A model generated the notes under the pieces. That model ran no database searches, was not told where the DNA came from, and was given only the letters and a program-made list of their open reading frames with translations. Of a stretch of 64,000 nt of DNA, positions 1 to 64,000 are shown in pieces; the stretch's first letter is position 1; each line of letters starts with the position of its first letter. Both the position numbers and the translations under genes were made by a program. The stretch is from Branchiostoma floridae (taxonomy: Eukaryota > Chordata > Leptocardii > Amphioxiformes > Branchiostomatidae), in the NCBI RefSeq assembly GCF_000003815.2, contig NC_049987.1, positions 22,993,661-23,057,660 on the forward strand. The letters are read 5' to 3'.

Positions 1-19
1 AATAGAATAGCATTTGTAT

Positions 20-462
20 CACAAATTCTAAACACTTCACTTCACTTGCGAGTGTTTCGTTGTAATTTAGTCCATAGTAAAAAAAAAGAAACTAAAATTT
101 ATTTAGTTTTGAAATATATAAATCCTTTTGGGCGTACGTGGCACACGTAATAACTTGTGGCTAACTAGTGGCGGATCTTCGAGATTTATTCATCCTTTTA
201 TTCGATGAAACGTTGAAAAGAATAATTACGAAATGAGGCCTGGCAGTCCATACTTATATTTTGTCACTTTTTAACTACGCATTACATTTGTAACATATAT
301 TCTAAACGCTTCTTATGCTTTCGCTTAAACACTCTGCTTGTGAGTTTTTCGTCATATTAAAACAGGCCGACGGGGCTTAAAAGATACATATCTTTGTTAT
401 CAAGAAATCCTTTCGGCGTGACACAAAAATAACCTAGTTTGTATCTTGTGGCGGATCTTCGG
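20..462. repeat. Two diverged copies of a dispersed repeat
   Basis: Two stretches (about 20-185 and 295-462) share the same order of motifs: a 'ttctaaac.cttc' start, a 'gtgagt/gagtgttttcgt'-like middle, 'aatccttt.gg.cgt', and the end 'gtggcggatcttcg'. No coding potential is seen. They lie upstream of the first recognisable astacin exon, so they are either intronic or intergenic. Confidence 0.5.
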
Positions 463-559
463 ATGGATGACATCTACAAGGTTTGACCTCAAGTCCAGTC
501 CGACTACTCGTATGTCGGGGTCACGGGAGGTCACGGACTTTACGGTTCTGTGTGACTGC

Positions 560-1045
560 TTGTCTATTTGGACTGTCATCACCACATGGGGGTTCTTATG
601 ACACATCCATCCTGTAATGTACTGTGGCCGACAGGTACAATAGGAAACACAACCTGCTCAGCATACATTTTTACTAGCCTGATTAAATCTCGCTTATAGC
701 AGCCCGCCGGTCTCCTTGAAGCGGGGAGGGGCCAGTTACAGCCCCGGACAGTGGAGTTTGTGTTACACAGCATACCTTTTTAGCTGCTCAATGCACACAT
801 TTTGCCTGCTCATCCTGCTGTGTTGAAGAGGCAGACAGGTTATCACCACGCGGGGGTCCTCATAACACATCCCTCCTGTAATGTACTGTGGCCGACACGT
901 ACAATGGGCGACGCACCTGTTTACATGCGCAACACACATGTTTACCTGCTCATCACACTATTTTTCGCAGGTAGACAGTTGTGTTGCCCATTGTACGTGT
1001 GGGCCACGGTAGCAATGATCATGACAAATTCACCCTCCTTCGCAG
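560..1045. repeat. Diverged tandem repeat plus a TAGCCTG-type repeat
   Basis: A block around 578-650 is repeated at about 841-910: both contain 'cctgtaatgtactgtggcc' followed by a 'acaggtacaat'-like end. Between them (about 675-775, reverse orientation) lies a copy of a dispersed repeat that occurs again at 21817-21920; both carry 'ggggc(c)agttacagcc'-like sequence. The ORFs here are short and resemble nothing known to me. Confidence 0.5.
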
Positions 1046-1068
1046 ACTTCTAACAACGCTAGAAAGGA

Positions 1069-1140
1069 AGAGAAAGAAAAAATAGAGGGAAAGAAAGAAA
1101 GAAAGAAAGAAAGGAAGAAGGAAAAAAAGAAGAAAGAAAT
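1069..1140. repeat. (GAAA)n purine-rich microsatellite
   Basis: A purine tract built of GAAA and GAAG units, about 70 bp, some 125 bp upstream of the first recognised astacin exon. Confidence 0.85.
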
Positions 1141-1264
1141 GTAATGAAAATCAAATGAACACTGTAAGGAAGCTAAAATCGTCAGAGGCATAGCTACTAT
1201 CTACTTGAAAGTACACCATGCTTTAAACCAGTTGAGAATGACGGTTTTACCATTACATTTACAG

Positions 1265-2652
1265 CCCCGACGCCCTCGCCGTTCTACCAGGGGGACATCG
1301 TGGTGTCCCCGTCGGAGCTACAGGCGCTCAGACACCGCCGGGCCGCGGTGAAGGACCGCTTACTGCTCTGGCCAGAGGGCGTCATACCCTTCCAGCTCAA
1401 CAAGACTACTCTGGGTACGATGGGACATAACTTTTCTCTGATCCTGGTCATTTGTTCAAACAGTTCAAGACCTGCCTCTTATTACCCCCTTTGTATTAGG
1501 ACGGTGTTCTCGCCGTGCTCTCTCATTTACCGAACTTGACCTTCCTTTTTGCAACTGCATTCACCAAATATTATACAGAACGATCAACAACTTCTCGATT
1601 TGTGTTACCGCTACTCAAATACCGAATATCATGAAGATACATTTACATCGTTTCTAGTTATGCTCTTGACATACAAACACACCCACAATAAAGTTGCTCT
1701 GCCATGGTACAACTTCATGGCGAAGATCTAGATACGAACTAAAACGGTCTAACAACACTCAATGACCTATAAAACTTATAGAAAGAGTCTAGTTTGATGT
1801 TACTTTCCTCTTAATTTCCTTCTGAATTGACTAAAACGCTTTAGACACACTCGGTGACCCCAGGAGAAGTTTTAATATCATTTCCTTTCTTTATCATTTT
1901 TTTAAAGACAGGAAAACGCGGAAGGTAGTTCGGGCCGCCATGAGACACTGGATGAGGAAAACTTGTGTCAAGTTCAGGAAGAAGAAGAGAGGAGATGTCA
2001 ACTTCCTACATTTCATCGGGGATGCGGGGTGAGTCTTTGAAAACATCAAAATCTTGAAAAGTTCACTTTAAATATATTTGGTTAATATTATTAGACATTC
2101 TATAGGGAAGTTACAAGTTCCAAAAGAAGCCACATGGACAGTCATACTTACGGTAGACTATTATGATAACCACCGTGATACTGATACAAACTACAGTCAT
2201 TTCAAGGACAAAACCTTTGGTAATCATTCGGATATTCTATCTTGTGTAGAGTTTTTTGAGATGGAATAAATTTCTACGTTTCTAACAATGTGTTTCATTT
2301 CGTCACAGTTGATGACCGTACGTAAGTTTCAATTTGTAAATTGTTCTTGTGGACAAAGCTAGAGAAACATCACAATGAGCCTACGTACATTATACACAAC
2401 ATTTTTCTGACCAGTGGAAGATTAGCTCTTTAGTAGATCCACTTGCAATCCATGTGTAATCCATTTGTAATCCGTTTGTGATACGTTTGTAATACGTTTG
2501 TAATACGTTTCACAGTTGCTGGTCGTACGTGGGAATGCAGGGCGGGGAACAGAAGCTGTCCCTGGGGTCGGGCTGTGAGCTGTTCGGTACCGTGGTGCAC
2601 GAGATCGGCCACGCCGTCGGCTTCTGGCACGAACAGGTACCTCTCCGGTCTA

Positions 2653-2688
<36 letters not shown>

Positions 2689-5600
2689 GTCCCTGGGGTC
2701 CGGCTGTGAGCTGTTCGGTACCGTGGTGCACGAGATCGGACACGCCGTGGGCTTCTGGCACGAACAGGTACCTCTCCGCTCTATGTTGTTATTGTTGTTG
2801 TTGTTGTTATTATTGTTGTTGTGCCCCTGGGGTCGGGCTGTGAGCTGTTCGGTACTGTAGTGCACGAGATCGGACATGCAGTGGGCTTCTGGCACGAACA
2901 GGTACCTCTCCGGTCCATGTTGTTGTTGTTGCTGTGTTGTTGTTGTTGTTGTTGTTGTGTCCCTGGGGTCGGGTTGTGAGCTGTTCGGTACCGTAATGCA
3001 TGAGATCGGACACGCCGTGGACTCCTGGCACGAACAGGTACTTCTCCGCTCTATGTTGTTGTTGTTGTTGTTGTTGTTGTTATTGGAGTCGGGCTGTGAG
3101 CTGTTCGGTACCGTGGTGCACGAGATTGGACATGCCGTGGGCTTCTGGCACGAACAGGTACCTCTCCGGTCTATGTTGTTGTTGTTGTTGTTGCTGTCGT
3201 TTTTGCTGTTGTTGTTGGCTTCTGGCACGAACAGGTACCGTCTACTGTTCTTCTCTTCGGTCTATGTTGTTGTTGTTCACCTTGTGGTTTTCGATGCCAC
3301 AATGGGCGAAAAGTTTCCTTGCTGTTTCAGTAGCAGGGTATATCTTTACTGGGAGGCCCATATGAGGTTGTTAGCCCATCCTCTTTAACATGCTGGAGAC
3401 ACATCCTCGAGCCCCATTTTACATTCCTTACGAAAGACAGGTGCAGCCCCAACCAAGATGCCCTAACCAGGATTGAACCAAGGTTTCCCAATTACCAAAC
3501 TAATTGCAACCAAGTGAGGAGAAAAATATAGGGCAAGCCTTCTTTGTCGGCTTACAAAGATCGACAAAATCTAAATGCTTTCAGATCAATGTACAGATCA
3601 GAAAGCGCGCAAAACGGAACTAGGAAAGTTTGTAGGTAATTTAAAGGCTTTTCATAGAAAAGCTCATTCTTAAAATCCAACCCAAAGAGATTCTAGACAT
3701 TCTTCAGGATGATGACCGACTTGATTTCCAACACGTGACCTTGGAAGCACGTGACTCCAGGAATGGGTCAAAGGTGCAAGGAAGTCTGTATCACCCCCCG
3801 TCTCGGTCTGATAAATGTTGTTTATGGGATGTGATAGACTTTCATTGCCCTACCATTTCAGTGCTCGACATGTCTGTAAGGAAGTGTAGGGCATGGGTTT
3901 CTGCCACACTTGAACATCACCACTGTCCTAACCATCTGTTCTGCTGATTCGATACGTGGTTGTTGCAATGCCACACCGACGACAAATTTACTGCTAAGTC
4001 TAACTCAAGGACTTTGTCAGTCTACACAATTATACAGTACACACGGAGGGGCGTACTTAATAATGGGAACAATTGGTGGAAAGTTACGACTTGTCCACTG
4101 TAAACTCCGATGCAAATTGGCCCCTGTTGAGACGCTATTTACAACTCCGTCCCCTCGCACCTGCAGGTAACGATGTTTGGGGTTTCCACCCTCCTTCCCT
4201 GCATACCTCCACACGCGAGGATCCTTAAAGCTAAAGCTAAGGGCACAACCCACCGTACGTGCAGTTTGTCCGTACGTTTTTGGGGAGGCCATGTCCGCCA
4301 CGTATTTCTGAAAACGTGGGGAACGACTGGCAAGAGCAGGGAGGGAGTACGTCAACGCATGGCACACAAAGTTTTGTCTGCACGTAAAGTTCTACGGCGT
4401 GTCTGTATGCTCTAAAATCATCCGTCGGATTCCCTACGAGTTCGTACCGAGGCGGTACTTACCACTTACGGATCCCAAAAGATTGCCCACGTTTGGGCAC
4501 GTAGACAGCACGTATTTGCACGTGCGGCGGGTTGTGCCCTTAGCTTAACTCCAAATTGCTCGCGATGTTCTAAATTCCTCCCACAGCCCCGCTAGTATCC
4601 CCTCCCAACTCCCGAGGATTACCTTTTTATTCTTCCCGTTGTCGCTCGCTGGAAGGCAGACTTAACCCCGCCAACCCTTGGACCTTGTATACACTGCAGG
4701 ACCTATTGGCAACATTAGTTAGGAACCCTCTCTGTGTAAGGATCAAATCTGGGTGGTAAACAGAGAGACCTTCGTGTTCTCGTCTGGATTTTGTCAGTTT
4801 AGGAATCAAAGACCGAAATTTAAAATTTCTAGCTCGCGGATAAAGCTGCATGCTCAAAACGGATTACAACATTTTTTCTTTGTGGCAAAATAATGAGTTA
4901 AACAAGGTAGCAATTACTCAAGGAACTGTGTAGATTTTGGAAACGCAGTCAGAGAGACCGTACCGTAAGACGTTTAAGACAACCAACCACTACAATATTC
5001 GACTGAGTCTTCAAATTTACCCAAGTTGCTTGGGTAACCTATATTGAGTATCTTATTACCGGTTTACCTGGATATCTAACCTTCATCAATGTAAGATATA
5101 TAATTAGTTATTTTGACTCTTAGCATGTTTTGTAGTATTGCCGTCGTGAGATTTGTTGAGCGCTCGTACCAAAAAGACATTAAACAAAGGGAACGTTAAG
5201 AGACGAACAAAAGAACGGTGAAAAACCTTTCTTCCTGCTAATAGCTGTCCGTGTTTACTTCAACACAAATTCCCAAACACGCCTGTAATTCTTCCTCGTA
5301 ATAACATGCCCAGCCAGTTGCTTGAGTGACTGATATCTTGTATATCTTATTACCCGAATGTCTACTGACTTTCATCGACGTAAAATGATTAGATATGCTG
5401 ATTCTTGGTATGTTTGGCATATTGTCTTCGTGAGATTTGTATAGCTCCCATACCAATAAAAACACATCGAACAATAGAAACACAAAGAGACGAACAAAAG
5501 AAAGATGACCGTGTTTAGCTCCACAGAAATTCCCCCACACTCCCGTAATTCTAGCCGCGGCTCCTGTGTTATTTCCCGGGGACGGTTAACCGTGCTGTAA

Positions 5601-8600
5601 CCCTTAGGCTGGCGGCTGCGGGAGGAATGTGGGAATAAGTAGTCGGTTGAAGCTGTAATTATTGTAATGAAGCAGCGCAGGTAGCTGTGTGGACCGGATG
5701 TGCCCGACCCCGGGCGGACTGACACAGACATAAAAGTCGCCGACCGCAGGATAGATGTATGTAATAATCTCTAAACAGTCGTACAAAGGATAGATTAGAA
5801 CGTTCTTCAAGGCCGAATGACTAAATACTTCATGCTTTAGAGTAATTTCATTGGGGCCAAGAGTTTATAAAGGAAAGGACAAATCATATTTCAATGTAGA
5901 CGGGCTCAAGTCGAACCCTACTGTATATATAGCCTCCAAAGAAAGTCTGGTCTTTGGCATTTTTTGGGAGTATTATGTGCTGTTTTGAATTGTATACCGG
6001 CGTCAAACTCTGCTGTGTGGATGAAGCCTCCGCCAGGCCTTCCTACGGGGGTATGGGTCGTAGATTCGGCAAAAGGGAAATACTGTAAATACAGAAATGT
6101 TCGCGGTGGATTAATGTTCGCGGTTTTCGCGATGGCCACTTCACCGCGAATTTAAAACCACCGCGAACATTTTTTTTATTCTGGTATTAGACTGCAGTCT
6201 TTGGTGCTACCGCGAACTTAAAACCACTGCGAAAAGTCCTTTTTCCCGCTACCGCGAAATTAAATGCATTTACAGTAATTGGCCGGGAGAGTCACACAAC
6301 TCTGGCATGCTATCTGTCTATTGGCCAATTTCTACTATTTCTAGCGTCCTGTGGAGCCTGCTAAAAGGCTAGATCGTATTTTTTGTCACGGCCAAATGGA
6401 TCGGTGTTCCGCGGAGCTTGGGCTTGAGAAACGTCACCTTTTGGCCTGCCTACATCTGTTTGGAGATGACTAAAGCTAGTCACCTTTATCTTAATTGCGG
6501 GATAACCTATATGAAATATTACAGTTTGAAACCACCGTCCGTCGACAAGATATACCTAAATACCCTGTTTTGAATATAGTGGATAAAGGCTACCGCGTAG
6601 ATAAAGGTGAAATAGCGTTATCCATGCCCCCATATACCCCCTTTCCACTAGGACGGCGCTCTAGCCTCGCTCTCTCTGCGACAGAGAACGTTTGACATAT
6701 CGCTCAACGAATTTACACTTTTGGCACACTTTTACATGCTGTATGATAAACCCAGTATGAAATCAAAGGTTACACATATTCTATTTCGGTCACAGTAAGA
6801 GCGCAGCGCGATCGCCGTCTAGTGGAAAGGGGGCCTTAAAAAGACCTGACGGAAGCCAGGTATGTTTATGTCAAATCATCCCTGAAAATTCTACTCCAAC
6901 AAAAAATCCCATGACAAGTGCTACCGCGCCTTACAGCACCGGATCAGAGACTTCTATGACTGCACAGAACATGAGGTCATACAATTACACCCTCCGAACC
7001 GTTAATTGTCTCCGGACGGGGGTATTAATTAGCCTAATCACCGCTAATGACAGGCCCCGGCGTCCGTATAATGCAGGCCATCATCATGTCGACACAAACC
7101 GTGTCATCAGGACCTGCCCCTTCGGCGAAACGTCAAATTGCTCAAATACTCGGAAAGTGTCATTCACTCGTCCTCAACGCAAACAGAACTCGTTTGGGTT
7201 GAAATGGGGTCTTTTATGCCGTATTTCGTATGCTGTTTTCGCTGTAGTCGCCAAGATGAAGAATTAAAATGGTAAGCCTTAGACTGCCGTTTATTATGTT
7301 CTCCAAATCCGTCCATATTTCAGGAGCTTTACATAACGTTACCTGTCATGTCATGGCGGACATTATGTCTTACATATCGCAGGTGTCTGGTCTTGGCGCC
7401 AAGAGACTGAAGGCAGCAGCCAGAAAAAAATCATCAAAGCTTGATCAAAGGGAAGAAGCAGACGATACACGGGATACATGCACCACTGAATACCTGTTCA
7501 TGTATGTCCTTATTAATACTAGCCCCGCGTCAGTTCGCAAAGCGTAGCGTGTTTAACTCAAAGCCCAGAGGTTCTGGGTTCGCATCCCCCAGTGTGCTCC
7601 AACGTTGGGCAATGAAAGGTACTTAAGACGACTTTCCTCACTTTGCTGCATGAAAATGAGTACCTAACTTCGGTTAGGGCCGTCCTTCAGATAGGACATT
7701 AAATGGAGGTCCTATATTCGAGAAGAGCCACACCTTGGAAACGTTAAAGAACCCACCACACTTATTGAAAAGAATAGGTGTCCTTCCCAGAGTGAGTCGA
7801 TAGAATAAATCTGTCCGGGTATGCCGCTTGTACTCTTGACCCCCCCCCCCCCTCATTCATGCAGTCTTCCACCGATCGTTTAAAAATGACATCAGTGTCG
7901 AAGGAATGCCGTGTTACACCTCTAGTGTTTTGATGAAGTTGGAAGGCTTTCCCACAACCCAATTCGGGTTAATCACGTCATGATAAGACAATGTCACTTC
8001 GTACTGTTAAAATGTATTTACTTTATACTTAAAGATCTAGAAGACAACAAACAGGGTGTTGAAACATCTATGGAGTAGAAACATACAGTGACGGTGCGGT
8101 TATGTACCTGAGAAACACTATGTTGAACTGTTTACTTCTCCTGTTATAAATAACCTTGTGAACTACTAATTACCGTTGTGAACATGTCACCACAATGTCA
8201 CGTAGGTTCACCAACGACCTTCATCGCAACCATTTCTTTAGTGCCCTTTGTCCGGGCGTCCTCTAAGGAGCTTAAAGTCTCAATCTGCCAATTTTGTGCC
8301 CCGCCCACCCCTTTCTCCTGCGCGGCTTTCTGTCCCCACACTGCAACCATTAGCCGTGCTCAGGGGATCTGCAGTGATCGCGCACCTATTCTTCGTTAGG
8401 TTAGCAGGATAGAGAAGTTTATCCGCACCTTAAACTGTCTGCTCGGTGTGTTTAGGCGATCACGGGGTGAATGGTTCCACCACAATGGGGCGGATTGATC
8501 CCTGGGAGAGGAGGGTTAGTTAAACACAGCAAGGCTGCATTTCTCGTTTTACCCGTAAACGACTCGGCCTTTGTGAGTCTCACAAACGATTGTGAGTTTT

Positions 8601-11600
8601 CAGCGACAGTTAAGGGAAGATTTGACGCGTTATGCGGCTTGGGACAAGCATTCAAAATGTCTCCTGTGAGGGTTAGGTTAGGTCCTTTCTGAGTTTTGCC
8701 ACTTCATTCTACTTTTGTCGTTGTGAGTTTCAACGTTTCAGCTACATTTAAGGGGGGATTTGACGCTTTATGCGGCTTCTGACAAACGAACAAATGTCTT
8801 CTGTGAGGGTTAGGTTAGGTCCTGAGTTTATCAAAACTGACACTTACACGTCACTCTGCCTTTGTCATTGTGAGTCTAAGCGTTTCAGCTAATTTAAGAG
8901 GAGATCATTTCAGCTTTGACGCTTTATGTGGCTATTGACAAGCGAACAAAATGTTTTCGGCTGTGAGGGTTAGGTTAGGTCCTTTCTGAGTTTATCAAAA
9001 TTGTCACTTGCACGTTATTTTGCGTTGTCATTGTAAGTCTTAAGGTTTTCAGCAACATTTAAGGTGAGATTTAACGCTTTATTCGGCTTCTGATCATGAC
9101 AAGCATGAAAAATGTATTCTGTGAGTGTTAGGTTAGGTCCATTCGAATGCTGCTTCTGTGTTTATCAAAATTGCCACTTCGCCTTTGTCACTGTGAGTCT
9201 CAACGTTTTCAGCTACATTTAAGGGCAGATTTTACGCTTTATTCGGCTTCTGACAAGCATGAAAAATGTATTCTGTGAGGGTTAGTTTAGGTCCATTCTG
9301 CTTCTGTGTTTATCAAAATTGCCACTTCGCCTTTGTCACTGTGAGTCTCAACTTTTCAGCTACATTCAACTTTTCAAGGGGAGATCATTTTTCAGCAAAG
9401 TGGCTTTAGACAAGCATACAAAATGTATTCTGTGAGGGTTAGTTTAGGTCCATTCTGCTTCTGTGTTTATCAAAATTGCCACTTCATCTTTGTCACTGTG
9501 AGTCTCAACTTTTCAGCAACATTTAAGGGGAGATAATTTTGCAGCAAAGTGGCTTTAGACAAGCATACAAGATGTCTTCTGATAGGGTTAGGTTAGGTCC
9601 ATTCTGCTTCTGTGTTTATCAAAATTGCCACTTCATCTTTGTCACTGTGAGTCTCAACTTTTCAGCTACATTTAAGAGGAGATCATTTTGCAGCTTTGTC
9701 GCTTTAAGTGGCTTTAGACAAGCATACACGACGTCTTCTGAGAGGGTTAGGTTAGGTCCTTACTGCCTTTCTGTGTTTATCAAAATTGCCACTTCGCCTT
9801 TGTCACTGGGAGTCTCAACTTTTCAGCTACATGTTTGATGGGCCCCTTGAAAATCAACTATGCACTGTTGTAGGGGCTACCCATCTGTTTCAAGATGAAA
9901 TAAATAAATAAATAAATAAATTAAAGGGGAGATCATTTTGCAGCTTTGACGCTTTAAGTGGCTTTAGACAAGCATACACGACGTCTTCTGTGAGGGTTGG
10001 GTTAGGTGACTTAGGTCAATTCTGCTTCTGTGTTTATCAAAATTGCCACTTTGCCTTTGTCACTGTGAGTCTCAGCTTTTCAGCCACATTTAAGGGGAGA
10101 TCATTTTGCAGCTTTGACGCTTTAAGTGGCTTTAGGCAGTCATACAAAATGTCTTCTGTGCGGGTTAGGGTAGATCACTTCTGCGTTTATCAAAATTGCC
10201 ACTTATACGTCACTCTTGATCTGCTTTTGTCCTTGTGAGCTTCAACCTTCAGCGACATCTAAGGAGAAATCACTTTGCAGCTTTATAGCTGTAAGCAATA
10301 TCTCATCGTTAAGGTTTAGCTTAAACCTCCCTTTACGTGTTTATCAAAATTGCAACTTGTACGTCACCCTCCTTTTGTATTTTTACACCTTAGGGTAGAG
10401 ATATTTTGTAAGGTTTTAACGCACGATCGCGAGAACCGTTGTGGTTTTGGCATAGCTGTGGCTAAGCCAAGTAAAGGTGGAAGTGGTACAGTAACGTTTG
10501 GCTGTTGTGCTTCAAGGTTTTAATAGCATTTCGTTGCTCGAAAAGCATAAATGGATTACATGGTCAGGACAGAAGTATCGTTACGAGTTACGGCCAGGAA
10601 TATACTAGTAACCCATGAGATTATACATCAGCCATTTTGACAGCTAATACAATTAGACCTGTACAATTAACCGCCTGTGTATAAGGATAATACTACTTAA
10701 GGTAGTTGTTTCGTAAGCCTTTTTAATACGGACCCCAACAATACGTAAAGGCTACAGGATACCATGGAATAACGCATCTGACAAGTACAACCCAACAAAC
10801 TGCTGAAAGGACACGTAATGTTTATGTTTACGTACACGGATAGGGATCATAAAGAGTACTTAACAAAAAAAGGAAACTTTGAAATAACGCAGGTGTCAAG
10901 TTACTTCGAAAAGCACACGTAAAGGTAATATTAACGAACATGGATAGTGGTAGTAAAGAACGAAAAGATCCTTTAAGTAGTATTTAAGCATGTATGGGAT
11001 GTCTGTGTGGCGCAACGGCTAGAGCGTTGGAATCAGAATCAGTAGGTCCCGAGTTCGATACTCGCCATGCCCCTGCCCCCATGACGGTGGAGTGACGCCC
11101 ACCGAGCCTCATAGCTAATCTGTACAAAGGTGCCAAAAACACCTACGGATTTGGTGCTGCTAGTGTGACAACATCTGCACACTTGCCACTATTAAAGACC
11201 CGTGAGATTTTTTTCAAGCATGCTTAAAAATTGTTTTCCGTGTTGTGGCAGGCCCGTTACGACCGGAACAAATACATCCGCATCCTTCGGGGGAACATCC
11301 TTCCCGGTGCCGAGGAGAACTTCGACAAGATGACGTACAAGACCATCAACACGCTGGGTGTGGCGTACGACTACAACAGCATCATGCATTACGGACCCAA
11401 CTACTTCTCTGTCAACGGGAAACCGACTATCAAGGTACGGCTGTCTGGGGGTGGGGGGTGTAATGTGGGGGTGGGGTGGGGGTAGGGTCACACGTGGCGT
11501 ACGACTACAACAGCATCATGCACTATGGACCAAACTACTTCTCTGTCAACGGGAAACCAACTATCAAGGTACGGCTGGCTGGCGTTGGTTAGGGTGGGTT

Positions 11601-14045
11601 CACACATGCGTATATAGTCCGTATGAGGTCCGTATGGGATCCTTAGCCTCTACCAGGCTCCACAGATGGCTGAAAAAAATGAAAGAATTTGGACAAGTAT
11701 AAAAACATAATATTACATACCAGGGGAGGTGGTCACAAACCATACTCCTCGGCCAGCATACTCCTATGTGTCTGCATATTTGTCCAATTTTTACTCATTT
11801 TTAGTGACCTGTGGGGCCTGGTAGAGGCTAAATATTCCATACGGACCTCATACGGACTTGGAAATATATACGCTGTTGTGAACCCACCCTTAGCCTGTGT
11901 TATGCTTCGGTTACGATTGGAAAAGGGGGCTTCTTTTGCACTTTTGGGCGTGACCCCTACATTGCCCCGTGGGACACACTGTGTCTACCGGGCTATTTTG
12001 GGGGCACGGCCGGGCCCCGGGATGATTTTAACAAAGAGTTAAACCCCTAGAATTGTGGCGCGCATGGCGTCAACATCAACGGACACTAAAGCATAGGGAA
12101 GACTGAAAATGACTGCTACTATTGATCATATCAAACGAGCCAAGTTGATGTCTAACTTTATAAAGTAACGTTTAATATCTAACTCAAGTTTACAAACATT
12201 TCCTTTTTTGCCAGGTGAAGCGCATCGGCTGGAGAGCCAAGCCTAAGATCGGGCAGCGGAAGGTACTGAGTGAGCTGGACGTTGCGCAGACTCGGCACAT
12301 GTACCAGTGCAACAGGAAGGACATGCAGAGGCGGAGAAAGGGTAGGCGTGATGGGATGTCACAACAGATGTTTGATATAGCACCTAGAATATGTGGCGTC
12401 GAATGACTGAATGGCTAGGCTAGGGTTCGGTTCTTGATATCTCTTGATAGACTTTGTGTCCAACGAAAATACACGTTCCTCACTTTATCCAAGTATAAAA
12501 CGACAAAGTACCAGTAACATGTCGAGGTCTAGAGTTGCTTCTCGTGACGTCAGATGAAGATTTCCGTCACCGTTACCTCATTTCGTTGAAAAACGCCGAA
12601 AGTATGCCCTTTGCAAGAATATCAAATACATGTTCCTTTTTCATGGTCATAACTTCTTCAACATTTTATCTATATCCAATGACAATGCAACATAGAAAAT
12701 TAAAAACGACTAGCTGTTACGCCAAAAAGCAGTTACTCAAGCAACTGGATATGAATTTGGAAACGGTCAGACGTTTCAGATAACATCCATTATCTTTCGT
12801 CAGTGACACTATCCTAACTATGATATGCGAAGGAGATGAAGACAGTACCTGGATGTCTAACATTCATCAACGACCACCTGTTAATTAACGGAATACTTTC
12901 TTCATCTCCACACAGACGTGTGTTTCTTCAGTAAGTACGGTGACGGCAGAGACTACCGGGGGAACGTGGACTACACTCTGGAGGGGGTCACGTGTCAGAA
13001 ATGGACGTCACAGTGGCCGCAGGCGCACTGCGTCATGTCCAGATACTGGCTCGGGGACAAGGTACGTTCACATGTTATCATGGAAGCTCGTATGTGTTGG
13101 TAGTAATCATCGTCAAAACTAAATTTTATTCCAACACAAAAAGTACACACGGATCAAGTTTTCAACGACCACTGTCACCTTCTTCGGGATCAATACTTCA
13201 TTGATCCTGGAAGTACGTTCACAAAGTTGCTGTTGAACTTGGTCGCCGATCAGAAAACGTCTTATGTTATGTTGTTAGAGCTAGGCGTGCCTTCCTATGT
13301 GGAAGTTTCTAACCTAAAAACTGGCTTGTTCTGACGTAAGTTCACCTTTATCCGCGCCGTAACCTATAGCCGGTGTTTTTGAAAACAAGGTATTTCAGGG
13401 TAACAAGTTGACGGGTGGATTCAAAATGTAATATTTTCAATATCGAACTGCAATATTATCAATATCGAACTGCAATATTTTCAATATCAGCAGTTTAAAA
13501 TCACCGTCCGTAGACTATATAGCCCTAAATACCCTTTCTTTTTAAGACAACATATACAGGTAACCCTGAACATCGATAAAGGTGAACTAGCGTTCGGGTT
13601 TTTAGTGGAAGAAACATGAATAATGAGGGGGAAGGAATCTTCAAATATGAAGTGAAGAGGAAGACTAAAGAAAGAGTAGCCGCGATGAGAGGGTTACGTT
13701 GGGGATCGCATTCTTCACACTGCAGCAGCGCCGCCTAGCTGCAGTGCGAAGTATAACAATTCAGTTTTGAACAGGGTGTAAAGTTTCAGTTATAGCATAT
13801 CCCGTTTAATATCGATCTTTAAAGATTAAGCTTTTATGATTTTAAACTTTTTTTAGATGGACGGTTTGGGCAACCACAACTACTGCCGCAATCCGGGCGG
13901 GAGAAGGTCGCGGCCGTGGTGTTTTACGACCCTGGAGGGTACGGAATGGCAGTACTGTGACGTCAGGATATGCAACCCGTTGCCGAGAAGAAACGAGAAC
14001 GAGAGCACCAGCCTCCCCACCAGGAACAACCTGGACAAGAGATGA
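1265..14045 (+). CDS. Astacin-family metalloprotease with C-terminal kringle domain (5' exons not found)
   Basis: A secreted zinc endopeptidase. Seven exons join in phase: 1265-1414, 1908-2028, 2516-2636, 11252-11434, 12215-12341, 12916-13061 and 13857-14045 (TGA). Exon 1 reads the end of the propeptide and the mature N-terminus (WPEGVIPFQ). Exon 3 holds the zinc site [12 protein letters not shown], a perfect HExxHxxGFxHE. Exon 4 holds the Met-turn SIMHY. The four astacin cysteines are present (RKTC, GCWSYV, GSGC, MYQC). The last two exons encode a kringle: YRG, CQKW, NYCRNP, RPWC, YCDV and the final C, with one extra Cys in AHC; the intron splits it before [11 protein letters not shown] short basic tail follows. 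Signal peptide and most of the propeptide are not visible. The exon 2 acceptor was set at 1908 because the AG at 1916-ish would break phase. Polyadenylation signals follow at 14723 and 14735. Domains are clear; the join is inferred. Confidence 0.85.
2561..3262 (+). repeat. Minisatellite of partial zinc-site exons with (TTG)n tracts
   Basis: The 3' two thirds of the astacin zinc exon, its donor (CAG|gtacct) and a following TTG microsatellite are repeated in tandem. Copies start near 2561 (the real exon), 2691, 2823, 2961 and 3085, with a stub from 3217; units are about 124-138 bp. Every full copy still encodes HEIGHAV..WHEQ. The fourth reads VDSWHEQ instead of VGFWHEQ and would lose the third zinc-site glycine. 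Only the first copy has an acceptor before it; the others have donors only. The poly-Leu/Cys/Asn reading frames across here are products of the TTG repeat. Confidence 0.9.
4235..4548. mobile_element. MITE with ~22-bp terminal inverted repeats
   Basis: The left end agctaagggcacaacccacc is matched by its reverse complement at the right end (ggttgtgcccttagct, 4528-4545 region). The ~314-bp interior has several acgt-rich words and no ORF. It lies in the large astacin intron between the zinc-site and Met-turn exons. Confidence 0.7.
5000..5560. repeat. Direct duplication of ~200-300 bp
   Basis: The segment around 5015-5222 is repeated, diverged, at about 5320-5510: both run from 'tatcttattacc' through 'cgtgagatttgt' to 'gagacgaacaaaagaa'. 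The word pair 'ttgcttgggtaac / gagtatcttattacc' also recurs alone near 12730, 36010 and 59870, so part of the unit belongs to a dispersed family. Confidence 0.6.
6080..6280. mobile_element. Foldback MITE with tactgtaaat ends
   Basis: The ends tactgtaaat and atttacagta are inverted repeats. The interior is made of alternating words such as 'ttcgcggt' and 'accgcgaa' that pair with one another, giving a long imperfect hairpin. A related diverged copy lies in HELB-B intron 3 (about 57312-57475). Confidence 0.65.
6637..6833. mobile_element. Short MITE with ccccctttccacta ends
   Basis: Left end ccccctttccactaggacgg (6637-) and right end cgccgtctagtggaaagggg (-6833) are near-perfect inverted repeats around a ~155-bp interior without an ORF. 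The sequence before it (from about 6510) resembles segments near 13490 and 46117, so these may be pieces of a larger element. Confidence 0.65.
7545..7700 (+). mobile_element. tRNA-derived SINE, family 1
   Basis: A pol III B-box-like ggttctgggttcgcatcc is followed by a body with 'acgactttcctcact' and 'aatgagtacctaacttcggtt'. The same body occurs at 60215-60430 (+) and 47625-47850 (-). The A box is poorly preserved. Confidence 0.6.
8540..10400 (+). repeat. ~155-bp satellite, about 11 tandem units
   Basis: Each unit contains 'tttatcaaaattgccactt', 'tttgtcactgtgagtctcaa', 'ttcagctacatttaagggga', 'gctttaagtggctttagaca' and ends in 'gtgagggttaggttaggtcc'. The last motif recurs near 8676, 8812, 8972, 9131, 9283, 9441, 9589, 9748, 10000, 10164 and 10314, mostly 136-166 bp apart. 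The 252-bp step is explained by an insertion at 9832-9923. Middle units are most alike and the edge units diverged. The ORFs over it are incidental. It lies in the same astacin intron. Confidence 0.9.
9832..9923 (+). mobile_element. LINE/SINE 3' tail inserted in the satellite
   Basis: About 92 bp that interrupt one satellite unit and end in 'caagatgaaataaataaata', an ATAA-type repeat tail typical of non-LTR 3' ends. The preceding 'ggggctacccatctgtttc' is not part of the satellite unit. Confidence 0.6.
11001..11212 (+). mobile_element. tRNA-derived SINE, family 2
   Basis: A good A box (tggcgcaacggctagagcg) and B box (gagttcgatactcgcc) sit at tRNA-like spacing from 11001 on, but the acceptor-stem ends do not pair and a ~140-bp unrelated body follows. 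I therefore read it as a SINE rather than a functional tRNA gene. It lies about 40 bp before the astacin Met-turn exon. Confidence 0.7.
11491..11577 (+). repeat. Duplicated 3' part of the Met-turn exon
   Basis: The last ~76 bp of the astacin exon at 11252-11434 ([16 protein letters not shown]...) and its donor gtacgg are repeated once, 57 bp downstream (11494-11569), with only synonymous-looking changes. There is no acceptor in front of the copy, so it offers an extra donor and not a separate exon. Confidence 0.85.
11591..11890. mobile_element. MITE with agggtgggttcaca ends
   Basis: Left end agggtgggttcacac and right end gtgaacccaccct (to 11890) form inverted repeats. Inner words 'gtccgtatgaggtccgtatg' and 'catacggacctcatacggac' also pair, as do 'cctctaccaggc' and 'gcctggtagagg'. 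The ~300-bp element has no ORF. It sits directly behind the duplicated Met-turn exon. Confidence 0.75.
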
Positions 14046-14722
14046 AGGGCCTGTGTAGTGGCGCCGTCTAGCGACTTTTGATAAAACTGCCATTTTTATG
14101 AACTGAATACCTCAACGTCTGTTAGTATATATATAAAAATCGGAATTAAGTTAAAATCTTGTTATATTGAACAGAAGTTTACTTGTTTACTATTAAGTCT
14201 AAGGTATAATTATTTTTGGAAAGTCAGGGATTTGTGAGTTTTATATCCATATGTGCATGTTGTACAGAAAATGAAGATGTACATATGTTTTAATTTATTT
14301 ATTATCGGGAAATATTTTAAGAAAAGGTGGGAAAATTTTCGAGCAAAAACAATCTCTGTAGGAAACACAAGCAAAATAGTCTCAATATTCGAGCATGGTA
14401 ATTCATCCACTACTAATAACGTTTCTCTGATGTGTTTTTATCACAATCATGCTTGTATCATTGTCCATTGGTACAGGCGCCACCTGGCGTCCATCTCAAG
14501 TACTGCACAATCAGGCCATTTTCTGGCAAGTATGCCGTTTCAGAACGTTTGAGTATCAGAAACTGTGATATCTAGTATTACTATATTGTAAGGGGTGTAT
14601 ATTTAAAACATGATACTTCTATGATATTTGTTCGGCCAGTTGAGCTCAGGTATTTACACACATACTGTTCTGTCCAAAGTTTCATATTTGTATGTATTTG
14701 TACAAACAACAATAAGGTCCAA

Positions 14723-14740
14723 AATAAACAATACAATAAA
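14723..14740 (+). terminator. Polyadenylation signals of the astacin-kringle gene
   Basis: Two AATAAA hexamers (14723-14728 and 14735-14740) lie ~680 bp after the TGA on the coding strand in AT-rich sequence. This is a plausible 3' end; no transcript evidence is available. Confidence 0.5.
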
Positions 14741-14954
14741 GTCTAAATATTTCATCTGTGTTTGCTGTTCACCTTGTATAATGTAGTGCATAATTGCCCA
14801 TAGGATAGTAAGTTTTCTTTTTGTTTCAGTAGCAGGGTTTGTTTGTTTATTTTCAAACGCCTATTCATATTTTTTCATTCAGGGTATATGTTTCCCCTTT
14901 AACACAAGACCATCATCTAGTGAAAAGGGGGCCATCGTACATTTTGCACACAGA

Positions 14955-15084
14955 TAGTCTGGGTACCATACCCCAAAGTAACTGCTGACTCAATTTTTTC
15001 GCTTCCGCATGATCATAGTTAGCAAGCAAAAGAATTGAGTAAGTGCCCAGCCATTATTACGGAGTATGCATGCAGGCCAGGCTA
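14955..15084. mobile_element. TAGCCTG-class foldback element (diverged)
   Basis: It starts tagtctgggtaccataccc and ends ccaggcta. The inner arms (gctgactcaatt / aattgagtaagtg) pair imperfectly. It belongs to the hairpin family described under the findings and is the most degraded copy. Confidence 0.5.
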
Positions 15085-18000
15085 GAACAAAGGATCACGA
15101 TATACAAAAAGAAGAAACAAAGATTTTGCAACAGCCAAGCACAATCAAACACTTCAGTGTTTTTATTCTAAACATTAGTGAAGAAAAAGAAAACTACTTC
15201 TAAACATCTACAAATAAAACAATAAGGAAGTCTGTCCAAACAATATTGTGTCACAACTGTCCTCAAATCAACATCAAGTACACATCCATACAGTAGTAAT
15301 AGTACAGTACTCAGTAGTATCATGAATAATGATGATACAGCAGTACATAATCATCCAAAGGTACTTGTAGACTGAAGAATTAAGGAATTGCACATCCCAA
15401 GAACTTTGAGCATGTCAGTGTTTACATCCTACAGAATGGGAAGGGGGGCAATGATACAAGTATTCTTGTAAATATTAAAGCTATGCATATGGAGAAAAGT
15501 AAAAGGTATGGAATCAAGTGTACATCTGTTCTGGTATCTTTTAAGCACTATATACTAGTATATTGCTTATTGCTATGGTTGTCTATTCCAATGAGGAAAT
15601 TGACAGATCCTGACTGTCTATCACAATCAGGGTTCAGCCAATGATAGCAAAGCAAATAGTCATTTGACCAATGAGAGAAGGGCTGCATCTCTGTCAAGTT
15701 TTGGCATTTTTCTTTTACATTACTACGTTTTAACAGAGGGGGGTGGGGGGGGGGGGGTTGTTGGCTGTGGAATCAGCCTTTTATTGAGTATCAGAACCAT
15801 CAACCACTGTACCTTTGAGTTTTAAGTCAAAGTAAATGAGTCTTTCCTTCACAATGAAAGCTATTAACCTCTTCTAAGGCTTAAAACTATTCCTGCATAC
15901 ACCATTCGTAATTCACAGAATTGAACAGAAGACTTAGCATAACATCATTTTCCACAATGAAACGCAACGTAAATCTTACACTTCGGACCACGGGAACTGG
16001 CTGGACAGTTGTCAGTTTTCTTTTAAACAAAACAATAGTTATTTACTTATACTGACTTTATGGTAAACAAGTGACTTATATCTACTTAAAGTTAAACTTA
16101 AAGAGCATGTGACATCCAAGCAGATATTGAAGGTAGAAAATGGTAATATTTTCTGACAGGCCAAGTTTTTCTGCGACTCGGGATAAAGGAATCTCGGAAA
16201 AACCTGGCTAATTCACTGATGGGGATCTAAATAAACCAAAAGCTGGGTGGTCAAAAAATGATACAATCTTCCACGCAACATCTGCTTGGAGCTTGTAAAA
16301 TATACCTTAGCCTTGTTGTTTTCAAACAAAGCTTAGATCTACGTACACTTTCTGACAATAGTTTTTCTATGAGACTATGTGTGTGTAATGGAGACATAGT
16401 ACCCTGTCTACGAATGTGCTGCTATGTTCTATACACTCCTCTCAAAGGAAGAAAGGCATTGTACAGTATCACTTTATATCTAGCTATGAAGCTTAACATA
16501 CAAAGACAGAAAGCTACATGTACATACTCTCTTGTGACATTTTAGCTTTGTGCAAAGAATTTCTGCTATACAAAAGTTAGTCTTTTTTCTACACTACTGG
16601 TAAATTTCGTTAGTTATAACTATGTGATTCTGTAATATTGCTTGCAACACCAATTCTCTGGAGGCAAAATAATGGACTGTAGTATACCCTGTCTGTTACA
16701 GAGGTAGACATATCATACCATACATGTCATAATGTTATAGCCTGAAAGTCACCTAACAATGACTCCTAATTCCACCGGGTGCCATCATACAGCTATGTCA
16801 AAATAAAACAAAACATTGTAATATTGGCCTTCTCAAGATTGTACTAAAATATCTGAATTGTATATACACATGTAATGTAATTCACTTTGTCTTCTCGGTA
16901 CCAAACATTCACGGTCTGAGAAAATTTAACTTGTTATTGGAACTAAATGTTCACAGCAGTGGCAGGAGTGTATAAAAAGTATATTGTATCATTTGTTACC
17001 AGCAATGATAAGTTCACGTTACAGTCATCACCGTGAAAACTGTGAACATAAAAGTACATTAAAAAATCAGGAATTACAGTACCTCAGGATTACTGGTGCT
17101 GCATTGCAATTTGGTACATCTCTTAAATCAAATTAATGTATTTTTCTTATGTGGCAGCATCATGGCATCTGGTAGAATTATGAGAGTTGGTGATACATTG
17201 GCTACATATAGCGACTCGTCAGAAGTCTTGAGGAAGATGTCTGATAGGCGTGGAAACAAAAGCAGATGAGACTTTCATGGTTGAGAAAAAGAATAATCTA
17301 ATATTAAAAAGAAACAATAGCTAGACTCTTGCCATTTAATTCTTATAAGTACTTACAAACAATAATGCTCGATACAGTTGACAATTTTCCCCAGCAATAC
17401 ATTTATCTGTGGCACAACCAATCATTGCACAGTACTCCTTGTGGGTTACATTATCTATAACCTTTCATCACGCAACTGAAAGCAAACTGTCAAAGTCAAA
17501 ACCACTAACCACCAAACGATTTGCATTAACAAAGTGTTAAGAAGACAAGTAAAGATATGTTTCTATGGTCACAGACCACCTCAAACAGTCATCTAATGTT
17601 ACACATTTCACACTAGTTTGTGCCTAATGAAACAAAATAAAGGACATTGATGACAGTGTGCCGTGGCTTCATTCCTCCGAGAACAGTACACTACAAACTG
17701 CTTCGTAATGGTATGTTGGAATATATGATTTTCAAACTGTACAGCCTACTTCCACTATTCAAAATCGGCAAAAAGATCTCGTCTTGACAACAGCATTACA
17801 AGTGTTTTGCAAAGATGAATTCAAGGCAATGATCATGAAATTCAGCACTAAGACAGTTTTTTTTATTCTACATGTCAGTACAATGCCAGTTAGTACATCC
17901 AGAGTAAAGAATGCAATTACATAAACAATGGCAAAGGTGGTGTGATCTTGGAAAGCAGAGTTTGTGTTACACAGACTAGACTTCTACCAACACAGATGAA

Positions 18001-18560
18001 CTTCCTTGATCCCCACAACCTTAGTTAGGAATACTACCACATGCTGAAATCAAAATGACACTTCTTCAGTGCTTGAAATACCCAATTACACACTTGCAAA
18101 TGCAACCCTAAATTTTGCAATTGGAACACCGCTTTCCCACCACCTACATGAGCTTTTGTATTTATTTCTTGATAAGATAAAACATAAGTAGTTACTTGGA
18201 AGGAAAGATAATGGATAAGTGGCTGATTTGGTTGAAGAAATAATGACTTGGAAGAGGGGCAACCTGAAATGTTGATGGCGCAACCTGGCTTTTGACTCAG
18301 GTTGCCGCCTGGGCAACCTGGCTGAAAAAAGTATTTCGAGCACCGACTTCTCTATTGGTAAAGCCATGCCCTGCTACTAGCACAATAAAACATGTAGTGT
18401 AAGCTTGATCACTATAGCTACCGTATTTCAGCACATTTTCTCTGCCATAGGAAGCAAAAATAACATGTATCTTGCCTATACACTTATCTACAGGCGACAA
18501 AGCTATGGTTAGGTTCACAAAAATGTCTTTGTTAAGCATACTGGCAACCCTGGTTTCTTC
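15085..18560. other. Gene-free 3.5 kb, possibly the 3' UTR of Rheb
   Basis: No exon, conserved protein or transposon ORF was recognised on either strand. The DNA is AT-rich and largely non-repetitive apart from a G tract at about 15735-15757 and a dispersed repeat at 16880-17085. A reverse-strand AATAAA (tttatt at 15162-15167) lies near the far end, so a long Rheb 3' UTR facing the astacin gene is possible. That is speculation. Confidence 0.35.
16880..17085. repeat. Dispersed repeat, copy 1 of 2
   Basis: Shares words such as 'cacggtctgagaaaatttaa', 'actaaatgttca', 'aatgataagttcac' and 'accgtgaaaac(t/c)gtgaac' with 46690-46882 in the same order. Ends include 'aattacagta'. It is probably an inactive MITE related to the tactgtaaat group. 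Confidence 0.6.
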
Positions 18561-18570
18561 GGACACAAGT

Positions 18571-18868
18571 TTTGCCCTACATGTAAGCCGTCCAATTTGG
18601 TGAGCATGTTTCTACATATCTGTCCATTTTGATGGCATGGACTTAACCATACCAAACAGGGGGGGAGGTCAATGTTTCTCGTCAAGATGTACAACACCCT
18701 GACCCCCCTACAGAATAGTGCAGTCTTTTGCCCTACATGTAAGCCATCAAATTTGGTACATATTTTTCCATTTTGATGGCATAGACTTAACCATACCGAA
18801 CTGGGAAAGGGGTGGAGGGTGGTGATAGTGTTTCTAAGACCCTGCCCCCCTACAGAATAGTGCAGTCT
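18571..18868 (-). repeat. Two-unit tandem duplication covering the end of Rheb
   Basis: Two ~150-bp units (about 18571-18725 and 18727-18868). Both contain 'ttttgccctacatgtaagcc', 'tccattttgatggcat' and 'ccccctacagaatagtgcag'. The last word is the complement of the Rheb C-terminal codons and stop, so the duplication took in the end of the coding region and part of the 3' UTR. The outer copy is downstream of the true stop. Confidence 0.85.
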
Positions 18869-19401
18869 TCCTTCTGCTGTCCGCCGCCATTTTGCCTCTC
18901 GATCTCCATGATCAGCTGCTGGAACACGGAGTTCACGCTTTCCTTCTCCTTCGCGGACGACTCGGCGAACGGACACTTCCACTGGTCGGCGAGCCCCTTC
19001 CCCTCCTCCTGTGGGATCACCCTCTCCATGTGCAAGTCTGTCTTGTTCCCGACGAGCACGATCGGGACGTTCTGCGCGCCGGTCAAGTCCAGAAGCTTGT
19101 CGCGTATGACCTGGACCACCTCGTAGCTCTTGCGCGAGGTGACGGAGTAGACCAGGACGTAACCATGCACGTCCATGGTGTAGGCCTGCGGAAAGATCGA
19201 GTACTCGTCCTGTCCGGCTGTATCCACCAACTGGAGGTTAAACTCCTGTCCGCGGACCTTTATTGTCTTGTTGAACGTGTTCTCTATGGTGGGGTCGTAA
19301 GAGTCCACGAATTGCCCCTCGACAAACTGGATGGTCAGGGAAGACTTGCCGACGGCACGGAAGCCCATGACGGCAACCTTACGCTGCTTTGGGGGAGCCA
19401 T
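18850..19401 (-). CDS. Rheb small GTPase, uninterrupted reading frame
   Basis: Rheb is the Ras-like GTPase that switches on mTORC1 at lysosomal and endomembranes. The 183-aa frame has no intron and is full length for the family. Visible motifs: G1 GFRAVGKS with the Rheb-type Arg where Ras has Gly12, the effector stretch DSYDPTIENTF, G3 DTAGQDEYSIFPQ, G4 NKTD, G5 ESSAK, and the CaaX box CTIL. Leu at the last position would favour geranylgeranylation over the farnesylation of vertebrate Rheb; this rests on general prenylation rules. The ATG lies 76 bp after the LYRM2 stop on the same strand, with a (TG)n tract between them. The unbroken frame fits a retrocopy or intron loss. The coding sequence is intact, so I do not call it a pseudogene. 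No poly(A) remnant or target-site duplication was identified. Confidence 0.93.
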   Translation of the reverse strand: MAPPKQRKVAVMGFRAVGKSSLTIQFVEGQFVDSYDPTIENTFNKTIKVRGQEFNLQLVDTAGQDEYSIFPQAYTMDVHGYVLVYSVTSRKSYEVVQVIRDKLLDLTGAQNVPIVLVGNKTDLHMERVIPQEEGKGLADQWKCPFAESSAKEKESVNSVFQQLIMEIERQNGGGQQKEDCTIL

Positions 19402-19477
19402 GTTGTTGTTTCTTCTTCACACACACACACAATAAGGTCTAACTGGAATGACTACAGTTCTGAATGTGGTTCTAGCT

Positions 19478-22400
19478 TCACTTGACAAGGGACAGGGTCT
19501 TCTGCAGCTCTTTGTACTGAAGACGTCCACGTGAGAGCATCATTCGAATCACTTCCTGTAACAGACAAAAAAAGATTTTAATTTACACCATTCAAAGAAA
19601 AATAGGAGATATGAAATAACATTAAGATTGGTTTATTACTATTCAATTTGTTGGTTCTTGGATTTAAAAATTAAAGATAAAAAAACATATGCTGAACTGG
19701 AAAAACACAATGTAAACAAATCCTGGAGGACCAGGTTTATGCCTTGGTGCACTCAGTTTTATCAACCTCCTTGGTTTTATACAACTTCATATGGAAGTTT
19801 TCCTCCCTGCCCTACACTTTTACAAAGTCAACTTGCTACATTTCTATCCGAGAACCAAGGAAATCAATTAGTGTAGCTGAAAAAAACAAAACAGGACAAA
19901 CTTTACCTTAGCTTCTCAACCCTGCAGTCCTACCTCATCAGTTTCTGCCTTGTTCTGCTTGAACTCCTGGCGAGCCCAGTCCACGAGGTACTTCTTGTGA
20001 TCGGGGTCGTTGACCTGGCGCAGACTCCGCAGGATGTCACGATACAGATGGAGAACCTGCTGACGCAGCAAAAACTGCAGAAACGTCAAAAGGAAGAATG
20101 TAAATGAAGTTTACGTTAATGAAAGGAAAGGACTGAAGAGCTAGTCTTCCACTGGTCGTGACAGAGAGGACAAACGCTATGTACAGTATTTACAAGTTCA
20201 TTGTACGGGGAAATTCCCCTAGCTATTTTTGACAAGGACAATGAACAGTGGACCATTGCTTAACGTCCTGTCCTAAGGACTGCAACCCTTTCCGGTAGCG
20301 TGCAAGTCGGGTGAGCGACACAGCCGGAATCGAACTCACGGCTTCTAGTTCCAGAGGCAGGGCCGCTAACCACTGGACTACGCGCACTACCTAAACCTAA
20401 ACGCGCGTTAATGAGGTTTAGACATCCAGGTAAGGCCTAGGAAACAAAATGTTTCAGTCCTGAAAAAAAAATAGGGTCAGCAGGTTTGGGATTATCTTCT
20501 TGTGCTTTTAAGTTCTTTCTAAAGACTAATGGATTTTAAATTTAAAGTTTTCACAGACAATCAGGTCTAGGTTCAGGTCCGGACCTGATCACCTGAACCT
20601 GACTCGGATAAAATCAACAACCTGTACCTCAATTTTCTGTACCGGTTCCCACCCCTACTGTACACTCTCTAAGTCAGCACCATGTCCGTGGTCACAATGG
20701 TATATCCAGGTTTTACATACACAAAACTGTCAACAGTTCAGTGATATGAGCAGGAATGCCTCCCTGTTACCGTTCAGTGCCTCACTTCTTCACTAGGCTA
20801 CATACACAGCCATACATGAAGGGATATGCCCCCCCCTTACAGTTCAGTGCCCCACTAACCTACATACACAGAGCACATTAGCCTGTGTTTACACAAGCTC
20901 TTGCTGGCTGGGGTTAATGACCCCCTCCCCCATAGGGGCACGATTTTAGTCAGGCTACAGAGCACATATACCCAAAATGCATGATTGGCAAGTAAATAAA
21001 ACAAAAAGAAACAGGGAAATGCCTCCCTTACAGTTCAATGCCCCACTAACCTACATACACAGCCACACCCTCTGACATGTCTGCCTACATTAGGAAAGTC
21101 TCGGATCTCACAAGGGTGGGGAGGTGCATTCTAGTGTGTTGGCGATAAATTCTTCAATTTGGCAAGTTGACATATGATAAAAATGGAATTGTCAAGTTGA
21201 AGTTCAAACTTGGCCAAACACTGTACCTTGTTAGAGTAAAGTAAAATACTAGTATCATGAGGTTGCTACGCAAAGCTCACCAGAAACTCATAAATTATTA
21301 TTCTTATGCCTCTACCTTCCTTGTAGCCTGGGTACCATCCAGGGTACTAGTAGTAGTTTCACTTCTGCTACCTTATTTATTTATTAGGAAATTGACATAT
21401 ATATGATTACACAGTCTCTCAGGCAGCATTGCTGATATTGGAGTCTACAAACAGGGACAGACAAGTGCACAAGAATAGCTACCTGTCTGGGGACAGTATA
21501 TTTAAATCTTTTGGTGGTGATGTCAGTTAATAAGTGAATTAAGGAATAGGTTCTAGAGTGCCCGTTCAAACAGGCATTCCAAAGAAGCGGACAGAGGGCG
21601 TCTCGGATGTAGGAATGCCTGATCGAACGAGCGCTAGAAACCATTCCTTAATTCGCTCATGTAAGGAACCTACCAGCGCCCTCGTCCAAAATTTGAAAAA
21701 TCCCAGGCGTTAGACATGTCAAGGTTCCCAAATGGAATAACAAAGAAGCGACTGTTTATGATGTATAATAAAAGTTGGAGTGAGAAGCAACTGCATATAC
21801 TACTAAATACTATATATAATAGTCTGTGTAACACAAACTCAGCTGTCCAGGGCTGTAACTGGCCCCTCCGCGGATGTTGGGCGGGCTGCTATAAGCAAGA
21901 TTTAATCAGGCTACATATATAATAGTGTATAATAAACGTAGGAGCAAACTACTATCCGGATGGTACCCAGGCTATCTACCTAGTAGAGGAAGTCCACATT
22001 CTTCTAAAAATGAGATTTATCACTTTCCATTGACAAGCCAGGACCGTTATAGACTTGCTGCCTGATACAACATGATACGAAACATTGCCCACATGGTTGT
22101 GAGGTTCGCAGGGGAGAGTTGTCTCTAGTTGTCAGACAGAAGTTTCTGCATACAAGACACTGCACAACAAACACAGACTGCATAGCTAGTATAGGCCAAT
22201 AAAAAAAAAATAGTAGAAATTGGCTAGACAGACAGATAAGAGGAGGTGCCAGAGGAATACTCCACAGCAGGCTAACTACTTTGCCAATTTCTAGGATCTA
22301 TAGTAGAAATTAGCACCGTAGTTATACTATAGTCTGCTGTAGAGTATACCCAGTGGCCTGTGGAGTTTAAACAAGTACAAATCCTAAACAGTACAGAGGT

Positions 22401-25400
22401 TGTGTCTAACTTCTTCATCAATTTCTACTGTACAGTTTACTTAAAAATCCTGAAGCACAATGCACATGAAATTCTATCTAGCCACGGAAGGGTTAAAAAA
22501 ACTTCAGTCTGCTAAGTTAGCTGTTTGGCATTGCAGCTGTATTGTTTATTGGGGTTAGGCAGGTCTGATAAGGGTAATTTTGTTGTAGAAAAAACAAACT
22601 ATTTGGTTCCATATTTCACTGTTTCCTTGACACTGTCCAGTTTCCAGGTTTTGGGGTCATCTGTCTGATAGACTGGCTGTCGACATTGATGATTCACAGA
22701 CTGTTATGTGTACATGTACATTGTGCTGTGTACATGTATGGTTCATTCTGCTCCAGTCAGTTCAAAGTCCAATTTGCTGTAAACCTACCACACCTACATA
22801 TCATCGTAAATTAGTAATACAACAAATAGCAACAAATACTTATGACAAAAGATTACACAAAAAACACTACCAGTACCATCACAATTTTTGTACATTGTAA
22901 CATCAGTATGCAATTCTTTTCTCAATCAATAGTAAAAAACAACAACTGGATATAATACTGAAGTGTGGACTGCCCAAAAGTAGCCTGGATACCATACCCC
23001 AACCTCAAGAGTCAAATATCTTTTCTGCACGATAGATACTTGAGATCAGGCTGGGGTTTGGTAACCAGGCTAGCCCAAAAGAAAAAGGTGGTAATATTAT
23101 TATTAACTGATGAATCAACAAAAAGTATACCAGCCCAATCAAGACAGCAAACATCGTTTTACATGTAACTAAATGATGCTGGTAATGTAGAACTTGTATA
23201 CCGGTAGTTGTTGCTAGTGTGTATAAGCAGAAGTGTGGCTTTGGTCTGTCTGTTTGAAAGTCTGTTCGTCATAAACAGCACAACAAAGAAATACTGTGCT
23301 AGTTTTTCACTGGTTGAAAAAAAATGCAGCATCCCAAACCAAAAGGAAGCAACATGGCAAAACTACTGCAGAATGGGCTCAATCTTTTGGTTTGCTAAAA
23401 AAGACAAACACATGTAGCCTGAGTATCATCCTCCCTAGTAACCGCTAGCTCACGACTTTCCGTGGTTAGCAAGCGAAAGTGATGAGCCAGCGGTTACTAC
23501 GGAGGATGATACTCAGGCTAAAACACATGAACTGATGAAGGATAACAATGTGCAAGACACTGATAATCTTGCCTAGATACCAGACTGTTTGAACTTTCCA
23601 TGGCCTTGTTGGATGTCCATCGTCACTTCGATGATGACTTCAATGGCGTCTCTGGTGCGACCGAAGGCCGAAGGCCGAGGCGCATATGCGTCCGCATGTC
23701 GGGCACACGACAGCGGTGCTGGGGATGGGTCTTCCCTCCTTCTCTTTCTCCTTCCTGTCTTGTCGTTTCTTCTCTATTTCATTTAGTCTATTGTTTTCAA
23801 AGTTTTTTACTCCCTGATGGACAGCGTGACGCCATGCGCATCTGTCCATTGCAGTAGTCTCCCATTCCCGGTGTGGAATGCTGCATGCGGAGAGGGACGA
23901 CTTCAGTGAGTCCTTGTAGCGCTTGTAAGGACGTCCGACTTTTCTCGTGCCGGAAGCAAGCTCACAGTAGAACACTGTCTTCGGGAGTCGTGCTTCGTCC
24001 ATGCGCACCACATGGCCAGCCCATCTCAGCTGGGCTTTCATGATGAGCGCTTCAATGCCCATCATGTTTGCTCGACGGAGCACTTCTGTGTTGGGAACCT
24101 TGTCTGTCCAAGAGATACCCATAATTCTGCGCAGGCAGCGGAGGTGAAATCTGTCCAGAGCTTTCAGCTGCTTTTTGTACAGTGTCCATGTTTCACAGCT
24201 GTAGAGTAGCGCTGTGATAACAACTGCTTTGTAGACTGCCAGCTTTGTCTGAAGTCTGATGCCACGTTCACCCCACAGCCGCTTCCAGAGCCTACCAAAG
24301 GAGGAGCCGGCTTTCGCAATCCTGTTGGACACTTCCTTGTCTGTGCTGCAGGATGAGGTCAGTGTACTTCCCAGGTAGGTAAAGCTCTCTACACTGTTTA
24401 GCTCTGTTCCTTCTATCATGATGTGAGGAGCTGCTAGTGACACTCCTGGCGCAGGTTGAAGCATCACTGCTGTCTTCTTCAGGCTAATTGTTAGCCCGAA
24501 GGCTTTACTGGCCGTTGACAGGCAGTTAGCGAGCTCTTGCAGGTCCGGTTCGCTGAGAGCAGCAAGGGCTCAGTCATCTGCAAAGAGAAAGTCTCTCACC
24601 AGGGCCTCCAGCACCTTGGTTTTTGCTTTGAGACGCCGTAGATCAAAGACCCGCCCGTCGCATCTGTAGCGGATGGTTATCCCGGCATCTGTCGCAGAGA
24701 GTGCTTTGAACAGCATGGTGGCAAACATGAGGCTGAAAAGAGTGGGTGCCATAACACAGCCCTGTTTTACTCCATTCGTGATAGGGAATGAGTCAGATAC
24801 TGTGCCGTTTCCCACAACACGGGCCATCATCCCATCGTGGAATGACCTGATGATGCTGACAAACTTTGGGGGACAGCCCAGTTTGGACAGGATTGACCAC
24901 AGGCCCTCTCGGCTGACTGTGTCGAACGCCTTGGTTAAGTCCACAAACATGATGTACAGGTTTTGATTTTGTTCGCGACACTTTTCCTGGATTTGGCGAA
25001 GTGTAAATACCATGTCTATGGTTCCTCTGTTACTTCTGAAGCCGCACTGGCTTTCTGACACCACGTCGTCCAGCAGGTGCTGTGTGATGCGATTGAGGAC
25101 AATGCGGGCCATGACTTTTCCAGCAGCACTCAGCAGCGAGATTCCCCTATGGTTATCGCATGCTGCTCTGTCTCCCTTGTGCTTGTAAAGATGAATGATG
25201 TTGGCGTCCTTAAAGTCCTGCGGCACCGATCCCTCCTTCCAGAACATTTGCATCAGTTCTGTCAGTTTGGCTGTGACAGCATCTCCTCCCTCTTTGAGGA
25301 CCTCAGGGGGTATGCCATCTGGCCCAGGTGCTTTTCCTCCTTGGAGTTGCTTAATGGCCTTCTGGGTTTCTTCCAGGCTGGGAGGGTCATCCAGAAAGGC

Positions 25401-27729
25401 CAAGAGTGGTCGCTGCGGCATGTCCTGGATTGCCTGTTGGTCGATATTGGAAGGTCTGTTGAGCAGCTGGCTGAAGTGTTGTCTCCAGCGCTCGGTTATG
25501 TCGCTCTTCTCTGTGAGGAGAGTACCATCAGCTGAGCGAACGGGTGCCATGGCATTGGACGAGGGACCATACACTGCTTTCAGACCTGAGAAGAACATTC
25601 TTGTGTTGTGTTCGTCTGCATACTGTTGCAGTTCTGCCGCCTTGGACTCCCACCACTTGTCCTTCATTCTTCTGAGTTCTACTTGAACTTTACTCCTGAG
25701 GTGTCTCAAGTGATCAAGCTTTGCAGTGGAGTTTTTATCATTCAGCCACCGTGTGAACGCTTCTTGCTTTTCCTTCAGAAGGCTGGTGATTTATTCATTA
25801 TTGTTATCAAACCAGTCCTGGTGTTTACGCTTTGTGTGACCTAGTGTGCGTTCAGATGTGTCAAACATTACTTTGCGAAAGTTGCCCCATGCTTTCTCTG
25901 GGTTACTTTCAGCTGGCAGTTTCTTGATCTGTTTCCATGGCCTACGTTATACTTATAGGCCAACTGTGATAGACCATGAAGATAGATACTGAGATTGGGC
26001 TGGGGGTCTGGAATCCAGGTTACCGATAATCCTGCAAATACCTTATACCCGTGGGTGACTTACAACTGGTTAACCATAGATAACTTGATGGGCATTTGAC
26101 ATAAGATGGAATAAGCATGTTGAACATTCTAAGTGTGTAAGTGATAATGGGCAGCAACATGAATTGTAGGTCATAGGTCAAAAGTGAAGGCCCCTGACAT
26201 GTAAACAGAGGTTCTCCGCTCCATCATTGTCTACATTTGCATAAAAAATGTCCTGACCTGTTGTCCTTATGTCTCCGGGGCCTTCACTTTTGACGTACAT
26301 GTATTAGTAATGTAACAGTGGGGTTTAAGCGCTGCCAAACTGACCACGCCAACAGCTCTTAGTGAAACGCAAGAAGGGCGAGTAGAACTGAAAAAACAAC
26401 AATATATACAAATATCCTGACCGACCCGGGAATTGAACCTCAGGGCCACAACACTAGCAGTCTAACTGATCCAGCCAAAAGCCTGACAGGCATTTGGCAT
26501 GGTCAGTTAGCGCTACTTGAAGCCCCACTTTTGCTTCATGTGCGCACTTGGAACAGTGAACATGCTTGGCTAAGGAAAGGAAAAACAGAATTATGGAACG
26601 GAAAGTGAAAACAGAGACTAAATCATGGATAATCCCAGGATTAAGGCAACACACATGTTGCCTAATCCAGAAAATACCCAGTAATGAACCTCTGTCCTGC
26701 AGAGCCCACCCAGGTGCCCAATTATGTTTTTAATGAGGGCATTATCATTCTAATTATGATCTATATTGAAGCGTTAATTGTTTTCTGTACACTAGTTCAT
26801 TCCAATTTGTTGTTCTAGCACCTAGATTCAATGAAAATCACTAGCTGTAAATAAAATAAAACAAGCTGTCAACATGTCTATTCGGGTGAAATAAATATAC
26901 TTGAGTAAACTTAAACTTAAACAAAAGACTTGTACTAGTTGTACAAATATGATGATGATCACAAAACAAACATCATTCATTGGCAATCGATTTATGTTAC
27001 CAGGGAAATCTGTTGAATCGACCAGAGTTGGACCTCTTTGTAACAACCATTCTGGATTTGGCTATCAACATATTTTGTACATGAAACACAATGAACGTTT
27101 CAAAACTGAAAGGAGAAACAAAAAAGGAGGAAGAAAAAACGTAATAAAATCTTGGACAGAGACAATACAAGACATATTTAGTAAGAAAAACGTGGGAAAC
27201 TTATGTTTTGTACATGTTATATAACAGATATGACAGTTGCAGAAAACGGTTCCTATATCGACCTGCAGCATGATATTTGTGTTTTGCCCAAATGGTCAAG
27301 GTTCAGTGACTCTGACCACGCGGCGGTCAAAACAGGTGAACAAAATAATTCCACACTTTCATTTCGACTTCGTGGAAATCATAAAGAGAGGAGCCACGCC
27401 TTTAAAACGGATCTAAAATCCAAGACAGGGCAGAAAATTTCGCCGAATCATCGCCATACGCCCACGCAGAGCCGAGTACACACGCAGAAGTTTTCACCGC
27501 AATAAAAAACAGAGAAAGGTTGTAAAGATGGCGCTCGTTCGACCGTATGTCTAAAAACAACAGCTCTGTTCGACGAAATACCGAGCTTTCTCCCTCTATC
27601 GTGTTATGGGTATATTCTACCTTTGTTCAGGATAAATTGTGCACCAACCGATCGGAGAAAAACAGGAAATGGAAGCCAGGAGCTTACGTGTTTCAGCGAG
27701 AGAGCGGAAGGCGGCAACCGGGAGGCCAT
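19478..27729 (-). CDS. LYRM2: LYR motif-containing protein 2
   Basis: LYRM2 is a small mitochondrial LYR protein linked to respiratory complex I. Three exons join in phase: 27688-27729 (14 codons, MASRLPPSALSLKH), 19934-20074 and 19478-19555 (TGA), giving 86 aa against about 88 in vertebrates. The second exon carries the LYR-type motif LHLYRDILRSLRQV and the family stretch KKYLVDWARQEFKQNK; the third reads EVIRMMLSRGRLQYKELQK. Splice sites are canonical. The first exon was found only by its match to the conserved N-terminus; its ATG sits in a YY1-like aagatggtggcatgg context. Intron 1 is 7.6 kb and holds a LINE, SINEs and foldback elements. The 3' UTR would run into Rheb, as no AATAAA is seen in the 76-bp gap. 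Confidence 0.9.
20203..20391 (-). mobile_element. tRNA-derived SINE (reverse orientation)
   Basis: On the reverse strand an A box (tagtccagtggttagcgg) and a B box (gtgagttcgattccggc) begin near 20391, followed by a body rich in pyrimidines down to about 20203. It lies in LYRM2 intron 1, about 130 bp behind exon 2 in genome order. Confidence 0.75.
20525..20655. repeat. Palindromic caggtccggacctg repeat
   Basis: Contains the palindrome 'caggtccggacctg' inside a region of repeated 'cctgaacc' and 'ggttcagg' words. A related copy in reverse orientation is at about 41095-41185. It is non-coding. Confidence 0.5.
20879..20957. mobile_element. TAGCCTG-class foldback element (79 bp)
   Basis: Begins tagcctgtgtttacacaagc and ends agtcaggcta, with complementary inner arms around 'ggggttaatgaccccc'. 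A close relative, same length, is at 36177-36255. Confidence 0.65.
21324..21974. mobile_element. Large composite foldback element (TAGCCTG ends)
   Basis: The outer ends tagcctgggtaccatcc and ggatggtacccaggcta are perfect inverted repeats 651 bp apart. Inside, a second inverted pair brackets 21535-21660 ('ttaattaagg/ccttaattcgc'-like words), and 21817-21920 is a copy of the repeat seen at 675-775. It therefore looks like elements nested in one another. No functional ORF. Confidence 0.65.
22981..23072. mobile_element. TAGCCTG-class foldback element (92 bp)
   Basis: Begins tagcctggataccatacccc and ends ggtaaccaggcta; most of the element pairs with itself. Confidence 0.65.
23415..23520. mobile_element. 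TAGCCTG-class foldback element, nearly perfect hairpin (106 bp)
   Basis: The left arm tagcctgagtatcatcctcc is mirrored by ggaggatgatactcaggcta at the right end, and the inner arms (gtaaccgctagctca / tgagccagcggttac) continue the pairing to a short loop. It is the cleanest member together with 60909-61010. Confidence 0.8.
23580..25945 (-). mobile_element. Degenerate LINE (non-LTR retrotransposon), 5'-truncated
   Basis: The reverse strand encodes a reverse transcriptase from about 25945 down to 23640. Visible are GGKAPGPDGIPPEVLK, the RT region RGTIDMVF, FVDLTKAFDTVSREGLW (first catalytic Asp), GVKQGCVMAPTLFSLMF, and the catalytic FADD, followed at once by a TGA (24570-24572) where the family has a sense codon. 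The frame then reopens, through SFTYLGS and a LRWAGHVVRMD region, to a C2H2-like finger (CPTCGRICASAFGLRSHQRRH region, near 23650). A second in-frame stop (TAA) lies near 25793-25795. No endonuclease domain remains. It is inside LYRM2 intron 1, on the gene's own strand. Clade not assigned. Confidence 0.9.
26410..26478 (-). mobile_element. tRNA-like SINE head
   Basis: The reverse strand has an A-box-like tggatcagttagactgcta and a B-box-like gaggttcaattcccgggtc at tRNA spacing. The body is not clearly bounded. Intron 1 of LYRM2. Confidence 0.5.
26480..27680. other. LYRM2 intron 1, first kilobase: nothing recognised
   Basis: AT-rich DNA without a convincing exon. ORFs are short and overlap one another. 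Towards the promoter the GC content rises from about 27300. Confidence 0.3.
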
Positions 27730-28348
27730 GCCACCATCTTGAAAATAAAGTCAGGGAGAATACATTTTCTATGGTGAAGTCTTGCTCGTTTCTTATAATT
27801 AACCATAAGAAATGATACTTTTACGATAATATTCACTTAATATTAATACAAATAGTCCTAAAATTAAATTATAGCCCTAAATAAGGTACATAAAATGTTT
27901 TAATGATCACATAAAAGTACATTAGTGGATGACCCCGTATTTTCGACTGGCCTCGCGAGACTCTATTATGGAAGTTCCCAATATGGAAAACAGGTTACAT
28001 AAAGTTATATAAGAAATACTTTCCAGTTCTATATTTATTATACATACATATAGAGATTTATATTGTATACAATGCACTATTTAAGTAACTTTGAGATGTT
28101 TTTTTGACGTCTTAAACGGCATAAAATAGGATATATCTGTAAACAGTTACCTCCCTACTATAAACAAAATGAACCAATCCAAACCAAGATGGCCGCCTTC
28201 ATCGATGAGTTTTGATTTTACCTACTTTACCAATCTATAACGTTCGTTTTTCTGACCTGATCTCAGAATTGAAACAAGCTGTTGGATCTACATAGAAAGT
28301 ACACTACCGGAACTACACTCCTGTGTCGTTGTTGTCCTTATCCCGACC
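27730..28348. promoter_or_regulatory. Divergent promoter region between LYRM2 and TIPRL
   Basis: 619 bp separate the start codons of LYRM2 (-) and TIPRL (+), with no gene between them, so both must start here. A YY1-like ccaagatggccgcc lies at about 28185-28198, and a related aaagatggcg at about 27526 falls in LYRM2 intron 1. No TATA box at a sensible place was recognised. The interior is AT-rich. Shared regulation is an inference from spacing. Confidence 0.55.
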
Positions 28349-31300
28349 ATGGCCAGCTCTAGCCCGCCACCCGACCCCCAGACGTCGCACCCTCCGCGGA
28401 GGATGCCGACCCCGCGGGCCAGGAAGGTGGAGGACTTCAGTTTCGGCCCGTGGACCATCACTGCTGTGAAGAGCCACATCATGCCGTCAGACGATATGGA
28501 CAAGTAAGTATCATCCGTATTCTGCTTTATGGGTAACCGTCTGTAAGACTCCATGGTGTTAATCACACATCAGCAGCCTACTTCATCTAGACAGCATCAT
28601 CAAGGTATCATCAAGGTATCATGATCAATTCAGTCTCAGTTGAAAAAATTTCTTGATAAATTGATTCATAACTTGGCGAATGACCGACTTCATTAAACAC
28701 CAACAACAAGTAAAAGACATAACAGGTATCCAGACTTATTAGCAATTTCCAGTGCAACGTTATGGTGGTACCGCGCCATCTGGCGAGGTAGCGGGGAATT
28801 TCACCACGGGCCGGTCACATGACTCTCCCTGGCCAATCGCAGCAGTCTCAGATGAGAAGCTCTTCCGTCAAGTCAGACATTCCAATCACTGCCGGCATTA
28901 TTCGGGTTTATTTCGTTTTTCGGTGGGTGTAACTTCATACACCTAGTTCCCAGTACGCTAAGCCCCTAAGTACAACCTTCAGGATGCGAGGCGCCGGCAA
29001 GAGGCGACTATCAGCTCGATGACCAATACGCATGGTCGGACCACGCTTCACTTCGGGATTGCCCTTCACCGGTCGTCAGTTCTCTCTCTCCGCCGATAGA
29101 CGAGCTGGAGGACGAGATTGACCACCAACTAGCTGAGGTATCGAGGAGTATTGAGAGGATCCAGTTAAACGAGGCACGCCTCCGGGAGCACGACCAACAA
29201 ACCAAACCCAAGAAAACGCAGCGCAACCCCCCTCCCCAAACCAGGGACATACGTCAGGATGACGTGCCTCGCAACTCCCGCGTGCGGATGACGTCACCCC
29301 CACGCGCCTTCTCGCGAGACCCGGACTCACGCACCTTCTCGCGAGATTTCGGTCAAGATGGGAGGGGGGCTCCTCGGAAGAATCCCTCTAGGCGTCCAGC
29401 GCATACAGACGAGTACGAACACACCCGCGGCTACCCGTCCCTGCGAGACATACGTTCCATGAACTATCTCCAGGATCCTTTCACGTCAGCCGAGCGAGTC
29501 CGGGCCCAGCCGAGGCAGCCACCGCCCGGCGACACGTTCGGCTGGGACCTCGACGGCGATAACAACAGGAGACCCAGGCGGCAGCGGGACTACTCTTCAG
29601 CGTCGGACGACGATGACAAGCCTTACCGAGGTAAGCGACGGCTTCGTAGCGGGTTGTCTCGCAAATCTCACGATAAAGTGAAACGTGAGGTCAGTTGGCC
29701 CCATGAATTCGTATTTTCGGCGTCATCCAAACTTGAACACGACCAATTGACATGGGACCAGTTCCTGGCTGGCGAACTGGCCATTATCCTAAGTAAGGAC
29801 ACTGATCCGTATGAGAGCTACAACAGAGCCCAGATTCTGCAGGGTGTAATGCTGGACATTCCACATTACACATTCAAAGGAGTCCGAAACTTCTATCGCA
29901 CCATGTTACGTCGTGCAGAACACGCATTGCTGGACCTCGATTCTCCACATACAGTAGCACTGGTGAGAGATCTCAAGCGTGACTACCTGCGCCGCCCGAC
30001 GGACGACGACGACGTCTCGCCCACAGTCAAGGTCAAGGGCAAGGCGATCAGCAGTGGGGCACCCTGTGCAGGTTACCAGCGGGGAACGTGCACGTATGCA
30101 TCTGACCATCTTGGCCCGTCCGGCGCCAACGCAAAGCACGTGTGCAAGTACTGCCACAAGTTTCGACCCGACGTTCCTCTGCAACACACACCTAAAGATT
30201 GCCCCTACGCCGACAAGGCCACACGCGACGCCTACGTGGCAGCTAGGGCATGACTAGCTTTCGGGTCGTCTACTACAGACTTGAACGCTGAGTTAGGTGA
30301 TGCATCAGACGTTCTTCACTTCGACAATCACTCTAGCGTTACCTTTAGTCCCCAATCAGAATTTGACAATGATTCCACTATTACATTAGGTTCCCAATCA
30401 GACTTAAGCAGTAGAACCGGCCCTGTTTTGGGACACACTACTCTCACGGAGACTCACGGTCAGGAGCCTGTCACCCTCGTCATGAACCCGCCGCAGAGCG
30501 GGGAGGCCACGGAGTGCAGCAAGGCATCGCTGGCAACGTCCCAAGACAGACCACACTCTGCATCTTCAGTCGGTAGCCTCACGCAGCACACCAGTAATGC
30601 CACCGCGGAGTCTCGGCGCCCATGCCCCGCACATACCGGACTGCGCATACAGCCAACACGACTTCCCGGCATCTCTTCGTGCTCAGGCCCGCACAGCTTC
30701 GCAGCTGGTCCAGTCGGTCTCGTCACAGCGGACATGTGGTCAGCAAATACCGTCACGACCCTTGACGTGCCTTCGCCTAAACCGATTCCTCCTCGCTCTG
30801 CCATTGAACTTCATGAGCTAGTGTACGACTCCGGGACACTCAACTTCCAGGGTTTACGTCTCCCCGTCAGTTCCAACTTGAAGATACCAGTGTGGAGGGC
30901 CACCTTGTCCCAGTACCACGACAGTAAGGTCGCAGACTTCTTAGAATTCGGCTGGCCCGTAGGTTACACCGCAGCGACACTGCCTCGGTCCACGGCACGC
31001 AACCACACGTCGGCGACACAGTACGGCGCTGATGTTGACGCGTATATAGCCAAGGAAACGAGACTCGGCGCTACCCATGGCCCCTTCGACGCTCCTCCCT
31101 TTGAGCGACTCACATGTTCGCCATTACAAACAGTGCCAAAGCGAGATTCTGACAAACGCCGAGTAGTTCTAGACTTGAGCTTTCCACCCGGGAATTCCGT
31201 CAACAGTGGTATACCCGGGCACGAATATCTGGGAGAGCAATTCAACCTTATACTCCCTAGTTACGACGCCTTCGAGGATCTACTCCGAAGCAAGGGTCAA

Positions 31301-34300
31301 GGCTGCTACATGTTTAAACGGGACCTTAGTCGCGCATACCGGCAGATACCAGTAGACCCGCACGATCACCATCTCCTGGGCTACTGCTGGCGAGGCAAAT
31401 ACTACTTTGATTCATCGTTCCCGTTTGGCCTTCGGTCGGCCGCCATGGCCTGTCAGCGGACCACCAACGCGGTGTCCTTCATCTATTCCCTCCAGGGTTT
31501 CTCCTGCGTCAATTACATTGATGACTTTGGCGGCGCAGACACCCCAAGCAGAGCGGACGCAGCATATCTCGCCCTGGGTCAAACGTTTGACGATCTCGGC
31601 TTGGCAGAGTCTATAGAGAAGGCCACTCCGCCCTCTACCGAGATGACCTTCCTTGGCGTAGGCTACAATTCCAGCGTGATGTCCAAGGCGGTGACACAAG
31701 ACAGACTCACCGACACCCTGAGCGAACTCGCGCTGTGGACAGACAAGAAGAGAGCAACGAAGCGAGAAGTTCAAGCCCTTCTCGGCAAGCTCTCCTTTAT
31801 CTCGGCCTGCGTCACACCCGGCCGCGTCTTCTTATCGCGTATCATCACGACCTTGAGGGGCTTACGCAGCAACCATCACAGGGTCCGCATCAGTACTGAA
31901 TTCCGCAAGGACATCAACTGGTGGCTCCACTTCCTGGTATTTGGACTGTATGGAGAAAAAACAAATAGCTGTTGTAGAATTTGTTGTTGTTGTTGTTGTT
32001 GTTGTCCTTGTTTAACGTCTACTTCTCCGCTAGACATGGTCTCTTGGTGCTTTTTCTGCTGGGTGCTCTTAGATTTGTTGACCTCGCTGGTGCTTGTACT
32101 CTGGTACTTTGCATATGCGTGTTTGGGATGTTTTAGACCTGCTCTGGAACCAAATACATCCTCTTGTTTGCTTCGTTCGTCAGGTCGCTTCGCATTCCTG
32201 CTAGGGATACAACATCCATCGTTCTTTCTTGTTGAGGGATAGTCAACAGAATTTCCTTTGGGCCTGTCGGTCCTACAGCGCTAGCTGAGGAGTGTGCTTG
32301 TGCACCTGGAGACAGTCTGGCATCCAGGGTAACAATGTAGAACTACATGTTTTTGCACCCTGACATTGGGACAGTTGTATATTCTGTTGTACATACGATA
32401 TACATTCGTACCCTCACTGTGGCGTCACATTCTCGTCTCTCCAATCACAGACTGGCGTCCCTGTTGGACATCCCCCAGCTACCAGAGATGCTGTTTGGTC
32501 AGAACGTGCTGAGAATAAAACACTCCGCAGGGTTTGGGATAGTTATTCTGTTGTACATGAGATACACATTCGTACCCTCACAGTGATGCTGTTTTCCCCA
32601 CCACAGACTGGCCTCCCAACTGGACATCCCCCAGCTTCCAGAGATGTTGTTCGGCCAGAACGTGCTGAGAATAAAACACTCTGCAGGGTTCGGGACAGTT
32701 ATATATTCTGTTGTGCATACGATATACATTCGTACCCTCACATTCTCGTCTCTCCAACCACAGACTGGCCTCCCAGTTAGACATCCCCCAGTTACCTGAG
32801 ATGCTGTTTGGTCAGAACGTGCTGAGAATAAAACACTCCGCAGGGTTCGGGATAGAGTTCAACGCCCTGGACCACATGAAACTGGTGGACAACAAACATG
32901 ACCTGATGAAGGTCGCTGTTTCTGAGGCCTGGAGGCAGGCAAGGTACAAATCATTCTGTAGTATGATAGTATGATGATACTGCAATCATGTAATGCTCTT
33001 TCCATCAAAGCATTGAAACATGTTAGCCTGAGTGCCATCTTCCATTGTGACGCAATCCTTTTCCTGGCCCAACAGCGGAGTTGGGATTCAGCCAGTGGTC
33101 ACTACAGAGGATGGCACTCAGGCTAGAAGCATGTGACCACTGCTATAAGATCCCTGAATTAGGGACATAGACTGTGACCAATTCAAATCAAGACTAGTTG
33201 AGTCTTGGGACAGGGTTGGGCATGTTTTGAAAATTCATCCGCCCTATAATTTACAAGCCCATTTTACAGTAACTTCCACTGGGTTAAGCAAACTTTTCAC
33301 TACTAGTAGCCTGAGACCATGGGGCTATTGATCTTTTCTAACTCTTTGGGAATACAGGAAGTGTAACTGTAAGGACTGAGACTGATTGTTACTTATCTTA
33401 TTGTCTCCCTGTAGATCCGGCAGTGAACACATCCACGAGGTGATCAAGCCTTTTGACTGGACCTTCAGCAGTAACTACAAAGGAACTCTACTTCAGGATA
33501 GTGTTCCACTGCAGGTCAGTAGTCTAGCAGTTATGTGGGTTTTGTAGATTTTAGTAAATGGTTAAGCTATCATGATGAATTTGAACATATCAATACATGT
33601 AATTTCAAATGTAATGTTTCAGTTTTTGTTTCACATTACTAGCCTGGACCCAGCCATTTTATCTTTAGTACCTTGGTTGATTCCTCCCTGTAATCACCCT
33701 GTTGTCAGAAAACCTTTTGCTGCCCTCCCTGCTTTAGTTTGTGTTGACGACCAAGGGGGCATACTAAGGCTGGAAAGGCTGGCATGCAGGGTATCACTTT
33801 TCTGGAAATGTCATAAATCTACAATGTGCTAGTTCCTACTATCATAACTTGGATGAGCAGTTCTGTGAACTATCAACAACAAGATGTGGTCTGTTCTGTT
33901 TGACAAACAGGTTGTAGAAACCACAGAGCTGATCGACATTGAGAGGCTGAAACAGAGGGAGAAAATCATGCCTATAGTGGCCACGTTTGGCCAGTTCCCT
34001 CAGTGCTCCCCAATAGACAGTTTTGACTGTAATCTTGTTTGTAAGACCTGGCTAATTATGCTGCTCTGTTGAACACACAGGTGGAAGAAACCACAGAGCT
34101 GATAGACATTGAGAGGCTGAAACAGAGGGAGAAAATCATGCCTATAGTGGCCACGTTTGGCCAGTTCCCTCAGTGCTCCCCAATAGACAGTTTTGACTGT
34201 AATCTTGTTTGTAAGACCTGGCTAATTATGCTGCTCTGTTGAACACACAGGTGGAAGAAACCACAGAGCTGATAGACATTGAGAGGCTGAAACAGAGGGA

Positions 34301-37104
34301 GAAAATCATGCCTATAGTGGCCACGTTTGGCCAGTTCCCTCACCAGTGGCCGCTATAAACAGGTTAGATTGTAACCTTCTCTGTAAGACCTGCCTAATTA
34401 TGCTGCCTTGTTGTTGAACACACAGGTGGAAGAAAGCACAGAGCTGATAGACATTGAGAAGCTGAAACAGCGGGAGCGGATCGTGTACTTTGAGGAGGTG
34501 GTTCTGTTCGAGGATGAGCTGGCTGACAACGGCTGCTCAACACTCAGTGTCAAAATCGTAAGTAGGGACTTGTAGAGTGTTGGGGGATGCTTATACACGC
34601 ACATGTATGTTCTGATAGACCTATATTCTGACAGCCCTATCCTCCAAACCTTAGCGATAGGGGACTTTTCTTGTTGGGACAGAAAATAATTTTACCCCGT
34701 CCGTCTGAAAAGTAACATGAAACTATTGAAAATGTACTTTCATCAGCTTAAAATGACATAATTAACCAGGAAAATCAACAACATGGGCTCCCAAGCAATG
34801 AATGTGACAAAAAAAATATTTTAACCTGGTTTTGGAACATAGGAGTGTTGGAACAAAGGGGTATAACTGAGTTGTTATCATTTTGAAAGTACAATGTTAA
34901 GTTGTGGATGTGCACTGATGCCACAGCACCATCTGGGCTTGATATAGCACTTCTTATACACTCATGTATGTCTAATGAGTGTTTCATACAGTCCTAACTC
35001 ACTTTTATACAGTCCTACACATTTAAGTTATGTCAATGGTGAAACTGTTTTGACAGCATATTTCTCGTCTTATCCCCAGCGAGTAATGCCGACGAGCTTC
35101 TTCCTGTTGATGAGGTTTTTCTTGAGAGTGGACAACGTGATCATCAGGGTGCATGATACCAGACTTTACCATGAGGTGAGGCAATACTAGACTAAGTATG
35201 GTCACAGATGCCGTATACAGTTGAAGCCAGTTAATTGCACAACGGATTAAGGCGCACTTATATTAACTGCATGAATACCAAAATCCTAAACTGGTCCAGT
35301 CCAGTTGGATACCATCGCATTATTGCAGATAATTGCACAAAATACACTGGCAATGGAGTGTGCAATTAAATGGTAAGTTAAGATTTTTCAAGAAACTAAA
35401 GAAGGGATACTCAATGGAAACTTATTTAACGTTACTAGATAAATTCGAGGTCAGATCGGCAATGTGCAAACTTAGAATTAGTGCCCACCCCCTTGAAATT
35501 GAGAGAGGGCGGTACAAAAAGCTACCTGTGGGCGAAAGAACCTGTAACCATTGTACGGCAAAACCGGTGGAAGACGAAATACATTTTATTTCTAACTGCC
35601 TCTCTAACGATCAGGAAAGAAATGAGTTATTTGAAGAGGCATGCAAATTCCACAAAAATTTCCAAACGCTTACCGACGAAAACAAAACTATAACGCTGTT
35701 AACGTCACATAACCCACGCATCATAGAAAAAGTGGGACACTTCGTCTTCCACTGCTTCCAGAAAAGAAGTCAAACCCTAAATACGTAGATTGTAGCTCTC
35801 AGCAGTCCATACCATTGATAGAATAGTCACTCGTTTACACTTGTCACCATTGTTATCTATACCAAAGTATTTCATTTTATACATGTTTATTATATTTTCT
35901 GTATGTTTCATGTTGCAATTAGCCCTCGGGCAAGAACTTGCAAATAAACTTCCATTAAACAGCTTCTACTGTACATGTACTCTAATGTCATAATGGGGTA
36001 ATAAATCAATCTGTGACACTTTGTCCAAGTAACTTATTACCTGGTTGTCTAACCTTCATCCACCTATTTAGAAAAGATCCATAGTAGTCAACAATGAGGG
36101 AAAGGAACTTCATTTGGCATTAAATCATTTTTTGGGTGGATATCTGTGAAATCGGGTGTCCTTAAATAGCCTGTGTTTACACAATCTCTGGCTGGCTGAG
36201 GTTAATGACCCTGTCCTGTCCGGCTGGCCAATAGGAGTGCAATTTAGTCAGGCTAGCTTGGGTTTCCTTTCCTGGCAAAATGTTTAGACTTGTTCTTGTT
36301 CTAGTCCATAATCTGCAAACTTCCTGGTAGGAATATCATGCAGATGGAGGAGGCGCAGCGTCTGGACTACGTATGCAATGACAGCAACCTGTTCTTGAAT
36401 GTGTCCAGTCATACTTCAGTGCTCTTTAATCAAGTTTCTTCTGATTTCAGGCTGACAAGGATTACTTCTTGAGGGAGTATTCAGCAAAAGAGAACAACAT
36501 TAATGATTTGGTGGTAAGGAAATATATTACTACCAATCCTTCAAATCAAAGCTTTATGTATATTTTCCAGCAAAAAAAGTCTTCTATTAAACTCTTCATT
36601 GTTTCAAAGGAAAGGAAAACATTGAAATGCCCATTGGCAAACAATAGATGCAATAGTTTAATTTCTTAATAGAATTTGTGAATTTTTAATTACGGTAATG
36701 AAACAAGTCAATCACTTATTGTAAAATAGTTTTACACAATATTGTACATGCATGTGTAATTACTTAGATTCTTATTTTGCTATGTTCAATTTGTAGCATT
36801 CAACTGATACCTGTATGAGCCACCATTTATTGTTAAATGATAATACCTGTTCATGTTTTGAATCTGATTTAAAAAAAAAAGTTTTCGCTGACTCCTTCAG
36901 AAGCGGGGAGTGCCAGCAAGGCTTCTCCATGATCCCAACGAGATCGTGAGCAGACTGGACTCCAAGGAGATGGTCATCCACAAACTCAAGTTTCCAGCGG
37001 TCCAGACTACAAACCCAGATGCACAGACAGACTCCCAGGTCCAGACTACAAACACAAACTCCCAGAAAACAGACTGCACAGATTCTGATGCAGCAGAGAA
37101 ATAA
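28349..37104 (+). CDS. TIPRL: TIP41-like protein, TOR signalling regulator
   Basis: TIPRL binds the catalytic subunits of PP2A-type phosphatases and modulates TOR and DNA-damage signalling in the cytosol. Seven exons join in phase: 28349-28503, 32764-32943, 33415-33514, 34426-34557, 35080-35175, 36451-36513 and 36901-37104 (TAA), giving 309 aa; vertebrate TIPRL is about 272. Family landmarks are [79 protein letters not shown] and DTRLYHE. The extra length is a Pro-rich N-terminus and a longer C-terminal tail with a repeated VQTTN. Intron 1 carries a DIRS/Ngaro-like element, and the acceptor sides of exons 2 and 4 are preceded by truncated tandem copies of those exons. The true copies were chosen because only they continue to a donor with the right phase. 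Confidence 0.95.
28970..31960 (+). mobile_element. DIRS/Ngaro-like (tyrosine-recombinase type) retrotransposon, 3'-truncated
   Basis: The first frame (open from 28970 to 30253) is gag-like: acidic and RS-rich, ending in a Cys/His cluster CAGYQRGTC...CKYCHKF...H...C. The second (from about 30281) holds a reverse transcriptase with the block [50 protein letters not shown] and the catalytic YIDDF, in the order and spelling typical of DIRS/Ngaro elements. The match stops near 31960 in a TTG tract; RNase H, methyltransferase and tyrosine recombinase are missing. GC content and codon use differ visibly from the surrounding TIPRL intron. The gag start codon is unclear; no ATG lies in frame after the TAA at 28967. 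No termini were defined. An intact relative elsewhere would settle the class. Confidence 0.85.
32360..32763 (+). repeat. Two truncated tandem copies of TIPRL exon 2 with acceptor
   Basis: Copies at 32451 and 32607 precede the real exon at 32764 (spacing 156 and 157 bp). Each has the end of the intron, an acceptor (ccacag|actggc or caatcacag|actggc) and the first ~95 bp of the exon, as far as GFGI/GFGT, then returns to intron sequence ('tattctgttgt', 'acattcgtaccctcac'). No good donor follows the truncated copies. Confidence 0.9.
33024..33125. mobile_element. TAGCCTG-class foldback element (102 bp)
   Basis: Begins tagcctgagtgccatcttcc and ends ggatggcactcaggcta. The arms pair with a few mismatches. 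It lies in TIPRL intron 2. Confidence 0.7.
33905..34425 (+). repeat. Three truncated tandem copies of TIPRL exon 4 with acceptor
   Basis: Copies begin at 33911, 34081 and 34251, ahead of the real exon at 34426 (spacing 170, 170 and 175 bp). Each keeps the intron end (gaacacacag in the last two), the acceptor and the first ~58 bp of the exon ([19 protein letters not shown]), then runs into 'atgcctatagtggccacg'. The units are almost identical, so this array is young. The real exon differs ([19 protein letters not shown]). Confidence 0.92.
35320..35960 (+). mobile_element. LINE 3' fragment (CR1/L2-like)
   Basis: A 151-aa frame (35333-35788) has the late-RT signature CNHC...[11 protein letters not shown], followed by a 3' tail ending in 'ccctcgggcaagaacttgca' and aataaa. 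Upstream domains are absent. It lies in TIPRL intron 5. Confidence 0.75.
36177..36255. mobile_element. TAGCCTG-class foldback element (79 bp)
   Basis: Begins tagcctgtgtttacacaatc and ends agtcaggcta, the same length and interior as the copy at 20879-20957. TIPRL intron 5. Confidence 0.65.
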
Positions 37105-38032
37105 CATGGTCCTGTCCCCAGCTTTCACTTTTTTTTCTGTCTCAAACTATAGACAGACTCACAGCAAACATACCTGACAGACTTGTTGTAACTGTAAGTA
37201 GAGAAGTGTTATTAGGCAGTACTGCACTTTGCTTAAAGATCACTAGATGTCTCTGCTGCACTGCTTTGTGCACAGATTTATCATCACTAACCATCAGGCA
37301 ATGATGTTGTTGAAGTTTACGATTGCGTAACAGGGCTGTCTTCGGGTTTAAACTTTTTTCTGTCCCACTCATTGTTTTGGAGCCCACGTTGTTGCTTTTG
37401 TTGTTGGATCCGTCATTTTAAGCTGACGAAAACACCTTTTCATCAATTTCCTGTCATGCACCTCAGATTTTTTGGACAGATGGGGTGAAATTTTTGTCCA
37501 TCCCGATAAGCAGATTTCCATTGTGGGATGGAGGGACAGGTCTTGGAGGCAGCCCTGGTCACTGGGTATGTGTGAGCTGAGTGGAAAATCAAAATCAATG
37601 GCCTGAAAGCAGGGATTTTTTTTTAGGTTGTAAGTTATCGTTTCAGTCACTACATGCCCTATTTAAAAATAGACTGACTCTGGGATATGAATTTGATTTT
37701 AACCTTTATCACCCTGAAGTAGCCATTTGGCTACCAATTCTCTATTGGTTGGTGTGTTACACCGAACGGAGGTTATACCGGCTATATAGATACAGATGGT
37801 TAAAGAATTAGTTAGCTGGGAGATCTGTATAGATATTCAGGTTATGATAGAAGTAAAGATGCCATAATGACATAATGTAGAAGAAAGTAAAAGTATTCTC
37901 TTTCAATTCACTTTACTGCACAGCCAGGACTGTGGGGAAATACAAGGCTATAGTTTAGATTTTCGAATTTCCCAAGATTCTAACTTAAGAGATATATATA
38001 TATAATTCTCTGTAGTACTATCCAGTATTTGA
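37105..38032. other. TIPRL 3' UTR and intergenic DNA
   Basis: No gene is recognised. The stretch 37703-37815 contains 'tggtgtgttac...cgaacgg' and 'ggctatatagatacagat', which recur in reverse orientation at about 57745-57830 in HELB-B intron 4, so a dispersed repeat lies here. Confidence 0.4.
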
Positions 38033-38115
38033 TTATACTGCTGCAGGGTCCTTGACAAAGGGGTAGGCAGTAGTCGGCTAGTCTTCACACACCGCTTCCA
38101 GGCAGCTCTGACTTT
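38033..38115 (-). mobile_element. LINE 3'-end fragment
   Basis: About 80 bp matching the 3' end of the fragment at 41478-41780: both contain 'gattatactgctgc', 'ggggtaggcag' and 'agtcttcacac'. Too short to carry a domain. Confidence 0.5.
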
Positions 38116-38579
38116 TTGTCAATGTGTGTAAATTTTCAGAATGTCACATATACTTTCATATTGCACATAGGATGTTGGGTGTTTCTGTGCTTTGAATAAG
38201 TATGACAGTACTTTTTGTACACAAAAAGCTACATTCACATGTTAGCCACCGAATACCAGTGTTTGATATTAGTGTTTTTGTGTGGTTTGCACCAGTTTGT
38301 GAAACCATAGAATGGTTGTCTTTCTGTATCAATATTTTGGTTTGAACAAGAACTGGTTTTATGACAAAACATCATTGCTGGATGAGATTAAATAATGTGG
38401 ACAAAATGGTGATGTTTTGTTATACATGTCATAATGAAGCCTTTAGTGATGGGGTAAAGCACACTGTTGTAAAAACAGTTGAATGTCAGCTTCACTTTGT
38501 ACCCAAAGCTGTACAATGAATAGATTGCAATCTTTACTAACCTGTGAGCAACATATCTCTTTGAAATGTTTTTGTCTGT

Positions 38580-38665
38580 GTGCATTTATTTCTATGTGTG
38601 TGTGTGTGTGTGCATTTATTTCTATGCGCGCGCGTGTGTGCGTGCATGTGTCTGTGTTTATGTGA
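38580..38665. repeat. (GT)n/(GC)n microsatellite
   Basis: Alternating purine-pyrimidine tract (gtgtgtgtgtgtgtg, gcgcgcgcgtgtgtg) split by a repeated 'catttatttctatg'. Confidence 0.8.
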
Positions 38666-38699
38666 ATAACAAGTCCTCATAAATCACAACCACACCAGA

Positions 38700-41062
38700 T
38701 CTTGATACTCAACTACTTTATTCGTCACTGGCTCCTTCAACCAAGTCTCTCTCCTGGTATTCAAGCGAACCTACCGGAATTTCTGCCCTGAAGATTTTCT
38801 GAAGGATGCAGAAATGGTACCGTGGCATCTTGTGCTGGAGGAATCAGACGTCAATGATGCACTTCACCTCTTCACAGTCATGTTTAATGATATAGCTGAT
38901 CAACACGCTCCTATGAGAAAACGAGCAGTGAAGTCAAACCCAGTGGCATGCCTAGACGATGAGCTCAGGGAACTGATGTGTCTTAGGGATGAGGCTAAGA
39001 GAGAATCGGCTGCCTCGGGTCTCCAGTCTGACTTCGAGGTTTACAAGAAACTCCGAAACACAGTCGTGAATCTAAACAGGAAAAAGAAGGCTGCATTCCA
39101 CAAAACAAAGCTAGAAGAGAGTAAAGATGACCCTAAAGCAATGTGGAAAACCTTAAACGGGATCCTGGGCAAAGGATCTAAACGGTCGACTGGTGTAGTT
39201 GAACAGGATGGCATTTACCTTGTTAAAGCAAAGGATATTGCTGAACACTTCAACAACTATTTCCTGAACAAAGTAAACATCTTGCGGCAAGACATGCATC
39301 AACAAAGTAATGACACCTTGCTACACCTGATCGAAGAAAACATCATGGCTGACAAGGACTGCAGTTTTGCTTTTCAGCAAGTAAGAAGAGAGGAGGTGTA
39401 CAAGCTCCTTATAGACTTGCCAGAGGGAACAGCTGCTGGGCTGGACAACATGGACAATAAACTCCTGAGACTTGCAGCAGAGCTAGTGTCCGCTCCTCTT
39501 TGCTATATCATTAACTTGTCTTTTGCTACCTCAGTCTTCCCTAGGGAATGGAAGAAGGCTAAGGTAGTGCCCATTCCCAAGTCAGCAACAGCTCCCTTCT
39601 GTGGTGCAAACAGTAGGCCTATTAGCCTTCTTCCTGCTACTAGCAAGATAATGGAACATAGTGTTAGTATTCAGGTGTCAGATTATTTCCAACAGAACTC
39701 ACTTATGTCTAATCACCAGCATGCATACAGGAAAAACCATTCAACTTGTACGGCACTGCTACACATGGTAGATGACTGGTATCAAAGTATAGATCAGGGA
39801 AGCCTAGTAGGCGCCATTTTTCTGGATTTCTCGGAAGCATTTGATCTTGTTGATCACAGCCGTCTACTCCAGAAACTTGGCTGCTATGGCTTTAGCGAAT
39901 CTACAACTACATGGATGGCAAGTTATTTGACAGGGAGGCAACAGTGTGTCCACATTAATGGCACTAACTCCTCCTTCTTAGAACTACCCTGTGGTGTTCC
40001 CCAGGGGAGTTGTTTGGGACCTCTTATATTCACCATTACACAAATGATTTGCCACTTGCTGTAAGTAAGGCCACAGCAGATATGTACGCTGACGACACCT
40101 CAGCCTACACCTGTGACCCTGCAATTGAGACAATCTCCAGTAATTTACAAACAGAAGTGAACAATATCTGCAACTGGGTAAGAATGAACCAGCTTCTCCT
40201 GAACGCATCAAAGACAAAATGCATAGTTCTCGGAAGTAAACCTAAAGTGTCAAAAAGGCCCAAACTTGCCTTGACTGTGGACGGTAAAAGCATAGAACAA
40301 GTTACAGAAGTAAAACTGCTAGGCACAACCATTGACGATTGTCTCAGTTGGAACTCTCAAACAAAGTCTACCTCAAAGAAAATGGCCAGGTCTCTGGGGA
40401 TGGTTAAAAGATGTGCTAAGTTTATGGATCAGAAATTGTTAAACACAGTAATTGAATGTCTGGTATTGTCTCGTATTGACTACTGTAGCCCAGTGTGGTC
40501 TTGCACAACAAAGAGGAACTTAAATCTTCTACAGAGAGTACAGAATAAGGCTAATCGTCTCCTCCAGATGATACCGAAATGGAAATCTGTGAACACTAGA
40601 TTGTTATTGAACACTATGACTACTTTCAGGAGAATTGTGTTGACCAATGAACCTGTATGTCTCAGCAGTAAACTGTCTTTTGTTAAGAAACATCACAATT
40701 ACAGCACTCGTTTTGCTTCAGGTAGAACTTTCAAGTTGGACAAACCTAGAACAAACTCCTTAAAAAGAACTTTCAGGTATAGAGCAACATCTATGTGGAA
40801 TCGGCTACCTATAGCACTACAGTCTGCCCTATCTTCAAGGTCATTCAAAACTGGTCTCTGTGACCTGGTCTCCTGTATGGAAAAATGATCTTGGCTGTTC
40901 CATAACTTGCGTATTGTGTATATATCATGACTGTTTTTAACTATGTTTGTAAATATTGTCCACTGTATGTGTTATCTGTGTATATGTATGAAGTCCAGGA
41001 AGATTAGTGGCGTGCCCTAGGGCACGTCACTAATGGATTTTCGAATAAAGTTTCAAAGTTTC
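38700..41062 (+). mobile_element. CR1/L2-like LINE with one frameshift, 5'-truncated
   Basis: Reverse transcriptase frame open from about 38730 (with an ATG at 38814) to about 40035, then continued in another frame to 40888. Seen in order: RKKKAAFHKTKLEE, TAAGLDNMDNKLLRLAAEL, NSRPISLLPATSKIMEH, GAIFLDFSEAFDLVDH, CGVPQGSCLGPLIF, then after the shift YTNDLPLAVSKATADMYADDT with the catalytic YADD, and the C-terminal RIDYCSPVWS and FRYRATSMWNRLP. One missing base near 40035 explains the break. The endonuclease is absent. The 3' end has a hairpin (gtgccctagggcac) and the tail 'aataaagtttcaaag'. It lies between TIPRL and HELB-A. Confidence 0.92.
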
Positions 41063-41094
41063 ATGGTGCCCACATGTAACTCTCGTGGCTAGGG

Positions 41095-41185
41095 GAGGGT
41101 ACTGGTACAAGAATTTCAGGTACAGGTCAAGTTCAAGTCTAGACGATCAGGTCCAGACCTGAACCTGATTGTCTGAAACCTTGTG
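41095..41185. repeat. Palindromic aggtccagacctgaacc repeat
   Basis: Reverse-oriented relative of the repeat at 20525-20655, containing 'atcaggtccagacctgaac'. Confidence 0.45.
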
Positions 41186-41477
41186 AATGGATGATACGAA
41201 AACAGTGGTCAAACAAATTGGTCTGGTGGAGTATCTGTCTCTATTTTGGTCATTATTTTCTTGGATCGGTAAGCCTCAAAAAGCTGGACACAAGCTGATA
41301 AAATGAGTTCATTTTCTATTCATTCCAAAATTTGGTCCACTGATTTTTTTTTATCCATTTGAATTGGACTGGTCCATGAAGAAAACAGTTTTGTACCGGA
41401 ATGATTACTCAACACTTCTGCTCTACCCCCAAGAAGATGACTACAGCCAACTCACTCACACTCACTCACTATCCATG

Positions 41478-41780
41478 GTTAGATTATACTGCTGCTGGGT
41501 TCCCTGACGCAGGGGTAGGCAGCAGTCGGCCAGTCTTCACACTCCTCTTCCATTTGGCTCTGTCCAGTGGGTCGACCCCTGTCAGACCGCACTCCTTCAA
41601 GTCCCTACTGACACAGTCCCTCCAGGTTTTTCTAGGTCTACCACGACCTCTGTTGCCAGTCACTTTCAGTTTGGTGATCTTATTAATGCAGTCACTCGAT
41701 CTTTCAACGTGCCCAAACCACCTAAGGCGACGGGCCTGCAGCACTGAGATGATGTCCAGAATACCAAGTTTATCAAGTTG
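41478..41780 (-). mobile_element. LINE C-terminal fragment
   Basis: The reverse strand reads RRLRWFGHVERSSDCINK and RGRGRPRKTWRDCV, the stretch found after the RT domain in several LINE clades, with the 3' end at 41478. It ends only ~30 bp from the HELB-A stop codon, so it lies in that gene's 3' UTR, same strand. Confidence 0.8.
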
Positions 41781-41806
41781 ACAACTTGTTACAATAACTG
41801 CTTGGC

Positions 41807-44800
41807 CTATTTAGTATTTGGGCTTGCTAGACTGAGCTGGCTCAAGGTGCTGGATGGAGTAGCCTGCAGGACGCGGGAAAAATCGTTTTTCTGGATCTTA
41901 CTTGGGGTGCTGGGGGTCAACGCCCTGTCTTCATTAGCCAGTGTCCGCTTTGGTGAGGACACACTAACCATTGGCTGCTGTAGTGGTTCTGCAGCACCAC
42001 TAGTGGTTCCTGTTGGTACTGCAGATGTTCGCTTCAGTGACCTCACACTTTTGCCTCCCGCTGATGGTACTGTGGGGGGACTCACCACTGGCTGTGGCAG
42101 TGGTTCTGCAGTGCCACTAGTGGTTCCTGTTGGTACTGCAGGTGAAGACACACTTTGACCAGATTTGCGGTGTACGGTGCTCCTGTTGGGTTGTGCTTTT
42201 CCACCTTCTCCAAACAGGGAGCGCCTGGCTGCATTTTTGGGTACTGTAAAAAGACTGACAAAATATTTTTGGTAAAAACACAAAAGCCCAGAACACATTT
42301 GTGAAATAATGAAACATATTAGAATGCTGCAACAAAGAAATAAAGGTACTGTTGATTCAGACAGTGTTCACTTGTATTGCAGAGCTCGTCTACTGAAAAA
42401 GAGCGATGCTACAGTCTCATTTGGAAGGCCCCTCAGCATAGTATTTTACTGCACAAGTTATCTTTGGCAGGACAACATCACTGACTAGACGTCCCTCAGC
42501 CTACAGGAGAGGATAACCCCGGCTAGGGAAAAACGAGCCTGGAGGCAACTCTCTATCTTCATGGCTACCTTGTCCCCCCAACGACCTGAAGGTCAAGGTA
42601 CAAGGTAGGAAGGTAGGTGTTGAATATTACTAGCAGAGGCTCTTACCTGGATGACCCTTGCCCTTCCTCCAGGACCATCCCTGGACCTGAAATGGCAGTG
42701 AATCTCTCCAAGTCTCCATCAGCTGTTGCAGTACTGGGTCCAGCACCACTGTCTCTACCTGCACACAGAACATCAACATTTTCACTCTGTCCTGTATCAC
42801 ATCATTCATACATCCAAGCTACAGCCTTTGAAATACACTTTCAATGCCAAAGTTTCACAACAATGACAATGATGTTTATTGCAAATCCATGCCCAACATG
42901 GACTAAATGCATTGACTTAGATAACTACAGTAAAAGTGTAGAGAGGTTAATAAAGGGTTAATGCCCCGCCTTTTCCTCTGTGTATATGGTGAGATAATCC
43001 CTGGTCAGGCGTGATAACCACCGAATAAACCACCGACTGACACACGTAGCCTATCCAACTGACACAGGGCGTTTTCTGCGTGTTTACTGTAACAACCTGC
43101 AGATGACCGCGGTTGACCTCCTATAGAACGCCCGTCTCTTTCCTGAGACTCCTTAAATGTGTGATAGATAAATCAACGAAATGTTCTTGGGAAGATTTTC
43201 CCAACTGCTAGAAGTTGAAGTAGATATATTTGATAACATTTGTTACCTGTACCAAGTGCTGTGACAAAACCTCTTCTGGTCTTCAATGGCTTCAACAGCT
43301 GAAACAAGAAGGCCAAAGGTGAAGTCAAAAGAGAATTCTCTCTCTCTGTACCAGTATATAATATACCGATACATATACATACTGCATGATGCAGAAGAGA
43401 CTGGAGCGGGTCAAGGGAGGGGTTCCTCCGAAGAGAGTGACAATACCCTGCCATGAGAGTGAGAGAGATATGCACAGAAGCAATGTCAATTATCATAATA
43501 TTAGTTGCATAAACACATATTACAAAGGGAAAACAATAAATCTTGTAGTTCCTAAGAAGCATGACTATTTAATATTGTGCACATTATATACCACAATCCG
43601 TGACAATATATAATAAGAGACCTACCTTGTCCAGGAAGTTGTGCAGGAGTGTATTCCTTTGGATGGGTGGTTTCTGCACAGACTGGCTGAGTGAGCTGCG
43701 GGACGTTATCACATACACTGCCTTTCTTCCGCGAGTCACGGCCGTGTACACGTGCTGCCAGTTCTGGTACCAGCAGGGAGCCCCGACAACATACAGCACC
43801 GTGTCCGACTCAGAACCCTGCAAACATGGAGAACAGTTAGGGATCACATTTTAAATGCATGTACTGCCTATCTTATGTTAGCCTCCATAGCAGGCTCTCT
43901 GGGGCCTTTTTTGGGCTCATAACACACTTTTGCTGATTGCTGGCATTTTCTGATTGCCGTTTGGATGCAGGCTCTTGGAGGCCAGCAATCAGAAAATGCC
44001 AGCAATCAGCGACCGAGTACAAATAGAAATGGCTAGCAAAAGTGTATTAGGCCACACCAATTTAATTTCTTGGTTCACGGATTCGCTCGCTCCTATTTTT
44101 TGGAAAAAAAAATAAAAATAAAAATTACCACTCAGCAAATTTTCACCATTAATGAAACCATTCACCAACTTTCTGGTGTAGCAAACATAAAAACTGATAC
44201 TACTTTTGTAATTTTCAATGAACAGGTGCTGTTACTCTACAGTTAGTGTTTTTGTACTTTTTTCAAGCTGAAAACATTTTATTCTTTATGTTTTGGATTA
44301 GCTCTTACCTTAACCCCAACCATTTTACAATTTTTATTTCTATTTTTATTTCGCCCTCTCGCTCCATATATTTTATGAAAAAATCCGTGAACCAAGAAAT
44401 TAAATTGGTGTGGCCTTATGAGACCAAAAAAGGCCCCAGAGAGCCTGCTATGGAGGTTAATCTTATGTACACTGTACATGTATATGATTGTGTGTACATA
44501 CGTTTAGGACTGCATCTGTTAGCACAATACCTACCAAACCCAACTCAGAACCCTACTAACATGTAGGACATGTCAGAATGGGTTTCAAAAGGCTGACATC
44601 ATAATGCATGTGACATGACTGTATTTCCCAAGTTTTCATGATAAAAGACGAGAAAAGGGCTGTTCAATCATTTCAAGAACATTGTATCAACAATGCTATA
44701 ACTTAGTTCAAATGGCATCACAGACACTGGAGCCAAATGAATTTCAGTGCACTATTAAACACAGTTAAACTTGACCATTCAAAGGACTTCAACAATGGTT

Positions 44801-47800
44801 ACTAGTACAATCAATTACTTAGAATGCTTAGATCTACTGCCTGGTGTCCTGGGAATTTAACAATCTAATAATTGAAAATCACAATTCATGTACACAAATG
44901 TTCACAGAGCCACATGAGGTCTGTATTCACCCTTCTATCTATCTATCTATATCAATACTGGCCAAAACCCACTACAGGGTATCCCGGCCAGGGGATACTC
45001 CCTTACCTGGGGATCATTCTTTCTCCGGACCTCAAGTGTATGGACAGCTCACATCAACACCATCACAGCTAAAGCAAACAGCCACTGGGATTTTTCAAAC
45101 AAAATATAAGGGCGGTTGGCAAGCAAAAGGTAAGGGCAAAAGCATGCACATCTCTAGCCAGACACAAGTGTGGCATATGCGGCTACATTCTTCAACCTGT
45201 ACTATGCGGTAACATGCAAAATCAAATGTGCTAGATGATTGCAAGAAAGAGCTGCAGAGTGTGCAAAAAAGGGCTGCAGGCTATATGCATTCAATAATTA
45301 TAAATGAGAGAAGGAAGGAAGCATAATGCCTAGTCCTACTTTATACCTACACACAACTATTTTGCACCAATGTTACACTAAATGTCATCTATAGCTCTGA
45401 CCTGATAGGTGTGAATGGTTCTTGCCCACGCATGCTTCAGTCCTCCTTTGGACTTAAGCTCATGGTAGTCGACCTTGATTTGCCTCTCAAGGTCATCCAA
45501 GGTCAGCCAGCGTCTTTTCTGGCCTTTCTCTGAGATACATTCTGTGTCCTACATTGTTTGATGAGAGATAAAAGCAATGCTGTGACTCAGTGTGTACCAT
45601 TTAATATAACTTATAAGGAAATGAGGTTTTTCAAAAACTGCATAATTGTGAATCTGGGTTGGAAACCAATAAACTCAGTAGACAATCTTGAAAGAAGAAA
45701 AAAGCGTTAAATTTTACAGTTGGTTGTTTCTTGGTAAGAGATTTACTTTGTGTACAGACATAGTATCTACGATCCTCACTAAGAAGAAAAAAGAGCATAA
45801 GATGCAAAACCAAAACCATTGGAACGCAGAGCTCACATCTGTGATGAAGAAGATCTCCCCATTGCACAGTCTCACAGTGTCCGACAGTCCCTCTGAAGGG
45901 TCCACACTGATGTTGGCATTTTTAGTACAGCACACCTTGTCTCCTACCTGTGAAGGGGTGTTATTGAGGCCTTATCACGAATGATTGAAACATCTGGATA
46001 TCTTAAGAAGTTAAGTGTCCATATCTTACTGATGCTGCATTAGTTGATATCTTTAAATTTTCTTTTGTTATAATACATGGGTCTAAAGATACTCAGTATC
46101 TTCAAAAGATTGCTGTTTGAAAATATCACCGTGCATCAACTTTATATACCTAAATACACTGTTTAAGAAAACGGGTATAGGTTACCCCACGGTTAAAGGT
46201 GAACTGGCGTTAAAGAGAACAGACTTACTGAAGACAAAGGATTTTACAGTCTACCTGAAACAAGCTGCGGTTTTTGGCTTTCGTGCAGTGTCCAGAGTAG
46301 TGCTTACAGCAGACTTCATTGATGATGTTGCAGTCCTTCCTGTATGGCAAGAACAGGTCTATTCTAGAATTTATTCATACGATGTACGCAAGTCCATAGA
46401 GGAGTAGGCTACCAGGGAATAGTTTTACTAGTGTCACTATGTACATGTATGTATAATAAGCAATTGCATAGATCCCTTGGTACCATACGTGTGAATTCCT
46501 TTGTCGAATTCCTGAAAATTCACATTTGTTCTTTCGTACATACATTTGTAAGGAGATTACAGATTGCGTTTTGAAACCAAAATTTCCGAAGAAAATATTC
46601 GAAACATTGCAGTCTTTGCAATCTATGTGTTACGGCATCATAACCGACATGGAACGGGGCCTTCTGATTGGTCTGCAGCGCCTGGCTAACTGTAGTTCAC
46701 TTTGTCTTCTCTGTACCAAACTTTCACGGTCTGAGAAAATTTAACTTGTTGTCTGAACTAAATGTTCATGGTGAACGAATTAATTATTATTGTCACATTA
46801 CTGTTATCGGTAATGATAAGTTCACTTTACAGTCATTACCGTGAAAACCGTGAACATTGAAAAAATTGGGAATTACAGTATATGATAATACATGTATGTT
46901 TCCATACTGTGGGACACATTATTTGGGACAGATTCTGTTGTAACAGTAATGTTATACTTGTAGAACACAGGCAGAAAACTGCTGGAATAATCAACAACAC
47001 AGTACACCTTACAGTACACATTACAACAGTCAACATAAAACAAACTGCAATAGATAATGTCTAAAAAGTGTAACAGTCAGTTCAAACACATGTAATACCA
47101 TATGATTCAAAATTTGAGAAGGATGGCCTACATGATCAGTACATGCATGGCAATAATCTGGTTGAACAGAAGGGCCCAAAGTAGATTAACTCCTTGACAA
47201 AAATTGATGTTACATACATTTTAGTACATGTTGTATTTGTTCAAAATTTGGATAGGTCTGACTCTTTGTGTTGAACTTTCAAGTCAAAGACAAACCTTCT
47301 GAAGGCGACAAACTGTGAAGACTTGTGGTCCTTTGCACAGCCTTTCTTCAGAAGATCAGTCACAGTACTGCTTAAATCTGCAGGAAAATCAAACAAATTA
47401 CACATTTCAATAATCAAGATGTATACAAACTCTGGTGTCTATTTTTCCTTTAAAAAAAACTTCTTTATAATTTGCTTTAACTGTTTAAGACAGAAAAGGA
47501 CAATGTAACATTATGTGACTTATTTCAACAATGCTACAAAGTACGTCCAAGGTACAGACAGAAGGTAATTAAACTTCAATTCAAAGGTAGTCCCATAGCC
47601 TTTTGAGACCGTAAGGCAGTAAGCTGTAAATGTGCAGAGTCCAGGGCACGATATTGGAAGGCAGAGTCCAACCCTGTCCTTCCACTGCCTTTTACCTCCC
47701 CAAATATCAAAGTCAGGTGCACATTTTTACCAGTATGGTAGTACAAGTTCTGTAAAGTGCCTTCCTAACCGCATAAGATTGGTAGCATCACAGCACTCAA

Positions 47801-50800
47801 ATCCAGGACCGCTGGGTTATGGGTCAGGCACCCTGCAATTACTCCACACAGCCCAATATATTTTTTCAGTTTGGAGATTGAGTTAACAGAGAAAGAAAGT
47901 ACTGAATCAGATAATGATATTGTGATGAGTTCTACTTACGTTCCTCCCCCTCAACTGGGACCTCATGAAAATTCCTTTCTGCATCAAACCGAGGCAGCTT
48001 CCGCTGTGAGATCCGCTTTGCGTTGTCAACAATCAGCCTGGACTCTGATCTGTAAACAATCTGTATGTCAGCCTCTGCAGTTTTGTTTCAAAATAACTTA
48101 ACAAAGACACGTACCTATGCTGTAAATTTGAGTTTTTAATCTAGTAGAAGGGACCAGAGACAATTACTACATAGGACTTTAATTCCTAAATTGAAAGTTA
48201 GTCAAACGCAGTTAAAAGAATCCACACCTGTGATTGGTCTTCAGCTCGATGCTCCAGCCAATGGGAGCCAGGGAGTGGTACATGTTGGTGAGGAAGTTGC
48301 CCGGCTCTATGGAGGGCAGCTGGTCCACATCTCCCAGCAGCACCAGCTTCTGTAGGCAGGTGTGCTTCAGCAGGATATCGAACAGGGTGGAGAAGGTCTG
48401 TACTGATACCAGACTGCTCTCGTCAACAACCAGCGCTCGCACGTGCTTGAAGCGCCATTCATCACCGGGCTTCAAGTGTCTGTAGGACCAGATCACCTGG
48501 TGTAGCGTGTACGCCTTCAGGCCTGTACGCTTGCCGAGAAGGTGGGCGGCTTTTCCTGTGGGAGCGGTCAGTAGGATCCTGGTCGCTTCCTCTTCCTCAT
48601 CATTTCTGTGTTGGCTCAAGCTTGTAGAGTGTGGAGATGGACTTGTTATGGCTCCTGACTTGGAACTCTCTGGCATGCTTTCACCTCCAATGGCCTCCTG
48701 GTCTGCCTCGCTGTTTCCCTGCCCAGACAGACTGTTCAAACGGGAATCTGCGGTCTCGTTCATACGCTCTTCTGTTTGCTTTTCAGCCTGGTGAATCTGC
48801 CTGTGTGCGACTTTGAACACCTCGCTGACCACGTACGTCTTCCCACACCCACCTTTCCCAGACAGCACAGTGACAGGGTTCTTGCAGATCAACTCAGCTG
48901 CTTGCTTCTGGGCTTCATCTTCTCCAAAGGCTCCTTCAAGATTGGCAGAGTCTATCACCCACTTGCTTATCTTGTCTTTAGCAAGAAGTGTTTCAATACC
49001 ACCTCTGATGTTGTTTTCGTAGTCGTAGTACCGCTTCAAAGCGACTTTCTCTTCTAGCTGAACTGTGATCTTGTTCTCCTCCAAAAACTTCAAGGTATTG
49101 TTGTCTCGCAAGCGGAGGGATTCCTTGTCCACAAACGTATGGCCAGCCTTTCGACACTGGGACTTGATGAAGTCATAGATGTAGATGGCGTCCCTCTTAG
49201 TTGGAGGGAACTCCTTCAGAAGGTCACAGCGTTTGAAGGCGTCCAGCGTGGCCTCGACACCGATAAACTGGTGCTCCTGGTACATGATCTGGGAACAGTA
49301 TACGTACATAATGGAAAAGATTAGAGTTAGGCAAAACCTGCCATCACAGATCTATTTCACATGTAAATTGTCACTGTTAATAGGGGAATAGCTGCAAAAT
49401 ACCACAGAAACAAAGAGGGATTATCAGAATCTGTAAAAGACTTTCATGGTATCAGTATTACGAGACGACAAGAGCCGAAGTTATTACTATCAGGGCTATG
49501 AATGACTGGAATGCTCTAGCACTATTTCTAATCGGTGGTAGAATCAAAAACTGTTAGATACACAATGGGAAAAACATTATTGTAGTACAACACATGAAGA
49601 TATAGTTGAGACACTTTGTGCCTGCTTTCCTGACGACAGTATCAATTAGATCAATCCAACATCCAACAACACATATCATATATTAAAGAACCTACCGGCC
49701 CAAAGCCAAGCTTCCATGGCTCATGTGCAGTAACTGTCTCCAAGACTTTCAGCCTCTCTTCTGAAGACAGAAGAAGTCCGTAGAACTTCTTGGGCAGCAG
49801 CTTGGGACCATAGCGCAGGAAAGTGGGGGCTACCATCGCCTGGGCCTCTTCTTTACCCATAGCTAAAGAATAAACATGAAATGATATTTAATGCATTTAA
49901 TCTAGTTTTAAGTAGGGATGTGTAAAGGTACTAGTACAACTGTACAGGTACAGAGCCATATATTCATAAAAGGTACTAGTATAGGTCCAGAATACAGGAA
50001 AATCAATGCACGGTTACTGTACATGAACACACACACACAAATGCTAGTCAATAACTTGTTAAGTTGCTTTGTTACTAAAAACATGATATTCCTACTGCAA
50101 GGATGTAATTTTTTGAAAAAAAATGAAGACATAGCATGGTCCTTGAAATCAAGCAACATTATTGATTTTTGTCTTTTAGATCCTCTCATGGTTTCTCTAT
50201 AGTCTACGTCATATACAATGCATCAAGAATACTCGGGTCGAAATTCTTTTTTTTGGATTAGGTGCATTGGTGCACCCAGCCTTAAAAATTGGGTACACCA
50301 CATAGAATAAAGTAAAGTGTCAGAAAAACCTAATCACTAGTACTGTCAGACCTTTTGTCATTTTGTTCATAACTAAGATAAGTAGTAAGATAGAAATACT
50401 TCAAGAAACTAAACTAAAGAAAATTAAAAAAAATGGCAGAAAAGTTTATAATAACTCCAGGAAAATTACGATGATAAACAATTTCTGTTCTATCTACTTT
50501 GGGTGCACATGCACCTGGTATTTTAAGCCTTGATACTTAAAGGCTAACCATCAAGTTGCAATTGAGGTATACAACCACCAACTTTATAAAGAAAAAATTT
50601 ATACAACAGACTATGATGCCTGTGAATGATTGATTGATTGTTATGAGGGGCATTCAATAAGTAATGCCCCTGACCCACTACCAGTTGTCTGATCTAGATG
50701 AAATGTTGCATGTGTAATGAGTCATATCTCTATGGGTTATGTTGCAAAAAACAGCTCTGAAGTAATTGTGGTTACTGATTTACTGGTGTTTGAACTGAGT

Positions 50801-53800
50801 CACTGACAGGTGCGAAATGGACCAGGTGTGAAATGGAGCAAGTTGAGTGTCGCGCAGTGATCCGGTTTTTGTATTTGAAAGGACGCACACCAAAAGGGAC
50901 TTTTGATGAAATGAAAAAAACTTATGGTGATGATGCCCCATCATATGACCTTGTAAAACGCTGGCATCCTGAATTCAAACAAGGCCTGAAGTCTGTGGAA
51001 ACAGCTCCCAGACCTAATCGTCCCTCTTCTGCCATTGATGAGGCACCTGTCGGAGGACCAACCTGGGATGTCCTACAAGAACGGTGTCCAGAGCTACATC
51101 AAATGATGGGAGAAATGCATAACTCTGGGTGGTTCCTATGTAGAGAAAGACTAATAACTGTGCCAAGTTTCATTAATCTCCTGCTATGGGAAATGGGTCA
51201 GGGACATTACTTATTGAATGCCCCTCGTACAGTACTTGATATACTTATTCTATCTTTATTTTCATTACTTACCATTTATGCATTTAAGCATTTGTATTGC
51301 CACTGCCTGTGCTGTCTCATTTAATGAGCCATATTCTTGCACTATTTCACGCAGGTTCTGAAAGTTGAGTGGCTTCTGCTTGAGCCGGGGTTCCATCTGT
51401 AGAGATTCTTGAAATGCTTTTCTGTACTGTTCTTCAACTCCACATTTCGTCAGGAAGAGTTGGATCAGGTTCTCGTCAGGGTTCTGGTTGAGTCGGTACT
51501 CGGGACAGCCAGTCGTGAAGTACATGTTGCCTACACGACGACATTCCACGCTGAACTCCCACCATGGGTCCTGCAGAGGGAACCTCCCCTTGACACGGTA
51601 GACTCTTCCTGTCTTCTTTTCTTTCACACGAACTGTGAACATACGCATACATGCATGTAGATGGTACAAAATGTTGCCTGGTATCCAGTCGTAATATAGT
51701 TCCCGAGTCTCTTCTGTCCTCTTCACAATTGTGAAGAGGACAGAAGAGACTCAGGAACTATATTACGGCTGGATACCAGGCTAACAAAATGTAAACATGT
51801 AGATATACATTTGCATCTTACAAACTCACACACGCACACACACATTCACACAGGTGCGCACACACATATAATATATTAAATAACACAGATTCACATACTC
51901 ACACCTTTCGGGGAAATACGATTTTTTAAAATTATGCTACTATAAAACTGGGCTGGGAATGATTTTGCACACAAACTGTGTGCTTTTCATTCAAGAAGGC
52001 AATTCATAGAAAAAACACCATTCATAGGGGGAGGGGCACAGCACAAGGTACAAATAAATATGCATGCAGACTTTCTATTTCTATGTGTTACACTTAGGCA
52101 TGATCTAGATACAGTTTTTCCCGATATCTGCGAGCCGACAACCTCTCGCCGACAGCTTTTTTTTCAGCATCTAGATGGAACTGCAATATCGCTATTAAGA
52201 TATCGGCAAAATTTCTCCCGAATTGTCTGGAGTATTCGCCCGATAGCTTAGCAGGGGTACCCAACAGCTTCCGCGCGCTTGTAGATGCGTCCCGACTTCG
52301 GGAGGGCTCATTAGCAGGGCCCATTAGGCTATATAGCTGTTTATGACTGCAAGCGCTACAGGTGTTACGCCACCAACGTTCCAGGTCCCTCCCGACATCT
52401 CCACAGATATCGGTAAAAACTGTGTCTAGATTGGGCCTTACAGTGATTGATTACTGGGCAAAGCCCTCTTCAGGGGCATCCTGCCCAGGTGCCAGGTGAA
52501 GGGTACCTGGGCGGCTGGGTGCTAATGTCATGTTAGATCATTACACTAGTGCAGATAGTTTGCAGTTGTTATCAATCATTCAATCATTATGCAATAAACC
52601 TAATTTGTAATGTCTTGCTGATGTAATTACATGCTTGAAAAAAGCATGTACTGTTTCTGGTAGGGATCTTTGTGATTCCGGACCGATATCTCTAGAATCT
52701 CTGGATGGATTGCGATTTCCTTTGCTATGGGGATAGAGTGTGTGACCTATTGTGCTATTAAGTAGATTAGAAGTTTGCTGTTGTTTTGTGGTTCGTTTTT
52801 AAAAAAATATTTACACCCCTTTTCCTGATATGGAGTGATCTGGCCTCATTCCCTCTGTCTCAACCTCCTTGGGGACAGCTAGCAGCTGTAACATGTGTTT
52901 TGAGTTTTCAGTAGCATGGGAGTGTGTGGAAGGGTCGTTTCCAGTGCTATATCTCCAGAACAGAACGTGTGATTTACCTCCATGAAAAATGGAGGTATAG
53001 TTTTTGGTGTGTCTGTGTGTGTGTCTGTTTGTGTTTCCACATATTTGTGGTCAGCATAACTTTAGAACCTGTTGATGGATTGTAATGATATTTGGTATTT
53101 GGGTAGGTGTTTGGAAGACGAAGGTCAAAGTCAATTTTGGATCCCCTGGTGTGTGACCTTGGTACTGCAACAGAACTTGGATTTTTGTATCTTTTGACAT
53201 GGATATGCTATGGTCTTGATTTTTGGTGGCACATAGCTTGTGGTGTAAGGAAGAAGTGTTGTATGTTTGGGCCCTCTAGCAGCTTGCTCTAGAACTGCTG
53301 GGGCATTCTGGTCAAAATCTTCCAAGGAGCAAAAAAGAGCAACTGTGACCATCGCTGTCACCTCTGTATGGTGTGAACCATTATATACACATTGAGATAC
53401 AATGTATGTGCCAGGTGCAGGTGTAACAATAGGAAATAAAAATGAAATGGTGAGGACACCAGAAAGGTGTAGTTTTGGATCTCACTGTTTACCATAGGTA
53501 GATATATAACTTAAGAACAATGATGGAATAATTTTGCCAAACGTCAAACCATATCAACCCCCACAACACACCATACGCACCATCACGAAACAAAATATTT
53601 CAAGCAGGTTTGAGTTTTCAGACTCTTGTTAATTGTAAGTTTCCGTTTCGCCATGATAATGCAGTCAGTGGTTATCATAGCGAAATGGAAAAATTACATC
53701 AGCAATAAACTGCATTTACATAGTCATGTATCATTAACAACAACAACAAATTGATCAAATATTTGCCTTTACGCCATGAGCGTTAGATAGAGTAAACTAG

Positions 53801-55348
53801 AGTTTGGGGACCTCATACCTCCATGAAATATTTATTGCTTTTTTTTGGATGGTATGTATGTTTATAGTCGGTTGTATTTGAGAGTAATGGTTATACATTT
53901 GTATAATATAAATGTTATGGGAAAGTAGTGGTGTATTTATTTAATGACACAGAGGATGTCCATCTGATTAGTAATTATCAAAATGTGACACTTAATTGTG
54001 TAATGTGCGTTTAAGAGGTCGACGGCATATGGTAGCGTGGTGTTCCTTAAGCTTGATGTTTGGCATTTAAAATGTCTAAGGTTGTCAGCATTATTGAGGT
54101 TCGACTATGTGCCTCAGAGCTGTGTGGTCGGAGGAAGTTGGGGAAACTCAGAAAGAAGAAGGGATGTGGCCAACTTTAGTCAGATGGTGATTTGATTTTC
54201 CACCAATATGTCATAACATCAGCTGTTCACACGGTACAAAAACGCGTATAACGAGATGCACACTTTCCTCTGACAGCCCTACACCAACTGTAAGATGAAT
54301 ACTTGGCGCCAACCCCGTCTGCTAAAAAACAAGTACCATTGGCTACGAAAGAGACAACTAACAACTGTCCCTTATCGTAACAAAATCAGAACATCTGTAT
54401 CGCCCATAAAACTTCTGACACCCAACCCAGATGAGAGGACCTAATGGCATTTTAATCACCATGTCACTCAAATCAGCAGTACAGTATGTGAGATATCCAT
54501 ACCTGTTAAGCATTATCGTTAAATGTACCTCAACTTCTTACAATTATACTTACGCTTCACATCTCCATGATATCCTAAGCAGACATAAATAAAACTAATT
54601 ATCATATTAAAAAAACTCGGGGTTCCCCAAACAGCTGTCACCTCACCATCTGCTTGGAGCTAAGCCCATTAACAAACACATAAAGCACGATGCCTGTACC
54701 AATATATCTCAAATATAGGGGTGATTTCTGATATTATTACATCGATTATAACGACAGATACGGCTCCCAAAATCTCATCGATTCGAGCTTTCATCACACC
54801 CCACCAACACAACAAGTATGAAACCAATCCATCCAGCCGTTCTTGAGTAATAATCTACACAGACAGAGACACATAACAGAAAATATAACCTCCATTCCAT
54901 GACATTTCATGGAGGTAATAATTGACGTCACTGTTACGCAATCACTGTTACTATCCAAGCAGATGGCCGGGAAGGCCCGGCTGTTTTTTAAGGCATTTTA
55001 CTGGGCCTTCTATGTTTTAAGGTGTTCCTTTTCTACGCAAGCCAAACTGGTTGGGACCAAGCCCGGTATTCAAAACACAGCCGTACTAGTAGCCTCTCCT
55101 GCGGCGCACTGGTTGCATGCTCCAGGTTGCGACGCTATACCTAGCTGGTTGCAGAGTCGTTTGGGGGTAGCGACAGAGACTCCCGCGTTTGCATCGTCGA
55201 TCTCGTCCATATCCAGCCACTGCATGTCCCCGTCATCTTCATCGTCTGATCCGGAGTCGTCTGCCTCATCAGGAGCGTCGGGAACCTCGCCTTTAGGGAC
55301 GATACAGCCGCTCAAAACGAAGCCACCACGTTTGTATGGACTCGCCAT
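41807..55348 (-). CDS. HELB: DNA helicase B, copy A
   Basis: HELB is a superfamily 1B (RecD-like) 5'-3' helicase that works with RPA on single-stranded DNA and restrains end resection in the nucleus. Thirteen exons join in phase to 1044 aa (human about 1087): 55141-55348, 51273-51632, 49696-49862, 48228-49288, 47940-48049, 47296-47377, 46255-46339, 45837-45947, 45402-45548, 43626-43817, 43247-43298, 42647-42758 and 41807-42254 (TAG). Motifs: Walker A GKGGCGKT near residue 389, motif Ia LLTAPTGKAA near 484, Walker B VVDES near 532, GDVDQLPSIEPGN near 564, TAVTRG (motif VI) near 802. The acidic N-terminus (DDSGSDDEDD) and Ser/Pro-rich tail fit the family. Exon 48228-49288 equals three exons of copy B. 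The ATG at 55348 matches the paralogue's start, but the frame stays open to an ATG at 55490-55492. The last acceptor (gtcag|tctttt) is the only one that keeps the tail frame. Confidence 0.93.
41870..42160 (-). repeat. In-frame tandem repeat in the HELB-A tail
   Basis: Within the last exon the stretch VPTGTTSGTAEPLPQPVVS is repeated as VPTGTTSGAAEPLQQPMVS about 46 residues later; the DNA word 'gtaccaacaggaaccactag' is repeated exactly on the coding strand. The segment is rich in Ser, Thr and Pro with several SP/TP sites. Confidence 0.8.
43879..44460. mobile_element. MITE nested inside a foldback MITE
   Basis: The outer ends tagcctccatagcaggctct and agagcctgctatggaggtta are inverted repeats ~580 bp apart. 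A second pair, ggccacaccaatttaatttc at about 44052 and gaaattaaattggtgtggcc at about 44397, brackets an AT-rich core. Part of the outer left arm (43950-44010) is itself an inverted repeat (agcaatcagaaaatgcc). In HELB-A, between exons 45402-45548 and 43626-43817. Confidence 0.8.
46690..46882. repeat. Dispersed repeat, copy 2 of 2
   Basis: Relative of 16880-17085, with the same word order and the end 'gggaattacagta'. Lies in a HELB-A intron. Confidence 0.6.
47625..47850 (-). mobile_element. tRNA-derived SINE, family 1
   Basis: Reverse orientation: B-box-like cggtcctggatttgagtgc, then a body with 'ggaaggcactt', 'aaatgtgcacctgactt' and 'ggggaggtaaaaggc', shared with 60215-60430 and 7545-7700. 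Located between HELB-A exons 47940-48049 and 47296-47377. Confidence 0.7.
50644..51227 (+). mobile_element. Internally deleted mariner transposon
   Basis: Terminal inverted repeats of ~30 bp (gaggggcattcaataagtaa at the left; its reverse complement at the right) are flanked by TA, the mariner/Tc1 target. The interior encodes only the N-terminal helix-turn-helix part of a mariner transposase (CRAVIRFLYLKG, FDEMKKTYGDDAPSYDLVKR, RPSSAIDEA). The catalytic DDD domain is deleted and a short stretch near the C-terminus is fused on. It sits in HELB-A intron 2, ending about 45 bp from the donor of exon 51273-51632, and is absent from HELB-B intron 2. Confidence 0.92.
51676..51782. mobile_element. Near-perfect 107-bp palindrome
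   Basis: The left arm gcctggtatccagtcgtaat and right arm attacggctggataccaggc are mirrored around cacaattgtg (51726-51735), with about two mismatches in ~53 bp per arm and no spacer. The end words link it to the TAGCCTG foldback family. In HELB-A intron 1, 44 bp upstream (in gene order) of exon 2. Confidence 0.9.
52102..52432. mobile_element. MITE with tctagatacagttttt ends
   Basis: Left end tctagatacagtttttcccg and right end cggtaaaaactgtgtctaga are ~26-bp inverted repeats with a few mismatches. The 280-bp interior is GC-richer than its surroundings and lacks an ORF. HELB-A intron 1. Confidence 0.75.
52975..54919. mobile_element. ~1.9-kb non-autonomous element with hairpin ends (tentative)
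   Basis: Both ends carry small palindromes built on the same word: tacctccatgaaaaatggag at the left, and cctccattccatgacatttc followed by atggaggtaa at the right. A third 'tacctccatgaaat' lies at 53817-53830. No transposase frame is seen. It fills most of HELB-A intron 1 and may be several insertions; the class is not known to me. Confidence 0.5.
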
Positions 55349-55600
55349 TTTGATCGTATCAAAAATCCCGTTCCCACTTCCGCTTTCACTGTCCGCAGCG
55401 GAATGTAATGACGCCACAAATTTATTCTCATTAAAATTAGAGTAGTGCGTCATGATTATACCAAATGCTATTTTTGTGCTATTTAAAAACATTATTTTCT
55501 AATGAGTTTTGTTTCTATTATTCTTCAACTTAATATTTTTTGTCGACAGATTTTTTTTTATGTTTCACGTCTGGATGCGGGGTCAAAGGCTTAGTACAAA
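55349..55600. promoter_or_regulatory. 252-bp divergent promoter of the HELB pair
   Basis: The two start codons face away from each other and are 252 bp apart. Both ATGs sit in the same YY1-like context, caaaatggcg, and are followed by similar coding sequence, so the symmetry extends from the coding regions into the promoter edges. The middle is AT-rich and no canonical TATA box could be assigned. If copy A used its upstream in-frame ATG (55490-55492), only 108 bp would remain. Confidence 0.7.
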
Positions 55601-58600
55601 ATGGCGGGTCCATCCAAACGTAGCTGGGGCAGTGTGACGGTTTTGAGTGGCTGTATCGTCCCTAAAGGCGAGGTTCCCGACGCCCCTGACGAAGCAGACG
55701 ACTCCGGGTCAGACGACGATGAGGACGGGGACATGCAGTGGCTCGATATGGACGAGATCGACGACGCGAACGCGGGCGTCTCTGTCGCTACCCCCAAACG
55801 CCTCTGCAACCAGCTTGGTACAGAATTTGGCTTTGTTCTTGTCTTCCACTTTGTTTGCTTTGTTAGTTTGTAGGCAAATCTTGGATCAATGATATGTGAC
55901 TATGTGAACACTTATGCACTTCATAATATTAATAATCTATATTTCACTAATTTCGCCAAGATCACAAGCGGCTGCCACTTGTTGCATGCAACTTATTTGT
56001 CTGCACCTCGCTTCCACCAACTTATATCCTGACGTCCTTGCTCCCACTCAGTGCCCCTCCTTCTTCCCCTTTTGATACAATTTCTTTCCAACATAATTTA
56101 AATCCCAGTTTTGTAGTGGCAATTTTGTGGCATAATATTATTTCCCAAAGGAAGTGTGTGTGTGTGTGTGTGTGTGTGAGTGTGTGTGCGTTTGTTTGGG
56201 TGTGTGTGTGCGACCAATGTATGTGCGTTTGTGTGTGTGTGTGTACTGTGTGTGTGCATGTGTTTGAGTGTGTGCATGTGTGTGTGTATGAGTGTGTCTA
56301 TAGAATTTTGATGTATATTAGTACACGTAAACACATTTTATTTTGTCCCATCTTTGTCCACAGTTCATGTGAGGGACAAATCTGGAAGACTCCACCGCGT
56401 CAAGGGGAGGTTCCCACTGCAGGACCCATGGTGGGACCTCAGCGTGGAATGTCGTTTCAGTGGAGGAAACACGTACCTCACGACCGGCTATCCCGAGTAC
56501 CGTCTCAACCAGAACCCTGACGTGAACATGATCCAACTCTTCCTAAAGAAATGTGGGGTTCAAGATAAGGACAGAGCAGCATTCCACGATGCACTACAGC
56601 TAGAACCACGGCTCCAGGAGAAGCCACCAAACTTTGAGAACCTGTGTGAAGTAGTGGAACAATATGGCTCCTTGAATGAGACAGCAGAGGCGGTGGCAGC
56701 ACAAATTCTTCAATGCATAAACTGTAGGTATTATAATACAATGTACAATAATAGTAATACGTAAAATAAAATAATAAAGTGGTATCATTTTTTTATTCGC
56801 AACTTCACAGAGGCCATAGTATCTGTACCCAAACTGTTTAGACCATGTGCTTTTTAGACTCTTTTAAGAGGATCTCAAGTAGAAATGTTGCTGATGTCAC
56901 GTTAACCATGCTATGTTTTCCTCTTTTTTCCAATACAAAAATTTCACCTTTGTGGTGAAACTTAACACACTTTTGTTTTAACATGAGTAAAAAAGTTGGC
57001 AACTTGAGCATAAGTTTTTTCACACATTGATGTTCTGGTATTTTGGACCTGTGGTTCTGTGCCAGTACCTTTACCAACTTACACATCCCTACTTGAAACT
57101 AATTTGCATTTCATGCTTGTTTCCTCAGCTATGGGTAAAGAAGAGGCGCAGGCGATGGTAGCTCCGACTTGGCTGCGCTATGGTTCCAAGCTTCTTCCCA
57201 AGAGGTTCTACGGACTTCTGCTGTCTGAGAAAGATAAGCTGAAAGTCTTGGAGACAGTGACTGCACAAGAGCCATGGAAGCTTGGCTTTGGGCCGGTAGG
57301 TTCTTCAGATAATATTACCGCAAAAGGGTGAATGTTTGTGGTGGTTGTATGTTTGTAGTTTTGGTGGTAACATTGTCACTGGCAACTTAAAACCCCCACA
57401 AACATTTCTGTAGTACTAGTAGTTACTTAATACTTAATGTATTCCATTCACGTGTTGTTTACTGTAAAATGAATTGACTTTTCTGTTTCATGTTCTGTTC
57501 CCAGATCATGTACTGGAAGCACCGGTTCATCGGCGTCGAGGCCACGCTGGACGCCTTCAAACACTGCAGCCTCCTGGAGAGGTTCGTTTGTTTGTTTGTA
57601 TCTTTATTTATTCATGAGAAGCTCAAATCGGCCTGCAGGTCGCTTTTCATTAAGGTCATGAGGGAAGAGGTAAGGGTCAGATACGAATATAACAGAGGTA
57701 CAGATTACATCGAGTCCTAATACATTTTAAATCTATCTGTATCTGTATCTGCATCTATATAGCCGGTATAACCGCCGTTCGGCGTAACACACCAGCTTAA
57801 CACACCATTTGGTTTGGCGTAACACACCATTTGGTTCGGCGTAACACACCACTATCAACATATATCACTACATAAACATGGTACAAAACATTAGTAGAGT
57901 GAAAGCTCAGCGTTTATAGTTCGTGTCTGATCATTTTGGTAATTTCTCAACAGGTTTCCGCCAACAGAGAAGGATGCCATCTACATCTACGACTTCATCA
58001 AGTCCAAGTGTCGTCGGGAGGGCCACACCTTCGTCTACGAGAAATCCCTCCACCGACGGTCTTTTAGAGACCATGACATCGTAGACAGGGCCAGAGCCAT
58101 GCAGTTTCTTGTAGACAACAAGATCACAGTCCAGCTAGAAGGGAAAGTTGCCTTGAAGAGGTACCATGACTATGAGAACAACATCAGAGGTGGGATTGAC
58201 AAGCTTCTTGAGAAGGACAAGATAAGCAAGTGGGTGATAGACTCTGCCGATCTGGAAGGAGAATTCGGAGAAGACGAAGACCAGAAGAAGGCTGCTGAGC
58301 TAATCTGCAGGAACCCTGTAACTGTCATGTCCGGGAAAGGAGGGTGTGGGAAGACCTACGTGGTCAGCAAAGTCTTCAAAGTTGCACACGACCAGATTCT
58401 CGCGGAGATCGAGGCTGAACGTGAAGATGATGAGCGTCTGAAGAAGGCCCTAGACTCCAGTTTGAACAGTCTGTCTGGGCAAGAAGATAGCCAGGAGGAC
58501 CAGGATTTTACTGAATGTGAAAGCATGCAAGACTGTACCCAAGCAGAAGCCGTAGCAAGTCCATCTCCTCAGTCTACAATCAGGAGTCAACTCAGACAGG

Positions 58601-61600
58601 CTGAGGAAGAGGAAACAGTCAGGATCCTACTGACCGCTCCCACAGGAAAAGCCGCCCACCTTCTCGGCAAGCGCACAGGCCTGAAGGCTTACACTCTACA
58701 CCAGGTTATCTGGTCCTACAGGTAGGGATGGAAATCATGGATCACAACAAATTCAAATCTACCTATCAGTTTGAAGTGTCATTGGTTAGGTCTTGATAAA
58801 CAAAACAGAATGTTTTTTTATTTGAAATAAATAGGACATACTGCTCAAGTGACTTATAGCCTGAGTACCATCCTCCATAATGACTGCTGGCTCAGTACTT
58901 TCACTTGCTAATTCCTTAATTCCATCACTACAGAGGATGGTACACATAGTTAGCAAGCAAAAGCACTGAGCCAGCAGTCACTAGCTATGGGGGATGGTAC
59001 ACAAGCTAAGTACTTATGGCCACTTAAAGGTCTGAACTGAGCCTTAAAATTCTCCAGGATTGGTAAAACTGTTTAAATGTGACAATTTCAAACCTTACAG
59101 GCACTTGAAGGGCGAAGAGTGGAGCTTCAAGGACGTGCGAGCGCTGGTGGTTGACGAGAGCAGTCTGGTATCAGTACAGATCTTCTCCACCCTGTTCGAT
59201 ATCCTGCTGAAGCACACCTGCCTACAGAAGCTGGTGCTGCTGGGAGATGTGGACCAGCTGCCCTCCATAGAGCCGGGCAACTTCCTCACTGACATGTACC
59301 ACTCCCTGGCTCCCATTGGCTGGAGCATCAGGCTGAGGACCAATCACAGGTGGGGATTCTTTTTTTAATTGTGTTTGAATACTTTTGAGTACTGCCCTCC
59401 ATAGAGCCGGGCAACTTCCTCACAGACATGTACCACTCCCTGGCTCCCATTGGCTGGAGCATCAGGCTCAGGACCAATCACAGGTGTTTATTTACTAGTA
59501 TTTAGATATTCTACTGATGTCCAAGGGAACCCTTATAAAATTATAAGTTTATAACAAGTTTTTAAAAAACGCCAGTAGGCTATGTGTACTTGCCTGGTTA
59601 GATAAATAAACTGAAACTGAAACAAGTTAGGATACCGACAGGATTATAAAGCATTATTCTGATTGAAAAAAGGAAAATAAATGTATGTTGAAGTTTTAAA
59701 GGTGGTTTGCAGATTTTCCATGACCTCTTCATGCTTGTTCTGTCTTCTACCCTAGTACTCAATAGTTTCCACCACAAACATTCAATCTTCTCAAACTAAA
59801 TAAGATACAATACAGATTAGAAATCAAGGTAGTAATAAGATACATGGAAAATCCAAAATTATATCCAGTTGCTCGAGTAACTGCCTTTTGGTGTATCTCA
59901 TTACCTCAATTTCTAACCCTCATCAATGTAAACAGATACAACATGTCTTTGTGTAAGTATTTTGAAACAAAGCCATGCAGAATCTGACTAACAGTTTGTT
60001 TACAGATCCGAGTCCAGGCTGATTGTGGACAACGCCACGCTGATCTCACAGCAGAGACTGCCTCACTTTGACCCAGAAAGGAATTTCCACGAGGTCAGAG
60101 TTGACAGGGAGGACAGTAAGTACAATGACAGTACTACAGTCATTACTTTCCTACACTGTAAACTCAATACCCATTGATATAAAAAAAGATATTGGGTCAC
60201 ATGGTATAACTTCAGGGTGTTTGACACAGAAGCCAGAGGTCCTTGGTTTGAATGCCGTCATGCTACTGACCTTGTGCCTTTTGGAAAGACACTTAACACA
60301 ACTTTCGTCACTCCACCCAGGGTAAAAATGGGTACATGACTTCAGTCGGAGAGGTAAAAGGCGGTGAAAGGAGAGGTTTGGACTCCTTCTTCCAGTACCG
60401 TGCTCTAGACACAGTGGATATCAACCCTGTGCCCTTACACCCACAAAAAGCCTATGGGACTACCTTTACCCTCTCTTTGTCCTTTGTATGTGGCACTGTT
60501 AAAACAGTGTCACTAACTTGTGTCACAATGTTCTTAAAGCATACTAAAAGATGTTTTTATAAAGTAAGAAAAAGGTTCCAGACTTTACAGACGTCTTTGT
60601 GAAATGATTTGATTGTTTGTTTGTCTTGCAGTGTTGACCAGTGCTGTGACTCATCTCCTAAAGAGTGGCTGCGCAAAAGACCACAAGTCCTCACAGTTTG
60701 TTGCCTTCAGGAGGTTGGTTTTTGGTTTGAAGGTTCATCTGTGTTGATAGATTTCATCATGAAGAAGCCTTCTTGAATTGTAATTGCGAACACAAAGAAT
60801 TAGACCGACGACCAAATTTTTAGAGTAGTGAGTATGATGCCAGTCTTTGTCACGTATTGAATCTGCTGCATAAAGTATTGTCGTAAAATTGCAGAGACTC
60901 TGTGATGCTAGCCTGGGTACCATCCGTATTCTACCGGGGCTCCTTACACTCGCTACCCCTAAAAAGCGAGTGTAAGGAGCCCTGGTAGAATACGGATGGT
61001 ACTCAGGCTACTGTGATGCAGCCTGCTCCCTCAGATCTGATGGCGGGATCTAACCCTGGGAGCGACTGCATCCAATTAACAACTTTGATCCCGGGGGGCC
61101 CAAAGATCCACATTCATTCCTTGACAAAGACTGTTGTACAGTCAAAAAATTTGAGTTTATTTATATAATATGTTCATTTTTTTTAATGTTCACACAAAGA
61201 AGCCATTTTACTCAAGAATGGTATTATTTTCTCCCCAGTGCCTTTTGTACCATGATGGTAGTGGTGAGGTTGTGTGTTTGGCTATAAATGAGAGCTGTAG
61301 TGCAGCCATATTGCACCACATTGCACCTCTTGCTATTTGAAAAAGCATTTTGCTTCATCTCAGATAACTGTTTTACCTCTTGTTATACAGGAAGGACTGC
61401 AACATCATCAATGAAGTGTGCTGTAAGCTGTACTCTGGACACTGCATAAAGAACAACAAGAACCGAAGCTGGATTATGGTAAGATATTAATGCTCTGGTT
61501 CATTTTAAGTTTGCATGATAATAGCATCTGCTGACAGAATTCTGATTGGTATACTAATACTGAAATTTTGAATGCAGGTGCAGCCCCAACTGAAATGTCT

Positions 61601-63778
61601 TAAGCCAGGACTGGAACCAGGGTCGCCCAGTTACCAACTTAAAGTGGCACCAGTTAATAGAATTTGAACAGTGACTTCTATTTCAAGTTACACACAGTCA
61701 AGTACCTCCTTGTCTTGCACTCTCACAAGACTAGGTCCCTCCATGAACAAGATGGACTGAGAGCCATCAGAAATGTGTATACATCTTACAAAAGAAGTCA
61801 CTGTAAGTTAAAAATTCTATTGACTGGGCTCATACATGACTTATCAATCTCTTCGACAATAACTGTAACCAGGAGCTCGCTGTGAGGCTGCTACCAGTTG
61901 AGCTACAGGGACATCCATTCCTCTTGGTTATTCACAAAGTGTACCATCTTCAGTCTTTTAGCTAGGATTTTACTATAGGGGTTCCAAATTTTTTGGTGAT
62001 TTGCAGTAAGTGATATAGGCACGACTATTGTAGGGGGGTCCGGGGGCATACACCTTCCATGGTGCAGAGTCAAAGAGAATTTTCACCTAGTGGAATACCT
62101 GGTCAATCAGAATTTCATGCTTGTTAGAGGATCTGCTCCTCATTGTAAGGGCGTCTAGTGTGTCCAATTTCTTGTTATTTTAAGAAAAGCGTGTCCCAAT
62201 GATGCCTTGATGCATACCTGGCTAAAAGCCTGACCATCTCATATTCCCCATACAGGTAGGAGACAAAGTGTGTTGTACTAAAAATGCCAACATCAGTGTC
62301 TATGTGGACCCGTCGGAGGCACGGCAACGTGCGAGGGAGGAGGAAAAAGAAAAGGATAAAGAGGAAGAGAAAGAGGAAGGAGAACAAAAAGGGAAGAAAC
62401 CGAAAAAACTGCTGGACACCGTGAGATTATGCAACGGGGAGATCTTCTTCATCACAGATGTATGCTTGTTTGTTTAATAATATCTATTTTACACAAGAAA
62501 GTACATAATACACAATAAAAAAAGCAGATGCAAATATTATTTCTTCTTTCAATATTGTCTTCTGAGTACATCGCAGCATAGTTGTTCACTGTGTTCTGTT
62601 GCTGCAGTGGTCTAGACACATGCCTGGCTAAAACTAAAATCCTGACAATCGTGCAGTTTTTGAAAAGCCTCATTTCCTAGTATAATGGTACACACTAACA
62701 AACAAAAACACACTGAGTCACAGCACTGCTTTTGTCTCCCATCAAACTACATAGGACACGGAATGTATCTCAGCGAAAGGCAAGACAATACGTTGGCTGA
62801 CCTTGGATGACCTTGAGAGGCAAATCAAGGTCAACTATAAGGAGCTTAAGTCCAAAGGAGGCCTGAAGCATGCGTGGGCAAGGACTATTCACACCTACCA
62901 GGTCAGAGCTTAACTGGCGTTATAGATTATGTTTGATGCTTGACTTGTGATTGAACCAATTATTTATTCTACATTTTATCATGGCGACTTGGGAAATACA
63001 TTTGTAGAGTCATATCATGACTGCATTATGATTGAGCCTTTTGGTAAAACCTGTTCTCACTTATTTTCCATGTCTGAAGGGTTCTGAGTCCGACACGGTG
63101 CTGTATGTCGTCGGTACACCCACCCGCCACCAGAACTGGCAGCACGTGTACACGGCCGTGACGCGCGGTAAGAAGGAAGTGTATGTGGTGACCTCACCCA
63201 GCGCTCTCAGCAAGTCTGTGCAGACCCTACCCATCTTCAGGAACACGCTTCTGCGCAACTTCCTGGTCACGGTAGGTCTCTCATCATATCTTTTGTCTCT
63301 GACACTGTCAGTTAAACAAAATTCCCTTTGTTCTGTGAAACTTATTGAGACGCTATTAAGAAAATCTAATGGCGTGTGTCCAAAGAACATCATTTATCTT
63401 CCTGGACTTATTTAGACAGTTTTTATATACATACGCACATTGCATAGTACAATCATCAAATATTTACACTAACACAGTAACATTGAAACTACTTTTCTAC
63501 ATGGCTGTTGTATAATTATATGAAAGAACTGCAAGATGCATGAAAAAGTCATTGCTTGTCCATATCTATATCTACATTTCTATCTCTCTGTGTGTATTAC
63601 ATTATATATTACATAAAGGGAGAAGTAAAGAGAGAGACAATTCACTGTAACTGATGACTTCACCTTCGGTGCCTCTTGTTTCAGCTGTTGGATCCAATGA
63701 GGCTTCCTCCAACTAAAGGACCTGGTTGTGTAAGGCCACAAGCTCGAGGTTTTGTTACAGCACTGGATCTGTGCACAG
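55601..63778 (+). CDS. HELB: DNA helicase B, copy B (runs off the window)
   Basis: Second HELB gene, divergent from copy A. Thirteen exons join in phase for 918 codons: 55601-55817, 56364-56723, 57129-57295, 57505-57581, 57954-58721, 59101-59349, 60006-60115, 60632-60713, 61391-61478, 62256-62459, 62755-62901, 63080-63271 and 63685-63778; the C-terminal tail lies beyond the window. Walker A GKGGCGKT is near residue 401, with VVDES, GDVDQLPSIEPGN and TAVTRG all intact, so it should be catalytically competent. Equivalent exons have identical lengths to copy A at 360, 167, 110, 82, 147 and 192 bp. Differences: introns split the big exon in two places (LLE|R and WSY|R); exon 62256-62459 has a 31-aa Lys/Glu-rich insert; exon 57954-58721 has extra residues (RSFRDHDIVDRAR). 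No stop or frameshift was seen. Confidence 0.94.
56154..56300. repeat. (GT)n microsatellite
   Basis: Interrupted GT repeats in HELB-B intron 1, ending ~60 bp before the acceptor of exon 2. The Cys/Val frame over it is an artefact. Confidence 0.85.
58857..59008. mobile_element. TAGCCTG-class foldback element, enlarged (152 bp)
   Basis: Begins tagcctgagtaccatcctcc; the right end (ggatggtacacaagcta) is diverged. A second 'agaggatggtacacat' inside (about 58932-58950) suggests a partial internal duplication. It lies in the HELB-B intron that is missing from copy A. Confidence 0.65.
59391..59483 (+). repeat. Duplicated 3' end of a HELB-B exon with donor
   Basis: The last ~92 bp of exon 59101-59349 (from LPSIEPGNFL to the donor) recur 41 bp downstream with about two changes, again followed by gtg. 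There is no acceptor before the copy. The real donor was taken at 59349 because it matches copy A in length and phase; the copy provides a competing donor at 59484. Confidence 0.9.
60215..60430 (+). mobile_element. tRNA-derived SINE, family 1
   Basis: B-box-like cttggtttgaatgccgtc, then 'ggaaagacacttaacacaac', 'aaaatgggtacatgacttca' and 'gagaggtaaaaggcggtg'. It is the best preserved of three copies. HELB-B intron between exons 60006-60115 and 60632-60713. Confidence 0.75.
60909..61010. mobile_element. TAGCCTG-class foldback element, near-perfect hairpin (102 bp)
   Basis: Left arm tagcctgggtaccatccgta is mirrored by tacggatggtactcaggcta; inner arms (ggctccttacactcgct / agcgagtgtaaggagcc) pair through to an 8-10 base loop (acccctaaaa). 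Confidence 0.85.
61570..61912 (-). mobile_element. SINE split by an insertion (tentative)
   Basis: The reverse strand has an A-box-like tagctcaactggtagcagcc near 61905-61880, while a B-box-like ggttccagtcctggc lies near 61622-61608, far beyond tRNA spacing. The sequence between may be an insertion. The distal part ('gcaggtgcagccccaac') also occurs at about 3439-3457 in front of another decayed copy (3430-3530). Confidence 0.4.
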
Positions 63779-64000
63779 GTAATGAAGTTATCAATTACTA
63801 AAATGTAGTTAAAACTATTGCAGAGGGGAAAGTCTTCTCAAGAACTTATTGTTAATTTTCATGTTTTAAGAAGAAGGAAGAAGATCTGTAGATTCAGTTA
63901 GAACAAAGCATAACCTTTCTATTCTTCTAATATGATTATCTAAACCAATGTATTAAATAATAATAGGCTTAGCCCATGTTGGGCTTGGATTTGCAATGCT

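Follow-up and report, generated by a model that had tools for sequence, protein, structure and literature searches.

The exons of neighbouring genes in a stretch of 64,000 nucleotides of the Branchiostoma floridae genome (NC_049987.1, positions 22,993,661 to 23,057,660; hereafter the window, with positions counted from its first letter) are in several places accompanied by tandem copies of their own borders, each copy carrying a single splice site. This raises the question of what these arrays are, whether they point to a process that acts at exon edges, and how the copies, which offer decoy splice sites beside the true ones, have changed since they arose. A first-pass annotation of the sequence had listed five such arrays and proposed a systematic process, replication slippage or repair at exon edges, as their source.

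Genes and repeats of the window

The gene models were built by hand from open reading frames and splice signals and comprise 41 exons and 74 splice borders, the coding share of the window being 13.1%. The forward strand carries an astacin-kringle gene (1265-14045, 7 exons) in which Pfam confirmed both domains, TIPRL (28349-37104, 7 exons, Pfam TIP41) and the helicase paralogue HELB-B (55601-63778, 13 exons seen), and on the reverse strand lie the helicase paralogue HELB-A (55348-41807, 13 exons) and a single-exon gene of the Ras family, called RHEB (19401-18850), with a Pfam Ras domain. The names HELB and RHEB are provisional, as Pfam gives only a helicase domain for HELB-A and a Ras domain for RHEB. 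Models that skip every decoy yield open reading frames. TIPRL could be aligned across its repeated exons and is collinear with the solved TIP41-like protein 5w0w, and the astacin domain is likewise collinear with the solved BMP1 (6bsl), which supports the true edges as chosen for these two genes; for HELB-B the closest solved match is only a distant one, RecD.

HELB-A and HELB-B are inverted head-to-head paralogues (41807-63778), and a single exon of HELB-A (49288-48228) corresponds to exons 4-6 of HELB-B, so that two introns have been either gained or lost. The last HELB-A exon contains an in-frame internal duplication of 117 bp, or 39 codons (41963-42144), and in the Ras-family gene a direct repeat of 156 bp extends over the last coding bases and the 3′ end (18570-18869), a copy of an exon end that involves no splice border. 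A satellite with units of about 150 bp occupies part of astacin intron 3 (8596-10370). TIPRL intron 1 holds two long open frames (28970-31957), the second of which matches reverse transcriptase and which may belong to a DIRS-like element, and two further retroelements are represented by reverse-transcriptase open frames at 24570-25790 and 38706-40064. A short element whose inverted ends measure 36 bp (50642-51229) lies in HELB-A intron 2, and its open frame may resemble a mariner transposase.

Arrays at exon borders

Tandem Repeats Finder and repeat searches recovered all five arrays at the places, sides and copy numbers given in the first-pass annotation. They belong to three of the five genes modelled, all on the forward strand, with three arrays on the donor side and two on the acceptor side. 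At the donor of astacin exon 3 (true exon 2516-2636, supported by collinearity with BMP1), an array at 2557-3277 consists of five units of about 134 bp and a sixth, partial copy; its five decoys have donors after positions 2767, 2901, 3037, 3157 and, in the partial copy, 3234. Exon 4 of the same gene (11252-11434) has a donor array at 11360-11606 with two copies spaced by 134 bp, of which one is a decoy (11494-11568) with its own donor. At the acceptor of TIPRL exon 2 (32764-32943) three copies with a spacing of 156-157 bp span 32366-32855, the two decoy acceptors being located at 32451 and 32607 and the unit ends having GGGA(C/T)AG in common, and at the acceptor of TIPRL exon 4 (34426-34557) four copies spaced by 170-175 bp span 33891-34476, with three decoy acceptors at 33911, 34081 and 34251. 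The donor of HELB-B exon 6 (59101-59349) is part of a pair of copies (59258-59486) that are spaced by 134 bp and 98% identical over 95 bp; the single decoy (59392-59483), which also has a donor, starts 42 bp into the intron, and only 3 intron bases match in this second copy.

Each array contains one true edge, namely the copy joined to the remainder of the exon, and the decoys are located on its intron side. The GT or AG is kept at all 12 decoy sites. On a splice-site score trained on the introns of the window, decoys of three arrays come near the corresponding true site, and those of TIPRL exon 4 and of HELB-B exon 6 are weaker. As the first-pass annotation stated, no copy comprises the full exon with both splice sites, and the complete copies expected of whole-exon (mutually exclusive) duplication are accordingly seen in none of the five arrays. 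The lack of full-exon copies was rejected as a clue to the origin of the arrays, since, given the sizes of units and exons, chance predicts such copies in just 2-12% of border-spanning units of 100-170 bp. In contrast, two similar complete exons, each with both splice sites, are found in tandem in a myosin gene elsewhere in the assembly (L053, 3898-4183). A fixed, nucleosome-like unit was also rejected, as the units measure 134-175 bp in the window but 58, 124 and 203 bp elsewhere.

Correspondence to the known mirages of amphioxus

The statement in the first-pass annotation that minisatellites at exon-intron borders had been described at the amphioxus Adh locus proved right, as such repeats have been named 'mirages' and were also reported from globin genes (PMC3087553). 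The five arrays of the window are amphioxus mirages and not a new kind of repeat. The globin mirages, as characterized in PMC3087553, have units of 150-160 bp on the acceptor side in BflGb6 and of 157 bp on the donor side in BflGb9, and thus resemble the window arrays in unit length, in being copies of borders and in occurring on both donor and acceptor sides. According to the same source, BflGb6 haplotypes differ in copy number, the units show concerted evolution, and RT-PCR suggests that mirages do not interfere with splicing. The Adh3 mirages, as summarized there, likewise consist of repeats spanning the border, although their units are smaller (10-72 bp), and their copy number is unstable, also somatically. 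Imperfect tandem repeats of 60 and 108 bp in the lancelet PGBD5 gene overlap splice sites as the window arrays do and vary in copy number between assemblies; in that case gene prediction turned the repeats into an exon (PMC3902484), whereas the proteins of the window need no such exon.

Both published globin mirages were recovered among nine globin stretches taken from the same assembly, BflGb6 as an array on the acceptor side with a period of about 150 bp (L062) and BflGb9 as a donor copy at 157 bp (L058). Two globin exons are positioned head to head on C7, approximately 42 kb apart, and BflGb5 and BflGb9 are reported head to head at about 40 kb (PMC3087553). The globin mirages differ from those of the window in the genes concerned, and the main text of PMC3087553 does not use the word 'synonymous', the codon pattern presented below being undescribed there.

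Exon borders among local duplications

Five of the 12 local-duplication loci in the window span a splice border, with 1.46 expected (P 0.0095), and within gene spans the border is involved in 5 of 8 loci (expected 1.74, P 0.014); the loci were listed by hand, with a GT repeat at 56154 excluded and a GT-rich locus at 38567 included. Because the window had been chosen for its border arrays, a second sample was taken from the same assembly, consisting of nine Cpn60/TCP1 gene regions, to which we attach the label CCT by assumption, and four myosin-head gene regions, located by Pfam searches. Its 15 stretches add up to 118,214 bases and contain 76 seeded exons and 131 scored borders, which were set by the splice-site score around HMM matches, so that unseeded exons are absent. 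In this sample 4 of 15 local-duplication loci lie on a border, with 0.96 expected (P 0.012); a fifth locus flagged initially (L045, 6775-7228) was removed as its acceptor was judged mis-set (the true one being at approximately 6887), and a mirage on an exon unseeded by HMM (L047) is outside the count.

By event counts, borders are thus over-represented 3-4 times in both samples. By covered DNA there is no excess, as only 4 of the 74 window borders are well inside a local duplication, compared with 11.3% of intron points, a figure partly made up of the border arrays themselves; for intron points at a distance of over 200 bp from any exon the value is 15.2%, or 7.5% without one satellite. Intron-only duplications of a similar period are present in both samples. 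Border arrays take in 5 of the 74 borders of the window and, among the 131 borders scored in the Cpn60/TCP1 and myosin genes, 4. A dedicated process acting at exon edges has partial support but is not established.

Architecture of the arrays

In astacin exon 3 and TIPRL exon 2 the spacer between the copies recurs past the outer copy, which is what contiguous tandem duplication demands; astacin exon 4 shows the same weakly, where the match comprises 20 bases with a score of 25 against a shuffled maximum of 23. Beyond the outermost copy of TIPRL exon 4 and HELB-B exon 6 the spacer was not found, and simple contiguous tandem duplication was for that reason rejected as an origin common to all five arrays. 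The spacers of TIPRL exon 4 contain a sequence that matches about 40 other places in the genome and is part of a longer dispersed repeat family.

For the HELB-B pair, HELB-A was used as an outgroup. The intron start of HELB-A resembles the spacer that comes after the true edge in HELB-B (score 32 against a shuffled maximum of 30) and a second edge copy was not found in HELB-A, so that the extra copy was probably gained in HELB-B, at 42 bp from the start of the intron. Over 92 bases the two copies in HELB-B share 97.8% identity with each other, and 94.6% and 93.5% with HELB-A. Stitching of two alleles was rejected for this pair, as the flank past the second copy is unlike the intron start.

Codon pattern of the decoys

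For each decoy, the exon part was compared in frame with the corresponding true exon. Synonymous changes make up 33 of the 42 substitution events (0.79) in the five arrays, whereas placing these changes at random yields a mean of 11.6 and a maximum of 22 in 20,000 trials. CpG hypermutation was rejected as the source of this excess, since weighting CpG sites up to 20-fold brings the null mean to just 13.9 and leaves the result unaffected. A dead decoy beside a constrained exon would be expected to have a synonymous share of about 0.416, from which the window differs with P 1.1e-6. The same tendency is seen in four mirages of Cpn60/TCP1 and myosin genes, with 6 of 7 changes synonymous (a change in L045, aligned as ATC to ATT, is entered as synonymous, and L042 was not scored as its exon part is too short), and in the two published globin mirages, where 18 of 25 distinct events are synonymous after BflGb6 decoys D2 and D3, which are identical, had been merged by hand. 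For all mirages found by similarity the count is 57 of 74 against the expected share of about 0.416 (P 5.7e-10), the events within one array not being fully independent. Three more astacin genes, on C14, C11 and C12 (L063-L065), have exon-edge arrays that were seen as repeated partial Pfam matches; their pairwise comparisons give 40 synonymous and 22 nonsynonymous changes, which were kept out of the totals because the HMM-list route favours coding-like copies.

A triplet phase is evident in the exon parts, where 42 of 60 changes are in the best phase (null 32.1, P 0.0001), and absent in non-coding local duplications, where 50 of 103 changes are in the best phase (null 50.2), although 8 of the 11 segment pairs in this control stem from one satellite. 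In 11 pairs with a usable spacer, which are not independent and three of which come from the HMM-found astacin L063, divergence is 0.237 at synonymous sites, 0.101 in the spacer and 0.030 at nonsynonymous sites. In the BflGb6 decoy adjoining the true exon the spacer is identical (0/66) but the exon part has 3 synonymous changes and 1 nonsynonymous change, which indicates that the exon part and the spacer differ in history. On statistical grounds the exon parts of the decoys, as read from the sequence, have not been dead copies since their duplication.

The exceptions are TIPRL exon 4, in which only half of the changes are synonymous (5 of 10), and one astacin decoy with three amino-acid changes. 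In TIPRL exon 4 two decoy residues, T and V, match the solved TIP41-like protein and the true exon differs, which suggests that the true exon may itself have changed at these positions. No earlier report of the codon pattern of mirages was found in open-licence papers, and the coding-like change of the decoys looks to be a new element, the arrays themselves being of a known kind.

Discussion

The coding-like change of the decoys argues for exchange with real exon edges rather than for slippage alone. The reading that we prefer, with a probability of roughly 0.55, is that mirages are enlarged by unequal exchange and that their decoys are refreshed via repeated exchange with real exon edges, those of other alleles included. 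The local duplications span one exon-intron border, with the copies mostly 58-203 bp apart in the measured cases, and unequal exchange would then enlarge the array. The decoys would probably be ignored in splicing, having no partner splice site nearby, and gene conversion or unequal crossing over would repeatedly swap them with real exon edges, probably also with those on other alleles. Gene conversion at heterozygous sites in B. floridae is reported to exceed mutation in frequency by orders of magnitude (PMC12862219). The ratio of nonsynonymous to synonymous divergence in the decoys (0.030 to 0.237) is close to the allelic dN/dS of 0.067-0.089 given for B. belcheri (PMC4284660). The synonymous divergence of 0.237, however, exceeds both the allelic dS of 0.070-0.075 in the same source and the spacer value of 0.101, so that alleles would match the ratio but not the depth, which is some three times larger than expected, and although many exchanging copies could explain such depth, the synonymous excess over allelic diversity and spacer is not fully explained. 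The two exceptions in TIPRL exon 4 and astacin likewise count against exchange, as do the approximately 18 of 42 window events that fall at CpG sites.

A process directed at exon edges, with slippage or repair at borders making the arrays as the first-pass annotation proposed, would account for the excess of borders among local duplications in both samples (5/12 and 4/15), yet it is rather unlikely to be the explanation, since borders show no excess by coverage, no scored border is spanned by 7 of the 12 window loci or by the majority of the 15 loci in the second sample, and the excess could partly stem from better survival of exon similarity; such a process alone also leaves the synonymous-only change unexplained. 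That the arrays are ordinary random tandem duplications, with decoys dead from the start and exon copies just easier to notice, agrees with the intron-only duplications of similar period and with the coverage of borders, which is not raised, but the synonymous share of 0.79 in the window against 0.416 for dead decoys already makes this improbable.

Coding-like substitution together with the retained GT or AG at all 12 window decoys is what would be expected if the decoys were functional exon parts under selection, for example via alternative splicing. We give this little credence, because each decoy has a single splice site, the distances between units include 131, 134 and 170, none of them divisible by three, the proteins are collinear with solved relatives when the decoys are left out, splice site or frame has been lost in some decoys elsewhere (L046; L065 D2), and splicing appears undisturbed in the RT-PCR experiments of PMC3087553. 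Joining of alleles of one exon edge in tandem during assembly would fit the synonymous differences, which look allelic, and the reference does come from a very heterozygous genus, with Ns adjoining the L058 array. Such an artefact is nevertheless highly improbable as the window contains no N, astacin exon 3 has five distinct units, the unit boundaries are constant, the published mirages sit at the expected loci and the flank after the second HELB-B copy does not resemble the intron start.

Repeated exchange with real exon edges remains our preferred reading, the exchange itself being deduced from the pattern of substitutions. A tentative extension, to which we assign less than even odds, is that mirages constitute a coding-constrained reserve, in which frequent allele exchange would move exon ends into and out of the real position and on which exon edges would draw for variation genome-wide; in this highly polymorphic animal the present decoys would then have served as real exon ends not long ago or would come to do so. 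Overall, the arrays exist as described and belong to a known kind, and the exon-edge process is half supported; what deserves following up is the coding-like way in which the decoys evolve. For gene prediction in amphioxus, decoy exon edges have to be taken into account. If the codon pattern holds genome-wide, mirages would be DNA in continual exchange with exons and not junk beside them. They would offer a measurable route for exon-edge change and for intron gain, the latter as proposed by the authors of the globin study (PMC3087553), and exchange between diverged alleles would become visible at single exons.
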